Assembly (NCBI GenBank): GCA_948144175.1
Contig: CANXME010002095.1
Coordinates: 407,501-471,500 of the forward strand
DNA length: 64,000 nucleotides
Direction: 5' to 3'
Origin: Closterium sp. NIES-65
Lineage: Eukaryota; Streptophyta; Zygnematophyceae; Desmidiales; Closteriaceae
Shown here: positions 1 to 64,000 of the stretch, one piece after another
Position numbering within the stretch: position 1 is the first letter of the stretch
How the letters are laid out: every line of letters starts with the position of its first letter
Translations under genes and position numbers: made by a program
The notes under the pieces: generated by a model
Databases searched by the model: none
What the model was told of the DNA's origin: nothing
The model's input: only the letters and a program-made list of their open reading frames with translations

Positions 1-119
1 TTCCTGCAGGAGTGCCAGGCAGCATGGGGGCAGAGCATCTCCGGGTGGAGTGGTGAGATTCCGGACTGCAGCAGTGCCACGGGCCTCACGTGCGATCCCT
101 CCGGCATGATCGTGATCAT
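1..119 (+). CDS. Exon: LRR N-terminal cap (partial gene start)
   Basis: Frame 1 reads FLQECQAAWGQSISGW, then a Cys, GLTCDP and GMIVIM up to a GTAAGG donor at 120. The pattern of a conserved Trp followed by Cys...Cys just before the first repeat is that of the plant LRRNT_2 cap. The exon ends in phase 2 (AT|G), the phase used by all following LRR exons. The true start and signal peptide lie outside the window. Confidence 0.75.
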
Positions 120-3100
120 GTAAGGCGATGAGAGAGGCGATGCGAGGGAGGCTATGGGAGTGAGAGGATGGGAGTGAGAGGATGGGAGCTTAGTTGGCAG
201 TTTTACGTTTTTTTTGGTCACGCAAAGGTGTAAGTTTACCTTTACCTTTCACTACTCGTAATTTAGATCGAAGTTGCTCGGGCACGGCAAAAGAAAAAAA
301 CAAAGGCTACCCCAAATATGCAGCCCCATCCGATCCGACCATCACGAGGCAGTAACATGGCAGTGTATGCACGAAGCATCTGTAAGGTGATGTAAGTTGT
401 TAAAATGCTTAACACGGGAGAATCAAATGTTACGTACACGTAAACCCCCGTAAGCGTGAAGTGCCAAGCCAACTTAAGATGGGAGTGAGAGTATGGGAGT
501 GAGAGGATGGTAGTGAGAGGTTGGGAGTGAGAGTATGGGAGTCAGAGGATGAGTCTGAGAGGCCATGATGTACTTATTGCCATTTTTGAGAACCCATGCT
601 CAGTGCTCACCATTATTGACACGCCATCATTGGCACACCATCGTTCACACGCCTCATTGTCACACCACATTCACTCACCATCATTGTGACACCACCATTC
701 ACTCACCATCATCACACCACCATTCACTCACCATCATTGTCACACCACTCACCATGATTGTGACACCATTACTCACACACAAACACATCATCACCACACC
801 ATAAAACAGGCAACTCCGGAACTACAAGCTGGGAGGGCAGATTCCAAACTCCCTCAGCAGCCTCAAGAAGCTCATTTATCTGTACGTCCTCTCCTCAGTG
901 CCGTGTTGCCCTGAGACTCAGGGCCTGAGGTTTTGCATCAGGGAAATGCAACTCCACTTTTCTTCCCACAGCACAGCTACGCCTCTTCCCAAAGCACAGG
1001 TTTCTTTTCACCACCCCTTCTCCAGCCCACCCCTCCCTCCTCCCGCGTTTTTCCCTGTCTTTGCCCCCGTTTCCCATTTCTGGCCTCCCTCTAAGCCGTT
1101 AACATTTTTTTGCTCTCTCCCCCTATCTCTCTATTCCTAGCCCTCTTACCTCTTCTGATCCCCTGTACCTCACTGGCCAGTTGTCATCGGGCCTAATAAA
1201 AAGCTGTGGCCAGCTGTCTATCCATGTGGCTGGCTAAGTTGGCCTGACCAACTAACCGAGCCGAGGATTGGCTCGGTAAACCATCGAGCCTAGCCTCTGA
1301 CTTTGCGTTGCAGCTCGCAGCGAGCCCGTCCTGAGTGCTTTTCTGGTATGTGGCGTGGCGTGCTTCGGCGAGTCTTGTAGCAGCTTAGTTGAGGAGACGA
1401 GAAGTAGGAATCCGAGTCGTGGTTGTCAATCCGGGGATAAAATGAGCTTCATATCTGGTTATTTCAGCTTTATGTCTGGTTCTTTTCATTTTGTTTCGTA
1501 TCATTACTTTCTGCTCCTTCGCCTCGCTAGGCCCATACTTCTCCACATCACCATATCCTTCCGAAACCTTGGTTAGCTCTAATTCCTTGAGAATTCACCT
1601 TTTTTCGCTTCCAGTAGAACGACTTGTCGAGTAGTACTCGAGCAGAACCATTTCACAGGCAAGCCACTAGAGGCTTGTGGCCGGCCGCTTGTGGCAGGGT
1701 GGCTTGTGGCCGGCCAGGCCAACTCCCGGCTCACCGGAATGGCCCATTTGTGAGCCGGACAAAGGCAGCTGAGCTCGTGTTGCACATACTTGGCTCAACT
1801 CGGGATAACGACAGCTGACTCCAGCTGGAGCCAAGCTGGCTCGGCTCGGACCCGTGCTCAGGCCTATACATGGGCAAACGAGTCGAGTTTTTCCTCGAAT
1901 TGTTCGAGGGACTCGAAAAGCTCGAGTTTCGAGTTTGTTTTTTTGTAAAAAAAACTCGGTTGCTCGAGTCGAGTTTTGCTCGCGAGTTAAAAAAACTCGT
2001 GAAAAACTCGGCTACCAAGCAAGTTTTTTCAAAACTCGCAAGTTTTGGGGGCTCCTGAGCATTTTGCCACCAGATCCGCCCGCGCCTAGCATTCCGCCGC
2101 TAGATCCGCCCGCACCTAGCATTCCGCCGCCAGATCCGGCCGCCCCTAGCATTCCGCCGCCAGATCCGGCCGCACCTAGCATTCCGCCGCCAGATCCGCC
2201 CGCACATAGCATTCCGCCGCTAGATCCGCCCGCACCTAGCACTCCGCTGCCAGATCTGAACGCACATAGCATTCCGCCGCTAGATCTGCCCGCACCTAGC
2301 ATTCCGCCGCCAGATCCGCCGGCACATAGCATTCCGCCGCTAGATCCGCCCGCACCTAGCATTCCGCCGCCATATCTGCCCGCACATAGCATTCCGCCGC
2401 TAGATCCGCGCGGCATTTCCTTTCACTAAACTGGTTTCGTGGGGTGGTGGGTAAGGGGGGTGTTTAACAACGAGTCGAGTTTTACTTGACTCGGACGAGT
2501 TTTCTTTGAACTCGTCCGAGTGTTGAAAAAACTCGGTAATATGGTCGAGTTTCGAGTTTGCTTTGTGGCACAAAAAACTTGGCGAGTTTTCCTCGACTCG
2601 ACTCGTGTGTGACAAAAAAATCGTCAAAACGAATCAAGTAAAACTCGACTCGTCTTTTGCCCATGTATACTCAGGCCCATGGCTAAGGCTCTGCTCGGGG
2701 ATGGGCGGGCGATACGGGCCGGTCTGGTCGCAAAGGTGGGCAGGCCTCATGGTTTTTCTTCCTTGTGGTTTGCTCAACTGCTAGGCCCGCCCCCCTTGCT
2801 ACCGTCATCGTGTCCTCACAGCGATCTCACAAGCAACCAGTTGCCAGGCAGCATCCCTGCCACCGTGACTGCGCTCAGCCTGCTGCAATACCTGTGAGTG
2901 TGATGCACACCGGACAACGCCCTGCCACGTGTTTTCTTTGTTCTGGTCCCCTCTCTCCCTGTCCGTGCACGCGCACGCATGCATGTCCGCATGCTCGTAC
3001 GCACACAACCCCTGTTTCTCTGTCCGTGCAGGTGGCTCTTCAACAATACACTCACCGGCGCTATCCCGGCTGACATTGGCTCACTGACCAGTATGATCAC

Positions 3101-6100
3101 CCTGTGAGGTTTCTTGCTGCTGCTGCTCTTTCAAGCATCACTCGTCCCTTCTCCACTCCTCTTACGTCCTCCACGTGTGCTTGTCTATTATTTTTTTTTG
3201 CACTGCACTCTACTCTGCCTGCCCTACTTGCCTTGGCTGCTCCCTTCCTTGCTCGCTCCCCTTATCACTTGTGTTCCTTTCCTCCCATCATTCCAACGTC
3301 CCCCAATGGAAAAAAGAGGTGGTCTATTCTACACTACCCATTTACACGCTAGCTTAAATGCATCTCACACTCGTGGGGGGATGGGGCAGATGCTAGAAAT
3401 ACGCAGTGTCCGCTGATATGGACGTCTGGTAAGTGGGTGGGTGATAGGGGAAGGGAAAAATGTGTTACTGGGCCCGCTACTTCCGTTAAGAGTTACGGAC
3501 GTTTACATGGGCAGGAAACATGACCCCCCTATCATGTAAGTCGAGTTCTTTTAGTGGACCAGTTGAGATTGGATGCGTAGAGGGAACGGGTCTGGAGAAG
3601 TTTGGGGGGAGTGAACGTGTTGGGAAAAGGGTTGGGGGTGCAGATGTCGGTTAAAAGAGCCGAGCTGACGGCATGTTGTGGCAAAATTAGTCTCCAGACT
3701 TCGGAAGGAAGCTGGGTTGTGAATGAAGGGAATGGAATATTAGAAACAAAGCTGGCGATCGTATCCTGCTCTTGTCATGTTGCGCAACCTCTTTGTTGTG
3801 TCAATTCAATACACCTTGCATTGACTTGTCATGAGGCGGCCTCCCTCAGCTATCTCTTCTCCAACATGCTTTCTGGCTCCGTGCCCTCCTCAATCACAGA
3901 GCTGAGTGCACTGACGATTTTGTGAGACATTTACTCCACTGCAACGAGCTTGCTTATGGCAGGCTCGCCTAAGGGATACGTACGCCAACTAAGAAGCAAT
4001 TTTCCTATTTTCCAAGCATGCCCTTCTGTCTTATGTGCTTCTGCCTGCCTCACGTGCTTCTGCCTTGTGCTCTTCCTTTGTGAACGAGTTATTGTTGTGT
4101 TGCCGAGGTGTAGCTTTTACGAGCCAGGTCCCACACATGCTTCTGCATTCTCCTGTAGATATCATGTTCACCACATCCTTGTGTGCTCTTGACAGAGGAA
4201 TTGGCACGTTCGTCTGTCGTACAGCCAACGCTTCACTTTTATATTTAGTTGTGCAAATGCAGCACACCTCAGGCAAGGCGAGTATTACTTGCTACGCACG
4301 GATTATTCATGTGCAACGAGGTGAGCTTCTCCGCGGCTCGTACGGTGGACTCGTTCAACGACGAGTGATGGTTTTGAGTTATGGCGAGAAAAACATGTCC
4401 GAGCCGAGCCGAGTATTGCTCGGCGAGTTTTAAGAACTCGCCGAGCACTCGTCAGTTCGACGAGCTTTTAAAAAAACTCGCCGAGCAGAGGAAAAAAAAC
4501 ATCGTCGCGATTTAGCGATGGCATCTTGGTATAGCAGACGAACTAGTTGTGGGACATTCATGAAATCCAGTTGATCGAGATCTAAAACTTGTAAATCTAA
4601 CATTGACGCTCACAATTCCAGATCTCAAGTTGGTTGGGTTTTCTAGATTCAGTGTGGTGAAGATCGGTAATGGGAGGGGGGTTGGAAGCAAAATGGTTCA
4701 CAAATCTGTGGGCTGCGGGGTACGAATTCTAATTTTGACCTAGCTTTTCTTTTCCCAATTTCTCCCACACCTCTCCCGAAGCTGTTTCTAGAAAGTTTGG
4801 CCTGCTCGTTGCAAAGCAGAGGCGCGCAACTCTTCAGCCCTAGCTTTTGATAGTTAGGAGTGGCTGCACTGCAATGCTACAAGCCGAGCTTTGCTCGCAC
4901 TCGTTCGAGCATTTTTCAAAACTCGGCCGAGCTTTAAAAAAAGCTCGTCAAACATGACGAGTGGCGAGTTCTGTTCTTCGCGGAAAAGGCTCGTCCGAGC
5001 AAAACTCGGCTCATTGAAAAGCTCGCACGAGCTTGACCTGTGACGAGCCGAGTTTTGCTCGGCTCGTGCCAATGCCCATGTATAGCACGGATCACCGTCA
5101 TTGTCATCGTAACCTACCTACCCACGGAAGGACGTAGGCGAGTACTACTACTGTCTCAGCAATGAGTAAAATTTTACTCCTGACAAGGAAAAAAATGTGA
5201 TTGCCAAAAGTGACGAGGCGGCGAGAGTCGAGAAGCTCCTCATCCGAGTAGTACTACTAGCCTCGCATTGTTGCACCTCCAAACAACGCGAGCATCACTT
5301 AACGCGCTACTTGCTCAGAATTATATATTTCCATGCAAACGCATCTTCAACCACTCGTCCTCATGGCACTGGCCCCATTGTTTGAACACCCTGAGTGGGA
5401 CAGGTCGCTGGCCTCCAACCAGCTCAACGGCTCCATCCCGGCTGACATTGGCGTCCTCACCAAGTTGACAAGCATGTAAGAAGATACGCTCTTGTTGTTC
5501 TTCTCACATCTCCCGTGTAGTTCCAAGATTCTTTTCCCGCACTGTTCAGTTTACCTCACCTTCTGTGCTCTCCCTCGACTCCTTCCTGTTTCCCTTGATT
5601 TCTCTGTTGAATAATTTTCTTCACCAGTCTATCTCCACTTAGGTGCCTCTTGCTTGTAATCATTTTCTCACAGTCTCTTTTCAGCAGATTAATGCCGTAA
5701 AATCATATTTGTGTGACTCTTGATGTTTCTCCCAAATGTATGCGTAGCGTCATGCCTCTTCTTCCGTCTCCAAGAAACGACCATCTTCTTTTGCTATTCA
5801 CCCTTCTGGTATTCCCAAACCTCATCGCCGTCCCGCCTCTCTTCTGTCCGTCCATTCTTGTCTTGTATCCTCCCACCTCACATTAATCCCAGTGATTTTT
5901 TTTCAATATCTAAATACATATATATATATACATATATATATATATATTTTTTTACTCAGAGACTTTTCAAGCAACCAACTGTCTGGCAGCATTCCGGCTA
6001 CCATCAGCACACTCACCCAAGTTTCTTACCTGTTAGTGACACTCTAGTCTCGTCTCAGGGGAGCTTTTCTCATCTACATGTGAAACGTGTTGCGCGTTTG

Positions 6101-9100
6101 ATACGAAAGTGCACGTACGCGATACGCGCACGGGGGGAGGGGGGGGGGGGGGTGGGGTGGGGAAGGAGGGCGGGGGGAGTGTACGCACGAAATACACAGA
6201 CCCTGGCAGGTTAATAAATCCCTGGACAGATTTAGATGTTGGGTCAAGAGAGTGATGAGTGCTGTTGTAGTAGTGGAGGTCATCATGGCAGGTGAGCCTG
6301 GAAGGGAAGAAAACGAATGATGAGAATGGAACCCATAAATGTCCCAACTTTTTGCTGCGGAATATGAGTCCGGTTGAAGACTCGTCCATTGAACAACAGA
6401 AAGGGGTTGGGGAATGGATGGGGTTGGAGTGGATTGTTGAGTGCTGGACAGGAGGAGTAGAGATGAGCATTTGCCCCGCTCGGGTCGGGCCGGCCCGACC
6501 CGACCTGTGGTTTAGCCCGGGTCGGGTCAGCGGTTTCAATTCAATAGCCGGCCCGTGTGGGCCGACCCGACCCGGGCTAAAACCCGACCAGAGCATGGTA
6601 CTCAGGCCGAGCCGGGTCGGGTTTCGGGTCAGCTTTGACCCGACCCGTTTTTGAGTCAGGATTTGGCCCGACCCGATTTCGACAAAGGGGGGACCCAAAA
6701 CCCTAACACATTTTATGTCAAGGATGATTTCTTCCCCTCGACATCTTTTCATTACCGCACACCTAATATCCTTCCTCCAGCGACCAAAGGCACCTAGGAA
6801 GCATAACTACTTAGTTTGCAGCCACATAATGATGCGACAAGTTAGAAGTCGACTTTGTTGAGAGGCTCAATGTCGAGAGATCTGTGAAGAGTGGGAGGGG
6901 GGGGGTTGGAAATGGTAGATTTAGTGCGGTAAGGAGTGGTGAGCAGTGGCGAATTGGTTGACACATTTGTTGGAAACGAGTGCCACGGCGAAACTCCTGA
7001 TCTCCACCAGATCGACCAGCGAAATTGACGATTTGCAGAGTTACGCCAACGAACTCATTGATCTGCGCAGATTGGCGGACGAAAGCGCCGATCTGCGCAG
7101 ATCTGCGGGCGAAATCGCCGATCTGTGCAGATTGGCGGGATGAATCGCCGATCTGCACAGATCGGCGGGAGAAATCGCAGATCTGCGCCGATCGGTGGGC
7201 GAATCGCCGGTCTGCGCCGATCGGCGGACGAAAGCGCCGATCTGCACAGAGCGAGGGCAAAATCCGGTTTCCTGACCGGACCCGACCTCGGGTCGGGCCG
7301 AGCCAAAGTCGGGTCAGGAAAGACCCGGCCCTGTACCTCCCGGGTCGGGTCAGGGTAGGGATGAGCAAGGTGGCGAACACCTGTTCGGTTCGCCTCGAAC
7401 GTGTTCGAGGCGAACCGAACAGGTTTTGTTTTTTAGCTCAAATCGTTTGCCGAACAGTGTTCGATGTTCGCCCGAACACGTTCGTGTTCGGGCCGCTGCT
7501 GAAATTTGCCCGCGACGAACACGAACAGTGTTCGAGGTTCGCCCGAACACGCCTCCACAGGCGAACAGCGAACACCTGTTTTTTCCTAAACTGTTCGCCG
7601 AACCGAACAGTGTTCGGTTCGGCAAAAGAGGGTGTTCGACAAGGGGCGAAGACAAACATGTTCGTGTTCGCCCTTTGCTCATCCCTAGGTCAGGGTATTC
7701 AACATCCTGGCCCGAGGCTGGCCCGGGAACCCGCTTGGCCCGGCCAAGTCGGGTCGGGTTGGGCCAAATGCTCAACTCTAGGAAAGAATGATACACAATA
7801 GTTAAAACATTCAGACCGCAGGTTGCAATCCCTCTGTGCGAACTCAGATTTGAATTGCAATACTCAAATTTGCTTTTCCCACGTCGCAAAATTAACTCCT
7901 TTTGTTTTTGTTTTTATAAAATTTCCGGTCGGCCCCGTGCGGATCTCAGTGTTTTTTCAGAATCGCACCATACGGCTTTTTATGCGTATTTACTCTATAC
8001 GAAACTACATTTTAGCCTTTTTTCTAACAGCATATGGGGGTGACATGATAAATGCAAACATGCATGCATTGAAAGAATGGGTAGTGACTCAATGAAGTGT
8101 GGTGCTTAAAAGATTCTGCTTGCTTCGGTGCGGCCAGTTCCATTTTCCAAGACATTCTCACTGCCTTCTCCTTACTGCCCTGCTTTCAAAATCCATTTTC
8201 CTCAGTTAAAGTCACCAGCATTCCTCTCCTCATACTAGTGCATGATCCTTGAGACACGTCTTGATGAAAAAAAGCTTGCGTCCTTTGTTTGACACAGGTC
8301 AGTGCCCATGGTAAAACCCCACCTACTGGTCTGGTTCTTCCTTGCATTCGTACGCAATGGCAGGTCCCTGAGAAGTAATCAGCTCACCGGTTCAATCCCT
8401 GCGGAACTTGGCTCTCTACTATCTCTCTCATCCCTGTAAGGCTCCTTTCTGCCTCTTTATTGACACAATAGTAAATGTACAATGTATACAAGGCAAATCG
8501 AGACACCTAGTGCATGGAAAGACATGCAGGCTAATCCTATTGTGAGACCTACAAATAGGCCTCTGAGATGTCTCAGTGGTCCTCTCCAAAGTAAGGCTCC
8601 TTTCTGCCACATGACCATAAGTCTGGCCTGATCTGGCTCGTTTTGAGCCGTGACAAGCGGGCGGGCTGACAAGTCAAGCTGGAGACTCCGCTCGACGACC
8701 GTGCTGGCAGCTGCCTGTGCCTCGTCCGTCGTAGCAAGCTGGTCGAGCCAGGATTTTCCACGAGCAATCTCACAAATCCGTGTTGGCACCTACCCGCCAG
8801 ATCCGAGTGGACCAGGTAATAGTTGCGTGTCTGCAGGACTGACAAAATGGATCGGTGAACTTAGGGCACGATAGGAAGAAGAATTGTGCTGAGTAAGAAA
8901 AAAGGTACAAGTCTTAAGACTAGAGCAAGGTCCTTGTCCAAGGATGGTATCTAGTGAAGTGGGAAGCCACATATATGTGGCTAAACTCTTGAGGCTAGTT
9001 GCAGCACCTCAATGCTGAGGGCAGGCTAGCCAACCTTGCCAAGCTAGCAAGTGAGACCACATGTTGCACATATGGGCCAGGTTGGAACAACAGCCCACAT

Positions 9101-12100
9101 GACAGCATATGACACACCATAGATGCTAGCAAGGTGAGTGTGGGATGAGTGGACAGGTGCCAATGCCAACTGTGACCACACGCACTGTGGTGGAGAGTGG
9201 TGGAGTGTGGACATGTAATGTGGAGCATAATGAGAAGGAAAGTGTAGCTACTGAGAATTGAACTCAAAACCTCTAAGACCCAACCCAAGGTGAGAATTCA
9301 CCCTCTGACAAAATACTCGCTGCACAACATGGACAAGCCATTGAAGGCTCGACAATGATCTGACCTACTCATCGAGCTGGGTCTTGACGACCTAGCGGTC
9401 GAGCCAGCGGAGCAGGACTCTTGGCTCAGCTCACCCTGCTGACGAGCAGATCCGACAAGCTGATCCATTGGCTGAGACCTATGCTGATGTGTGCTCCCTA
9501 CTATTTTGTCTCTCTCGATTTTGTCACCTCTGGTATTTCTACATTTCTTTTCTGTGACTCCCTCCATTCCCTTTTCTACATTGTGCAAACACACCGACGG
9601 ACACGAATCTTGCCTTCCCCGGTGTCCACCCCCCACCACACCACACCACCAACAGCTCTCTCAACTCCAACTTGCTGTCAGGATCTGTGCCCTCCTCGAT
9701 CACAAAACTCACTGCTCTTACATTTTTGTAATTGGGTGCCAGGTTCCCAGAGGTCCTAATAAAGATCCGTTGTATTGTTTTTCTCTTTTTTTCTTTTGAA
9801 TATTTTTTGCAGCTTGTGCCACAAAGATTTTTGTAGTACTACTAGTTAGGCAGCACGAGCAAGGCCCGAGACAGGGCAGGGCCGGCACAAAACATGCCGG
9901 GAAATCTTTCTATAGACAGTGATCCTCTCTGTTTGTACCACATCTTTATTCCAATTCGGTACTAAAACATTCGTTGAGAACAAAACGCACTGGAAAATGT
10001 GACTACAGCGATAGTGATTCCGGCCTAACTCGGGCAACCCTGTGACGAACCACCAATGGCTGACTGGAACGCGATTCTAAAATCATGCTGGCGAGGTTTG
10101 AACTGGGCCAACCTGTTTGATTCTTCCTCATTTATAGTCTCATGCTAATACCACCGTCCTACCTTTCTTCTCACCAATTTGTCCATCTCCCTTGCACGCC
10201 TCTCACGTGTCCCTCATCTCTCTGTCTCGTACAGCTCCCTCGCTAACAACCAGCTCACCAGCTCCATCCCCGCTGGCATTGGCTTGCTGACAAAGCTGGT
10301 AACCATGTAAGGATCCATTGTAGGTGCTTCGGTCACATTCGTAGGCATGAGCAATAACCGAACCAAAACTACTTGCGCACCAGACGGGGGTGGAGAGTTT
10401 CAGAACTGCACTCTTAAAGCCTTCAAGTCTTAAGGCACACGGGTTTTGCTCATGCCTTGATTGAACACCCTGATTGGGACAGGAGAGCTTGCCTGTCCCA
10501 TGTTTCTCACCTGTCAGTTGCCCTCTTGTCTAGTGCTGTCAATTTCCTCTCACAGGAGAGCTTTTCTCATGATGAGCGCGAGCTAAGAACACAAGGGGGT
10601 GACTTTGATACATACGTGTGTCCATGCAATGAAGTCATTCGTGGAGTGCCCCCTTTTTCCATTGTTTTGAATGGATGGGTTGCTGTACTTCAAATGTGGT
10701 GCTCAGTTGAATTCTCCTTACTTTGGTTAGCCCCACGATCTCTCTGTTCTTCTTACTGCCCTAGTTTCATGAAACATTTTCCTTCAAAAAGCCCACCAGC
10801 AGCATCCCACTTCGCATACTGGTGCATCATCATCCTAGAGTGCTGGTCTGGTTCTTCCTTCTTGCATTCGTACGTGTAGAATGAGGATCGGTGAACTTGA
10901 GGCACAATGAGAGAAGAACAATATATCCTTAGTAGGAAGATGGTACAAGCCTGAAAGGCTAGAGCAATGTCCTTGCCAAGGATGAGTTCTAGAGAAGTGG
11001 GAAGCCACATTTATGTGGCTGAACTCTTGAGGCTAGCTGCAGCACCTCAAAGCTGAGGGCAGGGCTAGCCAACCTTGCCAAGCTAGCAATTGAGGCCACA
11101 TGTTGCACATGTGGGCCAGGCTGGAACAACAGCCTACATGGCAGCATGTGGCACACCATAGGAGCCAACAAGGTGAGTATGGGATGGGTGGACAGATGGC
11201 AATGCCAACTGTGACCACACTTCACTGTGGGTGAGTGTGGTGGAGTGTGGGAGTGTCATGTTCGGCATAATGAGAAGAGAAGGTGCTGCCGATGAGAGTT
11301 GAACCCGCGACCACTAAGACCAAAGGTACCCACTGGGACATTCTTGCTTCCACACTTCACTGTGGGTGAGTGTGGTGGAGTGTGGGAGTGTCATGTTCGG
11401 CATAATGAGAAGAGAAGGTGCTGCCGATGAGAGTTGAACCCGCGACCACTAAGACCAAAGGTACCCACTGCCGATAAGAGTTGAACCCCCTTTTTCCATT
11501 GTTTTGAATGGATGGGTTGCTGTACTTCAAATGTGGTGCTCAGTTGAATTCTCCTTACTTTGGTTAGCCCCACGATCTCTCTGTTCTTCTTACTGCCCTA
11601 GTTTCATGAAACATTTTCCTTCAAAAAGCCCACCAGCAGCATCCCACTTCGCATACTGGTGCATCATCATCCTAGAGTGCTGGTCTGGTTCTTCCTTCTT
11701 GCATTCGTACGCAATGGCAGGTCCCTCGGGAGTAATCAGCTCACGGGTTCAATTCCTGTGGAGATTGGCTCTCTACTATCTCTGGCATCCCTGTAATGCT
11801 CCTTTCTGCCACACGAGCATAAGACTGGGCTAAGCTGGCTCGTTTTTGGGCCATGGAAAGCCGGTGGGCTGACAAGCCAAGCCGGAGTCTCCACTCAACG
11901 TTATACATGGGCAAACGAGTCGAGTTTTTCCTCGACTCGTTCGAGGGACTCGAAAGGCTCGAGTTTCGAGTTTGTTTTTTTGTAAAAAAAACTTGGATGC
12001 TCGAGTCGAGTTTTGCTCGCGAGTTAAAAAAACTCGTGAAAAACTCGGCTACCAAGCAAGTTTTTTCAGAACTCGCAAGTTTTTGGGGCTTGTGAGCATT

Positions 12101-15100
12101 TTGCCACCAGATCCGCCCGCGCCTAGCATTCCGCTGCTAGATCCGCCCGCACCTAGCATTCCGCCGCCAGATCCGGCCGCCCCTAGCATTCCGCCGCCAG
12201 ATCCGGCCGCACCTAGTATTCCGCCGCCCGATCCGCCCGCACATAGCATTCCGCCGCTAGATCCGCCCGCACCTAGCACTCCGCCGCCAGATCTGAACGC
12301 ACATAGCATTCCGCCGCTAGATCCGCCCGCACCTAGCATTCCGCCGCCAGATCCGCCGGCACATAGCATTCCGCCGCTAGATCCGCCCGCACCTAGCATT
12401 CCGCCGCCATATCTGCCCGCACCTAGCATTCCGCCGCTAGATCCGCGCGGCATTTCCTTTCACTAAACTGGTTTCGTGGCGTGGTGGGTAAGGGGGGTGT
12501 TTAACGAGTCGAGTTTTACTTGACTCGGACGAGTTTTCTTTGAACTCGTCCGAGTGTTGAAAAAACTCGGTAATATGGTCGAGTTTCGAGTTTGCTTTGT
12601 GGCACAAAAAACTTGGCGAGTTTTCCTCGACTCGACTCGTGTGTGAAAAAAAGCTCGTCAAAACGAGTCGAGTAAAACTCGACTCGTCTTTTGCCCATGT
12701 ATACTCGACGGGCCGGGCTGACTCGGCCCGTGGCTCGTCCGTCGTAGCAAGCCTTTGATAATGTGTGATCCCCCCCCCCCCCAACCTACTATCTCGTCTC
12801 TCTCGAATTGGTCACCTTTTTGACCTCTACATTTCCTTCTCGTCACTGGCCCCATTCCCTTCCCTATCATGTCCTGCAAACACGCCAATGAACTCATATT
12901 TTCTTTCCGTGCGTCCACGCGCCACATCACCACCACAGCTCTCTCAACTCCAACTTGCTCTCAGAGCAATAACCGAACCAAAACTACTTGCGCACCAGAT
13001 AGGGGTGGAGAGTTTCAGAACCGCGCTCTTCAAGCCTTCAAGTCTTAAGGCACACGACACGGATTTTGCTCATGCCTTGATTGAACACCCTGATTGGGAC
13101 AGGTCACTTGCCTCCAACCAGCTCAATGGCTCCATCCTGGATGACACTGGCGTCCTCACCAAGTTGAGAAGCATGTAAGAAGTTACGCTTTTGTTGTTCT
13201 TCTCTCATCTCCTGTGCGCTCCCAAGAATCTTTCCCCACGCTGTTCAGTATACCTCACTTTCTTTGCTCTCCCTCTTTCCCTTCATTTCTCTATGGATGC
13301 ATTTTCTTCACCAGCCTATCTCGTCTCGTCCGTCTCCAAGGGACGACCATCTTCTTTTGCTATTCACCCTTTGTATGGTCTTCCCCAACCTCATTGCTGT
13401 CCCGCCTCTCTTCTGTCTTGTCTTCTCTGGTATCCCGAGTCTAAGTTGCAGAAGACGCAGGGAGCGTCCTGCGTCTAGTGTCTAGACGCCATAACCTCAG
13501 TGATACTTATATTTTTGGCATTCTTTTTCCACTCAGAGATGTTTCAAGCAACCAGCTGTCTGGCAGCATTCCTGCTACCATCAGCACACTCACCCAAGTT
13601 TCTCGCCTGTCAGTTGCCCTCTTGTCTAGTGCTGTCAATTTCCTCTCACAGGAGAGCTTTTCTCATGATGAGCGCGAGCTAAGAACACAAGGGGGTGACT
13701 TTGATACATACGTGTGTCCATGCAATGAAGTCATTCGTGGAGTGCCCCCTTTTTCCATTGTTTTGAATGGATGGGTTGCTGTGCTTCAAATGTGGTGCGC
13801 AGTTGAATTCTCCTTACTTTGGTTAGCCCCACGATCTCTCTGTTCTTCTTACTGCCCTAGTTTCATGAAACATTTTCCTTCAAAAAGCCCACCAGCAGCA
13901 TCCCACTTCGCATACTGGTGCATCATCATCCTAGAGTGCTGGTCTGGTTCTTCCTTCTTGCATTCGTACGCAATGGCAGGTCCCTCGAGAGTAATCAGCT
14001 CACGGGTTCAATTCCTGTGGAGATTGGCTCTCTACTATCTCTGGCATCCCTGTAAGGCTCCTTTCTGCCACACGAGCATAAGACTGGGCTAAGCTGGCTC
14101 GTTTTTGGGCCATGGAAAGCCGGTGGGCTGACAAGCCAAGCTGGAGTCTCCACTCGACGGGCCGGGCTGACTCGGCCCGTGGCTCGTCCGTCGTAGCAAG
14201 CCTTTGATAATGTGTGATCCCTCCCCCCCAACCTACTATCTCGTCTCTCTCTGAATTGGTCACCTTTTTGACCTCTACATTTCCTTCTCGTCACTGGCCC
14301 CATTCCCTTCCCTATCGTGTCCTGCAAACACGCCAATGAACTCATACTTTCTTTCCGTGCGTCCACCTGCCACATCATCACCACAGCTCTCTCAACTCCA
14401 ACTTGCTCTCAGGATCTTTGCCCTCTGCAATCACAAAGCTCACTGCTCTTACATTCCTGTAAATAATCCATTGTATTGTTTTTCTTTGTCAGAAACCTTC
14501 GTAGAGTGTGCAACAAAAGCTATTGTAGTAGCACAAGTTAGGTACGATCAAGGGCTGAGCCAGGGCAGGGCCGGCACAAATCAAGGCTAAGTGGGAATAT
14601 ACGCTCAAACCTGTTTGCGTTTAGCGTATACACGCTAGCGTGTATACGCAAAACGCTAAACGCTATCGAATACGCTATACGCTCGCCAATTTTTTTTTGG
14701 GGCAGCCCGGCCAGAAAATTTCAACCTATACGGTTCACTTCGGAATTGCACGACGAAGACATTGGCAGGGTCAGATGGCACGTCCGCGCTGTGTGCTAGC
14801 GTGGACGTGGGTTGAAAGTTCGTGTCGCAAATGGAAAGTCACGTTCGTCGAGTCGCGCCTGCACGTTCCCTCACATTTTGGTGTTCACTATCAGTACCGC
14901 ATTCAAACCCTTCGCAACCAACACCTCTCCAATTTTTGTTGGCCATCTTCCCACTCCCACAATCAACTCGCCATAAAACAAGCACACCCCCAACATCCAA
15001 CTCATTAGGTCTTCTCTCGCTACCAGCAGAGCACTAGGCATTCCCTAGCGCATGGTGCCTATGTCGACGACTACTACCTCTCCTCTAACGCCATCGTCAG

Positions 15101-18100
15101 TTAACACCGTTGGCAGTTCTCAAACCCTTCTATCTGAGGCTCGGGAGTATCTCCCCGACGTTGACAATGCCGTCTTCAAGCACTTCCGCATCATCAAGAG
15201 GGTCGAGGGAAAAGCTCAGCAGTACGAGTGCAAATTCTGCAGCAACGTCTACACTGGTGCTGCCATCCGATGCGCGCAACACTTCACGTCGTGGAAGGGG
15301 ATGAAACGCCGTGAAGTGGTGCTTTGCAAGGATGCGCCGCAAGATGTGCGCTTGGCCATGCGCGCGAAATACGAGGCAAAGCGCGCTGCGGCCGAAGAGA
15401 AGAGGCGGGCAGCAGCTGAAGCGGTTGCCGCGGTCAAGGCTAATGGTGTGAAGCGGGCGTGCATCACCGATTACCTTGAGGGGGACGCGGCTGCAAGAAA
15501 GAGAGAAGCGGACGAGGCACTTGCGCTTGCTTGGGCCGCCCTCCATATCCCCGAGCGCCACATTGACCATCCTCTGATGGTCAATGCATTGAACCTCGTC
15601 AAGCGCGCCGGCGTCGACTACGTCCCTCCCAAGAGGAAATACATCGGCGGTGCTGGCCTTCTCTCGTGTCGCAACGGGATCGAGCAGGGTTTGGTGGGCA
15701 TTAAGGCGAGCTGGAAGAGGACGGGCGTGACGGTTTCGTCCGACATGATGACGGACCGCAACGGCAGACCGCAGGCCAACGTGCTTCTCGTAAACGATTC
15801 CGGCGCCGTCTTCACCGACTGTATTGACTGCAACATGGAGAGGAAAACCGGAGGTTACGTGGCGGGGATTCTTAGGCCAGTGGTGGAGGAAGTGGGTCCA
15901 AAAAACGTTGTTGCGTTCTGCATGGACGGGTGGTCAAACTATGCGGTGGCGGTGAAGCAGCTCTTACAGGAGTGGCCGCACATTCAGGATGTGCCGTGCG
16001 CCACTCACGTGTTGGATCTTCTCATGGAAGATGTCGGGAAGATGGGATGGGCTAAGCCGGTGGTCGACAAGGGAGGGGAGATATCTAGCTTCGTCCGCAA
16101 CCACCACTGGACCCGAGGGTACCTGCGGAAGCCGGAATTGGTGGAGGGGAAGGTTCTGCAGGCGCTGAAGCCGGCTGGAACCCGATTCGGGACCAACTAC
16201 ATAGCCATATCCCGACTATGTGCGATGCGCGGCAGCCTTACCAACATGGTGACGAGCGAGGGTTGGAAGGAGTGGGCGGTAGGGGACCGGAAGAAATCGT
16301 GTGACGGGTTCAGTGCGCTGATCCATGATGCTGCCTGGTGGAAGACGGCCAAGTTGTTCGTCGCACTGCTGAAGCTGCCTTTTAAGGTGATGAGGCAGAC
16401 GGACGGGCATGCCGTGGGGATGATGGGGAGGCTGTACGATTTGATGCTGCAGCTGACTGAGGACGTGGGGGGCTTGCTCGATGCGGACGAGGAGCAGCTG
16501 AGCGACGGGGACAAGGACAAGATCCGCCGCATCCTCAGAGACCGCTGGGACGGCAGCCTCGCATGCGCCATGCATGTCGCTGGCCGCATCCTCAACCCCG
16601 CGAATCAGGAGGAAGATATTTTCGGCACTGATCCCGAGTGCACGAAAGTCTTCAAGGCGTTCCTCAGCCAGCAGGCCGAGTTCCTTGCAAGCCGCGGGGA
16701 TGGGGGGGATGACGCGTGCGACATCTTGCTTGAGCTGGGGGACGGGCTGAGGGCGTTCCTTGACATGAAGGGTTCTTTTGGGATGCCGGAAGCCGTGGCA
16801 CAGAGGAAGATGGTGAAAGAGGGAAAGTATAGCATGGTGAAGTGGTGGCAGTGGAATGGGACTGATGCCCCTCGAGTGGCGGGGCTCGCGGTACAGGTGC
16901 TGTCTCAGGCCGTGTCAGCCTCACCTTGTGAGCGTGGATGGTCCTCGTGGGATGCCGTCCACACCGCACGTCGCAACAGGCTCGGATCCGCCAAGTGCAG
17001 GGACTTGGTCTATGTTGCGCACAACTGGAATGTTGTGCGCAACAGGGACACGCGCGTTGATGCCTTGCCACATGTGGTGCCCGGGATTGGAGCGGAGCCT
17101 CCTATCCCGGCATGATACAATGGGCTGGAAGACGAGACGAAGGGAGAGGATGAGGAGGAAGGCGAAGACGACATCCTCGAAGACGAGTACGCTAACTAGA
17201 GGGGGCATATGTGGCATTTAGTAGTGATGATAGTGATGATAGTAGTGATGACAGTAGTTATGTGTAGGCCGTGGTATATGTGTAATGTGGAAAAAAAAAA
17301 TCTCTGAAACTTCAGGCCCCATATGCATATCCCCCCCCCCCCCCCTCCCCCCTCCCCGCGCCTTTTTTGACCCTGCCCGGGAAGTTTTTTTTCTGCCCGG
17401 AAAAGCGTATTTCCAAACCCGTCCCTACAGCGTATAGCGTATATAAGAGTGCGTATATACGATAAGCGTATATACGCAATAAGCGTATATTCCCACTAAG
17501 AATCAAGGTGGGCAGCTTTCCGAAGACAATGATTCTCTGTGTTTGAACCACATCGTTTTATTCCATTTATGTGCTCAAACATTCGTTCACAGAACAGTTA
17601 AGCCTTGGAAAGTCCGTTTACAGCATTTGTGATTCAGGCCAAACTCGGGCAACCCTGTGACGAACCACCCATGGCTGATTGGAACCCCACCTGGCCATCA
17701 GGCTCGTGAGGTTCAAAATGGGCCAACCCGATTGATCCTTCCTCATGTCCAGTCTCATGCTAATAATCATCGTCCCACCTTCCTTCTCACCAATTTGTCC
17801 ATCGCCCTTGCACGCCTCCCACATGTCCCTCGTCTCCCTGTCTCGGACAGCTCCCTCGCTAACAACCGGCTCACCAGCTCCATCCCCGCTGGCATTGGCT
17901 TGCTGACAAAGCTGGTAGCCATGTAAGGATCCATTGTAGGTGCTTCGCCCACATTTCTAGGCATGAGCAATAACCGAACCAAAACCACTTGCGCACCAGA
18001 TGGGGGTGGAGAGTTTTTGAACCGCGCTCTTCAAGCCTTCAAGTCTTAAGGCACACGACACAGATTTTGCTCATGCCTTGATTGAACACCCTGATTGGGA

Positions 18101-21100
18101 CAGGTCGCTTGCCTCCAACCAGCTCAACGGCTCCATTCCGGCAGACATTGGCGCCCTCACCAAGTTGACAATTATGTAAGAAGATACGCTTTTGTTGTTC
18201 TTCTCACATCTCCTGTGCTCTCCCAGGACTCTTTCCCCCCCTTTTCAGTATAGCACGACCTCTTTTATCTCCCTCAGTTCTCCCCTATATCCCTTCACTT
18301 CCCTGTTTCGATTGATCACTTCCTTTTCCCTTCATTGAGATCTTATCTTCTTTCTTGTGATCAAATTCTCACAAGATATTTTCTGCAAGTGGATGTCGTA
18401 ATATCATAATTCCAATATTCGTGTTGCCTCACATTCTTCTAGCATTTTGCCTCGTCTCGTCTTCTCCAAAGGACGACCATCTTCATATGCTAATCACCCT
18501 TTGTATGGTCTTACCCAACCTCATCGCTGTCCTCCCTCGCTTCAGTCTGGTCTTCTCTTGTATGCTACAACGTCACTATAACCCCAGTGGTATTTTATAA
18601 TCTGGCTTCATTTCAGAGCCTTTTCAAGCAACCAGTTGTCTGGCAGCATTCCTGCTGCCATCAGCACACTCGCCCAACTTCTTTGCCTGTTAGTGACTCT
18701 CTACTCTAGTCTAGTGCTGTCAGTTTCCTCTCACAGGGGAGCTTCTTTTTTATGTTAAGCGTGAGCTAACAACATTAGGGGCGTACATGCATGCATTAAA
18801 GTCTTTTGCGAAGCACCCATTTAGATCCCATGATCAGAGTTGTGACTGGATGGGGTGTGGTGAAAAGTCTCAGATAAAATCTTCCTGGTGTAGTAGCCCC
18901 ATTCTATTTCCCATCACAATATCACTGGTTTTACTTACTCCCCTACTTTCATACATACACCAAATCCCGCGAGACTATCATCAGCCTTCTTCTCATCCTA
19001 GTGCTTGATCGGATCAACACGATTTGGTTCTGTGCAGTTTGGTTTGTTTTTTTCTGAATTGAGCCATCGTCCTTGAGCCACAAGTTTAGTACGGACCAGT
19101 TTGGGTGTGAATATAACCTTGAAACCAGAGAGTGTTGTAGCTTTATTTCAAGCTCTAATTTTCTCATAGTCTACGACGCCCCCTTCCACCTAGTCATGAC
19201 CATGTGGCCCGGCCTGACCCGACCCGACCCGACTTGGCTGGGCCAGATGGGTTCCCGGGTCGGGCCAGCTTCGAGCCAAGCTTGTGGAGGGTCTGACCCG
19301 ACCCGAGTTTTGAAATTCGGGTCAGAACTGACCCGACCCCGGGTCGGGTCGGGTCGGGCCAGGCTGACCCGCCCTGTTACGGGGTACGGGTGTGTATTAG
19401 CTGTAGTGAAAAGTGCTGTGCATGCGGCGCCCGTCAATCAGTACGAATTGGTACTAGTTTATGTGCTGGGCCCACTTATGAACGGTGGTTGTTTTAAGAC
19501 ATGGCGCATGCAGCCTCGAAGGTGAAATCGCACTAGTAAAACGTGAACTCGTGAGTATACTATCCCACCAGTGCGGTCTCCTTTAATAGCAGAGTAACAT
19601 CTTCATAGTAAATAGAAATGTCGGAAAACATGGTTCTGTAGGCTTTAAAATAGCTACTAACTTAGCTTAGGTAACATTAGTGGCTGAAGTTTGGCTACTG
19701 GGCGTGGCGCGTGCTCATGTTCTGATGACCGTTCAATCCTCGACATCAAATTTATGTAGGGTTTTGAACCCTACAGAGTTGGCCCGGCCCGAATTCCCCG
19801 ACCAAGACCCGATATCGGGTCGGGTCAATCCTGGCTCGAAACCCGTCCCGACTCAGCCCAAGTTCTGATGTCGAGGGACTTCTTAATCCTCGTCATCAAA
19901 TTTGTCTAGGGTTTCGAACCCTACAGAGTTGAAATCGGGTTGGGTCAATCCTGGCCCAAAACCCGGCCCTGACTCGGCCCAAGTTCCGTACTTGGGTCGG
20001 GTTTTAGCTCGGGTTCGGTCGGGCCAACCCGCGCGGGGCACATTTCTGAAATCCCTGACCCGACCAGCCCTAAACCACGGGTCGGGTTGGTTAGGTTTTC
20101 CCAACTTCCTTGCTCAAATGTATCTTAACAGTCTAATCAATAGAACTGCTGCTCTCACAACCACGGCCTCCAAGTTTCTCTCCTTGAACATTTCACTATC
20201 GTTACACTGGCTGAAACATAAAAAGGAGCTGTTATCTAAAAAGAACCGTGGGAAACACACCAATGTTAGGCTATGAGGGAGCTGGAGCTTCGGCGTGGCT
20301 CGGATAGTTGTTGAAAACAAACCGGCCGAACAGAAGAACTGGTTCAATTTGTTGAAAAAAAAAACGGCCGCAAAAAAGAAAAACGGTATAGTTTGGGTAA
20401 AAAACGAACCGAACCGCGGTAATTTGTTGTGCTCATGCGGACTTTTATCATTTCACCTCACTATAACCTCAGTGGTGTTTATAATTTGACAAGAGTTGCC
20501 CTCTTGTCTAGTGCTGTCAATTTCCTCTCACAGGAGAGCTTTTCTCATGATGAGCGCGAGCTAAGAACACAAGGGGGTGACTTTGATACATACGTGTGTC
20601 CATGCAATGAAGTCATTCGTGGAGTGCACCCTTTTTCCATTGTTTTGAATGGATGGGTTGCTGTACTTCAAATGTGGTGCTCAGTTGAATTCTCCTTACT
20701 TTGGTTAGCCCCACGATCTCTCTGTTCTTCTTACTGCCCTAGTTTCATGAAACATTTTCCTTCAAAAAGCCCATCAGCAGCATCCCACTTCGCATACTGG
20801 TGCATCATCATCCTAGAGTGCTGGTCTGGTTCTTCCTTCTTGCATTCGTACGCAATGGCAGGTCCCTCGAGAGTAATCAGCTCACGGGTTCAATTCCTGT
20901 GGAGATTGGCTCTCTACTATCTCTGACATCCCTGTAAGGCTCCTTTCTGCCACACGAGCATAAGACTGGGCTAAGCTGGCTCGTTTTTGGGCCATGGAAA
21001 GCCGGTGGGCTGACAAGCCAAGCCGGAGTCTCCACTCGACGGGCCGGGCTGACTCGGCCCGTGGCTCGTCCGTCGTAGCAAGCCTTTGATAATGTGTGAT

Positions 21101-24100
21101 CCCCCCCCCCCCCCCCCCCCAACCTACTATCTCGTCTCTCTCGAATTGGTCACCTTTTTGACCTCTACATTTCCTTCTCGTCACTGGCCCCATTCCCTTC
21201 CCTATTGTGTCCTGCAAACACGCCAATGAACTCATATTTTCTTTCCGTGCGTCCACCCGCCACATCATCACCACAGCTCTCTCAACTCCAACTTGCTCTC
21301 AGAGCAATAACCGAACCAAAACTACTTGCGCACCAGATAGGGGTGGAGAGTTTCAGAACTGCACTCTTCAAGCCTTCAAGTCTTAAGGCACACGACACGG
21401 ATTTTGCTCATGCCTTGATTGAACACCCTGATTGGGACAGGTCGCTTGCCTCCAACCAGCTCAATGGCTCCATCCCGGATAACACTGGCGTCCTCACCAA
21501 GTTGAGAAGCATGTAAGAAGTTACGCTTTTGTTGTTCTTCTCTCATCTCCTTTGCGCTCCCAAGAATCTTTCCCCGCGCTGTTCAGTATACCTCACTTTC
21601 TTTGCTCTACCTCTTTCCCTTCATTTCTCTATGGATGCATTTTCTTCACCAGCCTATCTCGTCTCGTCCGTCTCCAAGGGACGACCATCTTCTTTTGCTA
21701 TTCACCCTTTGTATGGTCTTCCCCAACCTCATTGCTGTCCCGCCTCTCTTCTGTCTTGTCTTCTCTGGTATCCCGAGTCTAAGTTGCAGAAGACGCAGGG
21801 AGCATCCTGCGTCTAGCGTCTAGACGCTATAACCTCAGTGATACTTATATTTTTGGCATTCTTTTTCCACTCAGAGATGTTTCAAGCAACCAACTGTCTG
21901 GCAGCATTCCTGCTACCATCAGCACACTCACCCAAGTTTCTCTCCTGTGAGTTGCCCTCTTGTCTAGTGCTGTCAATTTCCTCTCACAGGAGAGCTTTTC
22001 TCATGATGAGGGCGAGCTAAGAACACAAGGGGGTGACTTTGATACATACGTGTGTCCATGCAATGAAGTCATTCGTGGAGTGCCCCCTTTTTCCTTTGTT
22101 TTGAATGGATGGGGTGGTGCTCAGTTGAATTCTCCTTACGTTGGTTAGCCCCACGATCTCTCTGTTCTTCTTACTGCCCTAGTTTCATGAAACATTTTCC
22201 TTCAAAAAGCCCACCAGCAGCATCCCACTTCGCATACTGGTGCATCATCATCCTAGAGTGCTGGTCTGGTTCTTCCTTCTTGCATTCGTACGCAATGGCA
22301 GGTCCCTCGGGAGTAATCAGCTCACGGGTTCAATTCCTGTGGAGATTGGCTCTCTACTATCTCTGGCATCCCTGTAAGGCTCCTTTCTGCCACACGAGCA
22401 TAAGACTGGGCTAAGCTGGCTCGTTTTTGGGCCATGGAAAGCCGGTGGGCTGACAAGCCAAGCCGGAGTCTCCACTCGACGGGCCGGGCTGACTCGGCCC
22501 GTGGCTCGTCCGTCGTAGCAAGCCTTTGATAATGTGTGATCCCTCCCCCCCGACCTACTATCTCGTCTCTCTCGAATTGGTCACCTTTTTTACCTCTACA
22601 TTTCCTTCTCGTCACTGGCCCCATTCCCTTCCCTATCGTGTCCTGCAAACACGCCAATGAACTCATATTTTCTTTCCGTGCGTCCACCCGTGACCCGCCA
22701 CATCATCACCACAACTCTCTCAACTCCAACTTGCTCTCAGGATCTTTGCCCTCTGCAATCACAAAGCTCACTGCTCTTACTTTCCTGTAAATAATCCATT
22801 GTACTGTTTTTCTTTGTCAGAAACCTTGCAGAGTGTGCAACAAAAGCTATTGTAGTAGCACAAGTTAGGTACGATCAAGGGCTGAGCCAGGGCAGGGCCG
22901 GCACAAATCAAGGTGGGCAGCTTTCCAAAGACAGTGATTCTCTGTGTTTGAACCACATTGTTTTATTCCATTTATGTGCTCAAACATTCGTTCACAGAAC
23001 AGTTAAGCCTTGGAAAGTCCGTTTACAGCATTTGTGATTCAGGCCAAACTCGGGCAACCCTGTGACGAACCGCCCATGGCTGATTGGAACCCCACCTGGC
23101 CATCAGGCTGGTGAGGTTCAAAATGGGCCAACCCGATTGATCCTTCCTCATGTCCAGTCTCATGCTAGTAATTAGGGATGAGCAAGATCCCGAACGCCTG
23201 TTCGGTTCGCCTCGAACATGTTCGAGGCGAACCGAACAGGCTTTTTTTTGGCTAAATTGTTCGGGCCGAACATGTTCGGTGTTCGGCCGAACATGTTCGA
23301 CGTTCGGCTTTGGAATTTGCCTCTCCAAGCCGAACACCAACATGTTCGTGTTCGGCTGGGATTCGACGCGAACACCAAATGTGTTGGCGTCAAAATTGGC
23401 CGCGACCAGATTTAGGTCGCGGCCAATTTTAGTTTGAGCTCATTTCGTGAGCTCAAACTCAGAAGTTGTTTATAGGCTTTAGCGCTCCCTCACACAGCCG
23501 CCCTAGCCTCCTTCTTCTAAGTGCAAGCAAGTGCACGTTATTACTTGGAGTGTAAATGAACGAATATTAGATTAGATAGAAGAACTATGCATAGGGTTTA
23601 ACGTAGTGTAGGGAGTTTAGGGTTACTAGGGAGGTTCAGCGAGCATCTCCGCAAAGGGCTCAAGTAGGGCGTATCATTCGCTCTAGGATTCGGATCGGGC
23701 ATTAGGAACGTGCGGCACCATCCAACGCTAACGTTGCCTTAGGGGGTTTTGGGGTTTATGGTCGAGGGCAGAGTGATGGCTTCCAGGGGTGGTGGATCCA
23801 TAGGCCGAGGTGCAGGCAGGGCTCAGCGCAGCGCACCGGGATCTCCACCACGACCTATGCAGGGGCGAGTAGGGGATGGACCGGGTGGAGCCGGCGCGAT
23901 CTTCGTTGGGGGGTTGCTTACCGTACCGGCGCCGAGCTCTCGTCGCTCTTTCCGTTACGACGGCCCTCGGCCCCCTCCTTCAGGGCAGACGCCGACGCAG
24001 CCGGAGAGTGTCAGTGAGGAGGAGGATGAGGAGGAGGATGGTGAGGGCGAGAAGGAGGAGGACACTGAGGGGAGCGGGGATGACAGCGAGGCGGCGTGGG

Positions 24101-27100
24101 ACCCAGAGACGCATGGCGGTGGGGAGGGGGGAGATGATGATGATGAAGACCACGAGATGGATGGGTTGGAGCCATCGGGGCGGGAGGAGGAGGTGGGAGA
24201 GGGTGGTGGAAGGGCGGCGACAGAGGCGGGATCACAGCATGTGCATGAAGGGGGAGGGAGCGTGGGGGTTAAGGTGGGGGGGGGGAAGGCCGTGACCATT
24301 AGGGAGCCGAGGCAGAGGAAGAAAGCGAACAAGTTGAGAGAGCGTGCGTATCCCTGCACGTTCACTGGGGAGCCCTTGGGCGAGGGTGTGATCGCTCCCG
24401 AGTTCCTAGACGAGGACGGAGGGTCCGAGAGTAGTAAGGGGACTGGCAAGGGTAATAGGAAGCCGGGGTGGCAAGTTATGATGTTCGGACCGTTAGGGGC
24501 AGACGATAAGCGTCAGTGCAAGATTTGCACAGACAGGATTTCGTGGAAGCAATCCACAACAACCCCGGGCGAGCGGCACTTTGCGAGCTTCCACACTGCG
24601 CACATGCATGTGTGGCATCACCGTTACCACACCCCGTCCGTTCACTTGCCAGGGGAGACGTTTCCACGAGGGGGCTACAAGGGAGTGCCGGATGGCTACG
24701 TCTATCAGTGGCCACATGCGAAGACTTGGCCGCAGCTCGCCAAGGGGAAAGCGATGGCGACTGGTGGAGGTGATGGGTCAGGAGGGATCGAGCGGTGGAT
24801 GACAACCAAACTGACCTCGGTGCAGCTACGGCAGGCGATCACGAAGCTGGTGGTCACCTGCGACCTCCCCTTCCGCATCGTGGAGGCCGAGGCTGTAAGT
24901 GCCCCATCCCATCCTATGCATGATTGGGCAAGTTTGTGGTTAGTGGACGTGTCTGTCCCTTTGTGTTTACATCAGTTTTTGTGTGGCCCAGTGCAGTGCT
25001 ATATTATTTTCATCCCATCCCCCTAACGTGTACTCCCTCTCCCCCCTTGTCTCTTCCCCTCTCCAGTTTCGTGAGCTACTCATCCTGTTAAACCGCAACT
25101 GCGCGCAGAAAAACTTCATCCCCTCGCGCTGAACGGTTTCCTGCGACACAGTGGTCTATGCGGCTGCCGCTCTTCAGTCAGCCATTGCGGAGATGCTGAC
25201 GAAGGAGGGGGAGCTGGGGTGCAGGGTGTCGTTCACCATCGACATGTGGACGTCGCCCAACAACAGGGCGTGGCTAGTGGTAACGGGTCACTGGATCGAC
25301 GAGAATTACTAGCTGCGCACAATGGTGTTTGAATTCCGCGAGATTCACGGGCGTCACACGGGCAAGCAGATGGCGAGGGTGGTTGAGGAGACGGTGGTGC
25401 AGTGGGGGTTGGAGACGCGTTGTCTTGGGTTCACCTCTGACAACGCCTCCAGCAACACTGCCGCTTTCAGGTGGATGTCGGAGGAGGGTGGTGGCCAGTG
25501 CTTCTTCAACTCGCGCATGCACTTCCGGTACGAAAGGGAGTGTGCGTGGGATGTGCGATGAGGGAGACTGGGTGCGTCGTTCCTGTGATGTGAACATGTT
25601 GTGGTTGTAGTACAGGCGGGTGGGCCTATGCGGCTTGAGAGTGGTAGTGTATTTTGGATCTATGCCAATGTGTACTCACACTTCCCTTTCTCTCCGCCAT
25701 GAATGTTTTGTGGTGTGCGCAGATGCCTGGCACACGTGATCAACCTTGCAGTGAAGGCAGCACTCGCAGTGACCGCCATCCGCAAGTTGCTGAAAATTCT
25801 GAGAGAGATGGCGTCGTGGATAGGCTACTCGCCGCAGCGCTCGGGGAAGTTCTTGGGCCTTCAGCGGACTCTGAACGCACAGGGCAACCCCGCCAAACCG
25901 AAGCCAGCATTGAAGCTGGTGCAGGAGAGTCCCACACGCTGGGGGTCCACCCACGACATGGTCGAGCGAGCCGGGGTTCTGCAGGAACCCATCTCTATCT
26001 TCTTTGCCCAGACACAGGTGTGTGTGTGTGCCAGATGTTGTGTATGCTGTTTTATGTGTTGGTATGTCGGTCGGGGTGTTTTCTTCTGGGACTTGCACCA
26101 CTGTTGGCCATGCTTGACTAAACTTTCCGGACCTCCAACAACCTCAACCACCTCACTTTCCATCCTATCACCCGCCCACCCACCCATACGTTCTACCCGA
26201 CAGGGCGTATCGAAGGCTGACAAGGCGAAGATGGACACCTTGCGCCTGACAGACGCAGACTGGGAGACTCTGCATTCTGTCAAGACCTTCCTCAGCCCAT
26301 TCGCCAAAGTCTCCAAGGCCGCAGAGGGAGCGGCGTACCCTACAGTGTCGATGGTCCTGCCGTACTACAACGGCCTGATCGACGCTATGGAGTCGCGCCT
26401 TGCCAAGGGGCCATCGGCTACGCTGAAGCCGATGATTGAGGCGGCGCTGGGTCTCTTGAAGAAGGATGAGTTGATGTCGAGCAACGAGTTGTGGATCGCG
26501 ATCGCCACCTTCCTGGACCCTTCCATGAAGGCGGCGTGGTTCGACGACGCGCACTGGGAGACGCTACATCCCGATACAGAGCGGAGGGCGAGGCCTCGTC
26601 CCTCGTCAGGCGAGGTGATCCAGGTGGTTCGCGAACGCGTGGCCGAGTACCAGGCCCGGGCTGCAGCGATTTCCCCTCAGCCGACCCCACTTGCCCCAGT
26701 GACGGAGGAGGAGGAGGGAGACGCGGCGGATGACGACGAAAACACCGAGTTTCTCCCTAGTCGCCGACGCCTTGCGGCGCGTCTGTCGGCGAGCCAGGAG
26801 GCGGGGAGGGGTGGGATGGTGCAAGATGACGAGGTTGGCAGGTACTTATCTGAGAGGGTGCGGTGCGACGTGTCAGTGTTGGAGTATTGGCGCAGCACCA
26901 CCAACATGCAGACGCTGAGGCGCATGGCCCGGGATTATCTTGCCATCCCTGTCACGTCCGCGTCGAGCGAGCGCGTGTTCTCCCTCGGCCGCAACCTCAT
27001 ATCCTGGAAGCGGCACCGCCTAGCCTCTCAGAGGACGCGAGCTTCCATGATTCTCAGATCATGGTACACCTCACACCCTGGACAGAGGATCAGCGAGGGC

Positions 27101-30100
27101 CGCCGTCCAAAAGGCGAGGCACCACCAGAGTTCGCCATTGAAGGCGAGGGGGAGGAGGAGGACGACGAGTGGGAGGAGGAGGAGGGGGAGGAGGAGCAGG
27201 TGGGGGTGGGTGTTGGCGACACCTCTGACGCGGAGCATGCTGTTGTTGGTAGTAGCAGTGGTGTGCAGGCGTAGGATGTAATTTGGCAGTGACTTTTATA
27301 TAGGCACTACATGATGGTGTCGTATGCTAGTGTGCGTTGCATGATTATATATACACCCTCCACCCCCTATCTATCTTCCCAACCCTCCAGATTCGGAGTT
27401 TCTCTATTGTGACTATAATGAAAGTGGCCACGGGCGAACTCGAACATGTTCGGTTCGAACATGTTCGAGTTCGTCCACACGTACTAAATGTTCACACGCC
27501 CAAGGGCGAACGGCGAACAGCACCTGAACCCTAAGTTGTTCGCCGAACCGAACTGTGTTCGGTTCGGGAAAAGATGATGTTCGAGCGAACTCGAACCCAA
27601 ACGTGTTCGAGTTCGCCATTTGCTCATCCCTACTAATAATCACCGTCCCACCTTCCTTCTCACCAATTTGTCCATCGCCCTTGCACGCCTCCCACGTGTC
27701 CCTCGTCTCCCTGTCTCGGACAGCTCCCTCGCTAACAACCGGCTCACCAGCTCCATCCCCGCTGGCATTGGCTTGCTGACAAAGCTGGTAGCCATGTAAG
27801 GATCCATTGTAGGTGCTTCGCCCACATTCCTAGGCATGAGCAATAACCGAACCAAAACCACTTGCGCACCAGATGGGGGTGGAGAGTTTCAGAACCGCGC
27901 TCTTCAAGTCTTCAAGTCTTAAGGCACACGACACGGATTTTGCTCATGCCTTGATTGAACACCCTGATTGGGACAGGTCGCTTGCCTCCAACCAGCTCAA
28001 CGGCTCCATTCCGGCAGACATTGGCGCCCTCACCAAGTTGACAAATATGTAAGAAGATACGCTTTTGTTGTTCTTCTCACATCTCCTGTGCTCTCCCAGG
28101 ACTCTTTCCCCCCCTTTTCAGTATAGCACGACCTCTTTTATCTCCCTCAGTTCTCCCCTATATCCCTTCACTTCCCTGTTTCGATTGCTCACTTCCTTTT
28201 CCCTTCATTGAGATCTTATCTTCTTTCTTGTGATCAAATTCTCACAAGATATTTTCTGCAAGTGGATGTCGTAATATCATAATTCCAATATTCGTGTTGC
28301 CTAGGCATGATCATCCTGCCCCGGCGGGTCGGGCCGACCCGACCCGACCCGGGTTTTGACCCGGGTCGGGCCAGACATTTTGAAGCGTTGACCCGGGCGG
28401 GTCGGGTCGGGTTTACCCGGCCGGGTCGGGCCGACCCGACACCCGAAACCGGGTCGGGTCGGGTCGGGTCAGTTTTTGACCCGAAATTTGACCCGACTCG
28501 AAATCGGGTACCGCGCCAAATGCCCGACCCGAGTTTCCCTCCCTCGACAATTCGAAGTAAAGCAGATCGCCAAGTCAATGTCTAGGGTTTTTTTTTTCCC
28601 TCGACATTGACTTCGATCTGCTATACCTAGGCAGCTAGCACTCTCTAACCTAGTCGTTCTTAACCTCTATAACTCTCTAAACCAGCGCCCATGTTTAGGA
28701 ACCCTATTTCATGTGGTTCAATGTTGGCGGAATGGAGTTCTTAGCCTAGCGTGACCAACCACAGATTTTCGATTTTATAGACTTACTTATTCCAAGCTCT
28801 CACACACGACTAAACTCTGGCCCCGCGTTCAAATCGCCCACTTCGCGCCTACCACGCCCGCATCTTTAGGGACGCGACCCCCAATTGTCTAGGCCTGCGC
28901 CATTACAAAAACGTCGCGACTCCAAGGTCCGAAACGTAATCGACGCCGCTTGCACGCGAATGGAGGGGGAAGAAGACAGCTCACGGGCTATTCCTGGGGC
29001 TTCACTTGGAGGCCTCCCGACACCGGCCTCCAGGGCCAGTTTTCGCTTGGGGAGCGTCTTCAATGGGCAGGAAATTGGGTGGGACGATGCAATCGCGACG
29101 AGGAGGCGTGAAGAGGTGCGGGAATGGGAGTCTCTAGGACCTGGCCCGGTGACGGAGGAGCAAGGAACACGGGGAAAGGAGAAGGACCCGGATTGGAGGC
29201 CGGCTCCGGGGGAGGCGGCCGGCACGAGTGGAGGATCGGGTGATGAGGGTTGGGGAGGGAGAGGAGCGGGCCAGGCTGGTGGCAGTGGCGCGCGTGGCAG
29301 CGGTGCAGCAGCAAAGAGGCCACGCCCGAGTGGGCCTGTGGGGTCGGGAGCTGGAGGGGCCGGGCCGGCGTCGAATTCGCAGCCGCAGGGGGCAGCCGCG
29401 GGTGGTTCTGAGGGGTCGGGCGCAGCAGGGGCAGGTACCTCCGCCGCTGCGGCAGGTGGTGCACCTTTGGGTGGGTCTACGGGGGCTGGAGCTGCTGCTG
29501 TGATTGCAAGCCAGAGGTCCGACAGGGCGGGCAGGACCCCTACCGACGAGGAGCTGGACCCATGGACTGAGGAGGTGCTTAGGAATGCAGAACCCGGCCT
29601 GGTTCGTGGCATGTTCAGTGAGAAGGATGTGAACGAGGCTAGGAATTGCAAGATTTGCAAGAAGAAGATTAGCTGGAAAGGTAGTTGCACGAGCACGGGG
29701 AAGAGACACCTTAAGAGGAGCCACTACCCCAGTCTGCAGATCTGGTGTCGGCGTTTCAAGGATCCAAACAAGCCAGACAACCTGACGTTTCCCGATGGGG
29801 GATGGGGTCCGGATGTCCCCGACCAGACAGCGTGGCCTTGGGAGCATGCAGCCACGTGGCCCAGGATTGTACAGACACCAGACAGCGCTGTGACTGGCGG
29901 ATCCGAGGCTGGTGGGAGTAGGCAGATGAGCATGGCCGCATTCGTCACGCCGCGTGTTCATGGCCGGCAGCTGCGCGAGGGATTGGTGCTGCTATTTGCG
30001 GCAGCTGACCTTCCGTTTCGACTTGTTGAGTGTCGCGAGGTGAGTGACGCCGTTCTCTTGCCGTTGGTCATGTTCATCTTCGTATTGAGGTGGTCATATT

Positions 30101-33100
30101 CGTACAGGGCAGCCGCACTGCATTCTGTTGGCTAATCCCGAAGCATCTTCATAATCCTTTTACCGACATCCTTTGACTCCTGCGTTACAGTTCAAAGCAT
30201 TTGTCCAGATGCTGAACCCGGGAGCTGCGCTACTGCTCGGCTCACGCCATCGCTTGGCACGGGACATGCAGGCATACGGGGAGGCTGCTCGGGAGGACAT
30301 GCGGCAGCTACTGGTGGGTGATGGCCTGGCGGGAAGGATGTCCCTCACCTTTGACATCTGGACCGGTGAGAACAACGTGGCCTTCATGGGGGTGACTGCC
30401 CACTATGTCACCAGCGATTTCCAGCTAAAACAGGCTGTTATAGACTTCAGGGAGCTTAAGGGCTCTCATACGGGGGACTTGATAGCCGATGAGCTGGAGG
30501 AGGTGTTGAGGGAGTGGGGCTTGGAGAAGATGCTGTTCGCCGTGACGTGTGACAACGCCGAGAACAACAGCAGGGCGATGCGTCTGCTGGCCGGTGTACC
30601 TGACGCCAGGCCGGGCTCACGGCCCAGGCACCCACCACTGCTCAGTCGCTGGAGGCACTTCAGGTACTATGGGGCTGTCTCCGTAAGGGTATGCTATAAA
30701 CTGTTGGCGTAGTCCACCATGTTTGTTATGGAAGTGCTCATGTGGTACAGTGACATTAAGGTTGTGCACAATGCATTGCCCCAACAGGTGCATGGCGCAC
30801 GTCGTCAACCTTGCAGTGCAAGCTGCACTGAAGGTTGACGAGGTGGCCGAGCCACTCAAGAGGCTGCGAGACGTGGCGAACTACATCGGCTGGTCCACAC
30901 TGCGCACAGATCGTTTCTTCGAGCTCCAAAAGGGATACGCGGCGACCCGGCCCCAGGGTCCTCCCGGTTCTCGGCGACCATCGGGTCCGTTGCGTTTGAT
31001 CGTGGACTGCGTGACGAGATGGGGTTCTACACTCCACATGGTGAACAGGGGCTTCGAGCTGCGCATGCCCATTGCCATGTTTTTCGACGATTCAGATGTA
31101 CGTATGGTTGGATTCACATTCGCTTGTGACTATGGCGAATGGGGGTACGTGGGCATGGCTTGAATAGTGCCACCATCCCATGCATGTGCCACCATCCCAT
31201 GCATGCATGTGCCACAATCCCATGCATGTGCCACCATCCCATGCATGCATGTCCCACCATCCCATGCATGTGCCACCATCCCATGCATGCATGTGCCACA
31301 ATCCCATGCATGTGCCACCATCCCATGCATGTGCCACCATCCCATGCGTGCATGTGCCACCATCCCATGCATGTGCCACAATCCCATGCATGTGCCACCA
31401 TCCCATGCATGCATGTCCCACCATCCCATGCATGCATGTCCCACCATCCCATGCATGTGCCACCATCCCATGCATGTGCCACCATCCCATGCGTGCATGT
31501 GCCACCATCCCATGCATATGCCACAATCCCATGCATGTGCCACCATCCCATGCATGCATGTCCCACCATCCCATGCATGCATGTCCCACCATCCCATGCA
31601 TGTGCCACAATCCCATGCATGTGCCACCATCCCATGCGTGCATGTGCCACCATCCCATGCATGTGCCACAATCCCATGCATGTGCCACCATCCCATGCAT
31701 GCATGTCCCACCATCCCATGCATGCATGTCCCACCATCCCATGCATGTGCCACCATCCCATGCATGTGCCACCATCCCATGCATGCATGTCCCACCATCC
31801 CATGCATGCATGTCCCACCATCCCATGCATGTGCCACCATCCCATGCATGTGCCACAATCCCATGCTGTGCCTCCATCTTTACAACCCATGTGACCCATA
31901 CCAGTCATCCATCAGCAAGGAGACTAAGAAGGCGTGGGACGCCATCAGGTTGACGGATGCGCACTGGGACGACCTCGCCGAGCTCCGAGACTTCCTCACC
32001 CCATTCGAGCAAGTCACCCTCTTCGCCGAGGGTTCCCTGTACCCTACCCTCTCAGCCGTTGTACCGCAGTACAACGCGCTGATTGATCTGCAGGAGAAGG
32101 CACAGCGCACTCCTGGCATCTCCCCTCTGCGCTCATCGCTGATCACTGCTGCTCTGAGCAAGCTGGAGCGACACATGGGGGGTGTGAGCGAGGAGGCAGC
32201 GATAGCCACTTTCTTGGACCCGCGCCAGAAGCTCGCGCCCTTCAAGCACCGAGCCAGGGCAGCAGAGGGGAATTCGAGAGGGACAACACTGGAGCTAGGA
32301 CCTGATAGGGTGAAGGCCCTGGTACGAGCGCGCCTTCCAGAGTACCAGGCAGCCAGCACCACGGCGCTGCGAGATGGTGGGGAGGTGACTAGTGCGAGGG
32401 GTGCAGGGGTGCATGCGTCGGCAGGGGGTGGGGCTGTGGATGCATCGGCAAATGTCAGCATCCAGTCTCAGTTGTTCGCTGCGTGGGACGCCATGGAGGC
32501 CGAAGAGGGGGAGGATCTACAGGATGAGGTGGATCAGTACCTGGCAGAGGGGAGGCAGAGGGGTGGAAGCGCATTGGAGTATTGGCGCAGCAGGGAGACA
32601 CTGAAGGGCTTGAGGGCGATGGCTAAAGATTATCTAGGGGTACCGGCTTCGTCAGCAGCGAGTGAGCGCGCATTCTCACAGAGCAGGAACATCATTACTT
32701 GGCAGCGACACCGACTGGCAGCTGGCCAAGTGCGTGCTTCCATGCTGATTAAGACGTGGCAGGACCACCACCCTTCGGGGACTCTCGCTCCCAAGGGCAC
32801 CTCAACGGCCAATCCCACCCTGGGAGTGGAGGATGAATCGATGGGGTTGTGATATTTGTTCGTAATTGATGCTCATGCCCTTAACTTCATCAGATAACGT
32901 GATCGGACCAAAACTTGATTGGTTCTTATTCCTGTGCGTCGAACTACTAGTTGACTCCGTTAGCTTTTAGGCCTTTGTAGGTTTTTTCCAAACACATGTA
33001 ACTGTTTACGCAACTTTGAATAGTTAATTTACAGAAGGGAGGACGTTCATATAATAATATATTACACAAACATTCAGTCTTTGCAACACTGGACAGTAGC

Positions 33101-36100
33101 GAGGAAACCCCTACACACTGCATATGGGGTTCTGGCCCGACCCGACCCGACCCGGCCCCTACCCGACCCGACCCGGGGGCGGGTCAAGCCTGACCCGGCA
33201 CCCGATACCCGGGTCGGGCCAGGATTCCTAGAAGTTCCGACCCGACCCGACCCGACCCAAAACCCGGCTGGCCCGCCCAAGTCGGGTCGGGTCAGGTCGG
33301 GTCGGGCCTAATGATCATGCCTGGTGTTGCCTCACATTCTTCTAGCATTTTGCCTCGTCTCGTCTTCTCCAAAGGACGACCATCTTCATATGCTAATCAC
33401 CTTTTGTATGGTCTTACCCAACCTCATCGCTGTCCTCCCTCGCTTCAGTCTGGTCTTCTCTTGTATGCTACAACGTCACTATAACCCCAGTGGTATTTTA
33501 TAATCTGGCTTCATTTCAGAGCCGTTTCAAGCAACCAGTTGTCTGGCAGCATTCCTGCTGCCATCAGCACACTCGCCCAACTTCTTTGCCTGTTAGTGAC
33601 TCTCTACTCTAGTCTAGTGCTGTCAGTTTCCTCTCACAGGGGAGCTTCTTTTTTATGTTAAGCGTGAGCTAACAACATTAGGGGCGTACATGCATGCATT
33701 AAAGTCTTTTGCGAAGCACCCATTTAGATCCCATGATCAGAGTTGTGACTGGATGGGGTGTGGTGAAAAGTCTCAGATAAAATCTTCTTGGTATAGTAGC
33801 CCCATTCTATTTCCCATCACAATATCACTGGTTTTTACTTACTCCCCTAATTTCATACATACACCAAATCCCGCGAGACTATCATCAGCCTTCTTCTCAT
33901 CCTAGTGCTTGATCGGATCAACACGATTTGGTTCTGTGCAGTTTGGTTTGTTTTTTTCTGAATTGAGCCATCGTCCTTGAGCCACAAGTTTAGTACGGAC
34001 CAGTTTGGGTGTGAATATAACCTTGAAACCAGAGAGTGTTGTAGCTTTATTTCAAGCTCTAATTTTCTCATAGTCTACGACGCCCCCTTCCACCTAGTCA
34101 TGACCATGTGGCCCGGCCTGACCCGACCCGACCCGACTTGGCTGGGCCAGATGGGTTCCCGGGTCGGGCCAGCTTCGAGCCAAGCTTGTGGAGGGTCTGA
34201 CTCGACCCGAGTTTTGAAATTCGGGTCAGAACTGACCCGACCCCGGGTCGGGTCGGGTCGGGCCAGGCTGACCCGCCCTGTTACGGGGTACGGGTGTGTA
34301 TTAGCTGTAGTGAAAAGTGCTGTGCATGCGGCGCCCGTCAATCAGTATGAATTGGTACTAGTTTATGTGCTGGGCCCACTTATGAACGGTGGTTGTTTTA
34401 AGACATGGCGCGTGCAGCCTCGAAGGTGAAATCGCACTAGTAAAACGTGAACTCGTGAGTATACTATCCCACCAGTGCGGTCTCCTTTAATAGCAGAGTA
34501 ACATCTTCATAGTAAATAGAAATGTCGGAATACATGGTTCTGTAGGCTTTAAAATAGCTACTAACTTAGCTTAGGTAACATTAGTGGCTGAAGTTTGGCT
34601 ACTTGGCGTGGCGTGTGCTCATGTTCTGATGACCGTTCAATCCTCGACATCAAATTTATGTAGGGTTTCGAACCCTACAGAGTTGGCCCGGCCCGAATTC
34701 CCCGACCAAGACCCGATATCGGGTCGGGTCAATCCTGGCTCGAAACCCGTCCCGACTCAGCCCAAGTTCTGATGTCGAGGGACTTCTTAATCCTCGTCAT
34801 CAAATTTGTCTAGGGTTTCGAACCCTACAGAGTTGAAATCGGGTTGGGTCAATCCTGGCCCAAAACCCGGCCCTGACTCGGCCCAAGTTCCGTACTTGGG
34901 TCGGGTTTTAGCTCGGGTTCGGTCGGGCCAACCCGCGCGGGGCACATTTCTGAAATCCCTGACCCGACCAGCCCTAAACCACGGGTCGGGTTGGTTAGGT
35001 TTTCCCAACTTCCTTGCTCAAATGTATCTTAACAGTCTAATCAATAGAACTGCTGCTCTCACAACCACGGCCTCCAAGTTTCTCTCCTTGAACATTTCAC
35101 TATCGTTACACTGGCTGAAACAGAAAAAGGAGCTGTTATCTAAAAAGAACCGTGGGAAACACACCAATGTTAGGCTATGAGGGAGCTGGAGCTTCGGCGT
35201 GGCTCGGATAGTTGTTGAAAACAAACCGGCCGAACAGAAGAACTGGTTCAATTTGTTGAAAAAAAAAAAACGGCCGCAAAAAAGAAAAACGGTATAGTTT
35301 GGGTAAAAAACGAACCGAACCGCGGTTATTTTTTGTGCTCATGCGGACTTTTATCATTTCACCTCACTATAATCTCAGTGGTGTTTATAATTTGGCATTC
35401 TTTTTCCACTCAGAGATTTTTCAAGCAACCAACTGTCTGGCAGCATTCCTGCTACCATCAGCACACTCACCCAAGTTTCTCGCCTGTCAGTTGCCCTCTT
35501 GTCTAGTGCTGTCAATTTCCTCTCACAGGAGAGCTTTTCTCATGATGAGCGCGAGCTAAGAACACAAGGGGGTGACTTTGATACATACGTTTGTCCATGC
35601 AATGAAGTCGTTCGTGGAGTGCCCCCCTTTTCCATTGTTTTGAATGGATGGGTTGCTGTACTTCAAATGTGGTGCTCAGTTGAATTCTCCTTACTTTGGT
35701 TAGCCCCACGATCTCTCTGTTCTTCTTACTGCCCTAGTTTCATGAAACATTTTCCTTTAAAAAGCCCACCAGCAGCATCCCACTTCGCATACTGGTGCAT
35801 CATCATCCTAGAGTGCTGGTCTGGTTCTTCCTTCTTGCATTCGTACGCAATGGCAGGTCCCTCAAGAGTAATCAGCTCACGGGTTCAATTCCTGTGGAGA
35901 TTGGCTCTCTACTATCTCTGGCATCCCTGTAAGGCTCCTTTCTGTCACATGAGCATAAGACTGGGCTAAGCTGGCTCGTTTTTGGGCCATGGAAAGCCGG
36001 TGGGCTGACAAGCCAAGCCGGAGTCTCCACTCGACGGGCCGGGCTGACTCGGCCCGTGGCTCGTCCGTCGTAGCAAGCCTTTGATAATGTGTGATCCCTC

Positions 36101-39100
36101 CCCCCCAACCTACTATCTCGTCTCTCTCGAATTGGTCACCTTTTTGACCTCTACATTTCCTTCTCGTCACGGGCCCCATTCCCTTCCCTATCGTGTCCTG
36201 CAAACACGCCAATGAACTCATATTTTCTTTCCGTGCGTCCACCCGCCACATCATCACCACAGCTCTCTCAACTCCAACTTGCTCTCAGGATCTTTGCCCT
36301 CTGCAATCACAAAGCTCACTGCTCTTACATTCCTGTAAATAATCCATTGTATTGTTTTTCTTTGTCAGAAACCTTTGCAGAGTGTGCAACAAGAGCTATT
36401 GTAGTAGCACAAGTTAGGTACGATCAAGGGCTGAGCCAGGGCAGGGCCGGCACAAATCAAGGTGGGCAGCTTTCCAAAGACAGTGATTCTCTGTGTTTGA
36501 ACCACATTGTTTTATTCCATTTATGTGCTCAAACATTCGTTCACAGAACAGTTAAGCCTTGGAAAGTCCGTTTACAGCATTTGTGATTCAGGCCAAACTC
36601 GGGCAACCCTGTGACGAACCGCCCATGGCTGATTGGAACCCCACCTGGCCATCAGGCTGGTGAGGTTCAAAATGGGCCAACCCGATTGATCCTTCCTCAT
36701 GTCCAGTCTCATGCTAATAATCACCGTCCCACCTTCCTTCTCACCAATTTGTCCATCGCCCTTGCACGCCTCCCACGTGTCCCTCGTCTCCCTGTCTCGG
36801 ACAGCTCCCTCGCTAACAACCGGCTCACCAGCTCCATCCCCGCTGGCATTGGCTTGCTGACAAAGCTGGTAGCCATGTAAGGATCCATTGTAGGTGCTTC
36901 GCCCACATTCCTAGGCATGAGCAATAACCGAACCAAAACCACTTGCGCACTAGATGGGGGTGAAGAGTTTCAGAACCGCGCTCTTCAAGCCTTCAAGTCT
37001 TAAGGCACACGACACGGATTTTGCTCATGCCTTGATTGAACACCCTGATTGGGACAGGTCGCTTGCCTCCAACCAGCTCAACGGCTCCATTCCGGCAGAC
37101 ATTGGCGCCCTCACCAAGTTGACAAATATGTAAGAAGATACGCTTTTGTTGTTCTTCTCACATCTCCTGTGCTCTCCCAGGATTCTTTCCCCCCCTTTTC
37201 AGTATAGCACGACCTCTTTTATCTCCTTCAGTTCTCCCCAAAATCCCTTCACTTCCCTGTTTCGATTGCTCACTTCCTTTTCCCTTCATTGAGATCTTAT
37301 CTTCTTTCTTGTGATCAAATTCTCACAATATATTTTCTGCAAGTGGATGTCGTAATATCATAATTCCAATATTCGTGTTGCCTCACATTCTTCTAGCATT
37401 TTGCCTCGTCTCGTCTTCTCCAAAGGACGACCATCTTCATATGCTAATCACCCTTTGTATGGTCTTACCCAACCTCATCGCTGTCCTCCCTCGCTTCAGT
37501 CTGGTCTTCTCTTGTATGCTACAACGTCACTATAACCCCAGTGGTATTTTATAATCTGGCTTCATTTCAGAGCCGTTTCAAGCAACCAGTTGTCTGGCAG
37601 CATTCCTGCTGCCATCAGCACACTCGCCCAACTTCTTTGCCTGTTAGTGACTCTCTACTCTAGTCTAGTGCTGTCAGTTTCCTCTCACAGGGGAGCTTCT
37701 TTTTTATGTTAAGCGTGAGCTAACAACATTAGGGGCGTACATGCATGCATTAAAGTCTTTTGCGAAGCACCCATTTAGATCCCATGATCAGAGTTGTGAC
37801 TGGATGGGGTGTGGTGAAAAGTGGTGCTCAGATAAAATCTTCCTGGTGTAGTAGCCCCATTCTATTTCCCATCACAATATCACTGGTTTTTACTTACTCC
37901 CCTACTTTCATACATACACCAAATCCCGCGAGACTATCATCAGCCTTCTTCTCATCCTAGTGCTTGATCGGATCAACACGATTTGGTTCTGTGCAGTTTG
38001 GTTTGTTTTTTTCTGAATTGAGCCATTGTCCTTGAGCCAAAAGTTTAGTACGGACCAGTTTGGGTGTGAATATAACCTTGAAACCAGAGAGTGTTGTAGC
38101 TTTATTTCAAGCTCTAATTTTCTCATAGTCTACGACGCCCCCTTCCACCTAGTCATGACCATGTGGCCCGGCCTGACCCGACCCGACCCGACTTGGCTGG
38201 GCCAGATGGGTTCCCGGGTCGGGCCAGCTTCGAGCCAAGCTTGTGGAGGGTCTGACCCGACCCGAGTTTTGAAATTCGGGTCAGAACTGACCCGACCCCG
38301 GGTCGGGTCGGGTCGGGCCAGGCTGACCCGCCCTGTTACGGGGTACGGGTGTGTATTAGCTGTAGTGAAAAGTGCTGTGCATGCGGCGCCCGTCAATCAG
38401 TACGAATTGGTACTAGTTTATGTGCTGGGCCCACTTATGAACGGTGGTTGTTTTAAGACATGGCGCGTGCAGCCTTGAAGGTGAAATCGCACTAGTAAAA
38501 CGTGAACTCGTGAGTATACTATCCCACCAGTGCAGTCTCCTTTAATAGCAGAGTATCATCTTCATAGTAAATAGAAATGTCGGAAAACATGGTTCTGTAG
38601 GCTTTAAAATAGCTACTAACTTAGCTTAGGTAACATTAGTGGCTGAAGTTTGGCTACTTGGCGTGGCGCGTGCTCATGTTCTGATGACCGTTCAATCCTC
38701 GACATCAAATTTATGTAGGGTTTCGAACCCTACAGAGTTGGCCCGGCCCGAATTCCCCGACCAAGACCCGATATCGGGTCGGGTCAATCCTGGCTCGAAA
38801 CCCGTCCCGACTCAGCCCAAGTTCTGATGTCGAGGGACTTCTTAATCCTCGTCATCAAATTTGTCTAGGGTTTCGAACCCTACAGAGTTGAAATCGGGTT
38901 GGGTCAATCCTGGCCCAAAACCCGGCCCTGACTCGGCCCAAGTTCTGTACTTGGGTCGGGTTTTAGCTCGGGTTCGGTCGGGCCAACCCGCGCGGGGCAC
39001 ATTTCTGAAATCCCTGACCCGACCAGCCCTAAACCACGGGTCGGGTTGGTTAGGTTTTCCCAACTTCCTTGCTCAAATGTATCTTAACAGTCTAATCAAT

Positions 39101-42100
39101 AGAACTGCTGCTCTCACAACCACGGCCTCCAAGTTTCTCTCCTTGAACATTTCACTATCGTTACACTGGCTGAAACAGAAAAAGGAGCTGTTATCTAAAA
39201 AGAACCGTGGGAAACACACCAATGTTAGGCTATGAGGGAGCTGGAGCTTCGGCGTGGCTCGGATAGTTGTTGAAAACAAACCAGCCGAACAGAAGAACTG
39301 GTTCAATTTGTTGAAGAAGAAAATAACGGCCGCAAAAAAGAAAAACGGTATAGTTTGGGTAAAAAATGAACTGAACCGCCCTGAACCGAACCGCGGTAAT
39401 TTTTTGTGCTCATGCGTACTTTTATCATTTCACCTCACTATAACCTCAGTGGTGTTTATAATTTGGCATTCTTTTTCCACTCAGAGATTTTTCAAGCAAC
39501 CAACTGTCTGGCAGCATTCCTGCTACCATCAGCACACTCACCCAAGTTTCTCACCTGTCAGTTGCCCTCTTGTCTAGTGCTGTCAATTTCCTCTCACACG
39601 AGAGCTTTTCTCATGATGAGCGCGAGCTAAGAACACAAGGGGGTGACTTTGATACATACGTGTGTCCATGCAATGAAGTCATTCGTGGAGTGCACCCTTT
39701 TTCCATTGTTTTGAATGGATGGGTTGCTGTACTTCAAATGTGGTGCTCAGTTGAATTCTCCTTACTTTGGTTAGCCCCACGATCTCTCTGTTCTTCTTCC
39801 TGCCCTAGTTTTGTGAAACATTTTCCTTCAAAAAGCCCACCAGCAGCATCCCACTTCGCATGCTGGTGCATCATCATCCTAGAGTGCTGGTCTATAACAT
39901 TGAACACTACCCAGTACCACTTAAGAGTCAAACCAGTCAATAGAAAAGCACACGAATGCCCGTGGTTGCTGTGCCAGTGCCCTGTATACCCATCTTCACA
40001 TTCCTCGGATTGCTTCCTCGTTTCTCTCTTCCTCATTTCTCGGATTTCTGTCTTCCCTGGTCTCAATCAACCAACCATCCTCGTACGCCTCTTCTTCCTC
40101 TCCCTCTTCTGTATCCTTCTCTTCCACCTCACCTTCCCCTTCTGCTCCCCTTCTCGTTGACTCCTTATTCTTCTCCTCCGCCAGCCCGTGTCTATCCCCT
40201 TCTGCTCCCCCATCCGTATACCCATTCTTCTCAACAACCCCTCACATCTTCGCTCAGTGCACTCCACTTTTTTCTATCCAGGTGCAGTGAGGTGATCCCC
40301 ACCCATCCTTCTCCCGCCACTTGCACCTCCTTCTTGCAGAGACCTCTCTCACAACTACCTCACAGGCCGCGCACTGAAGCTCCTTGCTGCGCGAACCCTA
40401 TATCTCTCCAGCAACTTCCTCTCGGGCCCTCTGCCCGACGGGGCATGCCAGCCTCACTCTTTTGATGCCAACTGCTTCACGTTGCCGCTTGGCTGTGCCT
40501 TGGTGCCCCAGCGACAGGAGGCAGCATGCAATGCATTCTGTGGCGTCTCCTCTGCTGCTGGTGCTGCTGCTGCTGCTGCGTGTGGAGGACATGGGGTGTG
40601 CTATCCAGAGGGGGCTAGCTTGGCACCCACATGTCTGTGTGATGCGGGATTCGTGCAATTTGGAGGGATCACCTGTGTTGCTCAAGGTAGGGGACACCAC
40701 TTGAAATCTATGAAACATGACCACATACTGATTTACAGAATGGTGGGACGTCCAACTCACATGAACTCCAGTCGCTTGTTGATCGGAATTCTTAGGTATC
40801 ACCCTGTCATACCTCCATATTGTTAGCGATAGACTTCCACCTCACGTCTTTTACTTGCACTTTTAATGTCCTACTTTAGTGTAGTAGTTTTTGTGGTTGG
40901 GTGTTACACCAATATCCCAACCCAACCCAAATGTGATGTGGTCAACTGAAACCTTCAACTCCAACACCAGTTGAAGATTTCAGTCGATCTTATTGGGAAT
41001 TGCCCCCGATCCCCTGCCCATCTGTTCCCACCCATTTTCTAATGTACTTAGAATTCTTGAGCTCCTTTATTAAATCAATCAAGTCTCGCTCAAGTTCTTA
41101 CACATATCCCACTTCTGTCCATCCGTCTGGTATGTTTGTGCAGGCCAGAACAAAAACTACTCAAGCAGTCAAGCGGTTCTCCCACCAGCATCTATACTCA
41201 CCAGGGGGGGGCAGCGCGAGACGAAGGGGAACTTCACCGCAGAGCCGGTGAAGTTGTTTGTGTACGAGGCAAACCAGGGACTGTCGCGGTGTGGGCTGCA
41301 GCTCGCCTTTCACGCCAACTTTACCTTCTCCCTCTTGCCTCGATCTGGCCACGTGGGCTTCAACGGCTTAGCGTTTGTCATCTCGGCAACGGACCAGGTG
41401 GGGAGTGGCGCTGGGGTGGGGTATGGTGGAATGGACACACGGAGCATGGCGGTGGAGTTTGACACTCTGCAGAACAAGGAGCATGGCGACATGAGCAGCC
41501 ACCATGTCGGGCTGAACGTTCGAGGCGAAGACAGATCGCTAGTCGCTGTGAGGTCACCCTTCCGTCTGAGCAACAGGAAGGCGTACACGGCGTGGGTGGA
41601 CTATGAGCCAGGAGACCCCGGCACCATCCAGGTCTTCCTGGCTGACTCGCAGGAGAAGCCGCAGCAAGCGGTGCTGGAGTGGAGGCTGGCGCTGTGTGAG
41701 GTGCTGCAGGGTGCAGTTGATCAGCCCGCCTTCTTCTTTGGCTTCGTGGCGTCCACCACTGTGAAGCCGTTTCAGCGGCACGTCATTCTTGAATCGACAG
41801 TGGATACAGGTAAGCAGTGTGTGCTTTCAGGTGGATGGGCTTGGCATGGTGGTTAACAACATGGGAGGTCCAGTCCGGAGGATGTAAAGGAGGTGGCAAC
41901 GAGACTGAGGGAGTGGATGGTGATGTAAGGAATTGTGACGATGGGGGTAGTGCTGGTGAAGATGAGGTTAGCTCTGGCGCTGATGAGGTTACCGATGGAG
42001 GTCAATTTGAAAGTGACTGCAATTTGATATGAGTCACTAATTTTCTCAATCTTACATGGTGTCTTCTATCTTCGCTCTGATTGCTTTGTCTTTGTGCAGG

Positions 42101-45100
42101 CCTTCCTGCTTCTCCCCGAACAGTCACACGTAATCCAGGTGAGACATCGTCTCCCATGCTTCTGTTGCGACTCTCGCAACTACCTCCGTTAGAAGGACAA
42201 AAGAGGCAAGCATTGTGACAGTGTGATTGTTATTATCATCTTATAATGTGTACAGACGTTTCCCCTCGCGTTTGTTTATCTTTCCACATGTATCCTTCAC
42301 TCTCCGTCTTACCATGTTTTTCTTTTCTTCTGGAGGTTCTTTGTACTAAATACTCATGCATTCCGTACATTGGGTGTAAGAAAGAAGAATAACCTAGACA
42401 GTGTGGTTGATGGTGCACAGCACGGTGGTTGATGGTGCACAGCACGGTGCGCATAAATCTGAAGCAAACTGGAAAATGGAGAAGCTGAGCAACTTCGTTT
42501 ATGGAATTAGGGAAGCGAATTTTTTATGAGAGACATGCATGAACCACGCTTGAACGGAGTGCTTGTTTGGTGGATGTTGTAATGACCACTTGAGGTGCAG
42601 ATGTTATTGGATAAGGGTTGCAGTTCAGCAACGTTAGGGCAATGCACCCCAGACCATTGTACTCATTATCCCCCTTCAAGTTCTATCTTGTAACAACTTG
42701 TCACTTTCACATCTCATTCCTTTCTCTATAATTCAACTTCTGAGCATATCACAGCCTATGGCCTGCAGCTATCAACGAACACATACATGCCAGAACGGGC
42801 CAGCCCCTTCCCGCGCTATGTGAGTGCGGACTACCGTGTTGCGCCCAGCAAGCAGGACTCGTGGGTCATCAGCGACTTCCACTCCTGGGACTCCGTGCCC
42901 TTCCTCGGCTGGCCCGTCAAGGACCAAAGAGACTGCAGTGAGTGAAACCAATGGGAACCTGTAGAAGCATATTGGAGCTGATAGCTGGGCTGGTGTCTTG
43001 GTTAGTTGCTACAATCTGCGTCTTTCCATTTGCTGTTCTGCTGCTGGTCACTTTCATGTTTCAACTATCGCACAATAATCAGGGCAATATGAGTCTTCAT
43101 CATTTTTCAGCCGTCATCGCATGAGCTTCAATTATTCACGAACCAATTTTCATCATACGCAGGTGCTTGTTGGGCGTTTGCGCTGGTGGCGAGTGTGGAA
43201 GCGGCATACGGCATTGCCTTGAATGCACAGGCACCGCAGCTGTCAGTGGAGTCACTCTTTGCAGCCATGGGGCTCACCTCCGAAGCTGACAAGTGCAGCA
43301 CGGGGGGCTCCCCCACCGAGGCGTTGGAAAGGCTTCTCATGCTGCCTCACGGTGGAGTCATAGAGGTTGGAGCGCCTGTGAGTAGTGTGGTGAAGTGTGA
43401 TTCCAGAGATTTGAAGTGGTGTGCCCTAGGGATGAGCAAGGTGGCGAACATCTGTTCGGTTCGCCTCGAACACGTTCGAGGCGAACCGAACAGGTTTTGT
43501 TTTTTAGCTCAAATCGTTCGCCGAACAGTGTTCAATGTTCGCCCGAACACGTTCGTGTTCGGGCCGCTGCTGAAATTTGCCCGCGACGAACACGAATAGT
43601 GTTCGAGGTTTGCCCGAACACGCCTCCACAGGCGAACAGCGAACACCTGTTTTTTCCTAAACTGTTCGCCGAACCGAATAGTGTTCGGTTCGGCAAAAGA
43701 GGGTGTTCGACAACGGGCGAAGACGAACATGTTCGTGTTCGCCCTTTGCTCATCCCTAGTGTGCCCGACGTTGAGAGAGTTGCGACTATACTTCAACTGG
43801 TGATATGAGGACTGTCTCCGAGTCGTTGAAGCCACTGGCATTGGTTGCAACTTATAACCGAGTTGAACTAATTTTCCATCGGCATACGAGTGCCCCTGCA
43901 GTCTGATACGCAATGATAGAGTGGCCGGATCGGGGCCAAGAGACCGAGTTATGGCAGCAAGAGGCAAACAGCTTCTACCAAGCATGATCAACGGTCAGCT
44001 AAGGTCGGCTTGCCACGAGCCGGAAGGGGCCGAGCCAGACTTAAGAGTTCCATAACATTCAGAAGGCAACGTATAGGGTACAAAATGAATATTCTAATCA
44101 TTTTGTAATGCACCCAACATTCTGCTGCTTTCTATGATTGGCCGCCATCATTTTCCACAAGCAAACTTTTGTTTTCCATTGTGACCTCCTTTTATGTTTC
44201 TTTCTCTTCCTTCCTATCTGTAATTAAATCCCCTATGAAATGTTCATCTTTAGAAAAAGAAGTACCCTGTTCATGGCTTTGAGCGCACAAGGTTCAAGGA
44301 GTTTGTGGGGCTCATGCTGGCAGTGCGTCGACAGCCAGTGGTGGTTCACATTGAGGCTTCTGCTCTGAGTTTTGCACAATATGACGGGGTGGGTGTTTCT
44401 TGCGTTGACCCTTCATTCTGTGCACAAGTTGTCAAGAGTTGTACAGAAGTTGTTGTTCGCATTACCTGTATGCCAAAAACCAACCCAGGGTTGTACACAA
44501 GTTGTTACCAGCATTAACCTGTATGCCTGAAGTGGTACTTTGTTGTTTGTTGTTTCATCCCTCCATAACTGTTGTGGTGCCCCCTTTCTCCTCAGACCTT
44601 CAAGTACCAGGATCCTGGTTGCTACACCGGCAGACTGAACCACGTTGTACTCGTTATTGGATACTTCATCTTGAGAAATGACGGCAGCCAAAATCGCATA
44701 GCGCCTCCATTTTGGATCATCCGCAACTCGTGGGGAGTGGAGTGGGGTGACCGGGGCCACATGCGCATGGACATTCAGGGAGGGGATGGCGTGTGTGGCA
44801 TCAACGTGCTGCCTGGCATCTACCCCATTGTCAAGAGTGAGGCATTTATCTCGAGGTGTTGAGTGGGGCATCTACCTCGAGGTGTTGAGTGAGGCATCTA
44901 CCTCGAGGTGTTGAGTGAGGCATCTACCTCGAGGTGTTGAGTGAGGCATCTACCTCGAGGTGTTGAGTGAGGCATCTACCTCATTGTCTTAAATGGGGCA
45001 CCTTCCCCCATCGCTCTCTCCATATCTCAGTCCCCCCCTTCCAGTCCATCACAGGGTGTTTGGGGCAGGGTGAAATTCACAGAAGAATTATGTAATTAGT

Positions 45101-47528
45101 CTTTAGTTTAGGGGATGGCCTCAAATTTGGTATATGGAACACAGTGGAATGGAGGCATTGTCAATAGAGAGGAGTGTGAGCCAGTCACCAATCGCCAACT
45201 CACGGTTTCCAGATTTCACACCTGCCATTTGCCTAAGGCTTGCCTTTTCCTGCCCACGGTCGTTTTCAATGAGTTTGCACTCGCGCCTGTTTCTACACCT
45301 CCTGCTCCTATCTGTACCCCCCTCCAGTCCCCAAGGACCCTTGCGGCCAGAGGAGCTTCAAGGGTGATGGTGACCTGCAGCCCAGCATGAATCCGTGTGG
45401 GCGGTTCACATGCCAGGCTAACTTACGGAACAACAGCAATTCGTGTGACTGTTCCATTCCAAACGAATCTAATCAGCCATTTGTTCAAGCTGCAAACGGA
45501 TATGGCTCTCAAACGTGTGCTTACTGTAAGTTGTTTGGTTCAAGTTCTCAAATGATAACTTTTATTCATGGCCCTTGTCAGAACAATGGCCGTTTTTGGA
45601 ACAATGGGCTTGTTTGATCTTCAGATATTCTTTCAACCAAGTCCCTGTCTATATCTTTTCGTAGTTTCATCTCTCCTTCCCCCTACTCTTCCCATTGCTC
45701 CCAACACATGTATCTCTCTCACCACTGTGCTCCACAATTGTGTTTATGTCGCTTGGCAGTGGATGTGTGTGGGTCTGACTTGAAGAACCCATGCTACGTG
45801 GGCGCGTGCATCAACGACGGCAAGGGCTCCTACTCCTGCATCTGCCCCCCCAACTACGTTGAAAGCATAATCATCGATAGCTTCCCCACCTGCGACCCAG
45901 GTGCTGCTGGCTTGGCATCGTTTGTAAGAGGGTCGCTACTTCTTTCAGTTCTTCTTGAATCATATGTTGGGGTCATTACAGTTCTACTGTCAATTCATGT
46001 GATGCACACACAACTAGTAGTTTTGTTTTCTTGATTACTTTCTTATGCTTGTGTTCTCCTGCTTTCACATTTGTCGCTTTCCAGCCAACGTCACAGCCAG
46101 CACCCTGGCCGTGAGTGGGAGCAACTGGTGGTGCCCCGCTGTCCTCTCTATTGTGGGCCTCTCACTTCCCCAATTCACACAGCGGAATCAGGTAACCAAT
46201 GGAGATGGGGGGCCTGGAAGAGTGGATTGGCAGGCACGGCTAGTGGTTGATTCCTCACAATGGAATTCTAAGTCCCATAGCTGCTTATCTACAGTTTATG
46301 AAATCGTCAATGTGTGAAATGAAAACAATCACAAAAGCAATATTGCTACACCTTCACTTCATAGCTTTGTCTTCCTGTGTCCATTTACTTCCTGATTCGT
46401 CATGCAAACGATGTGCCATCCCCTGAAGTGGTGACTAAAGAATCGTGTGTGCTCCTCATTGCAGGGCATTGACTGCAATCAGGCTTTGCCTCGTAACATG
46501 GTGCTTCAGCTGGGAAATCCTCTCCTCGTTCCCTGCACTGCGTTCTTCTACACCCTCAGTGTGAGAGTTAGCCCTTTTTGTTTTTATTCGTTGAATGGAA
46601 TCTCGTCGAATTATTTTTCTATGTTTCCCCACTCTGCTTTGCTTAGCTCCGCAAGACTGTCGCATAGTAAAGCTGCGCTCCATTCACCTCAGGCATCTGT
46701 GCCTTCTCTCCCGTTGTTCAACCCTCCAGGGCGACACATGCTGGTCCATCAGTGCTCAGCTGTTCCTCACCACCAGCAACCTCACGGCACTCAATCCCGG
46801 CCTTGACTGCTCTGAGCCCATCAAGGCGGGCCGCTCTCTGTGCGTCGAGCGCAACGCCACCTTCGCCTTCACTGTGCCTCGGTGCCTACGTTACGGCGTG
46901 CTTACAGCACAGGACACATGTGAACGCCTGCTGCTAGAGGCGGGGAGTGAGGACGACCCAACGGGGGCTGGGAACGTGAACGCTGTGCGCTGGGCTGAGC
47001 TGTACCGCAACAATCCCGGCCTCATCTGCTCGAGTGTCATCCCGGTCTCCGCCTCTGCTGTTGGCAGCAACACTGGCGTGCAGGTGAGAGGTGGAGGTGA
47101 ACTGGGTTGGGGGCGCAAGAGATGGGAGGGAAATGGAGGGAAGATTGGTGGATGGACCAAACGTATACTTGATGGATGTTGGGGCAAGGAGTCATTTCTC
47201 ATATGCCAGCGTGGTGTTTTTTCCAACTATTTGCCCTTGATTGCCCGTTGAGTGTGTGCCTATCTCTTTCTCTCAATACATGTTTTTTTTTTCATTTCTT
47301 GTGTTTGTAAATGTCGCCGTTCAGATTTGCCTAAGGGCAGAGTATTGGTCATTCGTCGTTGGCATATGCAAGAAGGGCAGGCAAAAGCCAGTGTCACCAT
47401 CATTGACATGCTCAGGTGCTTACAGTTTTTATGGTGGAGCTGCCAATGGAGCAATTTCAAAATATTACGTGTACAATGAGAAGAAGTGTGTTGGAAGTGT
47501 AGGGTCCAAGTTCATTTGTGTGCCATGA
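1..47528 (+). CDS. Giant gene: LRR - EGF - legume lectin - papain peptidase - EGF - LysM protein (5' end outside window)
   Basis: Spliced model of 46 exons: 1-119; 32 exons of 72 bp (listed separately); then 40340-40686, 41144-41809, 42100-42138, 42755-42937, 43163-43377, 44254-44388, 44596-44836, 45328-45525, 45760-45900, 46085-46191, 46465-46560, 46730-47083 and 47325-47528. All introns are GT-AG except the acceptor before 22715. Summed length is 5349 nt, an exact multiple of 3, with no internal stop and a terminal TGA. Domain order is LRR N-terminal cap, about 32 LRRs, Cys-rich/EGF, L-type lectin, C1A peptidase, EGF, three LysM-like modules. No transmembrane segment is seen in the C-terminal half; the signal peptide would lie upstream of the window. 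Family knowledge suggests glycan binding (lectin, LysM), ligand recognition (LRR) and proteolysis. A role in the cell wall, microbe sensing or defence is inference. It could instead be two adjacent genes, but phase continuity across all junctions argues for one. Confidence 0.78.
120..809 (+). repeat. Intron with minisatellite and CA-rich tandem repeat
   Basis: About 153-190 and 478-560 carry a 14-bp unit close to ATGGGAGTGAGAGG. It is interrupted by a small inverted-repeat element (189-477). From about 600 to 790 there are imperfect repeats of CACCATCATTGTGACACCA and ACCATTCACTC. No gene is seen. Confidence 0.6.
189..477. mobile_element. Small MITE inserted in a minisatellite
   Basis: The ends read CTTAGTTGGC and GCCAACTTAA, nearly inverted copies. 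GATGGGAG flanks both sides (181-188 and 478-485), which would be an 8-bp hAT-type target duplication. The target is itself a tandem repeat of this word, so the duplication could be coincidental. No coding capacity. Confidence 0.45.
810..881 (+). CDS. LRR exon 1 (unique)
   Basis: 72 bp between an ACAG acceptor and a GTACGT donor, phase 2-2. It encodes LGGQIPNSLSSLKKLIYL, a plant-specific LRR (IPxxLxxLxxLxxL). Confidence 0.75.
1865..2669. mobile_element. Non-autonomous hAT element, ACTCG family, copy 1
   Basis: Termini are TATACATGGGCAAA and the inverse of TATACATGGGCAAAAG. A perfect 8-bp duplication CTCAGGCC flanks it (1857-1864, 2670-2677). Subterminal zones (1880-2045, 2465-2660) are dense in GAGTCGAG/CTCGAGT words in both orientations. 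The core is a 30-bp tandem array (2071-2410). No transposase is encoded. It closely resembles 11902-12703 and is related at its ends to 4304-5084. Confidence 0.85.
2071..2410. repeat. 30-bp tandem array inside the ACTCG-family element
   Basis: About 11 copies of a 30-bp unit built from AGATCCGCCCGCACCTAGCA and TTCCGCCGCC. Because the period is divisible by 3 it stays open on both strands, giving PPDPPAPSIP repeats on + and GGMLGAGGSG on -. The second element copy has the same array at 12108-12447. Confidence 0.85.
2822..2893 (+). CDS. LRR exon 2 (unique)
   Basis: 72 bp, phase 2-2, CACAG acceptor and GTGAGT donor. Encodes SNQLPGSIPATVTALSLLQY. Confidence 0.8.
3032..3103 (+). CDS. LRR exon 3 (unique)
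   Basis: 72 bp, phase 2-2, GCAG acceptor and GTGAGG donor, 138 bp after exon 2. Encodes NNTLTGAIPADIGSLTSMIT. Confidence 0.8.
3104..3849 (+). other. Intron, nothing recognised
   Basis: Pyrimidine-rich first half, mixed sequence afterwards. No gene, repeat array or element termini seen. Confidence 0.5.
3850..3921 (+). CDS. LRR exon 4 (unique)
   Basis: 72 bp, phase 2-2, CTCAG acceptor and GTGAGA donor. Encodes SNMLSGSVPSSITELSALTI, resembling the later type D repeats. Confidence 0.8.
4304..5084. mobile_element. Non-autonomous hAT element, CTCG-rich
   Basis: Lies in intron 3922-5403. Termini are TATTCATGTGCAACGAG and the inverse of TATACATGGGCATTGG. A perfect 8-bp duplication GCACGGAT flanks it (4296-4303, 5085-5092). 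Zones of GAGCCGAG/CTCGGC words occur near both ends (4320-4500, 4880-5070). The interior has no open frame of note. Related to 1865-2669 by termini and motif. Confidence 0.8.
5404..5475 (+). CDS. LRR exon, unit 1 type A
   Basis: 72 bp, phase 2-2, GGGACAG acceptor and GTAAGA donor. Encodes SLASNQLNGSIPADIGVLTK. First member of the recurring A-B-B*-C-D-E exon series. Confidence 0.85.
5476..5959 (+). other. Intron with AT microsatellite
   Basis: Pyrimidine-rich intron ending in a TA dinucleotide run (about 5917-5946) directly upstream of the next acceptor. Other copies of this intron (13175-13536, 21513-21874) lack the TA run. Confidence 0.6.
5960..6031 (+). CDS. LRR exon, unit 1 type B*
   Basis: 72 bp, phase 2-2, CTCAG acceptor and GTTAGT donor. 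Encodes DFSSNQLSGSIPATISTLTQ. Confidence 0.85.
7053..7255. repeat. 30-bp tandem array (GATCTGCGCAGA unit)
   Basis: About seven imperfect copies of a 30-bp unit beginning GATCTGCGCAGATTGGCGGA. Each unit contains the palindromic word GATCTGCGCAGATC or a variant. It translates to DLRRSAGEIA-like decapeptides but the frame closes at 7143, so it is not taken as a gene. Confidence 0.7.
7356..7687. mobile_element. 332-bp MITE, GTTCG family, copy 1
   Basis: Perfect inverted ends TAGGGATGAGCAA, identical to the termini of the hAT at 23173-27632. A perfect 8-bp duplication GGTCAGGG flanks it (7348-7355, 7688-7695). The body is arrays of GTTCG/CGAAC words. A second copy of the same length lies at 43427-43758. 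It is inserted inside another transposon, so it is the younger insertion. Confidence 0.9.
8364..8435 (+). CDS. LRR exon, unit 1 type C
   Basis: 72 bp, phase 2-2, GGCAG acceptor and GTAAGG donor. Encodes SLRSNQLTGSIPAELGSLLS. The donor region is duplicated downstream at 8591 by a small insertion. Confidence 0.85.
8454..8590 (-). mobile_element. Short retroposon-like insertion with 18-bp target duplication
   Basis: A 137-bp insert flanked by perfect 18-bp copies of GTAAGGCTCCTTTCTGCC (8436-8453, 8591-8608). Read on the - strand it ends in TGTCAATAAAGA. Long target duplications are typical of LINE/SINE-type integration, not hAT. Paralogous introns (14052 on, 20934 on) lack it. Family unknown. 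Confidence 0.6.
8849..9285 (-). repeat. Interspersed SINE-like repeat, copy 1
   Basis: Shares most of its length with 10885-11331, starting at GGATCGGTGAACTT and ending near a CTAAGAC word. On the - strand the start contains GGTCTTAGAGG and GTTCAATTC, which fits the Pol III B-box pattern GWTCRANNC. The A-to-B spacing is too short for an intact tRNA, so SINE origin is tentative. Confidence 0.4.
9656..9727 (+). CDS. LRR exon, unit 1 type D
   Basis: 72 bp, phase 2-2, ACAG acceptor and GTAATT donor. Encodes SNLLSGSVPSSITKLTALTF. Confidence 0.8.
9728..10234 (+). other. Intron, unit spacer
   Basis: Homologous to the D-to-E introns at 14459-17850 (apart from its hAT), 22787-27723 and 36335-36804. 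No gene seen. Confidence 0.6.
10235..10306 (+). CDS. LRR exon, unit 1 type E
   Basis: 72 bp, phase 2-2, TACAG acceptor and GTAAGG donor. Encodes SLANNQLTSSIPAGIGLLTK. Confidence 0.85.
10483..10512 (+). CDS. Candidate 30-bp chimeric exon (type A acceptor fused to type B* donor), unit 2
   Basis: The type A acceptor context GATTGGGACAG is followed by 30 bp ending in TTTCTCACCT and the type B* donor GTCAGT. A deletion has joined the start of exon A to the tail of exon B*. The remnant is 30 bp with phase 2 at both ends, so it would add ten residues without shifting the frame. I left it out of the 5349-nt sum; including it would not change the frame. Use as an exon is unproven. Confidence 0.45.
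10885..11331 (-). repeat. Interspersed SINE-like repeat, copy 2, with tandem-duplicated end
   Basis: Related to 8849-9285. On the - strand the start has TGGTCTTAGTGG and GTTCAACTC (B-box-like). Part of it, about 11217-11331, is repeated at 11353-11468. The following sequence (11480-11711) repeats the sequence that precedes the insertion (10643-10872). Confidence 0.45.
11721..11792 (+). CDS. LRR exon, unit 2 type C
   Basis: 72 bp, phase 2-2, GGCAG acceptor and GTAATG donor. Encodes SNQLTGSIPVEIGSLLSLAS. Confidence 0.8.
11902..12703. mobile_element. Non-autonomous hAT element, ACTCG family, copy 2
   Basis: Same termini, subterminal CTCGAGT arrays and 30-bp core array (12108-12447) as 1865-2669. 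Flanks are CTCAACGT (11894-11901) and CTCGACGG (12704-12711), a target duplication with two mismatches. The uninterrupted site is visible in paralogous introns at 14151 and 21037. Confidence 0.85.
12939..12964 (+). pseudogene. Truncated LRR exon type D, unit 2
   Basis: The acceptor and first 26 bp of a type D exon join directly to sequence normally found before a type A exon (AGCAATAACCGAACC). The rest of D, its donor and exon E are deleted. The same breakpoint occurs at 21277-21302. Confidence 0.8.
13103..13174 (+). CDS. LRR exon, unit 3 type A
   Basis: 72 bp, phase 2-2. Encodes SNQLNGSILDDTGVLTKLRS. The usual IPADIG core has changed to ILDDTG, losing the conserved Pro. Confidence 0.8.
13537..13608 (+). 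CDS. LRR exon, unit 3 type B*
   Basis: 72 bp, phase 2-2, CTCAG acceptor and GTCAGT donor. Encodes DVSSNQLSGSIPATISTLTQ. Confidence 0.8.
13980..14051 (+). CDS. LRR exon, unit 3 type C
   Basis: 72 bp, phase 2-2, GGCAG acceptor and GTAAGG donor. Encodes SNQLTGSIPVEIGSLLSLAS. Confidence 0.85.
14387..14458 (+). CDS. LRR exon, unit 3 type D
   Basis: 72 bp, phase 2-2, CACAG acceptor and GTAAAT donor. Encodes SNLLSGSLPSAITKLTALTF. Confidence 0.8.
14587..17500 (+). mobile_element. hAT element 1 (complete, apparently autonomous)
   Basis: A 2914-bp element in the D-to-E intron. Termini CTAAGTGGGAATATACGCT and the inverse of CTTAGTGGGAATATACGCT differ at one base. A perfect 8-bp duplication AATCAAGG flanks it (14579-14586, 17501-17508). 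Single-copy AATCAAGG with the same flanks occurs in paralogous introns near 22907 and 36457, proving the insertion. Subterminal zones (14597-14680, 17425-17495) repeat AGCGTATA-type words in both orientations. One transposase gene lies inside. Confidence 0.95.
15052..17115 (+). CDS. hAT transposase (687 aa, uninterrupted)
   Basis: Starts at ATG 15052 and is open to TGA at 17113-17115. Residues about 35-80 form a BED-like zinc finger (YECKFCSNVY, then a His in CAQHFTSW). Residues about 220-330 match the DUF659/RNase-H-like region, with SSDMMTD and AFCMDGWSNY carrying candidate catalytic Asp residues and CATHVLDLL as the usual Cys-His motif. The C-terminal dimerisation region (about 600-670) contains WWQWNG and SASPCERGWS. 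It cuts and pastes DNA with matching terminal repeats. Its length and lack of stops, together with near-perfect ends, suggest recent activity. Confidence 0.9.
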   Translation: MVPMSTTTTSPLTPSSVNTVGSSQTLLSEAREYLPDVDNAVFKHFRIIKRVEGKAQQYECKFCSNVYTGAAIRCAQHFTSWKGMKRREVVLCKDAPQDVRLAMRAKYEAKRAAAEEKRRAAAEAVAAVKANGVKRACITDYLEGDAAARKREADEALALAWAALHIPERHIDHPLMVNALNLVKRAGVDYVPPKRKYIGGAGLLSCRNGIEQGLVGIKASWKRTGVTVSSDMMTDRNGRPQANVLLVNDSGAVFTDCIDCNMERKTGGYVAGILRPVVEEVGPKNVVAFCMDGWSNYAVAVKQLLQEWPHIQDVPCATHVLDLLMEDVGKMGWAKPVVDKGGEISSFVRNHHWTRGYLRKPELVEGKVLQALKPAGTRFGTNYIAISRLCAMRGSLTNMVTSEGWKEWAVGDRKKSCDGFSALIHDAAWWKTAKLFVALLKLPFKVMRQTDGHAVGMMGRLYDLMLQLTEDVGGLLDADEEQLSDGDKDKIRRILRDRWDGSLACAMHVAGRILNPANQEEDIFGTDPECTKVFKAFLSQQAEFLASRGDGGDDACDILLELGDGLRAFLDMKGSFGMPEAVAQRKMVKEGKYSMVKWWQWNGTDAPRVAGLAVQVLSQAVSASPCERGWSSWDAVHTARRNRLGSAKCRDLVYVAHNWNVVRNRDTRVDALPHVVPGIGAEPPIPA
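17851..17922 (+). CDS. LRR exon, unit 3 type E
   Basis: 72 bp, phase 2-2, GACAG acceptor and GTAAGG donor. Encodes SLANNRLTSSIPAGIGLLTK. Confidence 0.85.
18104..18175 (+). CDS. LRR exon, unit 4 type A
   Basis: 72 bp, phase 2-2. Encodes SLASNQLNGSIPADIGALTK. Confidence 0.85.
18617..18688 (+). CDS. LRR exon, unit 4 type B
   Basis: 72 bp, phase 2-2, TTCAG acceptor and GTTAGT donor. Encodes AFSSNQLSGSIPAAISTLAQ. Type B is distinct from B* (Ala for Thr, LAQLLCL ending). Confidence 0.85.
18689..20487 (+). repeat. 1.8-kb intron segment, copy 1 of 3
   Basis: Nearly identical to 33592-35395 and 37643-39471. It contains blocks of GGGTCGG/CCGACCC words (19200-19380, 19780-20090) like the subterminal zones of hAT element 3, so it probably includes a non-autonomous relative. 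I could not fix that element's ends. In this copy the following B* exon is deleted; in the other two it is present. Confidence 0.75.
20862..20933 (+). CDS. LRR exon, unit 4 type C
   Basis: 72 bp, phase 2-2, GGCAG acceptor and GTAAGG donor. Encodes SNQLTGSIPVEIGSLLSLTS. Confidence 0.85.
21277..21302 (+). pseudogene. Truncated LRR exon type D, unit 4
   Basis: The first 26 bp of a type D exon join to AGCAATAACCGAACC, the same junction as at 12964. Both copies therefore descend from one deletion followed by block duplication. Confidence 0.8.
21441..21512 (+). CDS. LRR exon, unit 5 type A
   Basis: 72 bp, phase 2-2. Encodes SNQLNGSIPDNTGVLTKLRS, sister to the variant at 13103. Confidence 0.85.
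21875..21946 (+). CDS. LRR exon, unit 5 type B*
   Basis: 72 bp, phase 2-2. Encodes DVSSNQLSGSIPATISTLTQ. Confidence 0.85.
22302..22373 (+). CDS. LRR exon, unit 5 type C
   Basis: 72 bp, phase 2-2, GGCAG acceptor and GTAAGG donor. Encodes SNQLTGSIPVEIGSLLSLAS. Confidence 0.85.
22715..22786 (+). CDS. LRR exon, unit 5 type D, with lost splice acceptor
   Basis: The 72 coding bases are intact (SNLLSGSLPSAITKLTALTF) but the acceptor reads CACAA instead of the CACAG of its paralogues at 14386 and 36262. The exon is probably skipped. Because it is symmetric, skipping would drop one repeat and keep the frame. Confidence 0.6.
23173..27632 (+). mobile_element. hAT element 2 (GTTCG family), inactivated
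   Basis: A 4460-bp element in the D-to-E intron with perfect inverted ends TAGGGATGAGCAA. Flanks are CTAGTAAT (23165-23172) and CTAATAAT (27633-27640), an 8-bp duplication with one difference; the empty site in the 36710 paralogue is CTAATAAT. Subterminal zones (23185-23380, 27430-27615) repeat GTTCG/CGAAC words. It contains a four-exon transposase gene with two stops. Confidence 0.92.
23758..27274 (+). pseudogene. hAT transposase with two nonsense codons
   Basis: Exons 23758-24894, 25067-25527, 25723-26017 and 26204-27274 (intron phases 0, 2, 0) total 988 codons including the stop. The N-terminal 230 residues are acidic and low complexity. A BED-like finger follows (QCKICTDRISW with HFASFH). 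RNase-H-like parts include SFTIDMWTSP, GFTSDNASSN and RCLAHVINLAV. The C-terminal dimerisation region has EYWRS and SSERVFSLGRN. In exon 2 a TGA (25130-25132) and a TAG (25310-25312) interrupt the frame; an Arg CGA and a Gln CAG are the likely originals. The first ATG in frame is at 23758. Confidence 0.85.
27724..27795 (+). CDS. LRR exon, unit 5 type E
   Basis: 72 bp, phase 2-2, GACAG acceptor and GTAAGG donor. Encodes SLANNRLTSSIPAGIGLLTK. It lies 91 bp beyond the end of hAT element 2. Confidence 0.85.
27977..28048 (+). CDS. LRR exon, unit 6 type A
   Basis: 72 bp, phase 2-2. Encodes SLASNQLNGSIPADIGALTK. Confidence 0.85.
28960..32852 (+). CDS. hAT transposase (about 936 aa, four exons)
   Basis: Exons 28960-30039, 30191-30663, 30788-31097 and 31905-32852 with intron phases 0, 2, 0, the same as in element 2. 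The N-terminal region is Gly/Ala/Ser-rich. A BED-like finger follows (NCKICKKKISW with HLKRSH). The catalytic region includes LTFDIWTGENN and AVTCDNAENN, then RCMAHVVNLAV. The C-terminal dimerisation region has LEYWRS and SSAASERAFSQSRN. ATG 28960 is the first in the open frame; an upstream exon cannot be excluded. No stop in any exon, so it may be functional. Confidence 0.85.
31170..31866. repeat. ATGCATG minisatellite in transposase intron 3
   Basis: About 700 bp of 19-bp units (CATCCCATGCATGTGCCAC) mixed with 23-bp units that have an extra GCAT. It fills most of the 807-bp intron between 31097 and 31905. Lack of stops makes every frame look open on both strands, which is an artefact of composition. 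Confidence 0.95.
33520..33591 (+). CDS. LRR exon, unit 6 type B
   Basis: 72 bp, phase 2-2. Encodes AVSSNQLSGSIPAAISTLAQ. Confidence 0.85.
33592..35395 (+). repeat. 1.8-kb intron segment, copy 2 of 3
   Basis: Matches 18689-20487 and 37643-39471 with scattered single-base differences. Contains GGGTCGG blocks at 34115-34280 and 34685-34995. Confidence 0.8.
35414..35485 (+). CDS. LRR exon, unit 6 type B*
   Basis: 72 bp, phase 2-2. Encodes DFSSNQLSGSIPATISTLTQ. Unit 6 is the only complete A-B-B*-C-D-E series. Confidence 0.85.
35857..35928 (+). CDS. LRR exon, unit 6 type C
   Basis: 72 bp, phase 2-2, GGCAG acceptor and GTAAGG donor. Encodes SNQLTGSIPVEIGSLLSLAS. Confidence 0.85.
36263..36334 (+). 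CDS. LRR exon, unit 6 type D
   Basis: 72 bp, phase 2-2, CACAG acceptor intact. Encodes SNLLSGSLPSAITKLTALTF. Confidence 0.85.
36805..36876 (+). CDS. LRR exon, unit 6 type E
   Basis: 72 bp, phase 2-2. Encodes SLANNRLTSSIPAGIGLLTK. The D-to-E intron here carries no transposon and serves as the empty-site reference. Confidence 0.85.
37058..37129 (+). CDS. LRR exon, unit 7 type A
   Basis: 72 bp, phase 2-2. Encodes SLASNQLNGSIPADIGALTK. Confidence 0.85.
37571..37642 (+). CDS. LRR exon, unit 7 type B
   Basis: 72 bp, phase 2-2. Encodes AVSSNQLSGSIPAAISTLAQ. Confidence 0.85.
37643..39471 (+). repeat. 1.8-kb intron segment, copy 3 of 3
   Basis: Third near-identical copy of the B-to-B* intron, with GGGTCGG blocks at 38170-38335 and 38740-39050. 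Confidence 0.8.
39485..39556 (+). CDS. LRR exon, unit 7 type B* (last 72-bp exon)
   Basis: 72 bp, phase 2-2. Encodes DFSSNQLSGSIPATISTLTQ. Downstream intron similarity to the other units stops near 39893, before a type C exon would appear. Confidence 0.85.
40340..40686 (+). CDS. Exon: last LRRs plus Cys-rich/EGF-like segment
   Basis: Enters in phase 2 and leaves in phase 1. It encodes DLSHNYLTGRALKLLAARTL and LYLSSNFLSGPLPDGAC, then Cys-rich sequence, a short Ala run and an EGF-like motif (CGGHGVCYPEG, then TCLCDAGFVQFGGITC). It links the LRR solenoid to the lectin domain. Confidence 0.8.
40687..41143 (+). other. Intron, nothing recognised
   Basis: Unique sequence between the EGF and lectin exons; no repeat or gene seen. 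Confidence 0.5.
41144..41809 (+). CDS. Exon: legume-type (L-type) lectin domain
   Basis: A 666-bp exon, phase 1-1, holding the whole domain. Recognisable blocks are VGFNGLAFVISATDQ, MAVEFDTLQNKEHGD, SSHHVGLNVRG, YTAWVDYEPG, IQVFLADS and FFFGFVAST, in the order seen in legume lectins and lectin-receptor kinases. AVEFDT and HVGLNV are the most diagnostic. Members usually bind sugars with Ca/Mn; whether the metal residues are complete was not verified. No kinase follows, unlike in lectin-receptor kinases. Confidence 0.85.
42100..42138 (+). CDS. 39-bp linker exon
   Basis: Phase 1-1, between GTGCAG and GTGAGA. Encodes LPASPRTVTRNP, a Pro/Thr/Arg-rich linker between lectin and peptidase. Confidence 0.6.
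42755..42937 (+). CDS. Exon: start of papain-like peptidase
   Basis: Phase 1-1. Encodes PSKQDSWVISDFHSWDSVPF and then WPVKDQRDC. VKDQ gives the oxyanion-hole Gln of C1A peptidases. The usual I29 propeptide (ERFNIN) is not seen upstream; the lectin and linker take its place. Confidence 0.8.
43163..43377 (+). CDS. Exon: papain active-site cysteine
   Basis: Phase 1 in, 0 out. Continues as SACWAFALVASVEAAYGIAL, where the Cys of CWAF is the nucleophile. CSTGGSPTEALERLL corresponds to the C-x-GG segment of papains. Confidence 0.85.
43427..43758. mobile_element. 332-bp MITE, GTTCG family, copy 2
   Basis: Same length and nearly the same sequence as 7356-7687, with perfect TAGGGATGAGCAA ends. A perfect 8-bp duplication GTGTGCCC flanks it (43419-43426, 43759-43766). 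It lies 49 bp after the active-site exon, inside the intron. Differences from copy 1 are mostly C-to-T or G-to-A. Confidence 0.92.
44254..44388 (+). CDS. Exon: papain middle segment
   Basis: Phase 0-0, 45 residues including LMLAVRRQPVVVHIEASALS and FAQYDG. It matches the papain stretch before the catalytic His (QPVSVAI-like, then F-x-Y-x-G). Confidence 0.8.
44596..44836 (+). CDS. Exon: papain catalytic His and Asn
   Basis: Phase 0 in, 1 out. LNHVVLVIGY carries the catalytic His, FWIIRNSWG the catalytic Asn, and GVCGIN is the usual C-terminal Cys motif. With CWAF in 43163-43377 the triad is complete, so an active enzyme is plausible. Confidence 0.88.
44837..44995 (+). repeat. 26-bp tandem repeat starting at a splice donor
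   Basis: Five to six copies of a 26-bp unit, GTGAGGCATCTACCTCGAGG followed by TGTTGA, begin exactly at the donor of exon 44596-44836. Each unit repeats a GA|GTGAGG-like donor word. Confidence 0.9.
45328..45525 (+). CDS. Exon: Cys-rich module after the peptidase
   Basis: Phase 1-1. Encodes KDPCGQRSFKGDG, then NPCGRFTCQANLRNNSNSCD and YGSQTCAY. Cys spacing suggests an EGF-like or related disulfide module. Family not named. Confidence 0.65.
45760..45900 (+). CDS. Exon: EGF-like module
   Basis: Phase 1-1. Encodes LDVCGSDLKNPCYVGACI, then GSYSCICPPNY and FPTCDPG; six Cys in EGF-like order including the C-x-C pair. A single 1-1 exon is the usual form of a shuffled EGF module. The donor is GTGCTG, a weak GT. 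Confidence 0.7.
46085..46191 (+). CDS. Exon: LysM-like module 1 (first half)
   Basis: Phase 1 in, 0 out. Encodes SNWWCPAVLSIVGLSLPQFT, joining to NQGIDCNQALP in the next exon, a divergent LysM pattern (W-C, F-x-x-x-N, D-C). Confidence 0.55.
46465..46560 (+). CDS. Exon: LysM-like 1 end and LysM 2 start
   Basis: Phase 0-0, 32 residues: GIDCNQALPRNMVLQLGNP, then PCTAFFYTLS, which leads directly into GDTC of the next exon. Confidence 0.65.
46730..47083 (+). CDS. Exon: LysM domains 2 and 3
   Basis: Phase 0-0, 118 residues. YTLS|GDTCWSISAQ, NLTALNPGLDC and IKAGRSLCV form a typical plant LysM. A second match follows with YGVLTAQDTCERLL, WAELYRNNPGLICSS and SNTGVQ. LysM domains bind chitin, peptidoglycan or related GlcNAc glycans. 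Confidence 0.8.
47325..47528 (+). CDS. Terminal exon
   Basis: Phase 0. ICLRAEYWSFVVGICKKG completes LysM 3, followed by TCSGAYSFYGG and KKCVGSVGSKFICVP, then TGA at 47526-47528. The Cys-rich tail has no hydrophobic anchor. Confidence 0.75.
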   Translation: MCLRAEYWSFVVGICKKGRQKPVSPSLTCSGAYSFYGGAANGAISKYYVYNEKKCVGSVGSKFICVP

Positions 47529-47824
47529 TTAGGAGCTCAGACGGGTATGGAACGGGGACCACATTTGGATTTCGACTTCTCTGATTAGCAGTGTAGCCTT
47601 TTCAGAAACCCTGATTATCAGCCTACGTTGTTGAGGTTACTTTTAATCATGTGCAACCACTGTTAAAAATAAAATAAAAAATATATTAAAAAATATATTT
47701 AAAAATATTTAATAAAAATCAAATGCGGTCCAATGCGATTCAATGCGATCGAATGTTATTATGCGCGTTTCGGTGCGGTGTGACGCGAATCTGACAAGAG
47801 GATCGCCTGATAAGAGGCCGTAGG
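47529..47824 (+). promoter_or_regulatory. 3' untranslated region with candidate poly(A) signals
   Basis: AATAAA at 47668-47673 and again near 47711 within an A/T-rich stretch about 140-190 bp after the stop. No other gene is seen before the Copia LTR at 47825. Confidence 0.4.
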
Positions 47825-48252
47825 TGTTGGGCTGAAACGCCCTTGGATCTTTGTAGAGTTAAAGTCTGAGTAGGTGTTGTAATAGCGGAAGCGTTGAATA
47901 AAGTCCTTGAACCACCTTGCGCTAGTATGTGAGGGCAAAGTAAGTTGAGTAAAGCAAAGAGATACAGGAATATAAATATATGAGTACAGAGAATATGAAG
48001 AGACATTATAACTACTTTTACTGTTGCGGTTCGATACAGTGCGACTTGGGCAACTGCTCAATGTCGAGTCAGTTGTTTGTCCTTGCTGTCGCGCTGCGTC
48101 AGGTCAAAGGTCGCTGACCTTTGACTTTCTCGTAACCTCCAGCGGTTACGTTAACTTCCGAGGGTTGATTCGCGATGCTTCGATTTGAGCTGCTTCGCTT
48201 TGTGTCTTGAGTTCTGACACGACAGAGGCGCTTAACTTATTTGTTCCCAACA
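47825..48252 (-). repeat. Copia 1 3' LTR
   Basis: 428 bp, nearly identical to 52759-53184 (426 bp), with few substitutions and a 2-bp length difference, so a fairly young insertion. Confidence 0.93.
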
Positions 48253-49440
48253 CTCCCCTTCGCTTCTGGAGTGTCGCTGATGATGACGTGGTTTTGTCCA
48301 GTCAGCAGCATGCAGTACTCGAACTTCTGTTTTCCTAGTTTCTTGGTCAAGTAGTCAGCTGCCATCTCGGACGTAGGACAGTAGGATAGATCGAGTTTCC
48401 CTTTCTCGATTTCGTCTTTCACGAAGAAGTATCGCAAAGCGATATGCTTCGTTCTGTTCGCGAATCCGCTCTTGTTGGCGATGCGAATTGCAGATTGGTT
48501 GTCGCAGAACAAAGTGAAGTTAGGTAACTCGGCTAACTTCGCTTCTTCCAGCAGCTCGCGAAGGTAGAGTCCTTCCTTGGTGGCTGAGCAGAGGGCGATA
48601 TATTCTGCTACAGCTGAAGAGAGTGCAATTAGTTCTTGCTTGCTTGATTGCCAGGAGATAGGTCCGCTAGGTTCTAGGCGGTAGATGTAGCCAGTGCGGG
48701 AGCGCCTGTTATCTGAGTCGCCGGCGTGATCGGCATCGACGTAGCCGATTAGTTTCGTCGGCGTAGTTGTGTTTTTGTAGTACGTCAGGCCAATCGTTGC
48801 GGTGCTCACGAAGTAGTGAAGAGCGCGATCGAGTTCCGCCAGGTGTTCTGCTTCGGACCTCTTGAGATAGGTAGCAAGTTGACTTGCGGAGTAGGACAGA
48901 TCTGGGCGGCAGGTGACGGCTATGAAGAGGAGACAGCCCAGTTTTCGCTGGTAGTCGCGTATTCCGGCATTTTTGAGTAAGGCGGAGCTTCCTTTGCCGT
49001 TCCCTGCCGTGTAGCGGTATGGCGTGGAGATAGTAGCAGGTGTGAGCGCGAAGCGTTTGGCGATGGTGTCGGCATACTTTTCGGCGCTGAGGTAGATCGC
49101 ATTTTCTTCTTCGCGGATGTTGAGTCCGAGATATTGAGTGACGGTAGTGGAGACCGTGAGTGTGAGGTCCTTCTTCAGCTCCCCTTCGAACCAGGTAGTT
49201 ATGTCGTTGGTAGAACCGATGTAGAGTAGATCGTCGACGTAGACGATAAGCAGAATGTAGTTGGCGTCTTTGGTGAGTCGGTACATGCCTTGGTCGTGAG
49301 GCAGTTGACGGAATCCGATGCGAGTGAGGCGGGTGTGTAAGTGCTCTTGCCACAGCCGTGGGGCCTGTTTGATTCCGTAGAGTGATTTCAGTATCTGGCA
49401 AACCTGATTAGGTTCTTCGGATGCGTTGTCGACGTTCTGC
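48237..49440 (-). pseudogene. Copia 1 reverse transcriptase (C-terminal part) and RNase H
   Basis: In frame from about 49440, SLYGIKQAPRLW is followed by VYVDDLLYIG (RT active site) and YLGLNI. RNase H follows with GYVDADHAGD, DNQSAIRIANKSGF, TKHIALRYFF and AADYLTKKLG. The stop lies inside the LTR. The RT N-terminal motifs that should precede SLYG are absent. Confidence 0.85.
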
Positions 49441-49478
49441 TCGTCCCAGTCTGCTTCGTTTGCTGCTGAGGCGAAGGC

Positions 49479-50105
49479 TCAGTCACCACGAAAGCCACCT
49501 GTGGGGTCCTGATTTTCGTGCAAATTGGCGAGGTACGTCTGAAGCGTGAGTGGTTTGTAGAAGATCACATTACGTGCTGCTACTGTTTCCTTGGAGTGGA
49601 CGTCGAAGATTTTCCATGCGTTGTAATTCTTTTCGATGCCAAGGTGTAGTCCCCACTGTGCGCGTTGTGAAAATCTTCCCGCTCGTGCCTCTGGGGGTCG
49701 GTACTGTACCATGCACCCGAAAAATCGTAACATTTTTGTACTGCCCTGTTTTCCTGTCCACAGCAGATGCGGTGATGCGTTGTTCGGGAGTGAGGACGAC
49801 GACAGCAAGTTGTGCAGCATGATAGCAAGGTCCATTGCTGCAGGCCACTGGTGGTTGGGTAGCCGCATGCCACGTAACAGTTTGCGCATGCTGTTCTGCA
49901 GAGTTATGTTCATTCGTTCTGCGACACCTTGCTGCTGATGGGCGTAGGGAAGGGAGAGAAGTTGTTTGATTCCTCTTTCCGCCAGGTACTGCTTGAATCG
50001 CTGAGAGGTGTATTCTCCTCCTCCATCTGACTGGAAGCTTTTCAGCAGTGCTCCCGACTCTCGTTCTGTTACTGGTAGCCAGGCGGCGAACGCTGCGAGT
50101 GCCAT
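49479..50105 (-). pseudogene. Copia 1 integrase core (partial)
   Basis: FQSDGGGEYTSQRF and HQQQGVAERMN carry the second Asp and the Glu of the DDE core, followed by LLWTGK and FFGCMVQYRPP. The upstream part with the first Asp lies in another frame (50105-50340). After the GD end the frame is shifted relative to the RT. Confidence 0.85.
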
Positions 50106-50226
50106 GTCGCGGCTGGGTAGATTAAGATGCCAGACGTATCGAGTGGCGGCGTCAATGAAGGAAATCGTGTAGTTGTAGGTAACTTGTCCTGGTTCTCAAT
50201 TGAAGAGAATGTCGCTGTACACCTTC

Positions 50227-52062
50227 TCAAGTGGTGCGTACGCGGGTGCGCTCGGGTTGTGACGAGGAGTGAACGGTCGATGTGGTAAGTCGGCTTCGGG
50301 ACAGGTAAGACAAGTCCCTCGTGCCCGTTGAAGTTCTCTGCCATGAGGTAGTAATAATGAGTCCTTCTCTAGGACTCTCGTTCTTGTTTAAGACTGTGTT
50401 GCTTGGATGTCCCATTCGTGCGTGCCAGATTTCTTCGGAGGCGCGATGTCCGGGTGAGCGTCGATACGCGTCGGAGTTAGAGTAGAAGCTGGCGACGAAG
50501 TTTGCATTTTTGTGGACTTCTCGTTGAGTTGGTTTCAACTGCTGTACGGGTGTTGGTGGTGTTTCGTTGATGACGACTGGTGTCGTTGGTCCTGCTGCTG
50601 CTGCCGATGTTGTCTCTGCTGCTGCCGATGATGTTTCTGCTGCCGATGATGTTTCTGCTGCTGTTGAATGTTGAATTGTTGCTAACGCGCGTGTTCTTTC
50701 TGCTTTAGGGATGGTATGCGAGTACCAGAAGCCTTCCGGGCTGAGGTCTGGATCAAGATCTGGAGGGTGAGTCCAGTCGGCGAAGTTCACGATGGCGTCG
50801 CTGTCTGCGGTGCCCAGGTCTGGGACGAAGTCGAGGAAGAAGACGTTCTTCTTCAAGACTGCCTTCCCGATGTCGAGGCCGCCTTTCCCGTGGTATAACT
50901 TGAATTCCTGGGTGGTGCTGTTGGCTTCCAGGTGGATACCCTTCGCCATCAACTGGCTGACGCTCAGTAAGTTGTAGCCGAGTCCCTCCGCGATTAGTAC
51001 CTTTGACATATGCAGTATAACGTTTGTTTCTCTGGACTGAAGCTGTACTACTCCTTGTCGTCGTGTGCGCAGGTTCTGATTGTTGGCGACTGTGATGACG
51101 ACCTCTCGTTGAAGTCGGTGTTCACGCTGGACGAAGCGTCCCGATGAGCACATGTGCTGTCCGCAGCAGCTGTCCAAGAAGCACGTCTCTTTCCCGGACG
51201 GTTCACTTTGAGCAATGGCGGCGTACGTCAGATTCGGTTGAAGAGACTCGCGGCGAGGCGTGCTGTTGTCGAGTTGTTCTTCAGGTGAGTAGTATGGTGG
51301 TGACTCGGTTGTGCAGGAATCTGTTATCTTTACCATGCAGTTGACGATGTTTCTTGGCTTTTGCGCAGGTTGTCTTGTTGAAGTCGTTGAAGCTTGGACT
51401 GAAGTTGTTGGGGTTGCTTGCGTCGAAGTGACTTGACTGCTCGAAGGTCGAAGTTGTCGCTGTGGTGTTGTCGATTGATGACGATACGGGCAGTGCGTAC
51501 GAGGATGCCCTGAAGTTTTGCAGATATGGCAAAATGGAGGTACTGGCTTCGGTTGTTGTTGCTGTCGATTGTTGTTGTTGTTGTTGTTGTTGTAGCGTCG
51601 CTGGGTGTGAAAGGCGAACTCTGGTACTGACGCTTTCTTCTTATGTCGTTCTTCTTGCAGGTCCATGTCCCGCTGCTCGGCATGGATTTCGGTGCAGAGT
51701 GCTGCTTCGGAGATTCTCCCGTGTGCTCGTAGTATGGCGCGAGTGGAGCGCCAGTGAGGGCCGAGACCGCCGATGACAATCGTGACGAAGGCGTCTTCTG
51801 AAATCGATCCTCCACAACGAATCAGCCTGTCGCGCAGCTCGCGGCAGCGACTGATATACTCCATGCCTTTCTCGCCTGGTTTCATTTCTATTATTGTCAG
51901 CTGCGCCATTAACCTGCTTTGGTTTACACTGTCTGTTGCTTGATACAGGTTCTTCAAGTGGTTGTACGCGAGCTCCGCGGAGTTGCCGTAACCTCGGTAA
52001 GGCTTTATGTTCTGCTCTTGAGTCGGGGTGATGTTCCTCAGTAGTATTGTGTACGCCATCAT
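50227..52062 (-). pseudogene. Copia 1 gag C-terminal part, zinc knuckle, protease and pre-integrase
   Basis: Same frame as the upstream gag segment, separated by one TAG (52078-52080). Contains gag sequence, a CCHC knuckle FCHICKTSGHPRTHC, a protease motif FLDSCCGQHMCSS (normally D-S-G) and the pre-integrase motif WHARMGHPS. The frame is lost near 50390, after LNKNES. Confidence 0.85.
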
Positions 52063-52077
52063 CGATTGATAAGTGTA

Positions 52078-52411
52078 CTACTGCTTCTCATACTGTGTGC
52101 CGTTTGTTGGATATGGCAGGGACCCGTCGAAGAAGCCAAGGATCCGCGCTCCTTCCATCATCAGCTCGAATTTGAACGACCAGGTAAAGAAGTCTTTTCC
52201 GTCAAAAGGCTTTGTCGTTTGCAGTTTTAGAACATGCGCGAATTGCGACTGAACTTGTAATGCGACCAGTGCTCTCTCTTGTCCCAGTGCAGGTTGTGGT
52301 TGCGGCATGAATCTGACGGAGCCGCGCTGGGGCTCGTACGGAGCGAAGGTAGGTTGTTGATGTTGATTCCCGCGTGCGTAGGATGAGCCATCGAGACTCA
52401 TAGGCGTCACG

Positions 52412-52465
<54 letters not shown>

Positions 52466-52695
52466 GATTGCGCAGGTACTCCTTGCTGGTGCTGCTCGTA
52501 GAAGGACATGAAGGAGAAGAATTTCTCCATCATTTTTGGATCGAAGCCCGCGCCTTGGTTTGCGGGTGTTTCCGTAGACCCAGCTGCTGGTCTCGTCGTT
52601 GTTCCCTCCTCTGTCAGTAGGCCAGAGGCAGGAGGTGGAGTAGAGGTAGTACCGGGAGAGCCGTTGGAGGAGCTCCTCTCCTTTCTAGCAGACAT
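52078..52695 (-). pseudogene. Copia 1 gag N-terminal part
   Basis: ATG at 52695; 205 residues ending LPYPTNGTQYEKQ and TAG. Includes a run of Asn codons (GTT repeat on +, 52412-52462). Reading on past the TAG continues gag without a frame change, so this is either a nonsense mutation or a read-through stop. Confidence 0.8.
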
Positions 52696-52758
52696 GTCTT
52701 CTTGATGTATTGAGTGTTGAAAAGTAATGACTTTTTAACTCTAACTGCTCTCATACCA

Positions 52759-53184
52759 TGTTGGGCTGAAACGCCCTAGGATCTTTGTTGAGTTAAAGTC
52801 TGAGTAGGTGTTGTGATAGCGGAAGCATTGAATAAAGTCCTTGAACCACCTGGCGCTAGTATGTGAGGGCAAAGTAAGTTGAGTAAAGCAAAGAGATACA
52901 GGAATATAAATATATGAGTACAGAGATTATGAAGAGATTATAACTACTTTTACTGTTGCGGTTCGATACAGTGCGACTCGGGCAAGTGCTCAATGTCGAG
53001 TCAGTTGTTTGTCCTTGCTGTCGCGCTACGTCAGGTCAAAGGTCGCTGACCTTTGACTTTCTCGTAACCTCCAGCGGTTACGTTAACTTCCGAGGGTTGG
53101 CTCGCGATGCTTCGATTTGAGCTGCTTCGCTTTGTGTCTTGGGTTCTGACACGACAAAGGCGCTTAACTTATTTGTTCCCAACA
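52759..53184 (-). repeat. Copia 1 5' LTR
   Basis: Partner of 47825-48252; see the element entry for the primer-binding site and target duplication. Confidence 0.93.
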
Positions 53185-53189
53185 GTAGG

Positions 53190-54363
53190 AACACGCCCTA
53201 AGAATGCACGATGTGTTGGGTGCAAAGTATTTTTTTTGCCCATCAACCAGCCACCTGCATGACGTTATACATTTTGTGTGTGTTTTGTGTGCATTCGTTT
53301 TCGTCGACGAACATGTGCGTTCATGAAAGTTCTGTGTTGCATGAATGCTTTATGTTTCATGAATGTCGAGTTTTTTCATGAAGGTTGGTTGTGAGTTTCG
53401 GGTGTGTTTGTGTTTGGGGCTCGATAGTTTGACCAGCCCATTGACCACTTCGCGCTGGTCGACTAAAAATTGCGCGAAGTCAGGACCCGCGCGTGGGGTC
53501 CTGACACATGCGTGTGTCCTGACAGAACATGCGCGTGTGTCGCCACTGTTTTGCTCGTGTACTGTACGCACGATCGCTACAAAACAAAGCGACATGATCG
53601 CCTCGTCACGTCTAGGACAACGCACGATCGTGTCAGCGATTGTTTTGTCCTGCACGACCGAGAAATATCTCGGTCGTGATGAGGGGCACGTGGGGCACTT
53701 GAGATTGCGGTTGACTAACGGGATTTCGCGCTGACTTGGTGTGCACGAAAATTCGCCAGAAAGTCGCGCTGCTTTGCGTCATTATTTCGACAGAGGTACA
53801 AAACGATAAAGTTTGTTTGTAACTAAAGAAAACGGTAAACCCACACGAGTGTTCATGATTTTTACACGAGCAATCATGAATGTTCACGAGGGGAGTCAGC
53901 AGGAGAATTTGGCAGCAGTGCAGAGGAAGACAGTTATTCTACAGAGGCAGATCAAGCTAAATTCAGGAGCAGTTTAACAACCGTTTTCAATGACAGCAAG
54001 GCAAAGACCTTGACGACAGTTAGACAACTGCCTTGTGTGTCTCCTTTGTGTGCTTAGGATCTGAGATATATGTGTGCTTGTATTTGCTTTCCACATAGCA
54101 ATGCTCTTATGATTTTCAAGCTTACCATCTACTACTACGTATTGACGAGAGTAGATACACAACGAACTTTTGCCGAAACTCTGCTCAACCAGAACACTCA
54201 TTCTACAAGCTAAGCGTGGCATAACTACTGACTTGGTTCACAAGTGATGTTAAGTGTTGTCTAGTTTATGTTTGTGGCACTGAGTTAATCGCTTCCGCAT
54301 AGTACTTAGACTTAACACGATGTTGTCAGAGCTGGTTCTCAGTCGTTCCTAACGTACCCAACG
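53190..54363 (+). other. Region upstream of Copia 2
   Basis: No gene recognised. TGTTGTCAGAGCTGG (54321-54335) could be a diverged primer-binding site just before the gag start, making the preceding sequence a candidate LTR. I could not find a matching LTR downstream. Confidence 0.35.
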
Positions 54364-55300
54364 ATGGGAGAAACTGGTGAAGAAGGAAACTCAGCCCCCG
54401 CGAGCAGTGGTAGCCAGGAATCTGGAGTATCCGTGCCGAGGAGAGCATGGACGAACCAGGGCCCGCTGCTAAGGGAAGTGTTGAAGAACTTCACTGTTGA
54501 AATATTCAGTGGTGAAGGGTACGACGACTGGTCCTGGAAGATGCAGCTTTACTTTCGGCAGATAGGACTTCTCAAAGTCATGATCGGTAGTGAAAAGCGC
54601 CTCAGCAATCCGGAGCTTCAGGGTGATTGGGATGAACGTTCATCAGCTGGATATTACATTCTTTCACAGAGCCTGGACCTTGCCCAACGCCAACATATAA
54701 TGCACCTACTCCCGGAGGAAGAGTGTGGACCCAAGGTATGGAGAGTGCTCAAGGATCTACACGCCCCCACATCAGTTGTTGCTACCCTCATGCTGGAGAG
54801 GGAGCTCTCCAACCTTCGCCTCAGTGAAGGAGAACCCGTTCAACCCGTCCTTGACAAGCTGAGAGACCTCTACGCCAAGCTTGCCATCGCTGGAATTGTC
54901 AACCCCGAACAAACCAAATGCATGAAGATGTTGTCGCTGCTGCCAGAGTCATGGATGATCTTCACCAGTGGCTTGAGCCTTCCTCAAAACCAGAGCTCCT
55001 GGACCTTGGAGTGGATCCGCACCAAAATTCTCGAGGAGGACTTCAAGAGGCGCCAACTGAGGGGAGGTGAAGAGGGGAGCAGCAGCTACGCCATGCAAGG
55101 AGGAAAACGGGGCAGAGGCAAGAAATGGCAAGGGGCTAGGAGAGGAGCGTCCAAGGAGGAGGAGCCCTCCACCCAGCAAGGCGGAAGAGGAGCAGGACGC
55201 GGTGGCGGCTGAGGCGGCAGAGGGGGAGGAAGGGGACCGGGGAGAATGGAGGGCAAGTGCTGGTATTCTGAGAAAGTGGGCCACCCGTGGTTCAAATGCA
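54364..55300 (+). pseudogene. Copia 2 gag
   Basis: ATG 54364. MGETGEEGNSAPASSGS is followed by the UBN2-type gag (GEGYDDWSWKMQLYFRQIGL, LEWIRTKILEEDFKRR). A TGA at 55210 cuts a Gly/Arg-rich tract. The same frame continues with CWYSEKVGHPWFKC, a zinc knuckle whose second Cys has become Ser. Confidence 0.85.
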
Positions 55301-55428
55301 GGACTTAACCCACCTGGTGGACCCCCTCCAACAGGTCACAAGATGGGAGCGGCGCCGGAGCAGTTGCCGATGATGAACCGGCCGAACAAGAGGAGAGGGA
55401 GGCCGGACAGTTCTTCCACGTTGGAGAG

Positions 55429-55986
55429 TTGGATAAGGACGCAGTGGATAAGGATGCTGGAGCTGCACTGCACCCGCTCAACACGTGGATTCTGGATACA
55501 GGAGCGGCATGGACCATGACTCCAAGGGCCGACCTCCTTGACAAAGTGGGGACTGCACCGATTGCGAAGGTGAAGTCGGCATCCGGGCACGCTCTCAAGG
55601 TGACGGGGGTGGGACGTGCTGCATTCAAAGGAGCCGATGGCAAACCAGTGGTGCTGAGTGATGTGCTTCTTGTCCCTGACCTTAAAGCTAACCTGATCTC
55701 CCTCAGGAAACTAGGCAAGTGCGGGGTCAGCACCTCCACCGAAGGAGCCAAGACATTCACGGGGCAGCTGGGAAAGCAGGTGTTGTGGGACCTTCACAAG
55801 AGCCGTGACATCTGCAACTCCATGTGGCAGCTTTCTGTGATGACATGGGGCAAAGAGGGTGGATCTGAGGGGGAGTGCAACGCTGTAGCTACAGAGGAGC
55901 TGAAGGTTTCAGCTAGGAGCTTACCGTCGCCTCGGGCACATTGCAATGCCCGCACTGCAGCAACTGCAAAAGGAGGAAGGAGTTAA
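55429..55986 (+). pseudogene. Copia 2 protease
   Basis: TWILDTGAAWTMTP carries the aspartic protease D-T-G, followed by DVLLVPDLKANLISLRKLGK. It is in the gag frame. The end drifts out of frame before the pre-integrase motif, which appears as RRLGHIAMPAL in the next frame. Confidence 0.85.
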
Positions 55987-58888
55987 GGGACTGAAGCTGA
56001 TAGGTGCAGCAACAACCCACAAGTGTAAAACTTGCTTGTTGAGCAAGTTCACTCGGTTCCCGATCCATGCAACCGAGGGTGGCGGCAAGAAACTGCTAGA
56101 GCTGGTGCACATGGATGTGGTGGGGCCGCTACCGGTTGTGGGGGAGCGTGGGGAGAAGTACTTTCTCACCATTGTGGATGATTGGAGCCGAGTTACCTGG
56201 ACATACCCCATCAAGAAGAAGGACCATGTGCCGTCCACCATACGCGATGAATGGCTGCCATTCGTGGAGAAACAATCCGGGCAAAAGGTGAAGCGGATCA
56301 GGACTGATAGGGGTGGGGAGTTCCTTGGGGAAGAATTGACTGCATGGCTGAAGAAGCAGGGCATCATTCGAGAGCTCACAACCTCTTACACTCCACAGTC
56401 CAACGGCATAGCAGAATGGGCAAACCGCGCAGTGTTAGAAACGGCACGTGCACTTCTCATTGCGTTGGAGTTAGGGCTCACTGCGTCGGGGTTAGGGAAC
56501 CCAAAGTGGCCAATTGCTGTGCGCCACGCCACGGTGGTCAAGAACAGGGTGTTCACCAACGTTGGTGGTGAGTCTTGGGTCCCCATGGAGAGGTGGCTTG
56601 GGAGAAAGCCGCCCATTGACATGCTGTGTGTGTTTGGCTGCATGGCTGTGGCCCATATCCCCAAGGCACATCGCAACAAGTTTCTCCGAGCCTACTGTCG
56701 TACACAGGGCATCCGCCAGACCTTTACGCTTCCGGACTGTTCACAACAAAATGGGATTGCTGAGCGCCGCATTGGCATGGTCATGGACGTCGCCCGTACG
56801 TCCATGATGCATGCGGCTGCCCCCCATTTTCTGTGGTCGTTTGCGGTGAGGTACTCGGCGCATCAGATCAACCTTCACCCTGGGGTTTCCCGGCAGGCGA
56901 AGGTCCGTACCTCCCCGGCCCTCCTGTGGACTGGGAAGGTCGGCGAAGCGCCTGCGTTCCGTGTCTGGGGATCTCGGGCGTTTGTCCGCGACTTGTCTGC
57001 GGACAAGCTGTCCCCCCGTGCTTCTCCCTGTGTCTTCCTTGGCTTCCCCCCTGACGCTCCAGGGTGGCAGTTCTACCACCCCTCCTCTCGTCGTGTTCTG
57101 TCCTCCGAGGACGTCACGTTCGACGAGTCAGTCCCCTTCTACCGCCTCTTCCCCTACCGCACTCCTTCCCTCCCCCCGCCACCGGACTTCCTTGTGCCAG
57201 GTCCCCCCCCGGTAGACCCCCCCCCCCCTCAGGTTCCTGCCCCTTCAGGTGTGTCCCAGGTAGACGCCGTCGAGCCGGTCGAGGTTGATGGTGACTCTGG
57301 TCCTACTGCGGGTGCTGAGCCTGGGGGTGCTGACTCTGGGGGTGCTGTGCGTGTGGGTACTGAGCCTGGGGGTGACGAGCCTGGGGGTGCTGAGCCTGGG
57401 GGTGTTGTACGCGAGGGTGCTGAGCCTGGGGGTGACGAGCCTGATGTTGCTGAGTCTGGGGGTGCTGCGCCAGAGGGTGTTGAGCCTGGAGGTGCTGCGT
57501 CTGGAGCTGTTGAGCCAGGAGGTGCGGAGCCTACGGTCGCTGGACTTCCCCCTGTGGCGTCTAGCGGTGCTGGGCCTGGAGGTTCTCCGGGTGCTCCGTC
57601 TCGGCGGGAGCCCCTCTCTCCACAGGAGCTGCGCGAGTGGTTTGCTCGCCGCTGGGGGCGTAGTGCTGGCGCGGGAGCTTCTTCGGCCGCTGAGGGTGCG
57701 GGTGCCGCCGGTCCCGGAGCTGCTGAGCCTGCGGGTCCTACTGGAGCTGGAGCTGCTGAGGGTGTTGGTGCTGAGACTGCTGCTGTCTGTCCTGGCGGTG
57801 GTCCTGCTGCTGGTGCGGCTGGAGGTCCTACCGCTGGAGGTGCTGTTGGCGCTGGTGCTGCCGGTGAGGGTGCTGGTGCTGTCCCTGCTGTGTCTGGAGT
57901 CCCCGCACGGCCTCTGCCGTACTTCGTTCCGCTCCTGCAGCAGGTTCTTGGTCTTCCTCCTTCTGTAGAGTGTCCGCTGTCTGTCCAGTCGCAGTCACTG
58001 TTAGAGCCGGCCTCCCCACTGCCTGCTCCCTCTCCTTACACTGGTCCTACTGGAGGTCTCGCTGAGCGTCGTGAGCCTGCGTCTCGTTCCGCGTCGCCTG
58101 TTCGTGCTGCTCGCGCTAGTGGTCGCGGTTCGCGTGAGCGTCCTCCTCCTGTCCCTGGCACGCACCGGATGTCTCTGCGTCCGTCCACTGCTCCTCTACG
58201 TGCCCCTTTGCCTTCTCCTCCTGAGTCCTCTCTTCCTGCGCTTTCCAACCCGGAGTCGGACTCTCTTCGTGCAGCCAGTCCTACTGTCACGCGTCTTCTT
58301 GCTACTGTGGTCTCTGACCCCTCTTTTGAGTCCACTACTGCGTCTGCTCTTGTCGCTGAGCTTGTCGACTTTGCTGATCGTTGTCGTCTAGACTATGCTG
58401 CTAGTCTTGTTGCTGACTGTGCGTCTGTCTGTCCTCCGTCCGTCGGGGGTGAGTGTGCTCTTGGCACGGACGTCCTTGAGGACAGGCAGGAGGAGTTCCA
58501 GTGTCTGGCGGCTGCTTCACCTCATCTCGCGTCTGTACTACTTGCCCCTGAGGGAGACCCGGATGCACTAGACATCCCGACTCCGCGTTCTTACGCAGAG
58601 GACGTAGAGGGTCCCTACTCCTCTCAGTGGCAGGCAGCTATGGATGCAGAGATGGCTTCGTGGAAGTCCACAGGCACCTACGTTGACAAGGTTCCCCCTC
58701 CTGGGGCGAACATCGTCAGTGGCATGTGGATCTTTAGGGTGAAGCGGCCGCCTGGCTCTCCACCTGTCTTCAAGGCGCGGTACGTTGCTCGTGGCTTCAG
58801 TCAGCGGCAGGGAGTTGACTACTTTCAGACCTTCTCTCCCACCCAGAAGATGACTACTCTTCACGTGCTACTGCACATAGCCGCTTAG
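55946..58888 (+). pseudogene. Copia 2 integrase (double) and RT N-terminal part, 980 codons
   Basis: First integrase: HKCKTCLLSKFTR, LVHMDVVGPLPV, IRTDRGGEFLGEEL, YTPQSNGIAEWANRA, FGCMAVAHIPKAHRNKF. Without a break a second follows: RAYCRTQGIRQTF, QQNGIAERRIGMVMDV, LLWTGKVG, VFLGFPPDAPGWQFY. Next is a roughly 190-residue tract of GGAEPGG-type repeats (about 57300-57900). The RT start is WIFRVKRPPGSPPVFKARYV and FQTFSPTQKM. TAG at 58886 replaces a probable CAG (Gln). Confidence 0.85.
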
Positions 58889-60154
58889 CGCGACTACGAG
58901 CTTCACTCTCTTGACTTCAGCACTGCTTTCTTGCAGGGCAGCCTGCACGAGGAGATCTGGCTGCGCCGTCCGCCTGGCTTCACTGGGACTTTCCCTCCTG
59001 GCACCCAGTGGAGCCTCCGACGGCCAGTCTACGGTCTCCGCCAGGCACCGCGTGAGTGGCACGACACACTGAGGACTACGCTTGCGGCTCTTGGGTTTGC
59101 TCCCTCTACTACTGACCCGTCGTTGTTTCTGCGCACCGACACTTCTCTGCCGCCGTTCTACATCCTCGTGTACGTCGACGACTTGGTCTTTGCCACTGCT
59201 GACACTGCTGGACTCGCCTACGTGAAGTCCAAGCTGCTGAAGAGATACACGTGCACAGACCTGGGTGAACTGCGTAGCTACCTTGGCTTGCAGATCACTT
59301 GGGACAGAGCACGCCGCACCATTACCTTGACTCAGTCACACATGGTGCAGCAGGTCCTTCAGCGCTTCCGCTTCATGTACTCCTCGCCTCAGGCCACTCC
59401 TCTGGCTACTCGCCACTCACTCTCAGCTCTGCCTTCGGATGAGTCCGTAGAGTCGAGTGGCCCGTACCCAGAGCTTGTTGGCTGCCTCATGTACCTGATG
59501 ACCTGCACACGACCTGACCTTGCATACCTTCTTAGCATTCTTGCACGCTATGTTGCTCCTGGGAGACACCGACCAGAGCACATGGCTGCAGCGAAGAGGG
59601 TGTTGCGCTACTTGTGCAGTACGTCGGGCATGGGGCTAGTGCTTGGAGGGCGGAGTCCAGTGGTCCTCACTGGTCACACGGACGCTTCTTGGGCTGACGA
59701 CCAGGCTACGCAGCGGTCGTCACAGGGGTACACCTTCAATCTTGGTTCTGGCTCTGTTTCTTGGCGGGCTACTCGCTCGTCTTCTGTTCTCGGCTCTAGT
59801 TGTGAGGCTGAGATCTACGCCGGGGCCATGGCTGCACAGGAGCTTCGCTGGCTCACCTACCTGCTGACTGACCTTGGAGAGCCACCTCGTTCTCCTCCAG
59901 TGCTGTACGTAGACAACAAGGCCATGCTGTCCTTGTGTCGAGAGCAGCGCTTGGAGCACAGAACGAAGCACATTGCTCTCCGCTACTTCCTTGCTCGTGA
60001 GCTGCAGCAGCGTGGTCAGTTGCGACTTGCGTACGTGGCCTCTGAGGCCAACACTGCTGATGTTCTCACCAAGGCACTTGCGCCTTGTGATCATCAGCGC
60101 TTCTGCACTCAGCTGGGACTTGTACCTGTCCTACCTCACTTGCTCACCTCTTGA
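58889..60154 (+). pseudogene. Copia 2 RT C-terminal part and RNase H
   Basis: Continues in frame after the TAG with RDYELHSLDFSTAFLQG, then YGLRQAPREW, VYVDDLVFA and LGLQITWD. RNase H follows with GHTDASWADD, SSCEAEIYAGAM, YVDNKAMLSLCREQ and TKHIALRYFL. The terminal stop is TGA at 60152-60154. Apart from the TAG this half is intact. Confidence 0.88.
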
Positions 60155-61387
60155 CCTTGCTTGTACTCTTGCATATGTATATATATATATTTATATCTGC
60201 TCTTGCTTGTTTAGCCTTATATATATATGCCTTCTCTTGCATGTGAACTGTGTTATGTGATGCTATCATTTGCATTCACGTCTGTCTGCCTCCCATCATG
60301 TGTTCGTGCGTTGCATGTGTGAAATGAGCGTGCGCAAGAATTTGTGTTTTCTGTGGTTTGGATTTTCTGAGTGTGTGTGTGAATGTTATTTGGCTTGAGC
60401 AGATATCTGAAGTGACTCCACTGCTCAAGAGCTTTCCGACGAACCAAGAATCACTTCAATCGGAGCATGAACAAGAAAGTTACGAACGTTGGAGTTCGTA
60501 TGCTTTTGATAATTTGGTTGTGGTGACCATGGAGAGTTGTGGGGTTGACTCAATATGGGGTACAGACTTTTGGGGGTTGGGAAATTCGTCACTACTACTG
60601 TAGTTGCTGCCAATTGGTTGGGAGAAACCAAACCAGGTTTGCAAGTGTGGCCAAGTTGGGTTGAGGTGGATTGTGGAGGTTGAGATAGTGACCAAGGTCA
60701 AAGTTGGGTTGCCTATGGGGAAGGGAATTGTGTGGCATGGAGTTTTCTTTGGTTGGGGACTCCTTGTGACCTTCCCTCTCGTCCTCCTTTTTCCTCCTAC
60801 CTGGTTTAGTGCTACTCTAACTCTCTTGTGTGGAACTCTTGTGAACTTGTGAAACTATTGTGAGTGAATTTAATTTCTATGTGGCAGCATACCCCCTGGT
60901 GCGCCGAGAAGCATAACTCGAGATTTACTCCACTTTTCGATACGATTCAAATTGGGCATGATAGCCACAAACAAGGGCTATAACATACTCGAGTTTGAGA
61001 CGATTCTAACAGTGCACGTTTCGTCGACAACGTTTCTTGTGAAGTCGCGGTTTCTGTCCAGAATTTCAAGCCAACGATTTTGAGAAATTTAGGCTCCTAA
61101 TCATCACAGACTCGATCCTTAGTCTCTAACAAACTGGCCTTGTGGCCTTGACCTTGTGCTCGGACTTTGTGGTGACTTTGTGATCCACCCTGAGCTTGCT
61201 TTGCTTTGCTTTGCTTGACTGGTCTTGTGACCCCTTGTTCTCCCCCACTTTGCCTATGGGGGTGTGTCAGATTCATATGACATAGCTGCTGTAGGCTATA
61301 GTGGGGTAGCACATATGGGGTACAGGTTTCTAGGGTTGTATTTGTACCACATCTTTCCTTATTCAATTCATTCCTGTTCTTTCAACT
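60155..61387. other. Non-coding stretch downstream of Copia 2
   Basis: TA-rich runs at about 60177-60230, then unique sequence. Some of it could be a diverged LTR or untranslated region, but no inverted or direct repeat pair was found. No gene recognised. Confidence 0.4.
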
Positions 61388-62358
61388 TCACAGCAACGGC
61401 GTGTACCCTGGTCTCGGACGGCGCAGAATATCGATCTTCTTGGCAAGCACGGGGATCACGTTGAAATTCGAGAGGTTGCGTAGGATGATATCGTGCAAGA
61501 TGCCCGGCTTCAAACCTCCAACATAACGGTCCACCCGCTCCGCTTCGTGCATGTAGCCGATTTGCTCGCATAATGCAAGAAAACCGCTTGTATAGTCTTG
61601 GACCGACCCAAATTGTCGCCAAGTACGCAATCTCTGACGCGCCGAAATAGAAGTCCCGATCAGCTGGAAGCGCGCCCGAAGCCCTGCGCACCACGCATCC
61701 CACGTGCTGTACTGGGTGGTCTCGCAGAACAAATCCATGTAACAGCTGGGCTTGTGGGCTCTCCCTCTTACGACGGCAGCTTGTAAGCGCGTGGCGACGT
61801 CACGATGACTCGCCACCAGTCCATGGTAGGCCCCTCAGCAGCAAAACAGCATAGCGAATCTTCAGTGCGTCCGACTTGACGTAGTTCGCGTCGAAAAAAA
61901 CGTTCATCGTGAAGACCCGCGATTGAACCGTCGGACCTCCACGTTGGCTCGAATCGAAGCAGGGTGGGTGCTGCGCCTTGAGTGGCATCGATACCATGAA
62001 GTTGTAGTTGCCACTTGTTGCCGCAAACTCCATGTGCCGACGGGCTTCACGAGGCCCTTGTGTGCTTGGTGCGGCCGTGTTCCTCACTGGCTGCGCCTGA
62101 GCACTGTCCCACGTAGTCATGTTGTGATGGTGTGCCTAATGAGATGACAATCGGCTCCTCCAATTGCGCGAGTACATTTGCAGGTGCGTGTGTTGGTGCT
62201 GGTGCATTCACCGTTGATTGCTGGCGAGCAAAGTCCCATTCCGCCGTGAGTGTCGCAATTTTGAGCGCCGAATCTTCGAGTTGGCGCACGAGACGGTCAA
62301 GTTGCTCCTGCGTCAGTGTCTTGATGTTGAATTCAGTCATGGCGGGGGTGTCGGGCAA
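61388..62358 (-). pseudogene. Ty3/gypsy-type gag remnant
   Basis: Three overlapping - strand frames read as one gag with frameshifts: 62358-62047 (starts MPDTPAMTEFNIKTLTQEQL), 62120-61800 (KIRYAVLLLRGL) and 61816-61388 (TWDAWCAGLRARFQL, FGSVQDYTSGFLALCEQIGY, VDRYVGGLKPGI). The order matches the retrotransposon gag domain (W-x-x-L, F, GSV-x-DY, Y-x-GL). Pol is absent; similarity ends at 61388. TGGTATTCAGAGCCT on the - strand (62501-62515) looks like a primer site with one extra base. Confidence 0.75.
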
Positions 62359-62519
62359 GCTCAGCGAGAGCCTCTATCGTGGTCGTGCGTGCTTACGATG
62401 GAGCACTACGAGCGGCTGTGCTTGTTTGCTGAGAGACGTCCACCCCCTCCAAAATTTGAGATTGTAGCGAATGTGTGGGTGCAATCCGACAAGAGATTGT
62501 AGGCTCTGAATACCAATTG

Positions 62520-64000
62520 AGCGAGCGAGCGAGAATTGCACTATCGAGGCAAATAATACAATGAGCGAAGAATATATAGCGAAACTATAGTGGTAACGGT
62601 AATGCGTGGAAATGGGGTGCGCGACGGGCCTAGCGCCGAGGTTGGGAAAATGTCGAGGCGGAGGTCCGGAGCGCGGATTACCAACCAAACGGTGAGGTTG
62701 GGTCGCGGCGTAAACAGTGGCGAGAACAGTGTCAACGCGAGTGGTAAGAGCTTACTATTTGGTGTTGTTGGCGGGAACAGTGGTGTACGCGCTGAGCAAG
62801 GACGTGAAGTAAGGAAAAGGAATTTTCCTTACACATATGAAGTATTGAAGGCCGTCTATGAAAACATATTCAAAATTTTAACGTGCCCAATAATTCGTGG
62901 GTATAGCTTAATGTTTTGATTTGAACACGGATTCTGGCGGGAGTGGGATCGATTCTTGCAAGGTTTCCTTTGTTTCCACTTCAGTTATCCCACGAATGTT
63001 TCCTCCCTGTCTGGAAACTCATACGAAATATAACTAGTGTTCTGAAAAAAACATATGAGCATAAACGCCTTGTCTGAGCTCTCATATGAGCTACATTTTT
63101 CTGTCTGCGAAAACATATGAACAACAAAAATGAGTTTGAGATCTAAACCAACAGACTAAATTAGTTTAATAACGAGTGCCCTGTGGGCAACTAGTGCTGC
63201 TCGACACGAAGAACCTTCACCTATCCGGCTCGTCAAAATAACGGCCACGGTTTTGTGGGCCTTTCAAGATCATCCAAATGGTGTCACCTGTCACCACGAA
63301 GCTGCTGCTACCGGACGATTGGCGTATACACGACGACGTCCATGTCAGCCTCCTTCGAAAGTTTGTGCGTGCCACGACCGACATAGCGTGCCAGAATGCC
63401 GCCCTGACAGCACGACCTGTCGAACAACCGACACTGAACCCGTCATGATTTTGGCACATCATGTTTGGCTTGATGCATTTGGACACCACATGGATAATTT
63501 AATCTGTTGGACTGACCGCACAAGTGAAGACGACACTCGCGTGCCATCCGCCTTGCTTGACAATCCCCGCTCATTGGTGATTATCTCGCCTACAAGCGAG
63601 CTGTGGTTATTGACCACCTTTCTTGAAGAGGGGGAGGGGATAGTGTAAGGAATTCTCCTGATTTTTGGGCCTGACTGCTACGCGTACAACCCCAATTTTC
63701 AGACTTGCACGTTCGGCCGACATTTAGAATGGCAAGGATCCTCGCATTGCCTTCGGTGCATTGTCAGTTCATTGAGTCAGATCTTCATTACTCGTTTTTC
63801 TGCCTAATCTCTTTTACAACTCATAACAATGGTAGTTAAGTCCGCGAAATGAAATCTTGAACTGCCGAGAGCTTATTCAACATCGAGTTCGGGTTCGAAA
63901 TTTCTGGGTCAAGACGCACAGGTCCGTCAAGGCTGTGAAGAATGAGGAATGAATCAACAACGAAAGAGGTGGGTACAAGTAGGAAAACCAAGAAATGTTG
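62520..64000. other. No gene recognised
   Basis: Contains a GAGC repeat (62518-62530), which on the - strand directly precedes the gypsy primer site and may belong to its LTR. The rest has no recognisable coding, repeat or element termini. Short open frames at 63217-63489 and 63253-63648 overlap on opposite strands and resemble nothing I know. Confidence 0.4.

Follow-up and report, generated by a model that had tools for sequence, protein, structure and literature searches.

The DNA analysed here, referred to as the window, is a stretch of 64,000 nucleotides from Closterium sp. NIES-65, a unicellular zygnematophycean alga (Desmidiales) related to land plants, located at C1797:407501-471500 in a genome assembly of 874,075,685 bases and 2,400 contigs. 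On its plus strand, 46 exons (an LRR cap exon, 32 LRR exons and 13 further exons) join to give a single open frame that runs for 1,782 codons to a stop, with no frameshift or stop codon within them; the two alternative frames of the joined exons contain 57 and 48 stops. This agrees with the initial annotation, in which a single frame was proposed to run from an LRR cap through about 32 LRRs, an EGF-like segment, an L-type lectin, a C1A peptidase, another EGF-like segment and LysM modules to a stop. Nothing was found in the window with Rfam at gathering thresholds.

The first of these exons (1..119, donor at 120) encloses position 1, where a 5,000-N gap ends and hides its 5' end. A tblastn search that used N-terminal sequences from 11 proteins of the family located it, and its naming as an LRR N-terminal cap rests on similarity to them; the LRRNT family was absent from the Pfam results at E 0.01 for 33 long members. 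Upstream of the gap, at about -7,880 to -7,780, a signal-like exon was found that matches the N-termini of the public proteins P0066 and P0033. The Met of its nearest relative is not Met here and its likely donor is GC, so both start codon and donor are unsure. Measured from this exon to position 47528, with the gap counted as written (5,000 N), the gene is about 55 kb long.

To locate LRR exons, a profile was built on LRRs of the family itself and used in a scan that did not demand AG/GT borders. The plus strand of the window contains 32 stretches compatible with a 72-nt exon in which 23 codons are preceded by one base and followed by two, and a 33rd match falls within exon 40340-40686; the minus strand gave no match and one mononucleotide-shuffled window gave one. 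LRR exons 1 to 4 are located at 810..881, 2822..2893, 3032..3103 and 3850..3921. Comparison of arrays assigned the remaining ones to six types, A to F; exons 5 to 15 lie at 5404..5475 (type A), 5960..6031 (C), 8364..8435 (D), 9656..9727 (E), 10235..10306 (F), 11721..11792 (D), 13103..13174 (A), 13537..13608 (C), 13980..14051 (D), 14387..14458 (E) and 17851..17922 (F). Exons 16 to 24 follow at 18104..18175 (A), 18617..18688 (B), 20862..20933 (D), 21441..21512 (A), 21875..21946 (C), 22302..22373 (D), 22715..22786 (E), 27724..27795 (F) and 27977..28048 (A), and exons 25 to 32 at 33520..33591 (B), 35414..35485 (C), 35857..35928 (D), 36263..36334 (E), 36805..36876 (F), 37058..37129 (A), 37571..37642 (B) and 39485..39556 (C). 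All are in one phase (2-2), and 31 of the 32 are preceded by AG and followed by GT. The sole exception is LRR exon 22 at 22715, which has AA at the acceptor and was nevertheless included in the 1,782-codon join; the corresponding exon in two copies of about 99% identity (on contigs C863 and C1869) has AG.

The 13 exons between 40340 and 47528 are bordered by GT...AG throughout and stay in one frame, as the initial annotation had predicted from the GT-AG rules. They were placed by splicing, combined with the evidence given for each. The junction exon (40340..40686; LRR profile, C1825 paralogue) encodes a final LRR stretch that continues in frame into the first EGF-like segment. It is followed by the L-type (legume) lectin in one exon (41144..41809; Pfam) and a linker exon (42100..42138; C1825 paralogue). 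The C1A peptidase is spread over four exons: a pre-catalytic segment with the oxyanion Gln (42755..42937; Pfam, family alignment), the catalytic Cys exon (43163..43377; family alignment), a third exon (44254..44388; Pfam) and the exon with the catalytic His and Asn (44596..44836; alignment, genome exon search). Next come a Cys-rich exon (45328..45525; C1825 paralogue) and an EGF-like exon (45760..45900; Pfam). LysM-like module 1 begins at 46085..46191 and ends in exon 46465..46560, where LysM module 2 starts (both by profile comparison); exon 46730..47083 (Pfam, profile comparison) holds the rest of module 2 and LysM-like module 3, and the last exon, with the stop codon, is 47325..47528 (C1825 paralogue). 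Like shuffled extracellular modules, the exons of the lectin and of the second EGF-like segment are both of phase 1-1.

Domain assignments were based on Pfam and on comparison with solved structures. Peptidase_C1 (E 3.4e-25, 89.8 bits, curated cut-off 20.7), Lectin_legB (E 8.9e-21, 75.0 bits, cut-off 26.3) and LysM in module 2 (E 7.6e-10, 39.0 bits, cut-off 20.9) scored above their cut-offs, and EGF fell just under its own (19.3 bits, cut-off 21.5). The three LysM-like modules of the initial annotation were thus recovered, one by Pfam and the two flanking ones when their profiles were compared with that module (1.5e-10 and 9.2e-11). For one six-LRR unit, MIK2, FLS2 and PEPR1 were the best matches among solved structures; families of bacterial LRR proteins (NCBIfam XopAC, XopAE, internalin and others) gave generic LRR matches far under their cut-offs and were rejected. 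The peptidase resembles papains of the bromelain and ervatamin type; its best PDB match was FBSB (E 6.7e-22), followed by ervatamin, actinidin, ananain and ficin. The lectin matched legume lectins of solved structure weakly (best E 9.8e-6), and LysM module 2 matched chitinase A entries (E 9.3e-7 and 7.3e-3), presumably from horsetail and fern. Among 33 hand-chosen long members of the family, Pfam at E 0.01 identified Lectin_legB and Peptidase_C1 in all 33, LRR_1 in 32, EGF in 21 and LysM in 19.

Homology searches were made with the tail, with the lectin plus peptidase, and with the latter under a long-protein length filter. They yielded 143, 186 and 148 matches, respectively, and the 264 different proteins among the best 120 of each make up the homologue set used below. 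These all come from Closterium (strains NIES-53, 54, 64, 65, 67, 68, Yama58-4 and Naga37s-1); four of these strains, NIES-53, 54, 64 and 65, are assigned to the C. psl. complex (PMC10407611). No homologue outside Closterium was present among these best 120 matches of each search, for which about 8,000 candidates sharing exact words were scored; homologues in other genera may exist. The whole order LRR-lectin-C1A-EGF-LysM is found in 122 of the 264 listed homologues, part of it in 141 and another order in one. Two or more LRR matches are present in 107 of the 122 listed full-order proteins and five or more in 81, and a lone LRR match may be that of the junction exon.

A paralogue on contig C1825 provided a direct comparison for the gene structure. 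Its 13 tail exons have lengths identical to those of the window gene, GT-AG borders and an intact frame, and the two genes are 97.9% identical in exons and 95.4% in introns. For this one pair only, dN is 0.0155 and dS 0.0395 (dN/dS about 0.39). The genome was also searched for the lectin exon, which gave 160 matches of which the best 150 were used (279 candidates, 150 scored), and for the family's His/Asn peptidase exon, which gave 150 matches (251 candidates, 150 scored). At least 97 of the 150 listed lectin exons are followed on their own strand by a peptidase exon no more than 10 kb away; among the matches listed, none lies upstream at this distance and one lies on the other strand. At a distance of up to 15 kb, the numbers for the same 150 are 104 downstream, one upstream and three on the other strand, and within 20 kb downstream at least 106 of the listed lectin exons, on 43 contigs, have a peptidase exon. 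Some of these genomic copies may be segmental duplicates. With a catalytic-exon-like query, 91 matches were obtained in the genome, three of them with internal stop codons. On another contig, a region of 49 kb (G000:C2029:1003335-1052079) contains at least five family peptidase exons on one strand and is likely a tandem cluster.

The public protein models raise the question of whether the locus holds at least two adjacent genes, for an LRR protein and for a lectin-peptidase, that have been misread as one. The NIES-65 protein P0012 (681 aa), which shares 99% identity with the lectin-peptidase query across 85% of that query, is the public model of this locus; it covers 41431-47251 and begins in the middle of the lectin, uses an alternative donor in the catalytic exon, omits exon 45328-45525 and runs into the last intron. 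An LRR match is present in 165 of the 264 listed homologues and absent from 99, and 36 of the 264 have lectin-C1A-EGF-LysM without one. Many of the 99 are short or partial models. The junction exon joins LRR and EGF in one frame and is kept with its borders in the C1825 paralogue, the full order recurs in 122 of the listed homologues, and a peptidase exon upstream of a lectin exon is met with not at all within 10 kb and once within 15 kb among the matches listed. On the homologue domain order, the proximity of lectin and peptidase exons and the C1825 paralogue, the separate-gene reading was rejected, and we consider it extremely unlikely. The splice structure, the paralogue and the homologues thus uphold the earlier claim of a single chain, and the predicted order LRR, EGF, L-type lectin, C1A, EGF, LysM almost certainly belongs to one protein. 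Since the public model of the locus starts within the lectin, the family is easily missed.

The initial annotation had also named no known protein that joins two glycan-binding folds and an LRR solenoid to a peptidase, and our search was in line with this: no description of the architecture appeared among the open-licence papers listed, and no open-licence paper was found that names Lectin_legB together with Peptidase_C1. The main text of the genome paper on the Closterium strains does not mention lectin, peptidase, leucine, LysM, papain, protease or cathepsin. Judged by sequence, the window gene is one member of a large, unnamed family of putative recognition peptidases in Closterium.

Several repeats and mobile elements are located in and behind the gene. 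A hAT transposon with inverted termini and the direct repeats GTGTTGCC at its ends occupies 28302-33323 in an LRR intron and is absent from the copies of about 99% identity on C863 and C1869. Within an ORF with a hAT domain, a minisatellite (31167-31866) with nested periods of 19, 61, 84 and 145 bp keeps several frames open. Further hAT-type ORFs lie in LRR introns at 15049-17115 (DUF659 and Dimer_Tnp_hAT) and 25703-27274 (Dimer_Tnp_hAT), and ORFs of copia-type retrotransposons are found downstream of the gene at 48237-52077 on the minus strand and 55904-60154 on the plus strand. A tandem repeat with 5.7 copies of a 26-bp unit (44835-44982) starts at the donor site of the last peptidase exon and thereby repeats donor-like sequence. 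A stretch of 333 bp is present, at 97% identity, both in an LRR intron (7356-7688) and in the intron that follows the exon of the catalytic Cys (43427-43759), and is perhaps a short mobile repeat.

A possible reading is that the family is real and the window copy is decaying. The AA acceptor at 22715 and the hAT insertion at about 28302-33323 are both lacking in the C863 and C1869 copies, and for the signal-like exon both start codon and donor are uncertain. The 46 window exons are, however, free of stops and frameshifts, the insertion is intronic, and exon 22715 is symmetric, so that its skipping would preserve the frame. The dN/dS of about 0.39 to the single C1825 paralogue also argues against decay, which we regard as distinctly unlikely.

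The six LRR types recur in blocks, for example D-E-F-A-B-C, and by sequence comparison the LRR arrays are built from a recurring exon unit. For comparison with the array of the window, some 40 kb was read in front of each of five further lectin exons belonging to the subfamily, in stretches that end at 39-41 kb. Two of these (C863a and C1869) have the window's LRR order across the shared stretch, with long blocks of 98.7-99.5% identity. In C2024 and C863b the LRR orders are unlike that of the window, although the longest blocks are 97-98% identical, and in C1825 the order diverges further, with blocks of 86-91% identity. The LRR matches within the stretches read number 27 in C2024, 30 in C863b, 43 in C1825 and 33 in the window, which are not whole-array counts. 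Assembly error in tandem repeats may play a part in the order differences; three copies agree. Five of the six LRR unit types have an internal pN/pS of 0.31-0.61, and in these five the diversifying selection that an arms race should leave was not seen by this measure. Type B has a pN/pS of 3.44, a value resting on few changes.

The lectin was inspected for the residues of the L-type lectin metal site, Glu, Asp, Asn, Asp and His. All five are present in the window copy. Among non-gap rows of the listed homologues, Glu is found in 188/233, the first Asp in 218/233, Asn in 77/222 (Asp in 95), the second Asp in 211/219 and His in 223/236; the two Asp and the His are therefore nearly constant across the family, and Glu and Asn vary. 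At the loop-A position, where Asp is the sugar-binding residue of legume lectins, the window copy has Asn, not Asp. The 264 listed homologues have Asn in 136, Asp in 30, Glu in 21, Gly in 20, Ser in 18, Gln in 3 and a gap in 36. We count the Asn and its variation in the family against the recognition-peptidase explanation favoured below. A simple arms-race lectin model is disfavoured both by the varied loop-A residue and by most LRR units showing no diversifying selection.

In the peptidase of the window copy, the oxyanion Gln and the catalytic Cys, His and Asn are all present. Active sites could be read in 174 of the 264 listed homologues, and the 90 that are incomplete at catalytic positions were set aside: 138 have Gln-Cys-His-Asn, 31 have Gln-Ser-His-Asn and five have other combinations. 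Across the alignment of the 264, His occurs in 220 rows and Asn in 226, and neither is ever replaced by a different residue, the other rows having gaps. His (37/37) and Asn (38/38) are likewise kept wherever they are readable in the 43 Ser rows. A FastTree phylogeny was made of 153 rows including the window (126 Cys, 27 Ser), without the catalytic columns and leaving out rows of less than 85% coverage or lacking Cys or Ser at the site; its supports are local, with no bootstrap. The Cys/Ser label changes six times on this tree, where a change is a loss or a gain, and equally often when the starred branches alone are used; the Ser rows form groups of 12, 8 and 4 plus three single rows. Most Cys-type members are probably active peptidases. 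The Ser members could be either Ser-type peptidases or pseudoproteases, and their Ser-for-Cys replacement makes a decoy arm of the family possible.

To assess secretion, 67 LRR-lectin-C1A-LysM models starting with Met were analysed by 17-residue hydropathy, a crude measure. An N-terminal hydrophobic stretch (mean hydropathy of 2.0 or more within the first 80 residues) is present in 21 of the 67, including all 11 that carry the cap motif, and a C-terminal stretch (1.6 or more within the last 150 residues) in four. Pfam at E 0.01 detected no kinase family in the 33 long members. The protein is very probably secreted. The I29 inhibitor propeptide was equally absent from the Pfam results for these 33 at E 0.01, which we count against a secreted recognition peptidase as the product.

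The explanation that we favour, and to which we give roughly an even chance, is a secreted multidomain papain-type recognition peptidase, most likely directed at microbes or parasites. The protein would leave the cell, and its LRR solenoid and lectin would recognise a target surface by the proteins or glycans there. Its three LysM modules would anchor it to glycans of the GlcNAc type (chitin or peptidoglycan), where the tethered peptidase could cut surface proteins, and members with Ser at the nucleophile might serve as binding-only decoys or regulators. The likeliest setting would be extracellular recognition of microbes or parasites such as chytrids, the walls of which contain chitin, and variety could arise via gene copies and reshuffled LRR exons. 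Olpidium-like chytrids have been described as living inside Closterium (PMC10470594). Defence is our leading guess because all three recognition modules belong to plant pattern receptors, because LysM points to GlcNAc polymers, because the copy number is high and LRR orders vary between close copies, and because chytrids parasitise Closterium (PMC10470594). For the microbe-directed role taken by itself, we place the likelihood just short of even. The secreted glycan-guided protease or decoy suggested in the initial annotation fits the predicted parts.

The same modules might instead act in sexual recognition, reading the partner's wall or secreted glycoproteins while the peptidase softens walls or processes pheromones during conjugation. 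According to knockouts, Closterium conjugation requires the LRR protein CpRLP1 (PMC5736609), and concanavalin A disturbs it (PMC4942458). CpRLP1, however, is predicted to span the membrane and is described as LRR-only (PMC5736609). We also judge the gene number to be high for a mating factor, and a mating role appears unlikely to us. A further alternative is an extracellular-matrix or wall protein that binds the alga's own glycans and remodels its own wall and mucilage. EGF-like, LysM and lectin modules are found in matrix proteins, repeated similar LRR units would suit multivalent scaffold binding, and a pN/pS below 1 in five of six LRR unit types is consistent with such a role. Many paralogues and changing LRR arrays would, however, be unusual for housekeeping wall enzymes, and we know of no GlcNAc polymers as main components of zygnematophycean walls. 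This own-wall role we hold to be rather improbable.

On a broader scale, Closterium may have joined LRR, L-type lectin and LysM to a peptidase and not to a kinase, in about a hundred genes of one genome, with unequal exchange of LRR units and repeatedly evolved Ser decoys, and thereby combined recognition and cutting without a signalling cascade. We offer this picture tentatively, as possible and on the doubtful side. If microbes are recognised by the favoured secreted peptidase, the family would show that the receptor ectodomains carried by kinases in land plants have a further use, and it would open a test of defence in unicellular algae. The LRR-order differences between close paralogues are a natural experiment on repertoire formation, and the six Cys/Ser changes at the papain nucleophile are one on pseudoproteases.

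Parallels can be drawn with several known systems, some of them distant. Cwp84 of Clostridioides difficile belongs to a bacterial surface layer, its lectin-like fold and domain order are unlike those of the Closterium family, and it is not known to have LRR or LysM. It has a C1A peptidase fused to a lectin-like domain, which is a likeness (PMC10380794). The SERA proteins of Plasmodium resemble the Closterium proteins in how they work, as papain-like proteins of a multigene family that mixes Cys-type and Ser-type members. They belong to an unrelated lineage, we do not claim membership, and we know of no LRR, L-type lectin or LysM in them. SERA has been described as a papain-like multigene family with both types (PMC4671257, PMC2878606), and for the Ser-type SERA5 no activity was detected and a non-enzymatic role was reported (PMC4671257).

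Nearer likenesses are found among plant proteins. The LysM of plant chitinase A and fungal Ecp6 shares a sequence match with that of the Closterium family, in which, by contrast, three tandem Cys-bearing modules are C-terminal in a peptidase chain. L-type lectin receptor kinases have Lectin_legB over the curated cut-off, as does the window protein, whereas here the lectin is located between LRR and peptidase, with no kinase. Such kinases are also described in Zygnema, the genome paper of which counts 26 Lectin_legB architectures and, in its main text, does not mention Peptidase_C1 (PMC11096116). Plant-type LRRs of 24 residues and an N-terminal hydrophobic stretch are common to the Closterium family, LRR receptor kinases and LRR receptor-like proteins (FLS2, MIK2, PEPR1; CpRLP1). 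The family differs from them in having a peptidase instead of a kinase (33 members), and only 4 of 67 models have a strong C-terminal hydrophobic stretch. The plant papain-like C1A proteases share the C1A domain by sequence and the Gln, Cys, His and Asn residues with the window copy, and in land plants such proteases stand alone or with granulin. Compared with them, the Closterium family shows no I29 in the Pfam results for 33 members, has Ser at the nucleophile in some clades, and adds LRR, lectin, EGF and LysM modules to the peptidase.
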